Of a stretch of 64,000 nucleotides of DNA, positions 1 through 64,000 are shown piece after piece. Positions within the stretch are counted from its first letter, which is position 1, and each line of letters starts with the position of its first letter. This DNA comes from Closterium sp. NIES-65. Its lineage: Eukaryota > Streptophyta > Zygnematophyceae > Desmidiales > Closteriaceae. The stretch covers positions 2,666,501 through 2,730,500 of the forward strand of contig CANXME010002001.1 of assembly GCA_948144175.1 (NCBI GenBank). The letters run 5' to 3'. The position numbers were made by a program, and so were the translations under genes. A model generated the notes under the pieces. That model was not told where the DNA came from. It searched no databases and saw only the letters and a program-made list of their open reading frames with translations.

Positions 1-888
1 AGGGTGCCCGAGGGGGCAGCCGGACACGGGAGGACAGTGGAAAAGTGAGAGAGGACAGGACCCCCAGAGGGGTCAGCCAGGGAGACTGCAACCGGCCGAC
101 GAAGCGGCGTGAGTGTGGTGCGGTCCCGAAAGAAGGAGCGAGAAGCCCCAGAGTCAAGTGTAAAGGTGAGGGAGGCCGAAGCCAACGCGGTACCTGAGAG
201 CGCAGCCTCACCCGCACCTGAGGAAGCAGACTCACTAGCACCTAGAGCAGCAGCCGCACCTGTACCTGGAGCAGGAGACTCACTAGCACCCAGAGCAGCA
301 GCAGCCTCACCAGTAGCTAGAGCAGCAGGTCCTATACCCGGGTCAGGCGGTACGCACAGGTGACCGGCACGGTCAGCACTAGTAGGCAATGCATACATGG
401 CAGTGAGAATAGCATCATAGTCAAGAGCAAATATATCTACCCTCTGCCTAAGCAACTCCACCCAGTCGGGGAGCTCAACCTCGTCGCCAAACACGGTACG
501 CCAGGCGTCGCTCAGACGGGCGAAGCAGCGGGACTGTGTATGACCAGGTGTCCCACAAGGCTGACCAGTCCGAGCACCAGTGAGAATCACGTAAGAGCAG
601 CGAACAGAACTGAGAGACCCTCTACTCTGAGCGTACCACTCACGAAGCTGCTGAGGCGTGAGAGACGTGCGGGGGGGGTCGCGGGAGCTGCATCTGGCCG
701 CCACCAGTAGTAGAAGCAGCAGGAGTGGTAGCAGTAGTAGCGCCACCACCCCTACAGCCCCAACCAGCGTACCACTCACGCAGCTGATGGGGCGTGAGGG
801 ACTCACGCAGACGTCGATGGGGCTGCATCTGGCTCCACCAGTAGAGGCAGGAGCAGGAGTAGCAGCAGTAAGGCAGGCAGCCAGGCAA
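1..888 (-). pseudogene. copia gag C-terminus plus aspartic protease start, remnant
   Basis: Read on the minus strand this matches the gag zinc-knuckle region and protease start of the complete copies: a motif ending in CGTPGHTQSRC near 530-560, an alanine-rich spacer, then the FTLDSG retropepsin motif followed by FFRDRTTLTPL around 100-170. The LREWY stretch before the zinc knuckle appears twice (about 625-650 and 760-790), suggesting a local duplication. Frame is not continuous, so it is a remnant. The role would be Gag packaging and polyprotein cleavage. Confidence 0.7.
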
Positions 889-949
889 GCCAAAAAGGGA
901 GGCAGGCAGGCAAGCAGGCGACGCGCAGCGTGCTAGCAGGGTAGGGGCT

Positions 950-1780
950 CACCAGTGGTGGGTAGAGTAGGCTTGGCGACTCAGCGGCTCGGCATCACGG
1001 CGGCTCTGCGGCTCGGGCGACTCGGGTGGCTCGGCGGCAGGGCGGCTTGGTAGCAACTGCAGCTCGGCAGCTCGGCGACCCGGCGGCGCGGCTGTAGGGC
1101 GGCTCGGCTGCTGGGAGGCTCGGGTGTAGAGCGGCTCGGCTGCAGGGCGGCTCGGCTGCTGGGAAGCTCGGGTGTAGAGCGGCTCGGCGGCGAGGCGGCT
1201 TGGCTGCAGGGCGGCTCGAGACGAAGGAGGAGGAGAAGCAGGGGAGACCACACACCTGCCACCCCTCAGCGGCGTGGGGGGCCGGGACGGCGGCGTGCAG
1301 CAGGGACGGGCGGCGCACGGGCGGTGTGAGGCCGGGACGGGTGAGGGGCCAGGACGGGCGGCGTCCTGGCGCCGAGGGGCCGAGACAGGAGAGCGCGGCC
1401 GGGGCGGGCGGCACAGGGCGGCTTGGGGCCGGGTCGGGCGGCGCGCGGGCGGTGAGGGGCCGGGACGGGCGCACGCGGGCGGCTAGGGGCCGGGACGGGC
1501 GCGCGCGGGTGGCTAGGGGCCGGGACGGGCGCGCGCGGGTGGCTAGGGGCCGGGACGGGCGGCGCGCGGGCGGCTAGGGGCCTGAACGGGCGGCGCGCGA
1601 GCGGGTAGGGGCCGGGACAGGCGGCGCGCGGGCGGCTAGGGGCCTGAACGAGCGGCGCGCGAGCGGCTAGGGGCCGGGACGGGCGGCGCGCGGGCGGCTA
1701 AGGGCCGGGACGGGCGGCGCGCGGGCGGCTAGGGGCCTGAACGCGCGCGCGCGGGCGGCTAGGGGGCCGCAGGGCAGGCC
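950..1780 (-). repeat. GC-rich hypervariable leader repeats of copia 1
   Basis: Between the primer-binding site and the gag remnant lies about 830 bp of imperfect tandem repeats. Near 1020-1210 the unit is a variant of GGCGGCTCGGCTGC, and near 1440-1760 it is a roughly 30-bp unit around GCTAGGGGCCGGGACGGGC. The long open frames here are composition artefacts. Equivalent but differently expanded arrays occur in the leader of every copia copy in the window. Confidence 0.75.
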
Positions 1781-1884
1781 GAAAGAGTGAGAGCGAGGGC
1801 CCGGAGCGCGCTCCGGGCAGAAAAAAAAGTTTAAAAGTGGTGGGCCCTAAGCACAGTTCCCACGGGGGAACCTGCTCGATACCA

Positions 1885-2020
1885 TGTGGAAAATAGAACG
1901 AGGATGAATGAACTATGAGTGAAGTGAGTACAAATAGCAAAACCCTAATTGGGTTGTACCCCCTATGGGATACCCCACTGTAGCCTACACAACAGCATAA
2001 GCTACATATATGTTCTGACA
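1885..2020 (-). repeat. 5' LTR of copia 1 with adjacent primer-binding site
   Basis: 136 bp with TG/CA ends (on the minus strand TGTCAGAACA to TTTTCCACA). It abuts a primer-binding site at 1871-1884 that reads TGGTATCGAGCAGG on the minus strand, complementary to an initiator-Met tRNA 3' end as is usual for copia. Confidence 0.85.
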
Positions 2021-3115
2021 ACCTGAAGGGGCAAGACCCTGAGGGGGAAGCCAAGGAAGACGCAAGGAGCAGCACGAGGGGACAGCTTGTCCGCAGACAA
2101 GTCGCGGACAAACGCCCAAGATCCCCAGACACGGAACGCAGACGCATCGCCAACCTTCCCCGTCCACAGCAAAGCTGGGGAGGTCTCCGGCATGGAGACC
2201 CTGGGGTGAAGGTTGATCTGATGCGCCGCGTACCGGACCGCAAACGGCCACAGAAAATGGGGGGCAGCCGCATGCATCATGGACGTACGAGCGACGTCCA
2301 TGAGCATGCCAATGCGGCGCTCAGCAATCCCATTTTTCTGTGGAGAGTCCGGAAGCGTGAAGGTCTGGCGGATGCCTCGTGCACGACAGTAGGCTCGTAG
2401 AAGGCCAGAGGAGAACTCTCCGCCTCTGTCAGAGTGCAGACGCAGAACAGGAAAGTCCGAGCCGAAGCTCCGCCTGAGCTGGAGACGAGCTGCGCGGATC
2501 CAGTCAATCAACACCTCTGTGACATCACCCTTGCTGCGCAAGGGGAAGACTGTGGTGTAACGCGAGTAGTCGTCAACCACCAGCAGGAAGTAGCGCTCGT
2601 GACCCTGTCCACGGACGCGGGCTGGGCCCCACACGTCCATGTGAAGCGTCTGCAGCGGGGCCTCTGTGAGAACTTGGGAGGAGTGAGGGGCAGCGCGCTA
2701 CCGCCCCTCGACACAGGGGACGCAGGTGGGGCCAGGCCCTGGAGGAAGGGGAGAGAGGGACCGGGGAAGACCAGAGACAAGGAAACGGGAGGCCATGCTT
2801 CGGAGACGAAGCAGGGAGGTGTGACCAAGGCGGTTGTGCCACAGGAGAGTCTCGTGAGACAGGAGGCGACACGAGCAGGGGGCAGACCCAGGACCAGACC
2901 TGGACGCTGCAGCAAACACCTGACCCGACGCACTTTGAGCGAACAGTGGCGTCGGCAGTGGCAGTAGGGGCAGGGGAAGCACCAGAGGTGAGGTCAAAGA
3001 GGGAGAGACTGTCTGCCCTATCGCACTGTAGGAAAAGCTGCAGGTCATCTACCCAGACGTCAAAGTCAATGGCCCGACCCTCAGCGTCAAAAGTGAGAAC
3101 ACTGGGGGTAGCCAT
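2021..3115 (-). pseudogene. copia gag-integrase remnant with internal deletion
   Basis: Gag starts at 3115 (minus strand) with MATPSVLTFDAEG and reads about 60 residues. It then jumps directly into the gag-pre-integrase region (RLGHTSLLRL) and integrase core. Integrase motifs are visible: WGPARVRGQGHERYFLLVVDDY, HSDRGGEF and QKNGIAERR, which carry the D, D and E of the catalytic triad. Most of gag, the zinc knuckle and protease are absent compared with the fuller copies. A second deletion near 2045-2060 removes the integrase C-terminal tail. Not functional. Confidence 0.8.
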
Positions 3116-3399
3116 GACAGCAGTAGACTAGCAGTGCTAACTGTAGAGCAGGGGCAGTGCAGGGACAGAAGCACTGCTCTCACCAGACAGGGCGGTTCGG
3201 GCAGCTCGGGCGGCTCAGCAGCAACTGCGGCTCGGCGGCACCCGCGGCTCGGCTCCTCAGCTGCTCAGGCGGCTCGGGTGGCTCGGGCGGCTCGGGCGGT
3301 TCGGGTGGCTCGGGGGGCTCGGACGGCTTGAGCGGAACGGGCGGCTCGGGCTGCTCAGCGGCGCGGGCGGCTCGGCTGCGTAGGCGGCTCGGGCGGTAG

Positions 3400-4080
3400 G
3401 GGACGAGGCCGGGACCGCAGGTAGTGCGCCGGGGCCGCAGGTAGGGCGGCGGGGCCGTTGGTAGGGCGGCGGGGCCGGGGCCGTAGGTAGGGCGACGGGG
3501 CCGTGTCGAAGGTAGGGCGACGGGGCCGGTACGCAGGTAGGGCGACGGGGCCAGGGCCGGTATGCAGGTAGGGCGACGGGGACGGGGCCGGGGTCGCAAG
3601 TAGGGCGACGGGGCCAGGGCCGGGGCGCAGGTAGGGCGACGGGGCTAGGGCCGGGGCCGCAGGTGTGGCGACGGGGCCAGGGTCGCAGGTGGGGCGACGG
3701 GGCCGGGGTCGCAGGTAGGGCGACGGGGCTGGGGCGCAGGTCAGGGCGACGGGGCCGGGGCGCAGGTAGGGCGACGGGGCCGGGGTCGGAGGTGGGGCGA
3801 CGGGGCCGGGGTCGCAAGCAGGGCGACGGGGCCGGGGCCGTGGCGCAGGTAGGGCGACTGGGCTAGGGCCGGGCCGCCGGTATGGCGACGGGGCCAGGGT
3901 CGCAGGTGGGGCGACGGGGCCGGGGTCGCAGGAAGGGCGACGGGGCCAGGGCGCAGGTAGGGCGACGGGGCCGGGGCGCAGGTAGGGCGATGGGGCCGGG
4001 GCGCAGGTAGGGCGACGGGGCCGGGGCGCAGGTAGGGCGACGGGGCCGAGGCGCAGGTAGGGCGACGGGGTCGCTAGGGC
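3400..4080 (-). repeat. GC-rich leader repeats of copia 2
   Basis: Some 20 to 30 copies of a 20-30-bp unit around GCAGGTAGGGCGACGGGGCC (plus-strand reading). They are imperfect, with the densest stretch at 3410-4070. Adjacent 3180-3400 carries a second unit type, GGCGGCTCGG. No credible coding content. Confidence 0.75.
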
Positions 4081-4247
4081 AACGAATCAGGGGCCGCTAA
4101 GGTGGCGCGACTTGGCCGCTAGGGCGGCTCGACGAAGTCAGAGAGCGGAGCGCGACTCGGGCTGAGCGCGCTCCGGGCAGGAAAAAAAAAACTTTCGACT
4201 TGGTGGGCCCTAGGCAGAGTTCCCACGAGGGAACCTGCTCGATACCA

Positions 4248-4379
4248 TGAGAAAACTGAAACGAGAATGATTGAACTATGAATGAATCGGGTACAAGTAC
4301 TAACCCTAATTGGGTTGTACCCCTTATCGGCTACCCCACTATAGCCTACACGATATGCATAAGCTACAATCTTCTGACA
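4248..4379 (-). repeat. 5' LTR of copia 2 with primer-binding site
   Basis: 132 bp, TG/CA ends, with the conserved internal segment CTAACCCTAATTGGGTTGTA. The primer-binding site lies at 4234-4247, followed by the leader start that is shared with other copies. Confidence 0.85.
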
Positions 4380-4432
4380 GTCGCCTGAATCGTCAACGGT
4401 ACACGTCAACGCCGTCACCATGAAACGGGCTG
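4380..4432 (+). pseudogene. gypsy chromovirus B pol, fragment 1 of 3
   Basis: 53 bp of a Ty3/gypsy pol lying between copia 2 and copia 4. Removing copia 4 and one GGCTG duplication joins this piece to position 19047 in a single open frame (codons ATG AAA CGG GCT GTC GCC across the junction). This shows it is the same element as the RT fragment at 19042. The upstream gag and protease of element B lie outside the window. Confidence 0.75.
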
Positions 4433-4458
4433 TGTCAAACTTATATGCTATAGTCTGT
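4433..4458 (+). repeat. first 26 bp of the 5' LTR of copia 4
   Basis: This start matches the 3' LTR of copia 4 at 17438. It is interrupted after TCTGT (4454-4458) by copia 3, and the LTR resumes with TCTGT at 11521. Confidence 0.8.
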
Positions 4459-4582
4459 TGTTAAACTCATATTATATAGCTTGTGTAGGCTATAGTGGGG
4501 TAGACACTATGGGGTACACTTTCCTAGGGTTTCCTACTTGTACCCAACCTTGTGCTAGTTCATTCATTCCTCATTCTTAACA
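4459..4582 (+). repeat. 5' LTR of copia 3; primer-binding site follows
   Basis: 124 bp from TGTTAAACTC to CTTAACA. The next bases, TGGTATAGAGCAGG at 4583-4596, are the primer-binding site. The first LTR bases carry a TGTTA variant instead of the TGTCA seen in the 3' LTR. Confidence 0.85.
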
Positions 4583-4689
4583 TGGTATAGAGCAGGTTCC
4601 CTAGTGGGAACGCTTCCATGGGCCCACCACTGAAAACTTCCTTTCTGACCAGAGCGCCAGTCGCTCCTGCCCGAGGCGCGCCTTTTTGC

Positions 4690-5335
4690 CGCCCTTTCCA
4701 GGCCCCTAGTGGCCCCTAGCGGCCTCGTCCCCGCCCCTAGTGGCCCCGTTACCGCCCCTACGCGGCCCCGTTGCCGCCCTTAGCGGCCTCGTCGCCGCCC
4801 CTAGCGGCCCCGTTGCCGCCTCTCACCCTACGCGGCCCCGTCGCCGCCCCTACGCGGCCCCGTCGCCGCCACTAGCGGCCCCGTCGCCGCCCCCCCCCCC
4901 CCCTAGCGGCCCCGTCGCCGCCTCTCACCCTAAGCGGCCCCGTCACCGCCCCTAAGCGGCCCCGTTGCCGCCCCTACGCGGCCCTATTGCCGCCTCTAAG
5001 CGGCCCTATCGCCGCCACTACACGACCCCGTCGCCGCTCCCCTCTCTAAGCGGCCCCGTCGCCGCCCCTAACGGCCGCAACGCCGCCCCTACCGGGCAGC
5101 CCAGCAGCAAAGCCGCCGAGCCGCCCAACAGCCGGGCCGCCCAGCCACCGAGCAGCCGAGCAGCCGAGCCGCCGAGCCGCCAAGCAGCCGAGCAGCCGAA
5201 CCGCCGAGCCGCCCAGCGGCCGAGCCGCCTAGCAGCCGAGCCGCCCAGCCGCCGAGCCGCCCAGCAGCCGAGCCGCCCACCAGCGAGCCGCTGAGCAGCC
5301 GAGCCGCCCTGCAGTCAAGCCGCTCCACGTCCTAC
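4690..5335 (+). repeat. GC-rich leader repeats of copia 3
   Basis: Two adjoining arrays. 4690-5090 is built from units such as AGCGGCCCCGTCGCCGCCCC. 5100-5320 is built from short CCGAGCCGC/CAGCAGCCGAGC units. Open frames in this stretch reflect composition only. Confidence 0.75.
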
Positions 5336-5398
5336 CGACGCGCCCCTGCCCTTCTTACTCCGACTGGTGAGCTCACTCCTTGCTAGGCCACTGCAGTC

Positions 5399-8300
5399 AT
5401 GGCTACCCCCAGTATTCTTACATTTGATACTGAGGGTCGTGTTGTTGACTTTGAGGTCTAGGTCGATGACCTCTAGCTATTCCTCCAGTGCGATAGGGCA
5501 GACGGCCTCTCCCTGTTCGACCTCACCTCGAGTGCCTCCCCTGCCCCGCCTGCCACTTCAGACAGCACTGTTCGCTCACAGTGGGCGACACGCGATGCTG
5601 CTGCCCATCTTGTTGTGCATCGCCGCTTACCGACCACTGAGCGTGCGCACTTTAGCCAGTACAAGAGTGCTCAGACCTTGTACGACGCTGTAGTTGCACG
5701 CTACTCTTCCCCTGCCACTACTGCACTGAGCCGCCTCATGCTACAGTACCTCTTCCCTGACCTTGCTGCCTTTCCCATAGTCGCTGACCTCATTGGGCAC
5801 CTCCGCACTAGTGACACTCGCTACCGCACTCCACTTCCCACTGAGTTCTGCGCCAAGAACCCCCCCACCATGTACATCACCCTTCACTACATAGTCACCC
5901 GGATCCCTGACTCTCTTTGCTTAGTCAGGGACCACTTCCTCTCAGTTTGCCCGACCACACTCACCATTGACCTCCTCGAGGAGCGCCTCCTAGCAGCAGA
6001 GAAGAGCATAGTCGCTGTAGGAGCCTCTCGTGGTGACCCTCGCACCCCCTTCTTTGAGGGGTGTTCCCCCTCCCCCCTCTTGCCCTCTGTTGCTTCTGCT
6101 GCTGCTGCCGACCTCGTTGGTTTCTACGGGGTCGGCGCTGCGTCTGCCCCTAGCGGGAGACGCCGCACCGGCAAGGGCAAGGGGGGCAAGGGAGCTGGAG
6201 GGACTAGCGGGGGCAGTGGAGGTGGTAGTGGAGGCAGTGGAGGGGGTGGGGGTGGTGGTGGGAGTGGTGGCGGGGGTGGCGGCGGCGGTGGGAGCAGTGG
6301 AGGCGGAGGAGGCGGCGGTGGTGGCGGAGGGAGCGGAGGCGGCGGAGGTGGCGGAGGTGGCGGAGGTGGCGCAGGCGGCGGAGGCGGCGACGGCGGCGGC
6401 GGTGGAGCTGGTCGCGACTCTGCGCAGAGGAGTGGGTCCGGTGGTGGTCCGCGTCAGCAGCAGCAGCGCGGTCGTAAGACCCTGTCCCCTCAGCAGCTTC
6501 GTGAGTGGTACGCTGCGCGTCAGCGCGGTGGGGCTAATGGTCTCTGCACCTACGTCCTTCGTATCGGCGACCACGCTGGTGAGCAGTGCAGGGGCCCGCA
6601 CTCCACCCAGCGCTGCTTCGGCCGCCTTACGGACGCGTGGGGTCACCAGTTCCCTGAGGCGTCAGAGATCTCTCGCTGGGGAGATCTGTCTAGGGCGGGG
6701 GTTGCCATCATGCATCTTGACTATGATGCTATCCTTGCTGCCATGTATGCTGTGACTACTAGTGTTGAGGGTGACTGTTACCTGTGTGTACCGCCTGACC
6801 CGGGCATTGAGGCTACTGCTCTAGGTGCTGGTGAGGCTGCTGCTCTAGGTGCTAGTGCGTCTGCTGCCCCAGGTACTAGTGCGTCTGCTGCCCCAGGTGC
6901 TGGTGAGTATGCTCTCTCAGGTACTACGTCAGCTCAGGCCTTACACACCTTCACCCTTGACTCGGGTGCGTCGAGCTCCTTCTTTCGAGACCGCACCACG
7001 CTTACGCCGCTTAGTCGGCAGGTTGAAGTCTCCCTGGCGGACCCCTCTGGGGGTCCTGTCCTTGCTAGCTTCTCCACTGTCTTACCGTGCCCAGCAGCCC
7101 CCTCTGGCACCCTGTCAGGTCTCTACCTCCCCTCGTTCTCTACGAACTTGGTGAGTGGAGCGGACCTACAGGATAGGGGGGTTGACCAGTTCACTCCTGC
7201 GAGTCAGCGGGTGACCCACTGCACGTGTGCTCGGACAGGCCGACACTTGGCCACGTTCACCCGTCGGCCAGGGTCGAGCCTGTACACACTTAGTACCGAG
7301 TCTCCTCCAGCTGCTGAGTCTGGCCAGGTAGCTGCGTCGAGTCAGGTGTTTGCTGCAGCGTCCAGGTCTGGTCCTGAGTTTGCTCCCTGCTCGTGTCGTC
7401 TCCTGTCCCACCAGACTCTCCTTCGGCACCACCGCCTTGGTCACCCCTCCTTGCCTCGTCTTCGAGGCATGGCCTCCCGTGTCCTTGTCTCTGGTCTCCC
7501 CCGGTCTCTCCCTCCCCTACCTCCGGGGCCTGGCCCTACCTGCGTCCCCTGCGTCAAGGGGCGACAGGGCGCTGCCCCTCACTCCTCCGAGTTTCCTACG
7601 ACAGAGGCTCCGCTGCAGACTCTTGACATGGACGTGTGGGGCCCCGCCCGCGTACGTGGACAGGGGCACGAGCGTTACTTCCTGTTGGTGGTTGACGACT
7701 ACTTGCGCTGCAAGGGTGACGTCACTGAGGTTTTGATCGACCGGATCTGCGCAGCTCATCTCGAGCTCAGGGAGAGTTTCGGCTCGGACTTTCCTGTTCT
7801 GCGTCTGCACTCTGACCGAGGTGGGGAGTTTTCCTCTGCCCGTCTAGGAGCCTTCTGTCATGCACAGGGCATCCGCCAGACCTTCACGCTTCCGGCCTCT
7901 CCACAGCAAAATGGGATTGCTGAGCGCCGCATTGGCATGGTCATGGACGTCGCTCGTACGCCCATGATGCATGCGGCTGCCCCCCATTTTTTGTGGCCGT
8001 TTGCGGTTCAGTACGCCGCGCATTAGCTCAACCTTCAGCCCCGGGTCTCCTTGCCAGAGACCCCCCCCACCTTGCAGTGGACGGGGAAGGTTGGCGATCC
8101 GTCTGCGTTTCGGGTCTGGGGATCTCGGGCGTTTGTCCGCAACTTGTTTGCGGACAAGCTGTCCCCCCGTGCTGTCCCCTGCGTCTTCCTTGGCTTCCCC
8201 CCTGACGCGCCTGGTTGGCAGTTTTACCACCCCACCTCGCGCCGTGTTCTGTCCTCCCAGCACGTCACCTTTGACTAGTCAATACCTTACTACCGTCTCT

Positions 8301-11300
8301 TCCCCTACCGCACTGCGCCCCTTCCCCCACCCCCGCTCTTCCTTGCGCCAGGTCCTCCCCCGGTAGACCCCCTCCCCCCTCAGGGTCTTGCCCCGTCAGG
8401 TGTGTCCCAGGTAGACGCAGTCGAGCCTGTCGAGGTAGCTGTTGAATCTGGTGCTGTTAGAGCTGCTGAGCCTGCGGGTGCCGGGTCTGGGGGTGCTGAG
8501 CCTGGGGGTGCTGAGTCTGGGGGTGCTGAGCCTGGGGGTGCTGAGTCTGGAGGTGCTGAGCATGGGGGTGCTGAGTCAGGGGGTGCGGAGCCTGTGGGTG
8601 CGGAGACTGGGGGTGCGGAGCCTGGGGGCACTGGTTGTGCTCGTGTGGCCGCCGGCGGTGCTTCGTCGAGGCGGGAGCCACTCTCTCCATAGGAGCTGTG
8701 CGAGTGGTTTGCCCAACGCTGGAGCCGTGCTGCTGGAGGTGGAGGTACTACTGCTGCTGCTGGTTCCGGAGGTGCTCGTACGGGCGGTACTGGAGCTGCT
8801 GGGACTGGGGGTGCTGCTAACAGTACTGGAGCTGCCGGTCCTACTGGAGTTGGTGCAGCTGGAGCTGCTAGGGATGTTGGCACTGGTGTTTCTTCTGGCG
8901 CTAGTGCGTCTGAGGGTGCTGGAATTGGCGCTGTTGGAGCGGAGGTGCTGCTGGCGCTGGTGCTGCCGCTGGGGGTACTGGTGCTGTCCTTACTGGTTCG
9001 GGAGGCGCTGCGCGGCCCAGGCCGTACTTCGTTCCGCTCCTTGAGCAGGTTCTTGGTCTCCTGCCCTCTATTGGTCCTGCTCCTCCCTTAGAGTGTCCGC
9101 TGCCTGTCCAGTTGCTGTCACAGCTCCAGCCCGCCTCCCCCCTACCTGCTCCTTCTCCCGACACTGGTCCTACTGGAGGTCTTGCTGAGCGTCGTGAGCC
9201 TGCGTCTCGTCCTGCGTCGCCTGTTCGAGCTGCTCGCACTAGTGGTCGTGCTTTGCGTCCGCGTCCTCCTGCGGTCCCAGGCACACACTAGATGGCACTT
9301 CGTCCTTCCACTACTCCTCTGCGTGTCCCGTTGCGGTCTCCTCCAGAGTCCTCTCTTTCTCTTCTTGCTGACCCTGAGTCTGACTCTCTTCGTGCTGCCA
9401 CGCGTCTCCTGGCTACTGTTGTCACTGACCATTCCTTTGAGTCCACTACTGCGTCTCCCCTAGTTGCTGAGCTTGTCTACTTCGCGGCTCGCTGTCGTCT
9501 AGACTACGCTGCTAGTCTTGTTGCTGAGTCTGAGTCTGTCTGTCCTCCGTCCGTCGGGGGTGAGTGTGCTCTTAGCACGGACGTCCTTGAGGACAGGCTG
9601 GAGGAGTTCCAGTGTTTTGCTGTTGCTTTGCCTAATCTCGTGTCCACGCTGATTGCCCCTGAGGGAGACCCGGATGCACCAGACATCCCGACTCCTCGAT
9701 CGTACGCTGAGGCGATCGAGGGTCCCGACTCCTCACAGTGGCAGTCAGCCATGGACACAGAGATGGCTTCCTGGAAGTCCACAGGCACCTACGTCAACGA
9801 GGTTCCCTCACGTGGGGCGAACATCGTCAGTGGCATGTGGATTTTCAGGGTGAAGCGGCCGCCGGGTTCTCCGCCTGTCTTCAAGGCGTGTTACGTGGCT
9901 CGAGGCTTCACTCAGCGGCAGGGAGTTGACTACTTTCAGACCTTCTCTCCCACCCCGAAGATGACCACTCTTCGGGTGCTGCTGCACATAGCCGCTCAGC
10001 GCGACTACGAGCTTCACTCTCTTGACTTCAGCACAGCTTTCCTGCACGGCAGCCTGCACGAGGAGATCTGGCTGCGCCGACCACCTGGCTTCACTGGGTC
10101 GTTTCCTCCTGGTACCCAGTGGAGCCTCCGGCGCCCCGTGAGTGGCACGACACACTAAGGACTACACTTGCGGCTCTTGGGTTTGCTCCTTCCACAGCTG
10201 ACCTGTCGCTGTTTCTGCGCACCGAAACCTCTTTGCTGCCGTTCTACATCCTTGTGTACGTCGACGACTTGGTCTTTGCCACTGCTGACACTGCTGGACT
10301 CGCCCACGTGACGTCCGAGCTGCAGAAGAGACACACGTGCACAGACGTGGGTGAACTGCGCAGCTACCTTGGCTTGCAGATCACCCGGGACAGAGCACAG
10401 CGCACCATTACCATAACCCAGTCACACATGGTGCAGCAGGTCCTTCAGCGCTTCGAATTCACGTACTCCTCGCCTCAGGCCACTCCTCTATCTACTCGCC
10501 ACTCGCTCTCAGCTCTGCCTTCGGATGAGTCCGTAGAGCCAAGTGGCCCGTACCCAGAGCTTGTTGGCTACCTCATGTACCTGATGACCTGCACACGACC
10601 TGACCTAGCATACCCTCTTAGCATCTTGGCACGCTATGTTGCTCCTGGGAGACACCGACAAGAGCACATGGCTGCAGCAAAGAGGGTGTTGCGCTACTTG
10701 TGCAGTACGTCGGGCATGGGGCTAGTGCTTGGAGGGCGACGTCGAGTGGTCCTCGCAAGTCACGCTGACGCTTCTTGGGCTGACGACCAGGCTCTGAAGC
10801 GGTCGTCACAGGGTTACACCTTCAGCCTTGGCTTCGGCTCTGTTTCGTGGCGGTCTACCCGCTCGTCTTCTGTTCTCAGCTCCAGCTGTGAGGCTGAGAT
10901 CTATGCAAGGGCCATGGCTGCACAGGAGCTACGCTGGCTCACCTACGTGCTGACTGACCAAGGAGAGCCGCCTCGTTCTCCTCCAGTTGTGTACGTAGAC
11001 AACAAGGCCATGGTGGCCTTGTGTCGGGAGCACAGACTGGAGCACAGAACGAAGCACATTGCTCTTCGCTACTTCCTTGCTCGTGAGCTGCAGCAGCGTG
11101 GACAGCTGCGCCTTGCTTACGTGGCCTCTGAGGCCAACACTGCTTATATCTTTACCAAGGCACTTCCGCCTTGTGATCATCAGCGCTTTTGTACGATGTT
11201 AGGTCTTGTGCCTACTTGGCCTCACTTGCTCACTTGCTTGTTTACCTTTATATATTATCTTGCATGTGAACTGGCCTTTTGGCCTTGCTCTTGTTCTCGG

Positions 11301-11312
11301 ATTGTGTGGTGA
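5399..11312 (+). pseudogene. copia 3 gag-pol polyprotein, multiply disrupted
   Basis: Gag starts at 5399 (MATPSILTFD) with in-frame TAG codons at 5459 and 5474. It then stays open from 5615 to 8023 through a Gly-rich hinge (about 6170-6410), a CCHC-like knuckle (6544-6620), the protease motif LDSGAS (6957), the integrase N-domain (HHRLGH, 7430) and the DDE core (FLLVVDDY, HSDRGGEF, QQNGIAERR). A short in-frame deletion follows VVDDY. Further stops lie at 8024, 8276, 8690 and 9289. RT continues from 9292, and about 20 bp is lost near 10133 between SLRRP and PREWHD, shifting frame. The catalytic YVDD is intact (about 10257), and RNase H motifs HADASWADD and YVDNKAM follow, ending at 11312. Frame integrity is gone, although most catalytic residues survive. 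Confidence 0.9.
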
Positions 11313-11396
11313 CGTTGTGATCCACCCTGAGCTTGCTTTGCTTTGCTTGACTGGTCTTGTGACCTCTTTTTCTCCCCCACTTTGCCTATGGGGGTG

Positions 11397-11520
11397 TGTC
11401 AAACTCATATTATATAGCTTGTGTAGGCTATGGTGGGGTAGACACCATGGGGTACACTTTCCTAGGGTTTCCTACTTGTACCCAACCTTGTGCTAGTTCA
11501 TTCATTCCTCATTCTTCACA
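11397..11520 (+). repeat. 3' LTR of copia 3
   Basis: 124 bp from TGTCAAACTC to TTCTTCACA, preceded by a polypurine tract. Immediately followed by the TSD TCTGT and the rest of the copia 4 LTR. Confidence 0.85.
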
Positions 11521-11625
11521 TCTGTATAGGCTGTAGTGGGGTAGACAATATGGGGTACAACACTTTTAGGTTTTCCTACTTGTACCCACCTGCTTGCTAG
11601 TTCATTCATTCCTCATTTCTTCACA
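11521..11625 (+). repeat. remainder of the 5' LTR of copia 4; primer-binding site follows
   Basis: Continues the LTR begun at 4433, starting with the TSD copy TCTGT and ending TTCTTCACA. The primer-binding site TGGTATAGAGCAGG follows at 11626-11639. Confidence 0.8.
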
Positions 11626-11779
11626 TGGTATAGAGCAGGTTCCCTAGTGGGAACACTTCCTAGGTCCCACCACTCAAAATCGAAAATATTTTTTTTTTCT
11701 CACCGGAGCGCGAGTCGCCCCTGCCTAAGGCGCGCCCCGTGGGCCGCCCTCTCTTCGCGTCCCCTGCCCTTAGCGGCCC

Positions 11780-12310
11780 GTTGCGCCTTTCTAGAGGCCC
11801 CTCTCACGGCCCCTCGCGCCACCCCTAGCGGCCCTGTCGCCGCCCTTAGCGGCCCCGTTGCCACCCCTAGCGGCCCCGTCGCCACCCTTCGCGGCCCCGT
11901 CGCCGCCCCTAGCGGCCCCGTCGCCGCCCTTCGCGACCCCGTCGCCGCCCGTTACGGCCCCGTCGCCGTCCTTCGCGGCCCCGTCGCCGCCCTTCGAGGC
12001 CTCTCGCGGCCCCTTCGCGGCCCCGTCGCCACCCCTAGCGGCCCCATCGCCTCCCTTCGCGGCCCCGTCGCCGCCTCTAGCGGCCCCGTCACCGCCCTTC
12101 GCGGCCCCGTCGCCGCCCCTAGCGGCCCCGTCGCCGCCCTTCGCGGCCCCGTCGCCGCCCCTATCGGCCCCGTCGCCGCCCTTCGCGGCCCTGTCCCCGC
12201 CCCTAGCGGCCCGGTCGGCGCCCTTCATGGCCCCTCGCGACCTCTTCTCGGCCCCGTCGCCGCCCTTCGTGGCCCCGACGCCACCCTTCCCGGCCCCTCC
12301 TCGGCTCCCC
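11780..12310 (+). repeat. GC-rich leader repeats of copia 4
   Basis: About 25 units of roughly 21 bp (CGGCCCCGTCGCCGCCC followed by TTCG or CTAG), then a short CAGCAG-rich stretch to about 12440. Open on both strands in several frames, as expected of a GC-rich 21-mer, so not treated as genes. Confidence 0.8.
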
Positions 12311-12584
12311 GCCACCAGCAGCAGCCGCCGCCAGCAGGAGCCGCCTCCGCCGCCAGCAGCAGCCGACAACAGCGGCGGCCACCACCAGCAGCAGCCTTCG
12401 CCGCCGACAGCAGCGACTACCGCCGCCACTAACAGCAGGAGCTGCCGCCGTGGTCGCGGCTCTGTCCCTGCCGACGCGCCTCGGCCCTGCCCCACCACTT
12501 GCCGGCCCCTACCTACCAGCCCTGGTGATAGCACTGCCGAGCCACGCCTGCTACTGCTGCCCCTAGCCTGCTGCCACTGCTGTC

Positions 12585-15500
12585 ATGGCTACCCATACTG
12601 TTCTAGTCTTTGATGCTGAGGGTCGGACTGTTGACTTTGAGGTCTGGGTCGATGATCTACAGCTTTTCCTACAGTGCGATAGGAAGGACGATCTCTCCCT
12701 GTTCGATCTCACGTCTGGCGCCTCTATTGCCCCTGCTGCCGATGGTGACAGCACTGTTTGCTCACAGTGGGCCACACGCGATGCTGCTGCCCGTCTTGCT
12801 GTGCATAGTCACTTGCCGTCCACTGAGCGCGCGCACTTTAGTCAGTACAAGAGTGCTAAGACCTTGTACGATGCTGTAGTTGCACGCTACTCTTCCCCTG
12901 CCACTGCTGCCCTTAGCCGCCTCATGCTGCCGTACTTGTTTCCTGACCTCGCCGCCTTTCCCACTGTCGCTGACCTTGTTACGCACCTTCGCACTAGTGA
13001 CACCCGCTACCGCGCTGCGCTTATTGCTGAGTTCTGCGCCAAGAACCCCCCCCCCCCCCCCCATGTACATCACCCTCTACTACATAGTCACCCGGCTCCC
13101 TGACTCCCTTCGCTTGGTCAGGGACTACTTCCTCTCTGTTTGCCCCACCACCCTCACTGTTGACCTCCTTGAGGAGCGCCTCCTAGCAGCTCAGAAGAGT
13201 ATAGTCGCTGTAGGAGCCTCTTGTGGTGACCCTCGTGCTCTCGTCTTTGAGGGGTGCTCCCCCTCTCCCCTTTTGCCCTCTGTTGCCTCTGCTGCTGCCG
13301 TCGACTTCGTTGGCACCGAGTCGGTCGGCGCTGCGTCTGCCCCTAGCGGGCGACGCCGCAACGGCAAGGGCAAGGGGGGCAAGGGCGCTGGAGGGGCTGG
13401 CGGGGGCGGTGGAGGTGGCGGTGGAGGAGGCGGAGGGAGTGGGAGTGGTGGTGGGAGTGGTGGCGGGGGTGGGGGCTTCGCTGGTGGCGGTGGAGGCGGA
13501 GGCGGCGGCGGCGGTGGCGGTGGGAGCGGAGGAGGAGGCAGTGGTGGCGATGGCGGAGGTGGCAGCGGAGGAGGTGGAGCTAGTCGGGGTGGCTCTGCGC
13601 AGCGGGGCGGCTTCGGTGGTGGTCAGTGCCAGCAGCAGCAGTGCACTCGTGAGACCCCGCCCCCCCAGCAGCTTCGTGAGTGGTACTCTGGGCGTCAGCG
13701 GGGTGGGGGTGCTTGTCCTTGTGCCTACGTCCTGCGTACCGGCGACCGCACTGGTTAGCCGTGCGGTGGCCCGCACACCACCCAGCGGTGCTTCGGCCGC
13801 CTGACGGACACTTGGCGTCACCAGTTCCCTGACGCCACTGAGATCCCCCGCTGGGGCGAGCTGCTTAGGTCGGGGGTTGCTATCTTTGATCTGGATTATG
13901 ATGCTATTCTTGCTGCCATGTATGTTGTGTCTACTAGTGATGAGGGTGACTATTACCTGTGTGTTCCGCCTGTCTCGGGCATTGAGGCTGCTGCTCTAGG
14001 TGCTGGTGAGGCTGCTGCTCTAGGTGCTAGTGCATCTGCTGCCCCAGGTGCTGGTGAGTCTGCTCTCTCAAGTACCACGTCGGCTCAGGCCTTACACACC
14101 TTCACCCTTGACTCGGGTGCTTCCCGCTCCTTCTTTCGAGACCGCACCACGCTTACGGCGCTTAGTCGGCCGGTTGGGGTCTCCCTGGCGGACCCCTCTG
14201 GGGGTCCTGTCCTTGCCCACTTCTCCACTGTCTTACCGTGTCCGGCAGCCCCCTCTGGTACCCTGTCCGGTCTCTACCTCCCCTCGTTCTCTACGAACTT
14301 GGTGAGTGGTGCTGATCTACAGGATGGGGGGGTTGACCAATTCACTCCCGCGAGTCAGCGGGTGACCCACTGTACGTGTGCTCGGACGGGCCGACACTTG
14401 GCCACGTTTACCCGTCAGCCGGGGTCGAGCCTGTACACACTGACTACTGAGTCTCCTCCGGTTGCTGAGTCTGGTCAGGTAGCTGCATCGAGTCAGGTGT
14501 TTGCTGCAGCGTCCAGGTCTGGTCCTGAGTCTGCTCCCTGCTCGTGTCGTCTCCTGTCCCACCAGACTCTCCTCTGGCACCACCGCCTTGGTCACCCCTC
14601 CCTGCCTCGTCTCCGAGGCATGGCCTCCCGTGTCCTTGTCTCTGGTCTCCCCCGGTCCCTCCCTCCCCTCCCTCCGGGGCCTGGCCCTACCTGCGTTCCC
14701 TACGTCGAGGGGCGGCAGCGCGCTGCCCCTCACTCCTCCGAGTTTCCTCCGACAGAGGCTCCGCTGCAGACTCTTCGCATGGACGTGTGGGGCCCCGCCC
14801 GCGTCCGTGGCCAGGGTCACAAGCGTGACTTCCTTTTGGTGGTTGACGACTACTCGCGTTACACCACGGTGTTCCCCTTGCGTAGCAAGGGTGACGTCAC
14901 TGAGGTGTTGATCGACTGGATCCGAGCAGCTCGTCTCCAGCTCAGAGAGAGTTTCAGCTTGGACTTTTCTGTTCTGCGCGGCCGCGGCCGTACTTTGTTC
15001 CGCTCCTTGAGCAGGTTGGGTCTCCCGCCTTGTACTGGTCCTGCTCCTCCCTTAGAGTGTCGACAGCCTGTCCAGTCGCAGTCACAGTTACAGCCCGCCT
15101 CCCCCTTACCTGCTCCTTCTCCCTACGCTGGTCCTACTGGAGGTCTTGCGGAGCGTCGTGAGCCTGCGTCTCGTCCTGCGTCGCCTGTTTGTGGTGCTCG
15201 CACTAGTAGACGTGCTCCGCGTCCGCGTCCTCCTGCGGTCCCCGGCACACACCAGATGGCACTGCGTCCTTCCACTGCTCCTCTGCGTGTCCCGTTGCCG
15301 TCTCCTCCAGAGTCCTCTCTTCCTGTTCTTGCTGAACCGGAGTCTGTCTCTCTTCGTGCTGCCAGTCCTACTGTCACGCGTCTCCTGGCTACTGTTGTCA
15401 TTGACCCTTCCTTTGAGTCCACTGCTGCCTCTGCCTTGGTTGCTGAGCTTGTCGACTTTGCTGCTCGCTGTCGTCTAGACTACGCCGCTAGTCTTGTTGC

Positions 15501-17240
15501 TGAGTCTGAGTCTGTCTGTCCTCCGTCCGTCGGGGGTGAGTGTGCTCTTAGCACGGACGTCCTTGAGGACAGGCAGGAGGAGTTCCAGTGTTTTGCTGCT
15601 GCTTTGCCTCATCTCGTTTCCACGCTGATTGCCCCTGAGGGAGACCCGGATGCAGCAGACATCCCGACTCCTCGATCGTACGCTCAGGCGATCGAGGGTC
15701 CCTACTCCTCACAGTGGCAGTCAGCCATGGACACAGAGATGGCTTCATGGAAGTCCACAGGCACCTACGTTGACGAGGTTCCCCCACCTGGGGCGAACAT
15801 CGTCAGTGGCATGTGGATTTTCAGGGTGAAGCGGCCGCCGGGTTCTCCGCCTGTCTTCAAGGCGCGTTACGTGGCTCGAGGCTTCAGTCAGCGGCAGGGA
15901 GTTGACTACTTTCAGACCTTCTCTCCCACCCCGAAGATAACCACTCTTCGGGTGCTGCTGCACATAGCCGCTCAACGCGACTACAAGCTTCACTCTCTTG
16001 ACTTCAGCACAGCTTTCCTGCAGGGCAGCCTGCACGAGGAGATCTGGCTGCGCCGCCCACCTGGCTTCACTGGGTCGTTTCCCCCTGGTACCCAGTGGAG
16101 CCTCCAGCGGCAAGTCTATGGTCTCCGCCAGGCGCCCCGTGAGTGGCACGACACACTGAGGACTATACTTGCGGCTCTTGGGTTTGCTCCTACTACTGCC
16201 AACCCGTCGCTGTTTCTGCGCACCGACACCTCATTGCCGCCGTTCTACATCCTCGTGTACGTGGACGACTTAGTCTTTGCCACTGCTGACACTGCTCGAC
16301 TCGCCCACGTGAAGTTCGAGCTGCAGAAGAGACACACGTGCATAGACTTGGGTGAACTGCGCAGCTACCTTGGCTTGCAGATCACCCGGGACAGAGCACA
16401 GCGCACCATTACCCTGACTCAGTCACACATGGTGCAGCACGTCCTTCAGCGCTTCGACTTCACGTACTCCTCGCCTCAGGCCACTCCTCTGTCTACTCGC
16501 CACTCGCTCTCAGCTCTGCCTTCGGATGAGTCCGTAGAGCCGAGTGGCCCGTACCCAGAGCTTGTTGGCTGCCTCATGTACCTGATGACCTGCTTACGAC
16601 CTGACCTTGCATACCCTCTTAGCATCTTGGCACGCTATGTTGCTCCTTGGAGACACCGACCAGAGCACATGGCTGCAGCGAAGAGGGTGTTGCGCTACTT
16701 GTGCAGTACGTCGGGCATGGGGCTAGTGCTTGGAGGGCGACGTTCAGTGGTCCTCACAGGTCACGCAGACGCTTCTTGGGCTGACGACCAGGCTACGCAG
16801 CGGTCGTCATAGGGTTACACCTTCAGCCTTGGTTCCGGCTTTGTTTCATGGCGGTCTACTCGCTCGTCTTCTGTTCTCGGCTCCAGCTGTGAGGCTGAGA
16901 TCTACGCGGGGCCATGGCTGCACACGAGCTACGCTGGCTCACCTACCTGCTGACTGACCTAGGAGAGCCGCCTCGTTCTCCTCCAGTTCTGTACGTAGAC
17001 AACAAGGCCATGTTGGCCTTGTGTTGGGAGCACAGACTGGAGCACAGAACGAAGCACATTGCTCTTCGCTACTTCTTTGCTCGTGAGCTGCAGCAGCGTG
17101 GTCAGCTGCGCCTTGCTTACGTGGCCTCTGAGGCCAACACTGCTGATATCTTTACCAAGGCACTTCCGCCTTGTGATCATCAGCGCTTCTGTACGATGCT
17201 AGGTCTTGTGCCTACTTGGCCTCACTTGCTCACTTCTTGA
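12585..17240 (+). pseudogene. copia 4 gag-pol polyprotein, disrupted
   Basis: Gag starts at 12585 (MATHTVLVFDAEG). A run of 17 C at 13046-13062 throws the frame; gag resumes in another frame at 13063 (MYITLYYIV) and a stop interrupts the zinc knuckle at 13756. From 13918 a 964-codon frame covers protease (LDSGASRSFF), integrase N-domain, part of the integrase core, RT and most of RNase H. The integrase is internally deleted: after LDFSVLR the frame joins the later linker, so HSDRGGEF and the catalytic Glu are missing. RT has YVDD (about 16260). A TAG at 16810 replaces a CAG found in other copies, and a one-base loss near 16910 shifts the last RNase H segment (16914-17240). Confidence 0.9.
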
Positions 17241-17505
17241 CCTTGCTTGTACTGTGATCTTTCTATACCTGCTCTTGCTTGTTTACCTTTATATATGATC
17301 TTGCATGTGAACTATCCTTGTGGCCTTGAACTTGTGCTCGGAATGTGTGGTGACGTTGTGATCCACCCTGAACTTGCTTTGCTTTGCTTGACTGGTCTTG
17401 TGACCTCTTGTTCTCCCCCACTTTGCCTATGGGGGTGTGTCAAACTCATATGCTATAGTCTGTGTAGGCTGTAGTGGGGTAGACAATATGGGGTACAACA
17501 CTTTT

Positions 17506-17641
17506 TGTCAGAATGTTATTGTTCTCTAGCCTGCAGTGGGGTACTCTATAGCGAGTACAACCCCTTAGGGTTTCTTATATGTATCCTGCTGCTTTCTAGT
17601 GAACCCCCTTCTCTTCTTCATCCTCGTTTCAGTTTTTCACA
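17506..17641 (+). repeat. 5' LTR of element 5
   Basis: 136 bp, TGTCAGAATG to TTTTTCACA. Confidence 0.85.
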
Positions 17642-18842
17642 TGTTATTAGAGTGGTTTCGATCCTAGGACCCAACTGCTTCCGCTGCTACTCTGTGCTCG
17701 GCATGCCCCGTGGCGTGCCCCTCGCGCTTCTCTTAGCGGCCCCGTTGCCGCCCTTCCTAGCCCCTCGCGGCCGCTTCGCGGCCCCGTTGCCGCCCTTCCA
17801 GGCCCCTCGCGGTCCCTTCGCGGCCTCGTCGCCGCCCCTTTCGCGGCCCGTCGCCGCCCTTCCGCGGCCCCGTTGCCGCCCTTTCAGCGGCCCCGTCGCC
17901 GCCCCTTCAGCGGCCCCGTTGCCGCCACCCCTTCAGCTGCCCCGTCGCCGCCCTTCAGCGGCCCCGTCGCCGCCCTTCCCCGGCCCCGTCGCCGCCTACA
18001 ACGGCCCCGGCCCCGCCCCGGCCATGCCCCGCCACCAGCCGCGGCGCACCGGGGGCACGTGCACCGCCCCCTCCTTTTTCGAGGCGACGGGAGGGGCAAC
18101 CTGGGGGGGGGGGGGCGAGCGTCGCCCCTTCTGCCGCCTGCTTTGGCGCCCTGGGAGGCCGCGCGTCCCCCCCCCCCCCCCCCCCCTCCCTACCCGCCGT
18201 CCCGCCCTGCCCTGTGTTAGGGTTTGGGGGTGGCAAGAAGGGGGTGACGGGTGTGTGGTCTCCCCTGCTCCTCCTCCTCCTTCGTCTCCCACAGCTGCAG
18301 CTGTCGCTGAGGGGGGTGGATGTGTGGGAGCCTGGGGTTTAGGGTTTAAGGGGGGTACTGTGGGAGTGGAGCTAGGGTTTTGAGGGAGGTGGATGTGTGG
18401 GCGTCTGGGGTTTAGGGTTTACGGATGTGTTGTGGGTGTAGGGTTAGGGTTTGAGCAGGGGGTGTGTGAGAGGGGCGTTGGGCAGCTGGGGGAGGTTGCG
18501 TGGAGGCAGCAGTCTTGTCGTCAACAGCACTAGCAGTCCGGAGGCTACAATCTCCGGTAGTCGCCAGTCGCCTGTGGGTCAGATGCTCGTCTGCCGCTAC
18601 TTTTAGCCGCGGAGCCAGTTACTCCTGTAGTCCGGGCCTTTGCTTCGGTAGCCACTGAGCCAGCAGCTCGTCTTTGTGTCTGCAGCGTCAGCAGTCGCCT
18701 CCCATCTTCTCTCCCCCACAGTCTCTCCTCCTCCTCACTTGCCCTCTGTGATTAGCTCTAGCCTTACTTACCTATTGTGAACTCCTGCTCTATGCCTGCT
18801 TGCTCATTGTGCTGATTACACCCCACTTTGGCTATGGGGGTG

Positions 18843-18978
18843 TGTCAGAATGTTATTGTTCTCTAGCCTGCAGTGGGGTACTCTATAGCGAGTACAACCC
18901 CTTAGGGTTTCCTATATGTATCCTGCTGCTTTCTAGTGAACCCCCTTCTCTTCTTCATTCTCGTTTCAGTTTTTCACA
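18843..18978 (+). repeat. 3' LTR of element 5
   Basis: 136 bp, nearly identical to the 5' copy, which marks a relatively recent insertion. Confidence 0.85.
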
Positions 18979-19041
18979 CTTTTAGGTTTTCCTACATGTA
19001 CCCACCTGCTTGCTTGTTCATTCATTCCTCATTTCTTCACA

Positions 19042-19511
19042 GGCTGTCGCCGCTAGAGCTGACGTGTACGCAACAGACATTGCAATGGTAGAGGACGTAG
19101 AGTAGCCGAGCGATTTCAAGAAACTGCTGGCAGTGGTACCGCTCGAACTGCAGGAACTGTTGAAACGGTACTCGGGGATTTTTCCCGATGATTTTCCGGA
19201 GGGACTGCCACCTCAGCAAGCACACGACTACCGAATAGAATTAGAACCGGGGGCACAACCAACCGTACAGCGACAGTTCAGACTGACACAACCCGAGCTC
19301 GACGAACGAAGGAAGCAGTTGAATTACCTGTTAGAGAAAAAAATCATCCGACCAAGTTCGTCATCGTTCGCCGCACCGATACTGTTCACACCGAAAAAAG
19401 ACGGAGGGTTTCGCATGTGCATCGATTACAGAGCACTGAACAGGGTAACAGTCAAGTCGCGATACCCCATTCTCCGTGCCGACGAACTGATAGACCAACT
19501 GCGAACAGCAC

Positions 19512-19544
<33 letters not shown>

Positions 19545-19629
19545 TTAAATAGATTCATGGGGAGGTTACCATCAGATTAGAGTTGAACCATCGGACTGCG
19601 CCAAGACGGCTTTTAGGACTAGGTACAGG
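19042..19629 (+). pseudogene. gypsy chromovirus B pol, fragment 2 of 3 (RT N-terminal half)
   Basis: Ty3/gypsy reverse transcriptase leading region: LLKRYSGIFPDDFPEGLPP, then LEKKIIRPSSSSFAAPILF, KKDGGFRMCIDYRALN and DELIDQLRTARFF, all standard for gypsy RT. One TAG interrupts the frame at about 19102. A run of 29 T (19514-19542) has expanded at the position where other elements read a short T-rich segment, destroying the frame before the HGGYHQI motif. The piece ends at 19629 with ACAGG, one copy of the TSD of copia A. Its continuation lies at 54585. Confidence 0.9.
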
Positions 19630-19756
19630 TGTCAAACGTATATGCCATAGTCTGTTTAGGCTGTAGTGGGGTAGTTCCTATGGGGTACAACAGTTTTAGT
19701 TTTTCCTACATGTACCCACCCCTTTCCTAGTGCATTCACTCTTGTTGATTTTGACA
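19630..19756 (+). repeat. 5' LTR of copia A; primer-binding site follows
   Basis: 127 bp ending GATTTTGACA. A diverged primer-binding site, TGGTATTACGAGCC, follows at 19757-19770. Confidence 0.85.
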
Positions 19757-19770
19757 TGGTATTACGAGCC

Positions 19771-20370
19771 TAGTATAGCCACCTAGGACCGCTTACTACT
19801 ATGGGCCCATCGTTCCGCTAGAAGCGCCATCGTGCGCCCTTCCTTACTCGCGCCCTCGTGCGCCTCTCTCTGCTAGTGCGCCCTCACGCGCCCCGTTACT
19901 CGTACTGCCCGCGCGCCGTTCGTTAGCAGCCCCCTAGTCGCCCGTGCGCAACCCGCTCGTCGGCCGCGCGCGGTCTGCTAGCAGCCCGCGCAGCCAGCGC
20001 CGCCCGCGAGCTGCCCGCCGACCGGCCCTGCTGGCCGTCCTGCGCGCCGCAGCCCTGCATATAGGCTGCCGCCTCGCGCTCGTAGGCCGCCACCCGTGCG
20101 TAGGCCACAGCCCGCACGTAGGCCGCCGCCCACATGTAGGCCGCCGCCTCGCACAGCCGCATTCGAATCGATCCGACGGTCGAAATTCCAACTTTTTCGC
20201 CACTGGACCTGAGGAGTGTTCGAAAACCGGTTCGAGGGGGACGTTAGAAAATAGCGCGGAACTGGTTTACGTACCCGAAATCGGCGCTTTTCGTCGTCGC
20301 CCCCGCGGTTTTAAAAGCTAGGTTTTAGCGGTCGAAAAACTTCGCTTGCAAACAGGCTCTAATTACAAAG
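19771..20370 (+). other. leader of copia A, non-coding
   Basis: GC-rich leader with short repeats (GTAGGCCGC units, 20050-20150), then a segment 20160-20370 of different composition whose origin is unclear. 20163-20200 resembles 50265-50300 (shared AATTCC and TCGATC stretches). No gene seen. Confidence 0.5.
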
Positions 20371-20738
20371 TGTGAGGATCTAGGATTGAGCTCAGAAAGG
20401 AGAGTTTGGATTGAATGATCACCTAGGTACAACACGAGGCTATATATAGGCTCGACACAAGGCCCCCTAACCAGGTGTTACGCGAAGGTTCCGCGGGTCG
20501 CGAAGCGTCCCGAACAGATCCTTCCCGAATTCGGTAGAAGGCAATTCGGTGGCAACCGAAAAGCCAGAATTCGGTGCACGCAACCTAGCTCGGTGCTATA
20601 ACTATAATAAAATATAGGAAAGCACCTAGCCTAGGAAATCAAGCAATTCATGCATGCATATAATTATCCTATGCTAGAAATAGCATAATAAAGTAAAGGC
20701 AAGCAAGCATAGCTGGCATAAGCCGTCGTACTCTCACA
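20371..20738 (-). repeat. 3' LTR of chromovirus C
   Basis: 368 bp with perfect short inverted ends (TGTGAG and CTCACA). On the minus strand it is preceded by a polypurine tract (ATTGAGGGGGGGACG, 20739-20753). A TATATATA box lies near 20440. CAAAG at 20366-20370 is the expected TSD, with no partner found at the other end. Confidence 0.8.
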
Positions 20739-20748
20739 CGTCCCCCCC

Positions 20749-22947
20749 TCAATGCTGGGTGGCGTGAGATACATCCTGCTTGACAAGATAGTCCTTGAGA
20801 GCACGGCGTGCGTTGCCCATATCAGCTTCTGCAACCCAGCTGTCCTCAATGGGGTTATATCCCTTCCAGCGTATCAGGAACTCGAGGGTCTTGCCGCCGC
20901 GGCGCCGATGAGAGAGGACGCGTTCCACTTCATACTCAGGTTCATCCTCGATGAGAACAGGTGGTGGTGGCGGTAGCTGCCGTCCCTGGAACTATTGGTT
21001 GGGGTCCTTGTAGGGTTTCACTAGCTAGACATGGAAAGCGTTGTGAAGCTTCCATGTATCTGGTAAGCGCAAGCGGAATGTAACTGGTGTCACCTGTGCC
21101 TCAACGAGAAAAGGACCACAAAAGCGAGGCCGGAGTTTGGATGGAAGGTGAGATAGGTTCAAGTTGCGCGTGTCAAGAAGCACCTGATCTCCGACTGCTA
21201 CTGAGAGATCACGTCGCTGCCGATCGGCATACTGCTTCTGAGAGGTGTGCATCGTGGTGAGTCGTCGCTGAGTCTTCTCCCATAGCTGCTTCATGGTGGT
21301 GACGAAGACATGTGCGGCTTGGACGTGTGCCGGTGTGGTTGGCTGCTGTGGTGTGAGTGGTTCCCGTCCGTAACACTGGAAGAAAGGAGTTTCCCTGTGG
21401 CCGCATGTGATGCGTTGTTGTAAGCGAACTCTAGGGTCGGTAACTGTGTGTCCCAGTGGCTGACGTCGTCTTTGCAAGCTGTGCGCAGTAACTGTTCAAC
21501 CACCTGATTGAGTCGCTCTGTCTGTCCATCAGTCTGGGGGTGGTATGCTGAAGACATTGCAAGCTTTGTCCCCAACAGTCCCATGAGCTCCTTCCATAAC
21601 TTACTGGTGAATTTTGGGTCTCTGTCTGAGATGAGTGTAGCGGGGATGTCGTGGATGGTGATGATGCTGTCAAAGAAGAGGCGAGCAGCTGCTTCAGCTG
21701 TAGTCGTGGTGTTGGTCGGAATGAAGTGACCCATTTTGGAGAACTTATCGATCACTACGAGGATGGAATCGTGCCCCCGTGAGGTCGAAGGAAGTCCTGT
21801 GATAAAGTCGAGGCTAACGACCTGCCATGGCTGCTCCGGTACGGGTAGAGGCTGAAGTAACCCTGCTTTTTTCTGCTTGCTGCTCTTCATCCGCTGGCAC
21901 ATGTCGCAAGAGGTGACGAACTGCTGCACGTCTGCTGCCATCCCGAGCCAGTAGTAATACTTCGCTATCTTTGCTAACGTCTTGTTGCTTCCAAAATGTC
22001 CCGCGTAAGGTACGTCGTGAAACTCCTCCAATAGGATCTGCTGCAGTGGGGCGTAATTCGGTACCCAAATCTTTCCTGAACCCTTCCTTACAGCTAAGTC
22101 TTTCTCCCACTGTAACAGCTTCTTAGTCTGTGCTGTAGCGATCTCTGCGTCCACGTAGTATCCATGTTGGAATACACCCTTGAGCAGAGGGTTCATCCCG
22201 TCGAGCTGGATGCCTGCTACATGTCCGGGGCGGCTCAACGCGTCTGCCTTGTTGTGTAGCCCGGGCTTGTAGACGATGTCGTAGTGGAAGTGAGTTTCCA
22301 GGAAGTCCACCCACCGCACTTGTCGTCGTGAGAGTGTCGGCTGCGACTTCAGATATTTGAGACTGCAGTGGTCAGTATAGACTGTAGTTTTGGCTCCCTC
22401 TAGGTAACACCTCCACGCCTTGAAGGCTATGACTATCGCTAAGGCTTCCTTGTCATGGATGGGGTAGTTCAGTTCTGCTCCGTATAGCTTCTTAGTGAGG
22501 TAGGCGATGGGCTGCAAACCGCGTCCGTGATCCTGCATCAGTACTGCTCTGACTGCTTGGTCACTAGCGTCTGCTTCCACCACGTAGTCCTTGTCTGGAT
22601 CCGGTAAGATGAGTACTGGCGCTGTAGTCAGTGCTGTCTGTAGCTGCTCCATGGCTTGTTGATGAGGAGTATCCCATTTTTAGGGCGTATCCTTTTTCAG
22701 TAGGTCGGTCAGTGGCGCTGCAATCTTAGCATACTGCGGTACGAACATGTTGTAGTAGTTAGCGAAGCCTAGGAACTGCTGCAAATCCTTCACGTTCTCC
22801 GGTACTTTCCATTTCTTGACGACTTCAATCTTCCGCGGATCCACGTGTACGCCCTCGGCACTCACCATGTGTCCGAGAAACTGCACCTTCTTCAGGGCGA
22901 AGTCGCTCTTCGACAGCTTCACGTAGAACTTATTTTTCAACAGGATC
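20749..22947 (-). pseudogene. chromovirus C pol, 3' half: RT C-term, RNase H, integrase, chromodomain
   Basis: In order on the minus strand: RT C-terminal part (KVQFLGHMVSAEGVHVDP, FLGFANYYNMFVPQYAKIA); an in-frame TAA at 22682; RNase H (VEADASDQAV, YTDHCSLKYL); integrase zinc finger (CDMCQRM) and core (DFITGLPST, ISDRDPKFTS, YHPQTDGQTER), which carry the D, D, E residues; a frameshift near 21410 after AYNNASHAATGK; the linker REPLTPQQ; two stops near 21027 and 20995; then a chromodomain (EVERVLSHRRR, FLIRWKGYNPIEDSW) ending at 20749. A chromodomain directs integration to marked heterochromatin in this family. Non-functional as it stands. Confidence 0.9.
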
Positions 22948-22961
22948 ATCACAAAAACCCT
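22948..22961 (+). repeat. left terminal inverted repeat of transposon D
   Basis: ATCACAAAAACCCT; matches the reverse complement of 47474-47487 at 13 of 14 positions. Confidence 0.8.
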
Positions 22962-23301
22962 ATGCCAAGTTTGGACGAATTTTGATTTCGATTGTCTTCG
23001 CGTAAAAAAATCCGGAGCCAATTTGGACCAACGGTTGGAGTCATTTGATAGGAGCTCCGAGACACATCTTGCGACAAGGTTTGGCTCGGTTCCAGTTCCA
23101 ATTTGGCACGCGAGCTTTTCCGGATGACATTCGGGCGCAATCCGTTTTGTTGCAAATTCGTGACCAAATTATTCAGAACTAAATTCTGTTTTTGTTCATT
23201 TTGGATATTGAGGATTTCAAAATTGCATTTATTATTGCGGTTTACAAGAACCATTATTCAGCATTCTAGCAACAAGCAGTCTTAGCACCAGGTGAAATAG
23301 C
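22962..23301. other. left subterminal region of transposon D
   Basis: Non-coding, with several TTTGGA/TTTGGC motifs (22970, 23030, 23080, 23102, and inverted at about 23163). The 12-mer AATTTGGCACGC at 23100 recurs at 47302 near the other end. Repeated short subterminal motifs are where CACTA-type transposase proteins bind; that role here is inferred. Confidence 0.5.
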
Positions 23302-24378
23302 CTACGCACTGGCGAGCCTTGAAAGCACCCGGTGGGCAAGCACGACATCTCCAAGGTCGCCGTCGTCGATGAGGAACTTGTTCGGAAAGACGAACGCACC
23401 CATAACCGGATCGTGGGGAATCCTCCGCTCCACGACAGCAAAATGGATCATCTGTTTGACCTTTTCGCACCACTCCTGGTAGTATGGCCTGTTCTGCTCC
23501 GGCTGGCTACTGATTCGCTTGCGACGCTTATCCTGCAGAAGGGGCCATTCGATCTGCAATGTGGTGTAGGGTTGGGTGGATGGTTTATGAGGAGGGTAGG
23601 TTACGGGTAAATGAGGCAACTGAATGCGGTGATGCAGTCGTCACTATCTACATAACTGCAAAGGCCTAATCGACTAGGGTTTTAGCTGAAGTACAGGCAA
23701 GGGGTTAAGGGGATGAGGCATGGGGGTACAAACATATATCTACATCCTTACCGAAAACAGGCCCCATGCCACCATGCGGCTCTTGAACTTGGTGAACACC
23801 GCCCCGCCCCTCTTGAAGGAGAGTTTGAACGCATAAGCGAACAAGGGGTTGCTGAAGGGTGTCCCGGTGGCCTTGTCAAAGTGCCAGTTGAGGGCCCACT
23901 GTTCTGCTTTTTGGCAGGGAGGGTACGGGTTGGAAAGGGTTTTGTAGAGAAATCAAATGGGGGGATGAGAGTCAGGGTGAGCCACATCGCACGGTGATAT
24001 GTAGCTGCCAAGGGGCATATGGTAGGGCATATTGTGTTTTCGAGTTGCACTGCACATACCATCTCTGTACTCGGCTAGGAGTTGATCGTCGTCGAACCAC
24101 GTCGTTAGGTGTAGCTCAGTGGGCAGGCTATCCACGAGATGGCTGTAATCGGCAAGGCCCATGCCGGTGTATGCTGCTGGCCTGAGGGTGGAGTTGATAG
24201 TTGACCTTGTTGAGGACAGCTGGTGGTTGAAGACTCCCATGGTTGACTTGTCATTGTGCAACCACAGCAGCTTCATTGCCTCGAGCCCTTCTGCAGACAA
24301 GTGGACAAAGAACGCTTCGAACACTTCCTCCGGTGCAGGGTAGTACTGTATTTTCTCCGGCGGGTTCAGAAACATGAG
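23302..24378 (-). pseudogene. gene E, C-terminal exons (unrecognised protein)
   Basis: Three exons with matching phases on the minus strand. 24378-24060 runs from LMFLNPPEKIQYY to LLAEYRD and ends at a GTATGT donor. 23906-23752 runs from AEQWALNWHFDKATG to MVAWGLFS and ends at a GTAAGG donor. The last starts at 23553 (or 23619) with IEWPLLQDKRRKR and ends at TAG 23304-23302. The 1/2 and 0/0 phase fits, clean acceptors and protein-like composition argue for a real gene. No family recognised. It lies just inside the left TIR of D and reads towards it. It is the downstream part of the gene whose other exons lie at 28230-30030 and 40916-41131; the link across the satellite is by phase and orientation only. 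Confidence 0.55.
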
Positions 24379-24517
24379 CTGAGAGCACACTAAGTAGGCT
24401 TTGTTTTGCGCAGGGGTGTAAGGTATACAACACGACATGGAAGAGAGAAACCAGCAGTTATGAGGGTGGCCGCGTGACCATGGGATGGTGACTAGCAACA
24501 CTGTTTGAAATTGCCAC

Positions 24518-27500
24518 GTCACACCCTGCGCCATCCGACACGTCCACCAACAACCCGGCCCACTTGCCACGTCACACCCCCCTACCACAAGCCACGTCAC
24601 CCCCCACCCACCTGACACGCCTCGCTTCGTCATGCGCAGTGGTCACGTGTACCATTTCTAACCGCCACGTCATCCCCAACCCTCACCTTCTGCCACGTCA
24701 CACCCACTTGCATCCGCCATGTCATCCCCAACCCTCACGTTCCGCCACGTCACACCCTCCTTGTCCGCCACGTCCACCAACCAGCCCCACGTGCCACGTC
24801 ACACCCTCCTGCATCCGCCACGTCCACCAACAACCAGCCCCACGTGCCACGTCACACCCTCCCACCCCATGCCACGTCACCCCCCACCCACCTGACACGC
24901 GTCGCCTCGTCACGCGCCGCTCCCGTGTACCATTCCAAACCGCCACGTCAACCCCAACCCTCACATTCTGCCACGTCACACCCTTTTGCATCCGCCAACA
25001 ACCCGCCCTACTTGCCACGTCACACCCCCCACCAAGAGCCTCGTCACCCCCCACCCACCTGAAACGCCTCGCGCCGTCATGCGCCGCTCACGTGTACCCT
25101 TTTAGGGTGCCACGTCATCCCCAACCCTCACCTTCCGCCACGTCACACCCATATGCATCTGTCATGTCATCCCCCACCCTCACCTTCCGCCACGTCACAC
25201 CCTCCTGCATCCGCCACGTCCACCAACCAGCCCCAAGTGCCACGTCACATCCTCCTTGTCCGCCACGTCCACCAACCAGCCCCACGTGCCACGTCACACC
25301 CTCCTGCATCCGCCACGTCCACCAACAACCAGCCCCACGTGCCACGTCACACCCTCCCACCCCATGCCACGTCACCCCCCACCCACCTGACACGCGTCGC
25401 CTCGTCACGCGCCGCTCCCGTGTACCATTCCAAACCGCCACGTCAACCCCAACCCTCACATTCTGCCACGTCACACCCTTTTGCATCCGCCAACAACCCG
25501 CCCTACTTGCCACGTCACACCCCCCACCAAGAGCCTCGTCACCCCCCACCCACCTGAAACGCCTCGCGCCGTCATGCGCCGCTCACGTGTACCCTTTTAG
25601 GGTGCCACGTCATCCCCAACCCTCACCTTCCGCCACGTCACACCCATATGCATCTGTCATGTCATCCCCCACCCTCACCTTCCGCCACGTCACACCCTCC
25701 TGCATCCGCCACGTCCACCAACCAGCCCCAAGTGCCACGTCACACCCTCCTTGTCCGCCACGTCCACCAACCAGCCCCACGTGCCACGTCACACCCTCCT
25801 GCATCCGCCACGTCCACCAACAACCAGCCCCACGTGCCACGTCACACCCTCCCACCCCATGCCACGTCACCCCCCACCCACCTGACACGCGTCGCCTCGT
25901 CACGCGCCGCTCCCGTGTACCATTCCAAACCGCCACGTCAGCCCCGACCCTCACATTCTGCCACGTCACACCCCCCAGCATCCGCCAACAACCCACCCTA
26001 CTTGCCATGCTACACCCCCCACCAAGAGCCACGTCACCCCCCACCCACCTGAGACGCCTCGCTTCGTCATGCGCCGCTCACGTGTACCCTTTTAGGGTGC
26101 CACGTCATCCCCAACCCTCACCTTCCGCCACGTCACACCCATCTTCATCTGTCACGTCATCCCCCACCCTCACCTTCCGCCACGTCACACCCTTCTGCAT
26201 CCGCCACGTCCACCAACCAGCCCCAAGTGCCACGTCACACCCTCCTTGTCCGCCACGTCCACCAACCAGCCCCACGTGCCACGTCACACCCTCCTGCATC
26301 CGCCACGTCCACCAACAACCAGCCCCACGTGCCACGTCACACCCTCCCACCCCATGCCACGTCACCCCCCACCCACCTGACACGCGTCGCCTCGTCACGC
26401 GCCGCTCCCGTGTACCATTCCAAACCGCCACGTCAGCCCCGACCCTCACATTCTGCCACGTCACACCCCCCAGCATCCGCCAACAACCCGCCCTACTTGC
26501 CATGTTACACCCCCCACCAAGAGCCACGTCACCCCCCACCCACCTGAGACGCCTCGCTTCGTCATGCGCCGCTCACGTGTACCCTTTTAGGGTGCCACGT
26601 CATCCCCAACCCTCACCTTCCGCCACGTCACACCCATCTGCATCTGTCACGTCATCCCCCACCCTCACCTTCCGCCGCGTCACACCCTTCTGCATCCGCC
26701 ACGTCCACCAACCAGCCCCAAGTGCCACGTCACACCCTCCTTGTCCGCCACGTCCACCAACAACCAGCCCCACGTGCCACGTCACACCCTCCCACCCCAT
26801 GCCACGTCACCCCCCACCCACCTGACACGCGTCGCCTCGTCACGCGCCGCTCCCGTGTACCATTCCAAACCGCCACGTCAACCCCAACCCTCACATTCTG
26901 CCACGTCACACCCTTTTGCATCCGCCAACAACCCGCCCTACTTGCCACGTCACACCCCCCACCAAGAGCCTCGTCACCCCCCACCCACCTGAAACGCCTC
27001 GCGCCGTCATGCGCCGCTCACGTGTACCCTTTTAGGGTGCCACGTCATCCCCAACCCTCACCTTCCGCCACGTCACACCCATCTGCATCTGTCACGTCAT
27101 CCCCCACCCTCACCTTCCGCCACGTCACACCCTTCTGCATCCGCCACGTCCACCAACCAGCCCCAAGTGCCACGTCACACCCTCCTTGTCCGCCACGTCC
27201 ACCAACCAGCCCCACGTGCCACGTCACACCCTCCTGCATCCGCCACGTCCACCAACAACCAGCCCCACGTGCCACGTCACACCCTCCCACCCCATGCCAC
27301 GTCACCCCCCACCCACCTGACACGCGTCGCCTCGTCACGCGCCGCTCCCGTGTACCATTCCAAACCGCCACGTCAGCCCCGACCCTCACATTCTGCCACG
27401 TCACACCCCCCAGCATCCGCCAACAACCCGCCCTACTTGCCATGTTACACCCCCCACCAAGAGCCACGTCACCCCCCACCCACCTGAGACGCCTCGCTTC

Positions 27501-28205
27501 GTCATGCGCCGCTCACGTGTACCCTTTTAGGGTGCCACGTCATCCCCAACCCTCACCTTCCGCCACGTCACACCCATCTGCATCTGTCACGTCATCCCCC
27601 ACCCTCACCTTCCGCCACGTCACACCCTTCTGCATCCGCCACGTCCACCAACCAGCCCCAGGTGCCACGTCACACCCTCCTGCATCCGCCACGTCCACCA
27701 ACAACCAGCCCCACGTGCCACGTCACACCCTCCCACCCCATGCCACGTCACCCCCCACCCACCTGACACGCGTCGCCTCGTCACGCGCCGCTCCCGTGTA
27801 CCATTCCAAACCGCCACGTCAGCCCCAACCCCCACATTCTGCCACGTCACACCCCCCAGCATCCGCCAACAACCCGCCCTACTTGCCACGTCACACCCCC
27901 CACCAAGAGCCTCGTCACCCCCCACCCACCTGAAACGCCTCGCGCCGTCATGCGGCACTCCCTTGCACCCTTTCACACTGCCACGTCATATCCCAACCCT
28001 CACCTTTTGCCACGTCACACCCAACCCGCATCCGCCATGTCCACCAACAACCCGCGCCACTTGCCACGTCACACCCACCCACCCCATGCCACGTCACCCC
28101 CCACCCACCTGATACGCGTCGCCTCGTCACGCGCCGCTCCCGTGTTCCCTTCGAAACCGCCACGTCAGCCCCAACCCCGCCCTTGTTGCCACGTCAACCC
28201 CAACC
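24518..28205. repeat. GCCACGTCA-rich satellite, 495-bp higher-order repeat
   Basis: About 3.7 kb made almost wholly of short units ending in GCCACGTCA or CGCCACGTCC. A landmark (CCCTTTTAGGG) recurs at 25104, 25599, 26094, 26589, 27034 and 27529, giving a 495-bp period with one 445-bp unit. The long open frames on both strands (up to 753 codons on +) are by-products of the period and lack any homology. On the minus strand the core reads TGACGTGGC, an ACGT-core element of the kind bound by plant bZIP factors. It lies between two gene E exons and so is probably intronic. Confidence 0.9.
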
Positions 28206-28229
28206 CTCCCCATGTGGCTCGCCACATAC

Positions 28230-30030
28230 CGGGAATGGGTTTGTCTCTTGCAACACTAGCACTCGTGCCTTGTCCACGGCACTCATCGGCGGCGGGGTAC
28301 CAGCCATAGGCAGGGCTGCCGACCCGCCGGCATAGCTGGCAGGTACTCCACGACGCAGGCCGAGCTGTGCAAACATGGCGTACATCTCAGACCGCAGCGC
28401 CTGGAACTCCTCCCGTGTAACAAAATGCTCGTGCTCCGCACTTTCACCTAGGGCACCCATGAGCGGAGGAAAAGGGTGTGAAGAATCCCCCCTCTAGCCA
28501 AGGGGATCAACGTCTTCTGCAGCAGTCCCGTGTGCCCTCACACTATCACGCTGGCGGGAAAAGGGGAGCTCAGGGAAGGAATTGGCATAACTGCCTGCCT
28601 GATGCCCGCGTGAAGGATCGGCGAGAGGGGAGACCGCCCTGCCCCGGACAGGAGAAGCGTGGAGTTGCCGAAATTGGTACGAGGGTGAGGCGAGTGGGGA
28701 CTGCGTGACGGGGGCGGGTGGAGGGGATTCGGATTCCTCTCCTCTTGGCGCGCCTGGTGCCGTCGCAGCGACTATGCTCGGGCCGGCCCATGGCGTGTAG
28801 TACCTTGGTGCTCTGGAGGAGAGCGGTGTAACACTCGCTCTTCCGGCAGCCTTCGTTAGATGCATTGGTTGCACGCTTACGGGCGGCCCAATGCCTGGAA
28901 CGCGAGGGGCTGAGATGTAGAGGGAGCCGGAAAAAAAAAATTAGAGTCGATCGGTTTCAAGGCGGGGCCAGACATGCATGCATATTCAGAAAGGTTTGAA
29001 TCTAGATCGGGTTCAGGGTTGTACTGGTTTGAGACAAGAGGGTTTACCTTGCTTGGCAGATTCGTCGACCTTCTCCTTCCCTGCATGGGAGAAACAATGT
29101 GAAAAGGGTGTTTTTTGGCACGGTTTAGCAGATGGTTCAACACGTCACGCCAATTTTATTGGACACAATGCTCACCTTTCTGCTGTCCCTTCGGTTTTGG
29201 GGCAGCCTGCGCCTTCTCGTTGCCACCTTTCCGCGGGGTGCTTTGGCGGACGCTGCGACGTTTACCGGCAGGTTCTTTCTAGCTGGTACCCACTGGAACC
29301 CCTTTGGCGCGGCCACCCTTTCCTCCTCCATCCCCTTTTGCTCCCTGGCTCCCTTGCTTTTTACCAACCCCTTCACTTTCGACCTTCACCTTACGCGCCT
29401 TCGGTTTGCCCGATGCTTCGCCACGCGCAACGTCAACTGCCCCGCGTTTTCGGGAAGGGCAAGTCTGCCCCCCCTCCTTCCCTGTACCACTCACCCGTCT
29501 GCCACGCCCGCCCCGTCCCTTCAATGGCGCCACATCCTCCTCCTCCTCCTCCTCCTCCTCCTCCTCCTCCTCCTCCTCCTCCTCCTACTCCTCCTCCTCC
29601 TCCTCCTCCTCCTCCTCCTCCTCCTCCTCCTCCTCCTCCTCCTCCTCCTCCTCCTCATCCACATCCTCCTCCTTGTCGTCACCCTGCTCCTCCTCCTCCT
29701 CCTCCTCCTCCTCCTCCTCCTCCTCCTCCTCCTCCTCCTCCTCCTCCTCCTCCTCTGCCTCCTCCTCCTCCTCCTCCTCCTCCTCCTCCTCCTCCTCCTC
29801 CTCCTCCTCCTCCTCCTCCTCCTCTGCCTCCTCCTCCTCCTCCTCCTCCTCCTCCTCCTCCTCCTCCTCCTCCTCCTCCTCCTCCTCCTCCTCCTCTTCG
29901 TCCTCCCCGCCATCATTCTCATCTTTTTCATCCTCCCCAACATCCGCGTCATCCTCCTCCGCTTCCTCTTCATCCTCCTCTCCCTCCGCATCCTCCTCCT
30001 CATCCTCCTCCTCCTCCGCATCACCGGGGT
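28230..30030 (-). pseudogene. gene E, central exons: acidic block then basic block
   Basis: Minus strand. 30030-29176 encodes GDAEEEEDEEEDAEGEEDEE, a long Glu/Asp tract of roughly 160 residues, then a Lys/Arg/Gly-rich tail (APLKGRGGRGRRVSGTGK, KRGAVDVARGEASGKPKARK). A TAG at 29281-29279 interrupts it before KEPAGKRRSVRQSTPRKGG, after which a GTGAGC donor closes the exon. A 33-nt exon (29080-29048, GKEKVDESAKQ) and a longer exon (28909-28230, APRVPGIGPP to QETNPFP) follow in matching phase 1/1/0. The last contains a TAG at 28496 and a SEMYAMFAQLGLRR stretch that may be helical. Charge pattern suggests a nucleic-acid or chromatin interactor, but no domain is recognised. Confidence 0.6.
29529..29897. 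repeat. CTC/GAG trinucleotide tract encoding poly-Glu
   Basis: Near-perfect (TCC)n over about 370 bp with a few interruptions (29585, 29655-29690, 29757, 29824). In the gene E frame on the minus strand it reads GAG, and its flanks keep a Glu/Asp-rich coding character. The long Ser, Leu and Pro frames on + are shadows. Confidence 0.85.
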
Positions 30031-30055
30031 CTTCATGGCCAGTTCAGATGCAGGA

Positions 30056-30086
<31 letters not shown>

Positions 30087-30137
30087 AGGCTAGACAAGCA
30101 AGAGCAAGCGTATATATATGTAACAGTACAAGCAAGG

Positions 30138-32441
30138 TCAAGAGGTGAGCAAGTGAGGCAAGACAGGCACAAGACTCAGCTGAGTATAGAAGCGCTGATG
30201 ATCATAAGGCGCAAGTGCCTTGGTGAAGATATCAGCAGTGTTGGCCTTAGAGGCCACGTACGCAAAACGCAGCTGACCACGCTGCTGTAGCTCACGAGCA
30301 AGGAAGTAGCAAAGAGCAATGTGCTTCGTTCTGTGCTCCAGTCTCAGCTCTCGACACAAGGCCAGCATGGCCTTGTTGTCTACGTACAGCACTGGAGGAG
30401 AACGAGGCGGCTCTCCGAGGTCAGTCAGCAGGTAGGTGAGCCAGCGAAGCTCCAGTGCAGCCATGGCCCCGGCGTAGATCTCAGCCTCACAACTGGAGCC
30501 GAGAACAGAAGACGAGCGGGTAGCCCGCCACGAAACAGAGCCGGAACCGAGGCTGAAGGTGTAACCCTGTGACGACCGCTGCGTAGCCTGGTCGTCAGCC
30601 CAAGAAGCGTCTGCGTGCCCAGTGAGGGCCACTGGACTCTGCCTTCCAAGCACAAGCCCCATGCCCGACGTACTGCACAAGTAGCGCAACACCCTCTTCG
30701 CTGCAGCCATGTGCTCTTGTCGGTGTCTCCCAGGAGCAACATAGCGTGCCAAGATGCTAAGAGGATATGCAAGGTCAGGTCGTGTGCAGGTCATCAGGTA
30801 CATGAGGCAGCCAACAAGCTCTGGGTACGGGCCACTCGACTCTACGGACTCATCCGAAGGCAGAGCTGAGAGCGAGTGGCAAGTAGGCAGAGGAGTGGCC
30901 TGAGGCGAGGAGTACGTGAAGCCGAAGCGCTGAAGGACCTGCTGCACCATGTGTGACTGAGTCAGGGTAATGGTGCGGCGTGCTCTGTCCCGGGTGATCT
31001 GCAAGCCAAGGTAGCTGCGCAGTTCACCCAGGTCTGTGCACGTGTGTCTCTTCTGCAGCTCGGACTTCACGTGGGCGAGTCCAGTAGTGTCAGCTGTGGC
31101 AAAGACCAAGTCGTCGACGTACACGAGGATGTAGAACGACGGCAAAGAAGTGTCGGTGCGCAAAAACAGCGACGGGTCGGCAGTAGAGGGAGCAAACCCA
31201 AGAGCCGCAAGCGTAGTCCTCAGTGTGTCGTGCCACTCACTTGGTGCCTCGCGAAGACCGTAGACTGGCCGCCGGAGGCTCCACTGGGTGCCAGGAGGAA
31301 AAGACGTAGGTGCACGGACCAGTATCCCCACCCCGCTGGCGTGCAGCGTACCACTCACGGAGCTGCTGAGGGGGGGGGATGTCACGAGTGCGCTGCTGCT
31401 GCTGGCGCTGACCACCACCGGAGCGGACCCTCTGCGCAGCGCCACCCCGACCAGCTCCACCTCCTCCGCCACCGCCTCCTCCACCGCCGCCACCTCCGCC
31501 ACCTCCGCTCCCACCGCCATCGCCGCCGCCTCCGCCTCCACTGCCGCCACCGACACCTCCACCCCCGCCACCACCCCCACTGCCACCCCCACTCCCTCCG
31601 CCGCCTCCACCGCCGCCTCCACCGCTCCCGCTAGTGCCTGCAGCGCCCCTGCCCTCCTTGCCCTTGCCAGGGCGGCGTCTCCCGCTAGGGGTAGACGCCG
31701 CACCGACTGACTCAAGCCCAACGAGGTCGGCCGCAGCAGCAGAGGCAACAGAGGGCAAAAGGGGGGAGGGGGAACACCCCTCAAAGATGGGGGTGCGAGG
31801 GTCACCACGAGAGGCTCCTACAGCGACTATGCTCTTCTCCACTGCTAGGAGGGCCTTCTCGAGGAGGTCATCGGTGAGGGTGGTGGGGCAAACTGAGAGG
31901 AACTGGTCCCTGACTACGCGAAGGGAGTCAGGGAGGCGGGTGACTATGTAGTAGAGAGTGATGTACATGGGGGGGGGGGGTTCTTGGCGCAGAACTCAGC
32001 AGGAAGCGCAGCGCGGTAGCGAGTGTCACTAGTGCGGAGGTGCGTAATGAGGTCAGCGACTGTGGGAAAGGCAGCAAGGTCAGGGAAGAGGTACGGTAGC
32101 ATGAGGCGGCTCAGTGCAGCAGTGGCAGGGGAGGAGTAGCGTGCAACTACAGCGTCGTACAAGGTCTGAGCACTCTTGTACTGGCTAAAGTGCGCACGCT
32201 CAGAGGTAGGCAGGTGGCGACGCACAGCAAGACGTGCAGCAGCATCGCGTGTGGCCCACTGTGAGCGAACAGTGGCGTCAGCATCAGTAGCAGGGGCAGG
32301 AGAGGCACCAGAGGTGAGGTCAAAGAGGGAGAGACCGTCTGCCCTATCGCACTGTAGGAAAAGCTGCAGGTCATCTACCCAGACATCAAAGTCAATGGCC
32401 CGACCCTCAGCGTCAAAAGCGAGGACACTAGGGGTAGCCAT
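30138..32441 (-). pseudogene. copia 6 gag fused to RT-RNase H
   Basis: Gag starts at 32441 (MATPSVLAFDAEG). A 12-base homopolymer (31969-31980) breaks the frame before MYITLYYIV. The Gly-rich hinge spans about 31440-31640. Near 31305 the gag CTYV motif is joined to RT at FPPGTQWSL, deleting protease, integrase and the first half of RT (roughly 3.3 kb by comparison with copia 3). From there to 30138 RT (YVDDLVF) and RNase H (HADASWADD, YVDNKAMLAL) stay open, in frame with an alternative reading of the gag hinge. This gives a chance 556-codon chimeric frame. Confidence 0.85.
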
Positions 32442-32499
32442 GACAGCAGTAGACTAGTAGCGCGAACAGTGGGGTAAGGGCAGTGCAGTGACAGAGGCG

Positions 32500-33350
32500 C
32501 TGCTCTTACCGGACAGGGCGGCTCGGGCGGCTTGGCGGCTCGGCAGCTCGGTAGGAAATGCAGCTCGGCGGCTCGGCAGGAACTGCAGCTCGGCGGCTTG
32601 GCTATTCTGCGGCTCGGGCGGCTCGGGCGGCTTGGGCGGCTCAGGCGTCTCGGGCATCTTGGGCGGCTCGGCGGGACGGCGGCTCGGGCGGCTCGGGCGG
32701 CTCAGGCGGCTCGGGCGGCTCAGGTGGCGCTGTGGCTCGGGCGGCTCGGGTGGCGCTGGCGGCTCGGCAGCAGCTCGGCAGGGCCGCGTGAAGGCGAGGT
32801 CGGGGCCAGGAAGGGCGTGCGATGGGACCAGCAGGGGCTGGGCCGCGGCCGGGAAGGGGCGGCGCCGGGGCCGTAGGGTAGGCGACGGGGCCAGCAGAGA
32901 TTGGGCCGGGTCGGGAAGGGCGGCGTCGGGGCCGAGAAAGGGCGGCGCCTGAGCCGGGAAGGGCAGAGACGGGGCCAGCTGGGGCGGGGCCGGGTCGCGA
33001 AGGGCGGCATCGGGGCCGGGAAGGGTAGCGCCGGGGCCGCAAGGAGGCGACGGGGCCGCAGGTAGGCGACGGGGCCGCAGGTAGGCGACGGGGTCGCAGG
33101 TAGGCGACGGGGCCGCAGGTAGGCGTCGGTGCCGCAGGTAGGCGACGGGGCCAGCAAGGGCGGGGCCGGGTTGGGAAGGGCGGCGCGAGGGCCGCGGGGT
33201 AGGCGACGGGGCCGAAAGGGCGGCGAATCGGGGCCGGGAAGGGCGGCTCAAGGGCCGCGGGGTAGGCGATGGGGCCGCTAGGGCGGCGGATCGGGGCCGT
33301 CAAGGGCGGCGCGGCACAGCCGCTAGGGCGGCGCAACACAGTGAAAAAAG
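32500..33350 (-). repeat. GC-rich leader repeats of copia 6
   Basis: Arrays of GGCGGCTCGG (32515-32780) and of GCAGGTAGGCGACGGGGCC (32870-33300). Same architecture as the other leaders but different unit counts. Confidence 0.75.
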
Positions 33351-33453
33351 GGGGAGCGCGACTCGGGCAAGGGTTGAGCGCGCTGCGGGCAGGAAAAAAA
33401 TCGAATCGGTGGGTTTTAAGAACAGTTCCCATGAGGGAACCTGCTCGATACCA

Positions 33454-33585
33454 TGAGAAAACTGAAACGAGAAGGAATGAACTATGAAAGAGTTGGGTAC
33501 AAGTACTAACCCTAATTGGGTTGTACCCCTTATGGGCTACCCCACTATAGCCTACACAATATGCATAAGCTATAATGTTCTGACA
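33454..33585 (-). repeat. LTR shared by copia 6 (5') and copia 7 (3')
   Basis: 132 bp. The primer-binding site of copia 6 lies at 33440-33453, and the polypurine tract of copia 7 (complement of CACCCCCATAGGCAAAG) adjoins the other side at 33586. Confidence 0.85.
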
Positions 33586-33747
33586 CACCCCCATAGGCAA
33601 AGTGGGGGAGAACAAGGGGTCACAAGACCAGTCAAGCAAAGCAAAGCAAAGCAAGCTCAGGGTGGATCACAAAGTCACCACACATTCCGAGCACAAGTTC
33701 AAGGCCACAAGGCCAGTTCACATGCAGGAGTACATATATATAAAAGG

Positions 33748-36700
33748 CTAGACAAGCAAGAGCAGGTGTATATATATATATGTAACAGTACAAGCAAGGT
33801 CAAGAGGTGAGCAAGTGAGGCAAGGTGGGCACAAGGCCCAGAAGATATCAGCAGTGTTGGCCTCAGAGGCCACGTACGCAAGACGCAGCTGACCACGCTG
33901 CTGCAGCTCACGAGCAAGAAAGTAGCGGAGAGCAATATGCTTCGTTCTGTGCTCCAGTCGCTGCTCCCGACACAAGGCCAGCATGGCCTTGTTGTCTACG
34001 TACAGCACTAGAGGAGAACGAGGCGGCTCTCCAAGGTCAGTCAGTAGGTAGGTGAGCCAGCGAAGCTCCTGTGCAGCCATGGCTCCTCCGTAGATCTCAG
34101 CCTCACAACTGGAGCCGAGAACAGAAGACCAGCGAGTAGCCCGCCACGAAACAGAGCAGGAACCAAGGCTGAAGGTGCAACCCTATGACGACCGCTGCGT
34201 AGCCTGGTCGTCAGCCCAAGAAGCATCTGCGTGCCCAGTGAGGACCACTGGACTCTGCCCTCCAAGCACAAGCCCCATGCCCGACGTACTGCACAAGTAG
34301 CGCAACACCCTCTTCTCTGCAGCCATGTGCTCCGGTCTGTGTCTCCCAGGAGCAACATAGCGTGCGAGAATGCTAAGAGGGTATGCGAGGTCAGGTCGTG
34401 TGCAGGTCATCAGGTACATGAGGCAGCCAACAAGCTCTGGGTACGGGCCACTCGACTCTACGGACTCATCCAAAGGCAGAGCTGAGAGCGAGTGGCGAGT
34501 AGGCAGAGGAGTGGCCTGAGGCGAGGAGTACGTGAAGCCGAAGCGCTGAAGGACCTGCTGCACCATGTGTGATTGAGTCAGGGTAATGGTGCGGCGTGCT
34601 CTGTCCCGGGTGATCTGCAAGCCAAGGTAGCTGCGCAGTTCACCCAGGTCTGTGCACGTGTGTCTCTTCTGCAGCTTGGACTTCACGTGGGCGAGTCCAG
34701 TAGTGTCAGCAGTGGCAAAGACCAAGTCGTCGACGTACACGAGGATGTAGAACGGCGGCAAAGAGGTGTCGGTGCGCAGAAACAGCGACGGGTCGGCAGT
34801 AGAGGGAGCAAACCCAAGAGCCGCAAGCGTAGTCCTCAGTGTGTCGTGCCACTCACGCGGTGCCTGGCGGAGACCGTAGACTGGCCGCCGGAGGCTCCAC
34901 TGGGTGCCGGAAGGAAAAGTCCCAATGAAGCCAGGTGGACGGCGCAGCCAGATCTCCTCGTGCAGGCTACCCTGCAAGAAAGCAGTGCTGAAGTCAAGAG
35001 AGTGAAGCTCGTAGTTTCGCTGAGCGGCTGTGTGCAGCAGCACCCGAAGAGTGGTCATCTTCGGGGTGGGGGAGAAGGTCTGAAAGTAGTCAACTCCCTG
35101 CCGCTGACTGAAGCCACGAGCCACGTACCGCGCCTTGAAGACAGGTGGAGAACCTGGCGGCCGCTTCACCCTGAAGATCCACATGCCTATGACGATGTTC
35201 GCCCCAGGTGGGGGAACCGCGTCAACGTAGGTGCCTGTGGACTTCCAGGAAGCCATCTTTGCATCCATAGCTGCCTGCCACTAAGGAGTAACGACCCTCT
35301 ACGGCCTCCGCGTAAGAGCGCGGAGTCGAGATGTCAAGTGCATCCGGGTCTCCCTCAGGGGTAAGCAGTACGGACACAAGATGAGGTGAAGCAGCAGCCA
35401 GACACTAGAACTCCTCCTGCCTGACCTCAAGGACGTCCGTGCCAAGAGCACACTCACCCCCGACGGACGGAGGACAGACAGACTCAGAATCAGCGACAAG
35501 ACTAGCAGTGTAGTCTAGATGACAGCGAGCAGCAAAGTCGACGAGCTCAGCAACTAGGGCAGACGCAACACTGGACTCAAAAGAAGGGTCAGTGACGACA
35601 GTAGCAAGGACACGCGTGACGGTAGGACTGGCAGCACGAAGAGAGTCCGACTCCGGGTCGGCAAGAGCAGGAAGAGAAGACTCAGGAGGAGAAGGCAAAG
35701 GGGCACGCTTCGGAGAAGTGGACGGACGCAGGGACATCCGGTGCGTGCCAGGGACAAGAGGAGGACGCTGACGCGAACCGCGACCACTAGTGCGAGCAGC
35801 ACGGACAGGCGACGCAGGGTGAGACGCAGGCTCATGACGCTCAGAAAGACCTTTAGTAGGACCAGTGTTGGGAGACGGAGCAGGTAGTGGGGAGGCCGGC
35901 TGTAACTATAACTGTGACGGGACAGGCTGTGGACACTCTAAGGGAGGAGGAGGACCAGTAGAAGACGGGAGACCAAGAACCTGCTGAAGAAGCGGAACGA
36001 AGTACGGCCGAGGCCGCGCGGCGACTCCAGACACAGCAGGGACAGCACCAGCACCCCCAGTGGCAGCACCAGTACCAGTAGAAGCTCCAGCTCCAGTACC
36101 TCCAGCAGCACCAGTAGTACCCCCAGCAGGACCGCCTCCAGGACCTACAGCAGTAGCCTCCGCGCCAACACCTGCCGCAGCTCCAGCTCCAGAAGTACCC
36201 GCAGGCCCAGCAGCTCCAGTACTCCCAGTACGAGCACCTCCGGGACCCGTGGCACCAGCTCCCTCAGTAGCAACAGAACCTCCACTACCCGCAGCACCTC
36301 CAGCTCCAGCAGCTCGCCTCCAGCGCCGGGCAAACCACTCACGCAGCTCCTGTGGAGAGAGTGGCTTCTGGCGAGACGAAGCACCCGTAGAACCGCCCGG
36401 CACAGCACCAGCAGGCCCAGCTCCCTCAGGCTCCGCACCCCCAGGCTCAGCACCTCCAGGCGTAGCACCCCCAGGCTCAGCACCCCCAGGCTCAGCACCC
36501 CCAGGCGTAGCACCCCAAGGCTCAGCACCCCCAGACTCAGCACCCCCAGGCTCAGCACCCCCATTCGGAGGACCCTCAGGCTCAGCACCCCCAGGCGTAG
36601 CACCCACACACTCAGCACCCCCAGTCGCAGCACCCCCAGTCGCAGCACCCCCAGGCTCAGCACCCGCAGCAGCACCAGAGTCACCAGTAACCTCGACAGG

Positions 36701-39700
36701 CTCGACCGCGTCTACATGGGACACACCTGGAGGGGAAGGACCCTGAGGGGGGAGGGGGTCTACCAGGGGGGGGACCTGGCACAAGGAAGAGCGGTGGCGG
36801 GGGGAGAGAAGGAGTGCGGTAGGGGAAGAGGCGGTAGTAGGGGACCGACTCGTCAAACGTGACGTCCTGGGAGGACAGAACATAACGAGAGGTGGGGTGG
36901 TAGAACTGCCACCCTGGCGCGTCAGGAGGGAAGCCAAGGAAGACGCAAGGAGCAGCACGAGGGGACAGCTTGTCCGCAGACAAGCCGCGGACAAACGCCC
37001 GAGATCCCCAGACACGGAACGCAGACGCATCGCCTACCTTCCCCGTCCACAGCAAAGCTGGGGAGGTCTCCGGCATGGAGACCCTCGGGTGAAGGCTGAT
37101 CTGATGCGCCGCGTACCGAACTGCAAACGGCCACAGAAAATGGGGGGCAGCCGCATGCATCATGGACGTACGGGCGACATCCATGACCATGCCAATGCGG
37201 CGCTCAGCAATCCCATTTTGCTGTGGAGAGTCCGGAAGCGTAAAGGTATGGCGGATGCCAAGTGCACGACAGTAGGCTCGCAGAAGGCCAGAGGAGAACT
37301 CTCCGCCTCTGTCAGAGTGCAGACGCAGAACAGGAAAGTCCGAGCCGAAGCTCCTCCTGAGCTAGAGACGAGCTGCGCGGATCCAGTCGATCAACACCTC
37401 AGTGACATCACCCTTGCTGCGCAGGGGGAAGACTGTGGTGTAACGCGAGTAGTCCTCAACCACCAGCAGGAAGTAGCGCTCGTGACCCTGTCCACGGACG
37501 CGGTCCAGGCCCCACCCGTCCATGTGAAGCGTCTGCAGCGGGGCCTCTGTCGAGGGAAACTGAGAGGAGTGAGGGGCAGCCTGCAGCCGCCCCTCGACAC
37601 AGGGGATGCAGGTGGGGCCAGGCCCCGGAGGAAGGGGAGGGAGGGACCGGGGAAGACCAAAGACAAGGACACGAGAGGCCATGCCTTGGAGACGAGGCAG
37701 GGAGGGGTGGTCAAGGCGGTGGTGCCAGAGGAGAGTCTCGTGAGACAGGAGGCGACACGAGCAGGGGGCAGACTCAGGACCAGACCTGGACGCTGCAGCA
37801 AACACCTGACCCGACGCAGCTAGCTGACCAGACGAAGGGACAGGAGGAGACTCAGTGGTCAGGGTGTACAGGCTCGACCCCGGCCGACGCGTAAACGTGG
37901 CTAGGTGCCGGCCTGTGCAAGCGTCCGAGCAGTGGGTCACCCGCTGACTCGCAGGAGTAAACTGGTGAACCCCCGCATCCTGTAGGTCAGCACCACTCAC
38001 CAAGTTCGTAGAGAACGAGGGGAGGTAAAGAGGGGGCCGCCGGACACGGGAGGACAATGGAGAAGTGAGAAAGGATAGGACCCCCAAAGGGGTCTGCCAG
38101 GGAGACTGCAACGGGCCGACCAAGCGGCGTGAGTGTGGTGCGGTCTCGAAAGAAGGAGCGAGAAGCCCCGGAGTCAAGTGTAAAGGTGAGGGAGGCCGAA
38201 GCCGACCCGGTCCCTGCAAGCGCAGACTCACCAGCACCTGAGGACGCAGACGCACTGGCACCTAGAGCAGCAGCCTCACTGGCACCTAGAGCAGCAGCCT
38301 CACCAGTACCTAGAGCAGCAGTCTCAATGCCTGGGTCGGGCGGGAAACACCGGTAACAGTCACCCTCATCACTAATATACACAGCATACATGGCAGAAAG
38401 GATAGCATCAAAGTCAAGATCATAGATGGCAACTCCCGCCCTAGACAGCTCGCCCCAGCGAGGGATCTCTGTGGCCTCGGGGAACTGGTGACGCCACGCG
38501 TCCGTAAGGCGGCCAAAGCAGCGCTGGGTGGGGTGCGCACCCCCACACTGCTCACCCGCACGGTCGCCAGTGCGCAGGACGTAGGTGCACGGACCAAAGC
38601 CCCCACCCCGCTGGCGTGTAGTGTACCTCTCACGGAGCTGCTGAGGGGACAAGGTCTCACGACCGCGCTGCTGCTGCTGGCGCAGACCACCACCGGAGCC
38701 ACTCCGCTGCGTAGACCCGCGACCAGCTCCACCGCCACCCCCGCCGCCTCCGCCGCCTCCGCCGCCTCCGCTACTACCGCCGCCTCCGCCGCCTCCTCCA
38801 CCGCCACCACCTCCGCCACCTCCGCTACCACCGCCACCGCCGCCGCCGCCTCCGCCTCCACTGGCGCCACCGACACCTCCGCCCACACCTCCACTCCCAC
38901 CGCCACCCCCACTCCCCCCGCCGCCTCCACCTCCACCTCCACCGCCCCCGCTCGCTCCTCCAGTGCCCCTGCCCCCCTTGCCCTTGCCAGAGCGGCGTCT
39001 CCCACTAGGGGCAGACGCCGCACCGACCGACTCAAGACCAAGCAGGTCGGCCGCAGCAGCAGAGGCAACAGAGGGCAGGGGGGGGGAGGGGGAACACCCC
39101 TCAAAGATGGGGGTGCGCGGGTCACCACGAGAGGCCCCTACAGCGACTATGCTCTTCTCGGCCGCTAGGAGGGACTTCTCGAGGAGGTCAACAGTGAGAG
39201 TGGTGGGACAGACTGAGAGGAAGTGGTCCCTGACTACGCGAAGGGAGTTAGGGAGGCGAGTGACTAAGTAGTAGAGAGTGATGTACATGGGGGGGGGGGG
39301 TTCTTGGCGCAAAAGTCAGCAGGAAGCGCAGCGCGGTAGCGAGTGTCACTAGTGCGGAGGTGCGTAATGAGGTCAGCGACTGTGGGAAAGGCAGCAAGGT
39401 CAGGGAAGAGGTACGGTAGCATGAGGCGGCTCAGTGCAGCAGTGGCAGGGGAAGAGTAGCGCGCAACTACAGCGTCGTACAAGGTATGAGCACTCTTGTA
39501 CTGACTAAAGTGCGCGCGCTCAGTGGTAGGCAGGTGGCGACGCACAGCAAGACGTGCAGCAGCGTCGCGCGTGGCCCACTGGGAGCGAACAGTGGCGTCA
39601 GCATCAGCAACAAGGGCAGGAGAGGCGCCAGAGGTGAGGTCAAAGAGAGAGAGACCGTCTGCCCTATCACACTGTAAGAACAGCTGCAGGTCGTCGACCC

Positions 39701-39761
39701 AGACGTCAAAGTCAATGGCTCGACCCTCAGCGTCAAAAGCGAGGACACTGGGGGTAGCCAT
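33748..39761 (-). pseudogene. copia 7 gag-pol polyprotein, disrupted
   Basis: Gag starts at 39761 (MATPSVLAFDAEG). A 12-base homopolymer (39289-39300) shifts frame before MYITLYYLV. The Gly-rich hinge is at about 38700-38950, the zinc knuckle at about 38520-38590, and the protease LDSGASRSFF near 38150. The gag-pre-integrase region and integrase (FLLVVEDY, HSDRGGEF, QQNGIAERR) run 38000-36780 with a TAG at 37364. A variable linker with GSAPPG repeats (antisense reading at 36420-36665) precedes RT (35270-34190, YVDDLVF intact), which ends in a TAG at 34185. RNase H resumes to 33748. In VVEDY an acidic residue replaces the first D of VVDDY. Confidence 0.9.
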
Positions 39762-39839
39762 GACAACAGTAGACCAGCAGTGCAAGCAGTAGGGAAAGGG
39801 CAGTGCAGTGACAGAGGTGTTGTGCTCACCGGACAGGGC

Positions 39840-40510
39840 TGCTCGGGCGGCTCGGCGGTAGGGCGGCTCGGCGGCTCGGCGGCTCGGCTGCTGGGCGGCT
39901 CGGCGGCTTGACTGCTGGGCGGTAGGGCGGCTCGGCGGCCTGGCGGCTCGGCTGCTGGGTGGCTCGGCGGCTCTACTGCTGGGCGGCTCGGCTGCACGGC
40001 GGCTCGGCTGGTGGGCGGCTGGGCGGCTCGGCTGTAGGGCGGCTCGGCGGTTCGGCTGCTCTGCTGCAGGGCGGCGCGGCGGTCGGCGGCTCGGCTGGGT
40101 GAGGCGGCTCGGGCGGTTCGGGTGGCGGGCGGCGCTGCAGCAGTTGACGGGGCCACAAGGGAGGGCGGCGGGGCCGCAGGTGAGGGCGACGGGGCCGCAT
40201 TTGAGGGTGGCGGGGCCGCAAGTGAGGACGACGGGGCCGCAACTGAGGGCGGCGGGGCCGCAAGTGAGGGCGACGGGGCCGCAACTGAGGGCGGCGGGGC
40301 CGCAAGTGAAGGCGGCAGGGTCGCAGGTGAGGGCGGCGACGGGCCGCAACTGAGGGAGGCGACGGGGCCGCAACTGAGGGCGGCGACGGGGCCGCAACTG
40401 AGGGCGGCGGGGCCGCAAGTGAGGGCGGCGGGGCCGCAAGTAAGGGCGGCGACGGGCCGCTTAGGGTGGCGACGAGCCGTGAAGGGCGGCGACGGGCCGA
40501 GTAAGGGGGT
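39840..40510 (-). repeat. GC-rich leader repeats of copia 7
   Basis: GGCGGCTCGGCTGCTGG-type units (39840-40100), then GGGGCCGCAAGTGAGGGCG-type units (40150-40480). Confidence 0.75.
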
Positions 40511-40638
40511 TGCTAGGGCGGCTCGACGAAGGCAGAGAGGGGAGCGCGACTCGGGGAGCGCGCTCCGGGCAGGAAAAAAAAACTTTTGATGTGGTGGGCC
40601 CTAGGCACAGTTCCCACGAGGGACCCTGCTCGATACCA

Positions 40639-40770
40639 TGAGAAAGTTAGAACGAGAATGAATGAACTATGAAAGAGTTCGGTACAAGTACTAACCCTAA
40701 TTGGGTTGTACCCCTTATGGGCTACCCCACTATAGCCTACACAATATGCATAAGCTATAATGTTCTGACA
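40639..40770 (-). repeat. 5' LTR of copia 7
   Basis: 132 bp, TG/CA ends, primer-binding site at 40625-40638. Confidence 0.85.
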
Positions 40771-40915
40771 CCTGCTCGATACCATGAGAAAACTGAAACG
40801 AGAATGAATGAACTATGAAAGAGTTGGGTACAAGTACTAACCCTAATTGGGTTGTACCCCTTATGGGCTACCCCACTACAGCCTACACAAATGCATAAGC
40901 TATAATGTTATGACA
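40771..40915 (-). repeat. extra LTR plus 14-nt primer-binding site, upstream of copia 7
   Basis: A second complete LTR (40785-40915, 131 bp) is separated from the LTR of copia 7 by exactly the 14-nt primer-binding site (40771-40784). Its outer edge abuts gene E at ATCCC; ACCCC at 30030-30026 on the far side is a plausible TSD with one mismatch. Confidence 0.8.
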
Positions 40916-41131
40916 GGGATCGCCTCCGTGATTTCCCTCCGTCGCCGATCCCTCCATCTCCGCCGACGGGAGTGCAAGACTCGCGCTCCCTCGCCCTGGA
41001 TCTTCGTTGCCGCCAGTGGTGCCGTTTCGAAAGGGTTCTGCAACAGAATCCCACGATGGGATTATCGACGGTCTATCACTGTAAGGGGTTTCGAAAACCG
41101 CCACTTCAACTAAATCTGTCATAGTAGCCAC
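40916..41131 (-). pseudogene. gene E, first exon (72 codons)
   Basis: Starts with MATMTDLVEVAVFETPYSD and stays open for 72 codons to the copia insertion (…EGNHGGDP). The frame on the other side of the copia block resumes as GDAEEEED at 30025, so removing the block and one TSD gives one open frame. The start codon is the first ATG of the frame, 2.1 kb from the divergent transposase start. Function unknown. Confidence 0.55.
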
Positions 41132-41650
41132 TATGCTTCGCGCTAAAGTGTGTCAAGGGAACGAGCAGCGTCAAAGTGTTGGTTTAGGGAGTGACGGAAG
41201 CAGGTGGGTGGGACACGAGGGTGGTTGGGGTGGGTTGCGAGACTAGAGAGAGTAATGTAACCCTATCAGGCTATATTGGACGGTGTACGTGTAGCCACCC
41301 TAGCATAAACCCACCTACCGCTCGATCTCAGCCGCTCAATGGCTGAAGTACCTCTTGGCTGATGACTGTGTTGCGGGGGGAATCGTTTGAGATGCGTCGG
41401 CCAATCACGGTTGCCAACGCATAAATCTCTAGATTTTATTCAAACATACAACAATGCATTTCATCAAACTCTAAGTTGCAAATGGTTTACCACGGGGTTG
41501 GGGTAAGTTAATCGGTGATTCTTACGTCACACATACAACGACCGTCCAGAATTATTACTTGTGACAGAGGTACTGTGCACTTTTAGGCTTTGCCACAATG
41601 GTTTAGGGCCAGCGGACGACATTCTAACACGATTATCAATAGTAACAAAC
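41132..41650. other. upstream region of gene E, no gene seen
   Basis: AT-richer spacer between the gene E start and the 178-bp array. It presumably holds the gene E promoter; no clear TATA box or motif chosen. Confidence 0.4.
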
Positions 41651-42480
41651 GTGAATCCGTTGTGGTATGGTGATGGATTGTCATCCATTCTTGCACAGAC
41701 ATTAAACAAGGTGCTTAGAAGGAGTGGTATGAAGCACAAGCCCAATGCACAAGCGTAGATGCGTTATTGACAGCCATGGTTAGACTGTGCGACGATGCAG
41801 CATTCAGGCCTGCGGGTTGCGCGACATGGTGAATCCGTTGTGGTATGGTGTTGCATTGGCATCCATTCTTGCACAGACATTAAACAAGGTGCTTAGAAGG
41901 AGTTGTATGAAGCACAGGTCCAATGCACAAGCGTAGATGCGTTATCGACAGCCATGGTTAGACTGTGCGACGATGTAGCGTTCAGGCCTGCGGGTTGCGC
42001 GACATGGTGAATCCGTTGTGGTATGGTGTTGCATTGGCATCCATTCTTGCACAGACATTAAACAAGGTGCTTAGAAGGAGTTGTATGAAGCACAGGCCCA
42101 ACGCACAAGCGTAGATGCGTTATCGACAGCCATGGTTAGACTGTGCGACGATGCAGCGTTCAGGCCTGCATTATGCGCGACATGGTGAATCCGTTGTGGT
42201 ATGGTGTTGCATTGGCATCCATTCTTGCACAGACATTAAACAAGGTGCTTAGAAGGAGTTGTATGAAGCACAGGTCCGACGCACAAGCGTAGATGCGTTA
42301 TCGACCGCCATGGTTAGACTGTGCGACGATGCAGCTTTTAGGCCTGCGGGTTGCACGACATGGTGAATCCGTTGTGGTATGGTGTTGCATTGTCATCCAA
42401 CATTGCATGGACATTGAAACCGTTGTGTTATTGTACGACATTGTCATCCATTCTTGCATATTCATTCAGCACGGTCCCTA
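41651..42480. repeat. 178-bp tandem repeat, about 4.6 copies
   Basis: GTGAATCCGTTGTGG recurs at 41651, 41829, 42007, 42185 and 42363, exactly 178 bp apart. The units differ at scattered positions; the last diverges after about 70 bp. It lies between the divergent genes of transposon D and has no coding frame of interest. Confidence 0.9.
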
Positions 42481-43223
42481 GAGGTACACTACACCTCGAG
42501 AGAAGACACGCTATAGGTATTCGCTCCACGCAACAATCATACGTTAGGGCATGGAGTTATTGGGTACTTCCCGTATCGTTATCAAGTAAGGGTTGTTCAA
42601 CATCAGTCCTAAGGATATTAATGTTTACTAGTTATGAATAACTTGAGTGTCTTGTTAAGTTCTAATTGTACATTTGCATTTCCATGTTTGTTTGAAGCCT
42701 CTTGAGCTCACCTACGTGATTCTGATTTCCCCCCTATATCGATTCGCGACACAATCACAGATCCAAACGGATCTCTTCCCGCTCTTCCTCATCCCCCTCG
42801 ACTCTCACGCACGGTTCCTAAACACAAGTTCTTGATTCAATAGGCACGTCCTTCTCACCGTGCTCGCGACGCACACACACGACCGTGAGACTTAAGATCC
42901 TCCGCATTCTCCTCTGCTCACGTCGTGGTCACTCTAAACGGGGGCGACACACCTTGTAGGGAAGACGGCCCGTGAGGTGGGCGGTCTGTATCGTGCCTGG
43001 TAACGACCACGTGGCTCGACATTGTTAGCCAGTCCTAAACATTAGCGCCAATGTCAAGTGCCAGTCGTGCAGTGATACAAGCCGCCCACCACAGTGCGCG
43101 CATTGGCGATGATCATGTAGCTGTCACAGGCTTCTTGAACGGAGTACTTAATGCGTTCACAAGCTTCATCACGGCTAGTAGCTTCATAGGCGATTTCTCG
43201 ACTCTACAACGGATCCGTAACAC
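42481..43223. other. upstream region of the transposase gene, no gene seen
   Basis: Unique sequence. A 95-codon frame at 43051-43338 overlaps the transposase start in another frame and has no support. Confidence 0.4.
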
Positions 43224-46200
43224 ATGGGCTCTTTACCAGGCGTCGTCTGCGAGTTCTGCAACAGATGGTTCCGTAACGCCCAAGTTTATGGCGGTCATAA
43301 GTCACGGCGGACCCCTTGCCAAGGACTATCCGCCGTAGCAAGGCCGACGCGATCTGCACCGACCGCCGGTCTTCACGCTCTGCTATTCGTCCACGACATT
43401 CTGTCGGACGCTCCACCCGCTCCCGGTTCACCTACAGCGTCTAACGCATCCAACGCCGTCAGTGTGAGCGGTCCTCCACGCGTGCCTGAAGCTCATGTTG
43501 ACGAAACTCCCAACGACGTGAACGAGGGGCCTCCTGAAGATGAACATCAACCACAACCAGGATCTCTTGCGGCTGACACGAGTGACCATCCTAAGAGCCG
43601 GCCCGAAGGGAGTCATGCCGCGCCGCCAACAATCATCTCCGGACAGAGCAATGCCACGCCCCTCAATCCGCTCGCGTTGAAGCTGCTGCATTTCGTTCGG
43701 CGTGTGAATGGCGGAATGGGAATGGCCGAGGTTGACATCAACGGCCTGCTTCAGCTAGTCGTAGAGCCCGGCCTTGCGCCTCTTGTGATCTCGGAGCTCC
43801 GGAACTGTAAGGATCTGGAGCGGTTCGAGATGGAGCGTTTTGCAGGGCTCAATCGCGGATGGTCGGTGGCAACCTTCGAGATTGATGGTCATCCACCACA
43901 GTGCTTGCTCTTTCAGAACTCAGCACAGGTAAGCCGACTTTGCATTCAAGGCCATGAAATGATGATGAGGCACACAGGGTTTGCATGTACGTAGTTATCC
44001 TTGTATTAACCGTACACCCACCTTCACTGCCACTAACCATGCCTCTCCTCTCACCTGCCTTCGCCACCGTACACCAGGCATTCGCTGAAATGTTTGGACA
44101 TCCCAACAACGCGCCCGGCTTCAAGCTCAAGGCGCGTGTTGATGAGGACCCTGACGTAGGCGGCCGTCGCTATACCACGCCTGAAACAGGAACGTGGTGG
44201 AACGATGCTCAAGTAAGGAAAGATCACGTTGCCACCCCAAACCCAATCCTTCCTCATGCCTCCATCGCTGCACTGATCTGTCAAGAGCATCTTGAGCCCT
44301 AAACCGTGTGTCCCTTGCCGCTTTGTCGTGCACTGCAGGAACACTTCGGTTGGTCCGAATTTGTGGGGGGGATCATCTTATATTCGGATGTGATGCACAT
44401 GAGCATCAACGGCCGGAAGAAGGCGTGGCCGCTCATGATGACGCTGGCCAACATCTCCCAGGCCAAGCGATGGGGGAAAGCCAGGCACACACTACTTGCC
44501 CTCCTTCCTATCCCCCCGTCTGCAATGTCTGCCGTGGAGAAGGTGATGCTCTTCCAGCGTTGCGTCATCTACGTGCTGCAGCCGCTTCTTGATGGCATCG
44601 CCAGGTCCGTACTCGGTTTGCATCTTGCTAACACATCATCTCACCACCTGCATGGTATGCAAACCCTCTCTGTATGTAGCATGGCCCTTTGCCCCTCGTC
44701 GTTCCTCCCTAAAAGCCGTAACCCGAATTCCTGTTGCCCCTCTACATGTTCCTTGCAGCGGGTTCCGTCTCAGGGACCCTTTCGGTGATTGGCAAACCGT
44801 GCGGCCCTTGCTGTACGCCTGGGTGTGCGACTACCCCCAGAGCGGCAAGATCAGTTGCACACTCTCGCATGGATCGCGGATGCCGTGCAGCATCTGCTAT
44901 GCTGCATAGGTGAGGTCACATGCCATCTGCACGCATTCAAATACATTCTCGTTTGTGGGTCGCCTGATAGAACCCACATAGCTACCACCCTTACCTTTTC
45001 TATCCCATCCCTCACCCCCGTGCTACAAGAGGAGCATCTGAGTGCTGTCAAGGCACGAAACACGCCGCGCACGCCTGAACAGCAGCAATGGATCGTTAAC
45101 GAGGCGGCTGGGACAACAACTAGCCAGGCTGACCCGTGCAAGGCCTAATCTACCTACCCTGTTGAGGTGAGTGACCTGTTTCCCCGGCCCATGAGTAGTC
45201 TATGCTCTCGCCCGCCCCGTCATGAATTGCCAGATGTGCTCTGCCCCATTGAACTCACCCCACTTGTGGTTTAGGTTAGCTATCCACTCTCACGTACATC
45301 TCTCCTCCATTCCCCACCACATCCCCATTTCCAGTGCGTGCTCTGGAAGTGGGATGTGGTAGGGACCGCGTGGGGCAATCCCTACCTCGTGGTGATGCCT
45401 GACAACAGGCACCAGGCGGACTCGGGCATCATGAGCCACATTGTGGCTGTCGTGCGCAAGATGAAGAAGCGGCGTGTGAAGCAGATAAACAGGTCAGTGT
45501 TTTGGGGATTGGATTCGTTGCTCTTCGTCACATTTACTCAAACCATAAGTTCTGTCCTATTACTGACATGTTTCTGCCCTTTTGCCACCGCTGAACTGAT
45601 GTGTATGGGCAAGCGCCTGTCTCTCATTCGTGACCGCACGCGCCTGAATCACATGCGCCTGCCGGAGAGCGCCTACTTCGAGACCGGAGCATGTGTGGCG
45701 GCCTATGAGCATAGGGCCGTCATGCAGGTATGAACCCTCCATTCCCTGTTGCTTGTCCTGGCCTAAACCCTCAAGCAGTCTGCTCATGCTGCCATTGTTT
45801 GTCCAAACTCCTCACACCATCTGTGCTCACCCTCCCCTTTGCTGCTATCCACATTCTTTGCAGGTCATGGTGTTTGTTTTTGCAGGCCTGCTTCGCCAGC
45901 CCCAGATGGATGCCGTTTGTGCCTATCTTGGCTCGTACATCCTGTGCTCCCAGCCTCAGGGGCACACTGAGCGGTCCCTCCGGGAGCTGAAGAAGATGAC
46001 CTCTCGGTAATAATACCATGCATGTAAACCCCCGTGCATGGGATGAATGCTTGGCTACTGTAAATGTGCTCTTGTAGTAGGCAATCTTGTGAGGATGTTT
46101 GGTGCTAAACTTTGATAGGAAAGGATCAGGAATAGAAAAACCATATGAATAAGTAGACTCTGTGATTGCATGTGTTGTCATCTCCCACTCCCATCAGGCT

Positions 46201-47261
46201 TGTTGAGCAGTTGCAGGCTGCGTTTCCAAAGCAGCCATCCTCTTGGTGCCTTGTGAAAACACATCTCATGTCGCACTACGTTGACTCCATACGTCGCGCG
46301 GGTCATGTGACTGAATTCAGCACCAACATGTTCGAGCACTTGCACGGACCGTTGGTAAAGAGGATCTACCGTCGGTCCAACAAGCGCAATGTAGATGGGC
46401 AGATCATGAAGTTCCATGCTAGGCGCATTCCGGATGTGGTGCCGGTGGATGATCCTGCTGGCCGGGACACCGCCATGCAGCAGGTAAATCTGTTTAGTGC
46501 TTGAATTGCATGGATATGAATGCAGAATGTAATAATATCAATAGCATATGTTGGCAGGCGATTGAGACCGACACACGGACGCTCATCAAGGAGTCATACT
46601 TCCTCCCTGTGGAGTTACCACAAGAACCCACCTCCACCAACTGGTTTGCAAGGAAGTGGGCCAAGCAACACCCTCGTGCCCGAGCTGCCCTCAAGGATGC
46701 GCTTATGCGTTATGCAGGATGCGTCACCAAGATTCGAGTAAGTAGTTGCAAGTTTATGCAATCAACCATCATTTGGCTGGCTCGTATCATACATGACTAA
46801 CATCAACTGTTATGCAGGCCCATGCATCACTGGAAATCCCTGCAGCAGACAACGCTAGCTTTTCAAGAGTTTCTCACTTCGTTCGAGCGACCCCTGACTA
46901 TTTTGAGAGGCCATGGTAATCGGATGTTGCAGTGGAGGGTGTAAGGTATGGTCGGAGAGAGGAGTGGTATGCAAGGTTGCTTCTGTTGTTCCATACAAAA
47001 ATACGTGGAGAGAGGGAGGAGCTGGCTTACGTTAGATATTGGAATGCAAGCGGAGAGGATACAGCAACAGGATGCCTTCGCCTCAAGTGGACGACAGGAA
47101 TGTACGCGTACTCGGTGATTCCGATTGAGGCGCTGCTCCGCCACGTCCATGTGGTGAAGGCATTCCACCTAGACAGTACCTATCTCCTTAATAAGTATCA
47201 AATGGGATGCATTTATCTTGTAATAAAACGGCCAGCATATTTTCAAGCATACACATTTTAG
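43224..47261 (+). CDS. Plavaka/CACTA-like transposase, multi-exon, two in-frame stops
   Basis: Exons inferred from GT-AG borders and phase: 43224-43928, 44078-44212, 44339-44604, 44759-44909, about 45030-45170 (unresolved), 45335-45727 (may hold an intron), 45864-46006, 46198-46483, 46558-46737, 46818-47261. The N-terminus has a C2HC finger (CEFCNRWF, then GGHKSRRTPC), as in Plavaka proteins. Exon 3 has the core signature YSDVMHMSINGRKKAWPL then MTLANI, with the first catalytic Asp expected in YSD. Next comes WVCDYPQSGKISC and a Cys pair, then EHRAVMQVMVF, then THLMSHYVDSIRRAG and MFEHLHGPLVKRIYRRSNKR. The C-terminal domain has ELAYVRYW and SVIPIEALLRHVHVVKAF. In-frame stops are TAG 44907-44909 and TAA 46917-46919, so the copy is probably dead. 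Family call by motif recognition, not by search. Confidence 0.7.
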
Positions 47262-47473
47262 GGAAGTCAAAGCTTAAAAAACCAATTACAAAATCACAAC
47301 AAATTTGGCACGCTTCAAATAAACGGCAATGTACCGGAGTCGCGGATTCGATCTAGACTTTGACAAACAAACGCGGTCCGATTTCATTCCGTGATTGATC
47401 GCGATTTGGCTTCGGAACTTCGCCAACCAAAACACCTGAACTGTACCCCCCTTCGAACCCCCTTCAAAAACCA
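47262..47473. other. right subterminal region of transposon D
   Basis: Non-coding; contains AATTTGGCACGC at 47302, further TTTGG motifs (47403, inverted near 47428) and an internal ATCACAACAAA resembling the TIR at 47294. Confidence 0.5.
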
Positions 47474-47487
47474 AGGTTTTTTGTGAT
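47474..47487 (-). repeat. right terminal inverted repeat of transposon D
   Basis: Reads ATCACAAAAAACCT on the minus strand, 13 of 14 identical to the left end. Confidence 0.8.
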
Positions 47488-48954
47488 GATCTCGAACACC
47501 TTCCGCAGATGCTCCACATGCTCCTTCATGTTCTTGGAGTAGATGAGAATGTCGTCCAGGTACACCACCACACACTCGTCCAGCAGGGGCCGTAGGATGT
47601 GATTCATCTCTGCCTGAAACGTTGCTGGTGCGTTTTTAGTGTCCGAACGACATCACCAAGTATTTGTAGGAGCCGTATCTGGTACGGAACGCCGTCTTGT
47701 GGATCGAGCTATCTGCCATCTTGATCTGCCAGTAACCCGACCGCAGGTCCAGCTTTGAAAAGACTCTTGCACCACGCAGTTGGTCCAAAAGATCGTCTAT
47801 GCGCGGTAAGGGGTATTTTTTTTTAACTGTCTGTTTGTTCAGTGCGTGGTAGTCGATGCACATCCGTAAAATGCCGTCTGGTTTTGGAGTGAAGAGGGTT
47901 GGTGTACCGTAGGGAGAGGTGGATGGGCGGATCAGTTGTCTGTCCAGTAGATACTCTATCTGTTTCTTCATGTCTGTAAGTTTGGTCGGACTCAATCTGT
48001 ATGGTGCACGTGAGACGGGTTTCACACCTGGTTCCTCCACGATCTCGTACTCGTGGGTGCGTGCTGGAGGTACGCCTACGGGTAGGTCGTCGGGCATTAT
48101 ATCCTTGTACTGTTCCAAGACCTCCTTCACTGCTGCAGGTAGCTCCGAACTCGGCTTCTCCTCCTCTGCTGCTGCAATAAGCAGTGCTAGGTAGCCCGTG
48201 TTACTCTCATTCACCGTCCGTTTGAACCGTGCAAGTGTCGTTTCAGGAACGCTCCCTGTATCCGTCCAGCTTCGCAGCTCCACTCGTTTCCCGTTGTTGT
48301 AGATGCACGCCTTCCTGTCGATTTAGTCGATCTCTGGGTTGAACCGCTTCAGGAAATCTCGCCCCAAGATGAAATCTAAACCCTTGATGTTCGTGATCGG
48401 CAACATCGGCTTCCACCTCAGTGCCCCTATATGCAGCTATAGTGATGCTTCGCCGTGGATGGGAAGTTTCTTACCGTCCACCATCGTTGCCGTGAACTTG
48501 GTCTCCTCCGAAGATTCTCCAATTTTCTCCAACATCCCGTGGTCGCACACGGAGTTAGACGCACCGCTATCCACCAGTGCCTGGAGGCGTCGCCCGTTGC
48601 AGATCACCTCGAGTAGTAGTGGTTGTTGCTGCTCCGAGAAAACGTAGATGGTCTCGCTTATGGGATCGTAGGGTACGTCGAATAGATCATCCCTCGGTCC
48701 TACACTCAAAGCTGCTGACTCCATATCAGTTTTCAATTGAGTTGGGTAGAAGGAATTATCCGAGGCTGATTCAGCTTTGTCTTGGCCTGGAACCTTCCCT
48801 TAAGCCTTTGCAGCTGTGTAGGCTTCACCTGTGGGCGATTGGGAGCCTTAACACTATGCTCTGGGGAGAGAATATTAACTCCTTGGAACGCACGACCCTT
48901 TTCAACGCTCCGGAGTGGTTTGCCCAACGTCTCAGGTACCTAAATAATGTCTGA
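47488..48954 (-). pseudogene. chromovirus C protease and RT N-terminal half
   Basis: Minus strand. A retropepsin segment (LQALVDSGASNSVCDHGM) lies near 48590-48540, then a stop after GEASL near 48437. RT opens around 48283: [63 protein letters not shown] one-base insertion at about 47640 (after VMSFG) shifts frame. The sequence continues as [11 protein letters not shown] and [13 protein letters not shown], the YLDD catalytic box, down to the transposon D junction at 47488. Confidence 0.85.
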
Positions 48955-49380
48955 AGGCTTTTTCTTGGCCTTGAAATCTCCCCTGAAATTTTTGAAGGCT
49001 TGAAAACCTCGAGAGGGAATATTTTTACTCTCGGGGGTGTTCGGCAGGAGTTTCCCGGTCGGTGCAGAGTCTTGTTTCGCGGAGCCTCCATTTGCCGGCC
49101 GGTCGTGGCCTTTTTAATTCGCGCCATCGTGTCCTCCTTTTTTCGCCATCGTGGATGTCGCACTGTTGTTGCCCTGCAACTCTGCTCGTGCCTTCTTCAT
49201 TTTCTAACACGCCAAGAATCGATGTCCTGCTGCGCGGCGAAATTTGCACTTCTCATATTTTGTCGGCCGCTGCTTCGCGTCGATCTTGTCGATATCCAAC
49301 GGGTCGGCGGTCGTGGGTGGTGCTAATTGCTATGTGCCGAATGATCTGTTCGGCACACGTCGTCATGTTTCGGGTTGATC
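48955..49380 (-). pseudogene. chromovirus C gag C-terminus, degraded
   Basis: Between gag and protease the minus strand gives only short frames (e.g. NFAAQQDIDSW near 49225) where a CCHC zinc knuckle would be expected. No intact knuckle is visible. Confidence 0.4.
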
Positions 49381-50106
49381 TCACATCAGCGCATCGAATC
49401 TCTCTGCTGCACGCACCATGTCGCGGTAGTTGTTGTAGTTCGCGGCAATTACCTGTCGGCGGACTTCCATTTTTAGCCCCTCAGTATACGCTTGGATTTT
49501 TTCTCCTTCGGTCAGGTCGGTAATTCGGTTGAAGAGGCTCTCGATCTGCTGCGTGTACTGTCTTACACTCCCGAACTGTTTATGCCAATGAATCTGCTGC
49601 CGCGCCATGTAGGTGGAGTTGATTGGTTCGAAACGTTGAATTAAAGCTTCCCGAAACTGCGTCCATGACCCCTCGCCTCGGATCTTAATGCTGTTGTAAA
49701 TCCTCTCGAGCGCCGGGCCTCGTAACAGTGTCGCTGCGAGCCGAATCCGCATTGCATCATGTTTCGGGGTCGTACAGCCAACGGCCTCGAAGTAAATTTC
49801 GAGGGTCGCAATGAATCGACGGGCGTCGATCTCTCTAGCATTCGGATTGAATGTCTCCGGTAGCCTTGGACGTGCCGCCTCAAGATTTACTGTAGCTGCT
49901 GCCGCTGCTGCTGGGTGAAGTGTCGGTGTCGCTGCTGCTGCTGCTGGCGTCGCTGCGGCATTGGCTGCTATGTTCGCTGCTGCTGTGGCAGCTACCGACT
50001 GGTTCGCGAGAAGCTCCTCTAATTGGTGGAGTGCCGCTCGCATCTGGTCCAAGCCGGTGTGTAACTCCGTAATTTTTCGTACGGAATTATCACCGTTTTC
50101 CTCCAT
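49381..50106 (-). CDS. chromovirus C Gag (capsid), 241 codons
   Basis: Open from ATG 50106 to a stop at 49381. A short coiled-coil-like N-terminus (LDQMRAALHQLEELLANQ) and an Ala-rich spacer precede a retrotransposon Gag capsid domain. That domain shows PETFNPNAREIDARRFIATL, YFEAVGCTT, RLAATLLRGPALERI, WTQFREALIQRFEP, QQIHWHKQFGSVRQYTQQ and FNRITDLTEGEKIQAYTEG, the usual capsid order. Gag forms the virus-like particle. This is the only intact frame of chromovirus C, but it lacks a zinc knuckle and an adjacent 5' LTR promoter, so expression is doubtful. Confidence 0.8.
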   Translation of the reverse strand: MEENGDNSVRKITELHTGLDQMRAALHQLEELLANQSVAATAAANIAANAAATPAAAAATPTLHPAAAAAATVNLEAARPRLPETFNPNAREIDARRFIATLEIYFEAVGCTTPKHDAMRIRLAATLLRGPALERIYNSIKIRGEGSWTQFREALIQRFEPINSTYMARQQIHWHKQFGSVRQYTQQIESLFNRITDLTEGEKIQAYTEGLKMEVRRQVIAANYNNYRDMVRAAERFDALM

Positions 50107-50304
50107 TTGGTGATTTATAGGAAGATTTGCGACGAAAATAAATGAATTCTAGGCGCTGGTCATCTTACTATGAGTCGAGTTGACTGCAGAAATGACGAGG
50201 GCTGATTCTGTAGGTCGTGTAATTCTCCCTTAAACGAAATTCACGTCCAATCTTGGCCGTTGAGAAGAAATTCGATCTGACGCTCCAAATTCCAAATTTC
50301 TGGT
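50107..50304 (-). other. truncated 5' UTR of chromovirus C, junction with copia A
   Basis: No LTR or primer-binding site is found between gag and the start of copia A sequence near 50305. A deletion appears to have removed the 5' LTR of C together with the gag, protease and integrase of A. Confidence 0.5.
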
Positions 50305-51047
50305 GCTGGTGTGGCTGCCAACCCTAGGGTTGGCGCAGGAGGTGCTGGAGCCACCGGTCCTGGAGGTGCTCGTATTGGCGGTACTGGAGGTGCTGGAATT
50401 GGAGGTGCTACTGGAGCTGCTGGAGGTGCGGGTGCTACTAGAGCGGGAGCTCCTGGAGGTGCTGCTGGTGCTGGAGCTAGTGGTACTGCAGAGGCTGGAG
50501 CTAGAGGAGCTGGCGCTCCAGAGACTGGAGCTGCTGGAGCTGGTACTCATGGGGGTACAGGAGTTGGCGCTGCTCGAGCTCCTGGTGGTGCTGCGGGAGT
50601 TGGAGCTGATGCTTGGGGTGCTGGTGCTGACTCTGCTGGTTCTCGAGGCGCTGTGCGGCCGCTGCCGTACTTCGTTCCGCTCCTTCAGCAAGTTCTTGGT
50701 CTCTCGCCCTCTACTGGTCCTGCTCCTCCCTTAGAGTGTCCACCGCCTGACCCGTCACAGTTGCAGTTACAGCCCGCCTCCCAAGTGCCTGCTCCCTCTC
50801 CTTACACTGGTCCGACTGGAGGCCTTGGTGAGCGTCGTGAGCCTGCGTCTCGTCCTGCGTCACCTGTTCGCACTGCTCGCACTAGTCGTCGTGTTCCGCG
50901 TCCGCGTCCTCCTCCTGTCCCCGGCATGCACTAGATGGTACTACGTCCGTCCACTGCACCTAAGCGTGTCCCGTTACCGTCTCCTCCTGCGTCCTCCTTT
51001 ACTGACGGTCCGGACCCCGAGTCGGACTCCCTTGGTACTGCTAGTCC

Positions 51048-52207
51048 TGCAGAGATAACTGCTGCAACGGGAGATAGACTGCGGGCTAGGCACGTGTGCT
51101 GGTGTGATCTCTGCGCTCGTTCACTTAGTCGTTTCCTTGTGTTCACGCTGCTTGCTAGTTCACGGGGAGAATTGGCAAGAGTTTCACTAGGAAAACATGA
51201 AAACAATCGATTGCAACAACTTTGGCATCACAAACTACATGAGAGCTAGCTAGGCTGCTGGTCGACCTCCAGCGCAGCAAGGTTGATCGCGCTCCAACGC
51301 AGCAGCGCTCGCTCCGCTCCAGCATTGCAGAGTAGCGACGCGCCAACGTTGCATGTCCACGATGTGCCAACGCTGCAGCAAGTCGGCTGCACAGCGTTGC
51401 ATCCGCAGGACAACGGTGCATCTGCTTCGCAGGTGCGCGCAGCTGGTTGGCGCTCCACACCTTGTCACGAGCACAGCGCAGACGCCTGGCAGACTCCACG
51501 CCAGCGACTGCGCCCACCAGCCACGTCGACCTCGGGATACCACCTCGGCGACACCCGCACACGTCGCACGGGTATCCCGGTCGACCGGGCAACCACGCCC
51601 GGTCAACCAGCGCAGTCCGTAGCCGGCCACCAATGCCCGGCGTCCCCAGTCCGGCGTCCAGGCGCCCATGACGCCTTCCGAACCCCCATGTCGGCGTCCA
51701 GATGCCCATGTTCCCGTGCAGACCTCCAGAGCGGCGTCCAGCCTCCCAGGACGCCGACCAGACGCCCAGGTCGGCGTCCGAGCCCCCGGGACACCCAGAT
51801 CGGAGTCCAAGCCTCGAGGATGGCGTGCAGACGCCCAGGGCGGCGTCCCAGGCTCCCAGGCTCGTTCTGCAGACGCCTAGGTTGACGTCAGGCCTTCCAG
51901 GACGCCGTGCAGGCGCCCACGACGTCGAGTAGGAGCCTTGGTAGTCGTGGCGACGCTCGGCTCGGCATCCTGCTTCCCAGGACGCCATCCAGGCGTCCAG
52001 GACGCTGTCCAGGCATCCAAGACGCCAACCAGGCGTCCAGGACGGCGTCCTCCTACTCGGCGCCCTCCAGCCAGGCGCCCTCCAGCTCGGCACCCCTGCA
52101 GTGGCCCCCGTGCCCACTGCTGCAGGTCGGCTGCAACCCCCGCAGATCCGACCACAAGGTTGGCTCCGCCCATACGAGGACGGGGCCTAACAACACTCCC
52201 GTTGACA
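51048..52207. mobile_element. 1.16-kb insertion with TG/CA ends, no recognisable genes
   Basis: Flanked by AGTCC (51043-51047 and 52208-52212); removal restores the copia A frame (A-S-P-T-I-T). Starts TGCAGAGATAACTG and ends CCCGTTGACA. No pair of LTRs can be seen, but CAACGGGAG near 51064 is inverted at the right end. The right half (51620-52090) is an imperfect repeat of GGCGTCCAGGACGCC-like units. Possibly a non-autonomous retroelement; class unresolved. Confidence 0.6.
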
Positions 52208-53200
52208 AGTCCTACTATCACGCGTCTCCTGGCCACTATTGTCACTGACCCTTCCTTTGAGTCCACTGCTGCGTCTGCCTTAGTTGCTGAGCTTGTCGAC
52301 TTTGCTGCTCACTTTCGTCTAGACTACGCCGCGAGTCTTGTTGCTGAGTCTGAGTCTGTCTGTCCTCCGTCCGTCGGGGGTGAGTGTGCTCTTGGCACGG
52401 ACGTCCTTGAGGACAAGCAGAAGGACTTTGAGTGCTTTGAAGCTGCTGTACCTCATCTCGTGTCCATGCTGCTGTACCTCATCTCGTGTCCATGCTGTTT
52501 GCACCTGAGGGACATCCCGACCCCGCGCTCTTACGCAGAGGCGATAGAGGGTCCCTACTCCTCTCAGTGGCAGTCACCCATGGACGCAGAGATGGCATCC
52601 TGGAAGTCCACAGGCACCTACGTCGACGAGGTTCCCCCTCCTTGGGCGAACATCGTTAGTGGCATGTGGATTTTCAGGGTGAAGCGGCCGCCGGGTTCTC
52701 CGCCTGTCTTCAAGGCGCGTTACGTTGCTCGAGGCTTCAGTCAGCGACAGGGAGTTGACTTCTTCCAGACCTTCTCCCCGACCCCAAAGATGACCACTCT
52801 TCGGGTTCTACTGCACGTCGCTGCTCAGCGTGACTACGAGCTTCACTCTCTTGACTTCAGCACTGCTTTCCTACAGGGCAGCCTACACGAGGAGATAAGG
52901 CTGCGCCGCCCACTTGGCATCACTGGGTCGTTTCCTCCTGGTACCCTGTGGAGCCTCCGGCGGCCAGTCTACAGTCTCCGCCAGGCGCCCCGTAAGTGGC
53001 ACGACACAGTGAGGACTATGCTTGCGGCTCTTGGGTTTGCTCCTTCTACTGCTGACCCGTCGCTGTTTCTGCGCACCGACACTTCGCTGCCGCCGTTCTA
53101 CATCCTCGTGTACGTCGACAACTTGGTCTTTGCAACTGCTGACATTGAGGGACTCGCCCATGTGATGTCGGAGCTGCAGAAGAGACACACGTGCACAGAC

Positions 53201-53343
53201 TGTCAGAAGAAGAGGTTGAAAGTAAGAATGAAGAAAGGAGAGGGATTCACTAGCAAGCAGTTGGATACAAATAGCAAACCCTAACTGGGTTGTACTCGCT
53301 ATAGAGCACCCCACTCCAGGCTAGATAATATAACATTTTGACA
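53201..53343 (-). repeat. solo LTR in copia A RT
   Basis: 143 bp, TGTCA/TGACA ends, with perfect TSD CAGAC (53196-53200, 53344-53348). Its minus-strand sequence resembles the LTR of element 5 (shared CTCTATAGCGAGTACAACCC), so it belongs to that family. Removal restores the RT frame T-C-T-D-L-G-E-L. Confidence 0.9.
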
Positions 53344-54457
53344 CAGACCTGGGTGAACTGCGTAGCTATCTTGGCTTGCAGATCACCCGGGACAGAGCAC
53401 GGCGCACCATTACCTTGACTCAGTCACACATGGTGCAGCAGGTCCTTCAGCGCTTCAACTTCACGTACTCCTCGCCTCTAGCCACTCCTCTGTCTACTCG
53501 CCACTCGCTCTCAGCTTTGCCTTCGGATGAGTCCGTAGAGCCGAGTGGCCCGTACCCAGAGCTTGTTGGCTGCCTCATGTACCTGATGACCTGCACTCGA
53601 CCTGATTTGGCATACCCTCTTAGCATCTTGACACGCTATGTTGCTCCTAGGAGACATCGACCAGAGCACATGGCTGTAGTGAAGAGGGTGTTGCGCTACG
53701 TGTGCAGTACGTCGGGCATGGGGCTAGTGCTTGGAGGACGGGCTCGAGTTGTCCTCACTAGTCACGCACACGCTTCGTGGGTTGACGACTTGGCTACACA
53801 GTGGTCGTCACAGGGTTACACCTTCAGCCTTGGCTCCGGTTCGGTTTCGTGGCGGTCTACCCGCTCGTCTTCTGTTCTCAGCTCCAGTTGTGAGGCTGAC
53901 ATCTACGCAGGGGCCATGGCTGCACAGGATTTACGCTGGCTTACCTACCTGCTGACCGACTTGGGAGAGGCGCCTCGTTCTCCTCCAAGTTTGTATGTCG
54001 ACAACAAGGCCATGCTGGCCTTGTGTCAGGAGCACAGACTGGAGCACAGAACGAAGCACATTGCCCTTCGCTACTTTCTTGCTCGAGAGTTGTAGCAGCG
54101 CAGTCAGCTTTGTCTTGCTTACGTGGCCTCTTAGGCCAACACTGCTGATATCTTCACCAAGGCACTTCCGCCTTGTGATCATGAGCGTTTCTGTACTGAT
54201 CTAGGCCTTGTGCCTACCTTTCCTCACTTGCTCACTTCTTGACTTTCCTTGTACTATGATCTATATATCTATACCCGCATGCTTTCACTTGCTAGGTTTT
54301 TTTATCACTGTTGTATAACTCTGCATGTGAACTGGCCTTGTGGCCATCTGCTTGTGCTCAGAATGCGTGGTGACGTTGTGATCCACCCTGGGCTTGCTTT
54401 GATTTTCTTGACTGGTCTTGTGACCCCTTGCTTTCCCCCACTTTGCCTATGGGGGTG

Positions 54458-54584
54458 TGTCAAACTTATATGCTATAGTTTGTTTAGGCTGTAGTAGGGT
54501 AGTTCCTATGGGGTACAATAGTTTTAGGTTTTCCTACATGTACCCACCCCTTTCCTAGTGCATTTACTCTTGTTGATTTTGACA
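54458..54584 (+). repeat. 3' LTR of copia A
   Basis: 127 bp, preceded by TTGCCTATGGGGGTG, followed by ACCGG and gypsy B. Confidence 0.9.
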
Positions 54585-56968
54585 ACCGGTCATTCGAGTA
54601 CACCGTGACACCATTCGGGCTGACCAACGCACCAGCGACATTTCAGATGACCATAAACGAGGCATTTAGGCCATTTTTAGATAGATGTGTGATAGTTTAC
54701 CTCGACGACATCCTCGTCTACACTCGCGACAAGCAGCAGCACTTAGCAGATCTGGAAGCAGTGTTAAAAATTTTAGACGAGAACCAACTACTGAGAAAGG
54801 GTTCCAAGTGCGAGTTTTTTCAGGACAGACTAGAGTTTTTGGGGCACGTTATTTCGGAGGCAGGGGTTGAAATTGACCCAAAGAAGCTGGACACAGTAAA
54901 AGCGTGGCACCCCCCGACGAATCTCACGGAGCTGCATAGTTTTTTGGGGTTCGTAAATTATGTGCGTCGGTTCGTCCCCAACATGGCACGCTTAACAGCA
55001 CCACTCACGGACTTACTGCACAAGGGGGTCGCTTTTACGTGGGGGGAGAAAGAGCATGCTGCCTTCTCTGCCCTGAAAAATGTTCTCTGTTCACCGCCCG
55101 TACTGCGCATCGCCGACCCACACCGACCATTCAAAGTAGTTACAGACGCCAGCGACATCGCCATCGGAGCCATACTGCTACAGGACTTCGGCAACGGCCT
55201 ATTGCCCATCACATACGAATCATGAAAACTGCATCCGCCTGAGAAGAATTACCCGATACACGACCGCGAAATGCTCGCGATCGTGCACGCATTCAAAGTA
55301 TGGCGCTGTTACTTGACGAGCGCAGACGTGACAGTACCGACAGACCATAAATCAGTACAGTACCTCTGCGCACAACCACACCTCAACCCACGACAGATCC
55401 ACTGGCTCAATTTCCTCAAGTCCAATTTTCACTACACATTCACCTACAAAAAGGGGCAATCGAACATCGCCGACGCACTGACCCGCCCCATTGCCCAGAT
55501 CCATGCGATAATACTTGCCCAGACCAGCCCACTACTGACAGGACTATTTACCCATGGGTATCAAACAGATCCATTCATCACAGGAGGAAATTCGCACCAG
55601 TTCACAGCAGCCAAATGAGTTTATTACGTAAAAGTCGGCACCGACCACATCTGGGTACCGGAGTATTCACTACTACGGGAATTACTGCTCTAGGAGGCAC
55701 ACGACGCAGTTACTTCGGGACATTTTGGGGTAGAGAAAACACGGCAGCAGCTGCAACGGTATTATTACTGGCCAAAAATGTTGACCGACGTACAGCGACA
55801 CGCGGCATCGTGTCCCATTTGCTAGCTCATGAAATCATCACGGAAGCGGCCGGTAGGACAGTTGCAGCCGATACCACCCCCAGAGCATGCTTGGCAGCAG
55901 GTGACGATGGATTTCGTCACGGGGTTACCGGCCGGAGCGAGTGGGAATGACGCGATCCTGGTCGTCGTCGATCGGCTGACGAAAATGACCCACTTCGCAG
56001 CCTGCAAGTAATCGATCACAGCAGAAGAAACAGCCCGCCTCTTCATCGCCACCGTCGTTCGACTACACGTGATACCAGCAGCAATCATCAGCGATCGTGA
56101 CACGAAATTCACCAGCACCTTCTGGCGGAACATGTGGCTGCAGTTCGGCACGCGACAACAGTTTAGTTCTTCGTACCACCCAGAGACCGACGGACAGACA
56201 AAAAGGACAAATCAGACCATGCAACAACTCATACGAGCCACGTGCGACGACCCGACCACGTGGGAACAGCAGCTGCCACTCATCGAGTTCGCATACAACA
56301 ACTCGCCATCCGCCACGACCCAATATTCACCGTCTTACCTGAACTATGGACAAGACCAGACAGTACCCATGACCTAGTATCCCGAAAACCCGGTGCCACG
56401 GGCACAACGATTCGCTGAAATTCTACAAGCAGCACGGACCCGAGCAGCAGACGCGATTTAAAAGTCTAACATTATCGCTAAACGCAACGCTGACCGCCAC
56501 CCCCGACCTGTCACTTACCAGCCCGACGACCTAGTCTTACTCGACACTCAGAACATCCGCCTGCCCATCACCCCAAAACTCAGCCCCTGATATTCTAGGC
56601 CATTTCACATCAGCCACATGATTACACCCATCACCGCCCACCTCCTCCTCCCCGCTGACTAGTACGTCACCCCGTCATTCCACGTCAGCCTGCTCCGCCC
56701 CTACGTACCATCCACCAGCCAACTGCCCCGCAACCGCCCAACCAGCATGACTCGACCGCCGACAGAGCCAATCATCACGCCCAAGAAAATTCTGAGCCAC
56801 CGAGTTCGTGACCCACGAGGAGCTCGAAGGATCGAGTCCCTAATCCGCTGGAAAGACCGAACGCCCATTGAAGACAACTGGGCTCCCCTAGACAGGATTG
56901 AGAACCACCCCGTCCTCACCGAGTATCTGCGCAGCCGGAATTTCCGGGATGTACACGCGCTTTTGTAA
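54585..56968 (+). pseudogene. gypsy chromovirus B pol, fragment 3 of 3
   Basis: Continues the RT interrupted at 19629: FEYTVTPFGLTNAPATFQ, VIVYLDDILVYTRDK, FLGHVISEAGVEIDPKK, FLGFVNYVRRFVPNMARLT. RNase H follows (VVTDASDIAIGAIL, TDHKSVQYLC), then integrase in broken frames ([47 protein letters not shown]) and a C-terminal chromodomain (PKKILSHRVRDPRG, SLIRWKDRTPIEDNW) ending at 56968. Stops or frameshifts occur at about 55223, 55616, 56009, 56375, 56459, 56588 and 56660. The chromodomain places it with the chromoviruses. It is a different family from chromovirus C, judging by their clearly different sequences. Confidence 0.9.
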
Positions 56969-56994
56969 GGAGGGCCTCCTTAGAGGGGGGGTAG

Positions 56995-57482
56995 TGTAAG
57001 GAAAATTCCTTTTCCTTACTTCGCGTCCCTGCTCAGCGCGTACACCACTGTTCCCGCCAACAGCACCCAACAGTAAAACCGTTACCACTCGCGACATTCG
57101 CCTCGACATTGTTCCCTCCACTGTTCACGGCGCGACCCAATCTCACGGTTCGGTTGGTAACCGGCGCTCCGGACCTACCGCCTCGACATTTCCCAACCTC
57201 GGCGCTAGGCCCGTCTCGCACCCCAATTTTCACACATTACCGTTACCAATATAGTTTCGCTATATATTCTTTGTTCATGCCTTCGCTCATTGTACTTTTG
57301 CTTCGATAGTGCAATCCTTGCTCGCTCACTCAATTGCACTCGTAACATTATGCAACAAAGCAAAATCAGAAGTAGTACAATGTAAGCAAAGGCATGAGCG
57401 AGCAATATACGGTATAGGCAAACATGCAAACGGTAGCTTGCATGCCTCTGAATATAAGGGTGAAACACCCTTATGGCCTTAC
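56995..57482 (+). repeat. 3' LTR of gypsy B (end uncertain)
   Basis: Starts TGTAAGGAAAATTCC right after a polypurine tract (TTAGAGGGGGGGTAG, 56980-56994). The right end is not certain; a GGCCTTAC at about 57475-57482 would pair with the TGTAAGG start, but no second copy is in the window to confirm. Confidence 0.55.
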
Positions 57483-57689
57483 TATAAGGGGAGGTATAGG
57501 TGTTCACCCTTGTTTTACAGAGTTGTATTATGAGGCGCCCTTAAACGGAAAAAGAAAATATGATTATTTTTTTTACAATGATACTTCAGACAGGCCTTAT
57601 GCGCTCGCCCTGATGATAAAGACTACTCTCGGGTACCACCCTGATGCGATTTCCGGAGGGAGAAGATGGGGGGGGGGAGGGGGGGGGGG
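57483..57689. other. spacer, no gene seen
   Basis: Between gypsy B and the copia 8 remnant; AT-rich, ending in a G-run microsatellite (57668-57692). Confidence 0.4.
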
Positions 57690-59702
57690 GGGGTACCGAC
57701 GTGATTTGGGTCGCGATTAGCGGGAGCAGGGGCAGGGACCGCGGGACGCCAGAGACAAGGAAACACAAGTGCATGCGCGTATATGCTACAGGGAGGGGTG
57801 ACCAAGATGGTAGTGCCAGAGGAGGGACGGGTGCGTGAGCAACTGACACGAGCAAGGCGCAGCTACCTAAGCAGACTTAGTGTGCAGTGTGTTTAGTCCA
57901 GTCCCAGGCCTACGTGTATAAGTGGCAAGATGGTCTCTAGTCTCCGTGTCAGTACAAATCGCCACACGCTCGCCCCCAGGTGTGGTGGTGGTGACCATCA
58001 TATTCTCTCACCAAGTTCGTAGCGATCGAGAGGAGGTGGAGACCCGTGAGGGAGCCAGAGGGGGTCGCCGGACATGGGAGAACAGTGGACCCGCGTGAAA
58101 TGATCGAGCAAAAGGAGGGATCGGCCACGGTGACAGGGGCGGGTGCCGGGAGCAGGGTGACTTTGATGCAATCGCGGAAGAAGCACCAAGATACGTTGGA
58201 GTCCAATGTGAAGGTGAGCTAAGTCTTCGTAGGAACTGCACCTGTGTTAATAGTCTCACAAGCACCTACACTAGCAGCCTCTACACTACCAGATCTACGC
58301 ACACAAGAACAATAGTCACCCTCAGCACTGGCACTGGCAGCATACATAGCATACATGCCACCAGAGATTTGGTCCCAATCAAGAAAATATACATCTACGA
58401 CCTTCTTGAGCAATCCTAACCAGTCACGAATCTTGGCCTGCTCACCAAACTCCGCGTGAAAGGCGTTGTCGAGGTGGTAGAAGAAGCGATCCTCAGTGTG
58501 CCCCAGCCTGCCGCAGAATTCTCCAGGGCGGGGAACCGTGCGTCGGACGTGCTCCGCCTCCGGGGCCGCCTCGCTAGGCAACCCATTCATGGAGGCTGCG
58601 GTGAGAGGGTCTCCTGCCAACGTGATTGTTGCTGCTATCCACCCCCAGAACCTCCGTCCTCACCAGTTGCAGTTCCTCTGGTAGCCGAACGAGCCTCCAC
58701 CCTTGCCAGCTCCACCCCGACCGCCACCCCGCGCCCCCTCCACCAACCCCACCACCCTCACCGCCTCCACCACCTCCCCCCACCTCCACCACCACCGCCA
58801 TCTCTACTAACCCCACCACCGCCACCGCCACTGCCACCACCACCGCCACTGCCACCGTTATCGCCCCCTCCACCACCTCCACCGCCCCAACCCCTAGGAC
58901 GAGCACCCTTACCGCGACACCTCCCACTAGGTGCAGACGCAGCACCGACGTCCCCCAAGGAAGTCAACAGGCCAGCAGAGGCAATAGCAGGCGCGAGAAG
59001 GGAGGGGGAAAACCCCTCAAAGAATGAGGGGCGGGGAGTACCACAGGAGGCAGCTACAGCGCAGGCACTGGTTTCGGCCTCAAGGAGACGGGACTCAAGC
59101 GAGGCAAGGGTGAGCACAGTGGGGTCTAGGAAGAGGAAGTGGTCTCGAAAGGCACGAAGAGAGTCAGGGAGTCGAGTCGTGAGGAGGTAGAGAGTGAGAT
59201 ACATGGAGGGCTGGTATTCAGCCAGAAACTCCGAATTAAGAGCAACACGTTAGCAGGTGTCAAGGGAGCGCAGATGAGTCATGAGATCAGCTACAGTGGT
59301 GAAGTCAGACAGCTTGGGAAGAGAAACGGCATCGCAAGGAGTCCTAGGGTGGCAGAAGAGGAGGAGGAGTTGCACTTAGAGTTCGTTTTCAGCTGGCGAA
59401 AGTGGGACCTATGGTCGGGCGGGAGGTGAGAGCAGAGTGCAAGTTGGGTAGTGGCGTCGCGTGCTAACCACTGTGTATGGGCAATGCGATCAATCCTAAA
59501 CTGCTACCGCAGAGCCTTAGTAGCGGTAGAGCCAGGTGTCGATCAACTCAGATGGGGCAGATAGGGACCCCGACGTGTGCTAAAAAAGCGAGGCATCGTC
59601 CTTGGTTACACTCTGCAGGTACGAGTGAAGGTCTAGAAGCTAGGACTCGTATTCGATCGGTCGTCCCTCTGCGTAAAAGGTCAGTACGCTAGGCGCCGCC
59701 AT
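57690..59702 (-). pseudogene. copia 8 gag-protease remnant
   Basis: Gag ATG at 59702 (MAAPSVLTFYAEGRPIEY), with stops in the next 300 bp. MYLTLYLLTTRLPDSL begins at 59204, then a Gly-rich hinge at about 58780-58920. The CCHC-like knuckle is at about 58500 (CGRLGHTEDRF), without the expected last Cys. The protease is at about 58200 (FTLDSNVSWCFF), where the DSG active-site Gly reads Asn. Then comes a degraded gag-pre-integrase segment. Non-functional. Confidence 0.8.
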
Positions 59703-59719
59703 GATAGGCAGCATCGCTT

Positions 59720-60560
59720 AGCGACAGTGGCGCATGGGCGGGAGTGGCGGTGGTGCGGCATACGGGTAGTAGCCGCGCACGGGCGGCAGGAGTGACGATG
59801 TGGCGCTTCGGTGGCACCTCCGACGGTGCAACGCACAGGCAGCAATGGCGGTGCAAGGGCAGCAGCTGCGCAAGGGCACCAACGACGGTGGTGTGGTAGA
59901 CGGGTTGCAGTAGTGCAATGACAGCGGTGGCGCCAGGCAGCGGCGGCGCACGGGGCAGCAGCGGCATCAAGCAGCATCGGCGCATAGGGCAGCGGAGGCG
60001 TGGCAGCGGCGAATGAGCAGCGGGGGGCGCCAAGCAGCAGTGGCGCCAGGCAGCAGCGACGCACGGGGCAGCAGTGCACGGCAGCGACGCACGGGCAGCG
60101 GCGGTGCCAGGAAGCAGCAGCACACGGGGCAGCGGCGGCGCGCGGGGCAGCGACCGCGCCTGAGCCGCGATGGTGCAAGGCAGCAGGGGCGCACCGGGCA
60201 GCGGAGGCGCACGGGGCAGCGGTGGCACATGGGGCAGCAGCGCGGCAACGCCAGGCAGCAACGGCGCACGAGGCAGGGGCAGCACGCGAGCAGCGGTGGT
60301 GGCGCACGCGAGGAAGTGCGAAGGGCTTCGCGCGTGGTAGGGCGAACGCGGGGGGCAACGTGAGCGCACGACGCAGCGCGAGCGCACGAGGCAGGGCAGC
60401 GTGCGGTGCACGGGCAGCAGCGGCGCACAAGGTAGCGGGAAGGGCGCGCGGAGGGCAACGCGCAGGGCGGCGGGAAGGGCGCGTGCAGGGCAGCGCGTTC
60501 GGGACAGCTAGGGGCGCGCGCGGCAGCGCGAGGCATGCAAAAGGCAGCGCCCGAGGGGCA
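59720..60560 (-). repeat. GC-rich leader repeats of copia 8
   Basis: Short GGCAGCGGCGGCGCA-like units; open in several frames on both strands through composition only. Confidence 0.65.
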
Positions 60561-60642
60561 GCGTGGGGCAGACCTAACCTAGGTATGGCAGTAGGTACGT
60601 CAGTAGGTACAGCAATTGGACCTAACCTAGCCTCTGATACCA

Positions 60643-60759
60643 TGTTAAGGTAATAGGCAAAAGAATGTTTGACCATGAGGAAGGAATTGTACAAGTACTA
60701 ACCCTATATGGGCTACCCCACTGCAGCATATAACTAATAAATATGTATATAGTTTGACA
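60643..60759 (-). repeat. 5' LTR of copia 8; primer-binding site adjacent
   Basis: 117 bp, TG/CA ends. The primer-binding site at 60629-60642 reads TGGTATCAGAGGCT on the minus strand. Confidence 0.8.
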
Positions 60760-61402
60760 CATTGTGCTCATATTCAACCTTCGATTATTTCACATTTGCA
60801 TGCGCTCAATCTTACACAACTCTCTACGAGTCCAATTCTAGTTACACTACGGTCCTAAAATGCTTCCGCAAAGCCAACAATGTCCCATCTCAACAATTCA
60901 AGACCCTGTAGTGCCGCAGAGCATGGGACCTCGTTTCCCTACCGTAATTGAAAGTAAAACAACAAGCGTGAATAAAACAATGTCGTAAATATGTTGCATT
61001 AACTATGAAGTTAGTTTTTTTCATGCACTAAACTAGGTGACAAAAATAAAATCCCACGCAACCAACCTTTTTGGGGAATATGGTACTATTCATTTGCTAT
61101 GCTTGTATTTCTTTTAACATTATATTTACGTATAGCAGCTCGATAATTTCGTTCCTCTTGGCTCAGTTTTTTTCTGATTTTGAACATATATCTTGTACAA
61201 ATCGTCAAGATTCGCTACAGTCGATGCTCATCCTTATCGCAGAAGAATGAGGTACAATGATCACGCGTGAACGTTTTTGCGGAAGCCGACATCTACAAGT
61301 CATAAACAACAAGGTTTGCTCGCGTTCGTCGTCAGAATTGTTGACTGAGTTACAGAAGCATTTTTAGTTTCCATATATTCATATTTTTGCTGGTCGGGAC
61401 AC
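60760..61402. other. AT-richer interval, no gene seen
   Basis: About 640 bp of unique, AT-richer DNA with no credible frame, RNA or repeat. Confidence 0.5.
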
Positions 61403-61407
61403 AAGAG

Positions 61408-61548
61408 TGTCAGTAGAGCTGCACTGTGAGATCCCCGATTGATCCTTGGGGGGTTACAGGCATGTTAGCTTTGGGGGTTATGGGCGCACTGACCCGCTAC
61501 TGAAACAAGCCCTTTTATCCCAATGGTCTAGTGGTTGGGATTCTGACA
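61408..61548 (+). repeat. 5' LTR of the TRIM
   Basis: 141 bp, TGTCAGTAGAG to GATTCTGACA; its last 25 bp contain a tRNA-like D-arm (A-box) sequence. Confidence 0.9.
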
Positions 61549-61578
61549 TGGTATCAGAGCGGTCTCGGGTTCGAATCC
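61524..61578 (+). promoter_or_regulatory. tRNA-like Pol III promoter (A and B boxes) spanning LTR and leader
   Basis: A box TGGTCTAGTGG at 61524-61534 and B box GGTTCGAATCC at 61568-61578, 33 bp apart, both matching the eukaryotic tRNA consensus. The B box sits in a perfect T-arm-like hairpin (CGGG, TTCGAAT, CCCG). The primer-binding site lies between the boxes. Activity is inferred. Confidence 0.65.
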
Positions 61579-61641
61579 CGGTGTATGCACATGCAGGCCG
61601 TTGCCGCTGTGCTCAGTCCTAGGCCTCCCAGTGTGGGGGGG

Positions 61642-61782
61642 TGTCAGTAGAGCTGCACTGTGAGATCCCCGATTGATCCTTGGGGGGTTACGGGCATGTT
61701 AGCCTGGGGGGTTATGGGCGCACTGACCCGCTACTGAAACAAGCCCTTTTATCCCAATGGTCTAGTGGTTGGGATTCTGACA
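61642..61782 (+). repeat. 3' LTR of the TRIM
   Basis: 141 bp; carries the A box (61758-61768) but no downstream B box. Confidence 0.9.
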
Positions 61783-61787
61783 AAGAG

Positions 61788-62264
61788 AAGGTCAACGAAA
61801 CACCAAAACACGTTTCAGTGGGATGCTGCTCGACTACCTGGTGTTCTCGTAATGAGCACCGATTGTAGTACCACCGTGCAAGGACGGTTTCTGGCAGTTT
61901 TGGAAGGTTCCTCACGTGTGGTCCATTCTGCATCATAGGAAAGTTGGGGGGATGCTGTACAGTCATATCTACTAGCCCAGCATTGTGGGCGACGATAATA
62001 AAAAAGAGCCATGGCGATGATCTGGTGCAACACTTGGATTGGGAGAGACATGCGGCACCCAGCTGCACCAAACTGAGACGCCACAGGGGAATGAAGATGC
62101 GCCAAGTGTTATGGAATCGACACGCCAGGATTCCATTTCTGAAGGGTACTTTCCACACCGTACGCGGAAGGAGTCGGTCACACCAATCTGGTGTTTGGCT
62201 CCTGTGCAAAGCACATAACACTAATAGTGAACGAGGCTAGCGGTGGTGTGAATTTTTTTTTAAG
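61788..62264. other. region upstream of the CHASE gene, no gene seen
   Basis: About 480 bp of unique sequence. A 169-codon minus-strand frame (61712-62221) runs through the TRIM and has no protein-like features. The promoter and 5' UTR of the next gene are presumably here; the stretch just before 62265 is an oligo-T followed by AAG. Confidence 0.4.
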
Positions 62265-63709
62265 ATGATAGCGCGTATGGCAGCGGAGGTGGCGGTGTGG
62301 ATGGGGCTTGCGGGCGTGCTGGCGGGGCTGGTGGCGTGGAGGGTGCAGAAGGGCTTCGACGACAATCGCAAGGCGGAGCTCGACACCTGGTTCGCCGGTC
62401 GCACGCGCCCGCTGCAGCAGCAGTTCATGTCCGCGGCCGACCACTTTAAGGTAGCAGACGATCGACACGCGGTAGATCGACGACCATCTGGCACGTGTAG
62501 TACTACTAGTAGGCGAAAGGTATGGTGTGCCGTGTGACATTCCTAGCAGTTCATGTCCGTGGCCAACCACGTGTAGGTACCTGCATTGCATCACATCGCG
62601 TCGCTTCGGCTTCATTGCATCGCGTCGCGTCGCTTCGGCTCATTGCAACGCGTCGCATCGCTTCGGCTTCATTGCATCGCGTCGCGTCGCTTCGGCTCAT
62701 TGCATCGCGTCGCGTCGCTTTGGCTCATTGCATCGCGTCGCGTCGCTTCGGCTCATTGCATTGCGTCGCGTCGCTTCGGCTTCATTGCACTGCGTCGCGT
62801 CGCTTCGGCTTCATTGCATTGCGTTGCACACGTTCGGTGCGTAGTCAGTGACGAAGGTTCATTTTCGCGCCGCGCGATAGTAGAGTCATCCCTTGGCTTC
62901 CTCGTTCCCTCCGCGGTTGCTCCCGCGTGCTCAGCGTTCCCGTCCTTCCACCGTTTGCTCCTCGCACTGCCTTGGAAAGCATGACGTGATCTCTACCGTC
63001 ATTCTCGAAATGGGTTTCGACTCATGGCGCGGATTTGTTTTTGGTGATTTTAGTTTGTCGGGGGTAGGATAACAAGAAAGCTATAAAGACAGATAGTTGT
63101 AGTAACGTTTCAACTAATGTACACCTCTGGTAAAAATGTGTTGTTTTCCAGTATAAAACCTTCGTCGTCGCAACTCAAGAGTCGGGTGGGTAAAAGGAAA
63201 TCACTAGATTAACAAAGATCCAGGGAAGGGGCAATCGGGGTGGTGGGAAGGTGGTTGTGCATTTCTCATGCTCCTCCATTTCCGCCCCCATGATTCTTCA
63301 CATACTCCCCACCATGCAGCCCCTAATGTGTCAACCCATGCGCCCCCCCATGCATTCCCATGCGTGCATCAGGCGCCCCCTGTGACACCATCACCCTCTG
63401 CCACCATCACCCTGTGACATGCTTCCGTGCCTCGTTGCACCACCACCGCTCCTCACTCACCTAGCTCATCTCCACAAGTATAACCCACCCATCCATCCCC
63501 ACCCCACTCCACCCATCCCAAACCACCCACACATGCGTGCAGGCGGTGGAGGGGTTGGTGATGGTGTTTGGGAGGATACAAAAGGACCCATGGGGGGCGC
63601 ACAACAACTTGACTCAGCAGCTCTTTGCCAACTACATTCTCCGCACGCAGGCCGCCCGCCCCTGGGTGCACGCCATTGCCTACGGAGCCTTTGTTAACGA
63701 CTCTGACAG
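62265..63709 (+). CDS. CHASE-domain membrane sensor (cytokinin-receptor-like histidine kinase?), 5' exons
   Basis: Exon 62265-62450 (62 codons, phase 0, donor GTAGCA) opens with a membrane segment (VAVWMGLAGVLAGLVAW), then DNRKAELDTWFAGRTRPLQQ. Exon 63543-63709 (acceptor CAG, donor GTGTGC) continues in phase: AVEGLVMVFGRIQKDPWG, QQLFANYILRTQAARPW, HAIAYGAFVND. The order LQxQF, HxxA, short linker, Q-FA-Y-RT-RP, AY matches the first half of the extracellular CHASE domain of plant cytokinin receptors. The rest (second membrane segment, kinase or cyclase domain) lies beyond the window, so output type is unknown. A following exon may start near 63951, unconfirmed. Start chosen as the first ATG before the membrane segment. 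Confidence 0.65.
62546..62577 (+). repeat. duplicated copy of the exon 1 end and splice donor
   Basis: GCAGTTCATGTCCGTGGCC at 62546 repeats 62419-62437 with few changes, including the GTAG/GTAC donor-like end. In frame it ends in TAG before GGTACC. Confidence 0.7.
62579..62838 (+). repeat. 28/29-bp minisatellite in intron 1 of the CHASE gene
   Basis: About nine units of GGCTTCATTGCATCGCGTCG plus CGTCGCTTC, alternating 28 and 29 bp by one T. Three overlapping frames on + are by-products. Confidence 0.85.
62839..63542. other. rest of intron 1 of the CHASE gene
   Basis: No gene seen; a pyrimidine-rich, C-rich stretch with CATG motifs (63250-63535) precedes the acceptor. Confidence 0.45.
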
Positions 63710-64000
63710 GTGTGCCTCCCCCCCCTCCCCCCGCCCTCAAACCTGCTGCTGCTGCTGCCTTCACTCTCGCCTTCACACTTCTGTCACCTTCTTCCCATGC
63801 GCCACCTCTTGCCTCCCGCGTGCCCTCCCTCGCTCCCGTCCCCCGTTCACGTCTCTCGCCGACTTTGTTTTGAGTGTTTCTTTGCATGTGTCGCTGCGGA
63901 CTGCATGCTAGGATATATCCCAACGAATAATACGAGCTAGAGGCTTGGCTCGACGAGCCGAGCTGGTGAGAAGGCGGGCTTGTGCCTCGTCCATTTAGGC
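63710..64000. other. intron 2 and beyond of the CHASE gene, unresolved
   Basis: Starts with donor GTGTGC, then C/T-rich. Candidate acceptors lie at about 63912 and 63941; the coding continuation cannot be fixed in the remaining bases. Confidence 0.35.

Follow-up and report, generated by a model that had tools for sequence, protein, structure and literature searches.

Plavaka DNA transposons have been described in fungi (PMC12730594), in Amoebidium (PMC11244446) and in the green alga Auxenochlorella (PMC12633428). According to the passages of Kojima 2025 on PlavakaB (PMC12730594), these elements are found in Agaricomycotina fungi, have CATCA..TGATG ends and duplications of 2 or 3 bp, and in some cases carry a TET/JBP gene. 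The Plavaka giant repeats of Amoebidium reach up to 50 kb and contain clusters of intron-poor genes, many of which encode tyrosine recombinases (PMC11244446). The locus described here lies in Closterium sp. NIES-65, in a stretch of 64,000 nucleotides that was analysed as a whole (hereafter, the window). Auxenochlorella is a chlorophyte, while Closterium is a streptophyte and belongs to the algae most closely related to land plants.

We consider it nearly certain that the insert in the window belongs to a multi-copy Plavaka-family DNA transposon, of which it is a broken copy; it interrupts a Ty3-type retroelement, where it likely arrived by transposase-catalysed cut-and-paste. This identification builds on the observed ends, target duplication, empty site, further copies, Plavaka domain and a Copia junction present at two target sites, together with two predicted gene models. 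The initial annotation did not recognise the insert as a described element in green algae. At the family level this view is unsupported, since Plavaka is a described family and EnSpm-Plavaka is reported from another green alga, Auxenochlorella (PMC12633428). Because the ends, the duplication length and the transposase all fit Plavaka (PlavakaB), we assign the insert to a known family rather than to an unrecognised architecture. It resembles fungal PlavakaB, as portrayed in the sections of Kojima 2025 on that group (PMC12730594), in its CATCA..TGATG ends, 2-bp duplication and Plavaka transposase domain, but differs in its desmid host, its unrelated acidic companion gene and its internal tandem arrays. 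Like the Amoebidium repeats (PMC11244446), it is a large repeat with a Plavaka transposase; here, however, nested Copia-type sequence accounts for the additional length. No Plavaka in Closterium was found in the literature library searched, and an entry may exist in Repbase or another database; PMC10407611 contains "transposon" 0 times and "transposable element" 3 times. For a Closterium Plavaka family, the analysis fixes the ends to the base and gives the length of the target duplication, an empty site and predicted genes (Table 1).

Table 1. Coordinates of the Plavaka element and its predicted features in the window
Feature	Position	Strand	Remark
Target duplication AT, left side	22945..22946	.	
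Plavaka element, window copy	22947..47488	.	24,542 bp including nested Copia-type sequence
Left terminal inverted repeat CATCACAAAAACCCT	22947..22961	+	
Gene 2 exon 6	23302..23553	-	last exon, stop at end
Gene 2 exon 5	23752..23903	-	
Gene 2 exon 4	24060..24405	-	
495-bp tandem array (167-bp sub-unit)	24543..28206	.	in predicted gene 2 intron
Gene 2 exon 3	28230..28894	-	
Gene 2 exon 2	29048..29080	-	
Gene 2 exon 1, 3' part	29176..30036	-	glutamate-run (TCC)n stretch; cut by Copia block
Nested Copia-type block	30037..40915	-	two RVT_2 stretches, gag_pre-integrase
178-bp tandem array	41651..42399	.	between the two genes
Transposase exon 1	43224..43928	+	weak N-terminal C2H2-like finger match
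Transposase exon 2	44078..44212	+	
Transposase exon 3	44339..44604	+	Plavaka domain, SDxTH-type motif
Transposase exon 4	44759..44909	+	CDYPES-type and CSIC motifs
Transposase exon 5	45032..45166	+	
Transposase exon 6	45335..45492	+	
Transposase exon 7	45613..45727	+	acceptor AG lost in window copy
Transposase exon 8	45864..46006	+	
Transposase exon 9	46198..46483	+	HLMSH and FEHLH motifs
Transposase exon 10	46558..46737	+	
Transposase exon 11	46818..47207	+	window copy runs through majority stop to 47258
Right terminal inverted repeat, reading CATCACAAAAAACCT inwards	47474..47488	-	
Target duplication AT, right side	47489..47490	.	

The initial annotation had proposed a transposon with exactly fixed terminal inverted repeats, ATCACAAAAACCCT and ATCACAAAAAACCT, one at 22948 and the other inverted and ending at 47487. 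The core common to both repeats, ATCACAAAAA, has no further occurrence within the window. The ends proved real and multi-copy, with boundaries that were one base short on each side. A C stands directly outside the proposed left end in 31/31 copies (the window, 10 copies fetched over 20 kb and 20 short flanks). Therefore, one base must be added on each side, which gives an element at 22947-47488 with the termini CATCACAAAAA..TTTTTGTGATG and an AT duplication. In the copies read, the element starts with CATCACAAAA and ends with TGATG; one of the 31 left ends, c1652, and its twin C773 have CATCACAAAATCCC further in. Left and right ends were paired for 17 copies by the coordinates of the end matches. 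The CATCA..TGATG ends of PlavakaB are present throughout, with C before ATCA at all of the 31 left ends and TGATG at the right end of all 17 paired copies, where C430 and C1690 are each one base off the common TTTTTTGTGATG. The termini are not the TGT..ACA of PlavakaA. Among the 10 copies fetched over 20 kb, an intact right end was found within the stretch in four; c1642 has an altered right end, with CA on both sides by eye, and is outside the paired-copy counts, and c947 is truncated. No right end was found within the 20-kb stretch for c1690, c1844, c1761 and c1740, that of c1690 lying farther out.

After merging copies with identical flanks (window/C1690, c1819/c2388, c1652/C773 and C1175/C365), the 17 paired copies represent 13 sites. 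The same 2 bp occur on both sides in 16/17 paired copies and at 12/13 distinct sites, in line with the 2 or 3 bp of PlavakaB. In the exception, C430, the two flanks read TG and AA, perhaps because this copy is recombinant or because its ends were wrongly paired. The GATC that stands on both sides of the window copy, named in the initial annotation as a possible target duplication beside AT, is a chance neighbourhood of AT. Were it a true 4-bp duplication, it could mark a new superfamily of two-gene TIR transposon; but in the copies only the C on the left and the G on the right recur, the flanks differ while the next 2 bp match, and the transposase is Plavaka. The flanks of the paired copies and the Plavaka domain rule out both the GATC duplication and the new superfamily, to which we give next to no probability. 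CACTA elements usually have two genes, and the insert could also be read as a classical CACTA/EnSpm element with 3-bp duplications, CAC ends and two genes. Plavaka and EnSpm transposases are indeed similar, as noted in the relevant part of Kojima 2025 (PMC12730594); however, a 3-bp match was present at just 1/13 sites, and Pfam shows Plavaka and no other transposase, which makes a classical CACTA/EnSpm element very unlikely.

Genome-wide searches with 132 bases of the left end and 144 bases of the right end each returned at least 40 matches, one of which was the window itself. The best 40 of 197 candidates covered the full left query at 97-100% identity, and the best 40 of 193 covered at least 143 of the 144 bases of the right query, with at least 142 bases aligned, at 96-100%, so that other copies bounded by the same repeats, which the initial annotation suggested looking for, do exist. 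The empty site, also put forward as a check, was recovered as well: the joined flanks gave at least 40 matches (the best 40 of 1876 candidates, 97-98% over at least 122/123 bases), all 40 scored matches were positive, and BLAST alignments at base level were gapless at the junction in 6/6 loci, with a single AT. When the flanks are joined with one AT, the reverse-transcriptase frame is continuous, in agreement with the claim that excision restores the codons. It could be argued that the locus is an assembly artefact, because the region is repeat-rich and five couples of copies have identical flanks; yet contig C1690 has both junctions with a different interior and 12/13 sites behave alike, and we find such an artefact scarcely credible. 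Identical flanks on different contigs, observed for L039/L051 in addition to the four merged couples, are the pattern expected from segmental duplication. Another copy, L048 (C461:837361-837460), is surrounded by what by eye is a 178-bp unit, which would make it a Plavaka insertion either in another Plavaka's array or in free satellite.

The retroelement that was split is Ty3-like, with gag, reverse transcriptase, RNase H and integrase domains. The initial annotation called it a chromovirus. A chromodomain had no match in the two downstream frames scanned, of which window:21025-21477:- has SH3_Tf2-1 as its sole domain match and window:21291-22652:- has RNase H and integrase domains. This Ty3-type element is older than the Plavaka insertion that split it.

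The transposase gene was modelled from the majority reading of seven copies. The predicted gene has 11 exons and a single open frame of 887 aa, with GT-AG borders in 10/10 introns, one donor being GTCCGT. Pfam assigned residues 225-502 of the majority reading to Plavaka (PF18759, E 6.4e-32; 111.5 bits against a cut-off of 26.3) and found no other transposase domain; in the window copy's own frame 44303-44785, PF18759 was found at E 2.8e-8. Among 7993 candidates scored, 22 proteins matched, 19 of them from Closterium, and the two best were 89% and 92% identical. Compared by eye with independently made gene models for these two, from Closterium Yama58-4, our model has the same exon joins in 8/10 (P0001) and 7/10 (P0002) cases and differs at 2 and 3 of the 10. 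The CMCT clade is characterised by C(2)C and H(3-4)H between the second D and the last E. The Closterium proteins contain CSIC, HLMSH and FEHLH in this order, and CxxC and HxxxH are readily recognised in them, but not in the three non-Closterium matches that were aligned; the putative catalytic role was read by eye. Structure prediction reached a mean pLDDT of 38, and a search of solved structures gave a single match at E 2.1.

None of the seven copies read has an intact transposase. In the window copy, three internal stops interrupt the frame and a single splice acceptor is lost; c1485, c1652, c1819, c2388 and c1642 have coding lengths that are not a multiple of three and 3 to 24 stops; c947 has two stops, no start codon and some lost splice sites. 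The distance of 220 bp from gene to element end in the initial annotation arose because the majority stop is absent from the window copy, whose frame stays open to 47258. Relative to the majority, the seven copies together have 182 nonsynonymous and 96 synonymous substitutions (a change present in several copies being counted in each), against 1789 and 875 possible transitions; thus, the substitutions look neutral. No active source copy of the subfamily was seen among these seven copies with their neutral-looking substitutions. In the transposase exons of the seven copies, transitions numbered 74 at the 398 CpG positions, compared with 108 at the 2266 remaining positions, i.e., they were about four times commoner per position at CpG, an excess that would fit methylation.

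Plavaka is strongly expanded in the same genome, with several distinct families. PF18759 had at least 133 matches there (1397 first-look candidates, 123 scored). Ten of these loci (L029-L038) form three DNA groups that share the Plavaka domain and, by eye, the N-terminal finger and the SDETH and DYPE motifs with the window transposase, but are just 32-36% identical to it over the main match. Some of them have no stops in the matched domain.

The second gene is predicted on the minus strand, from the middle of the element to 23302, with six exons of compatible phases. Exon 1 carries a glutamate run and is followed by five shorter exons, the predicted product is acidic and glutamate-rich, and the 495-bp array sits in the intron that precedes exon 4. 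The 178-bp array was reported in 9/11 copies, with 3.2 to 15.2 units. The layout proposed in the initial annotation is present: the transposon combines a transposase gene of its own with a second, divergent gene and with internal arrays. The exon marks of gene 2 were derived from the majority of the same 11 copies in which they were then counted: the stop mark occurs in all 11, and the remaining marks are exact in 6-10. In c947, exon 1 forms an open stretch of 1,747 nt whose phase suits the following exon; in both c2388 and c1819 it contains a single stop, and in c1740 it is interrupted. Its start/end pattern was not found in the other seven of the 11 copies, in the window because of the Copia block and a deletion, while some of the others may be a pattern miss.

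Neither Pfam on gene 2 nor NCBIfam on two of its relatives gave a match (none convincing in the latter case), and all 15 protein matches found among the 7995 candidates scored were from Closterium. This could mean that gene 2 lies outside the transposon machinery, as a host gene picked up by the element or an open frame that arose by chance. The recurrence of its stop and exon marks among the copies, the open, in-phase exon 1 of c947 and the similar proteins predicted in other strains, e.g., P0023, speak against this reading, and we judge it quite unlikely. We regard gene 2 as an uncharacterised companion gene, now named and testable, whose product is probably an acidic/basic DNA- or chromatin-binding partner, a role that is a guess.

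Nested Copia-type sequence makes up 10.9 kb (10,878 bp) of the 24.5 kb of the window element, and about 440 bp of Plavaka is missing where the block joins. The block has two reverse-transcriptase stretches, and hence it is probably more than one element; it also resembles sequence elsewhere in the window. The "cargo" of the initial annotation consists of nested Copia-type sequence, and 8/17 paired copies are 11.1-12.6 kb long (11,139; 11,196; 11,626; 11,795; 11,952; 12,079; 12,364; and 12,552 bp, by subtraction of end-match coordinates with the terminal C and G left out). The other nine span 17.5-32.0 kb.

The window copy and C1690 have both Ty3 junctions in common and different interiors. C1690 has extra Copia-type sequence near element position 166 and retains about 348 bp absent from the window. 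Its central Copia block of 3,565 bp matches the opening 3.5 kb of the window's block at 97.5%, and a 145-bp stretch from the end of the block is repeated in the window; thus, either a second element entered the window copy or C1690 lost one by recombination. The left Copia junction occurs in 3/11 copies (window, c1690 and c1761) and the uninterrupted form in 6/11 (c947, c1844, c1740, c1652, c1642 and c1485), while c2388 and c1819 show neither pattern. In c1761, the left flank differs from that of the window and c1690, and just the initial 1.3 kb of that Copia sequence is shared, at 98%. A tree was built from 2.6 kb of the transposon, in which the three Copia carriers form a clade with support 1.000 and are 1.0-1.1% apart, whereas the non-carrier copies are 1.5-3.6% from them, except for the disrupted c1740 at 13%.

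On a plain reading of the window's nested layout, Plavaka split the Ty3 element first and Copia entered the window copy afterwards, and the approximately 7.3 kb of the block that c1690 lacks possibly did arrive later. This order is disfavoured as the likeliest account by the same Copia junction at a different target site in c1761 and by the single clade of the three carriers, and we consider it unlikely. Since the same junction stands at two target sites, in three copies of a single clade, the most economical reading is that a Plavaka already loaded with Copia, and then smaller than the present window copy, probably moved as a unit. Gene conversion could also have spread the shared junction. 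Insertion order can therefore mislead: the junction at two target sites suggests that Copia was aboard before Plavaka moved.

In the transposition process that we envisage, the terminal repeats would be bound by a DDE transposase from an intact relative, perhaps via the N-terminal finger of this enzyme, which would cleave at the terminal C/G and insert the element at a cut with a 2-bp stagger; the gene 2 product might serve as a binding partner. Because Copia-type sequence lies in gene 2 and the transposase contains stops, the window copy would likely need help from other copies to move. It is a doubtful proposal that the desmid Plavaka is a two-gene system with a glutamate-rich partner dedicated to transposition or anti-silencing, and with ends that mobilise Copia-loaded composites. 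If true, a DNA transposon would be a carrier for retroelements.

Outside the element, more Copia-type (RVT_2) sequence lies at 5-18 kb and 50-54 kb of the window, and these stretches and the nested block are 83-93% alike in long matches. A 28-bp tandem array of 8.4 units occupies window positions 62584-62824.
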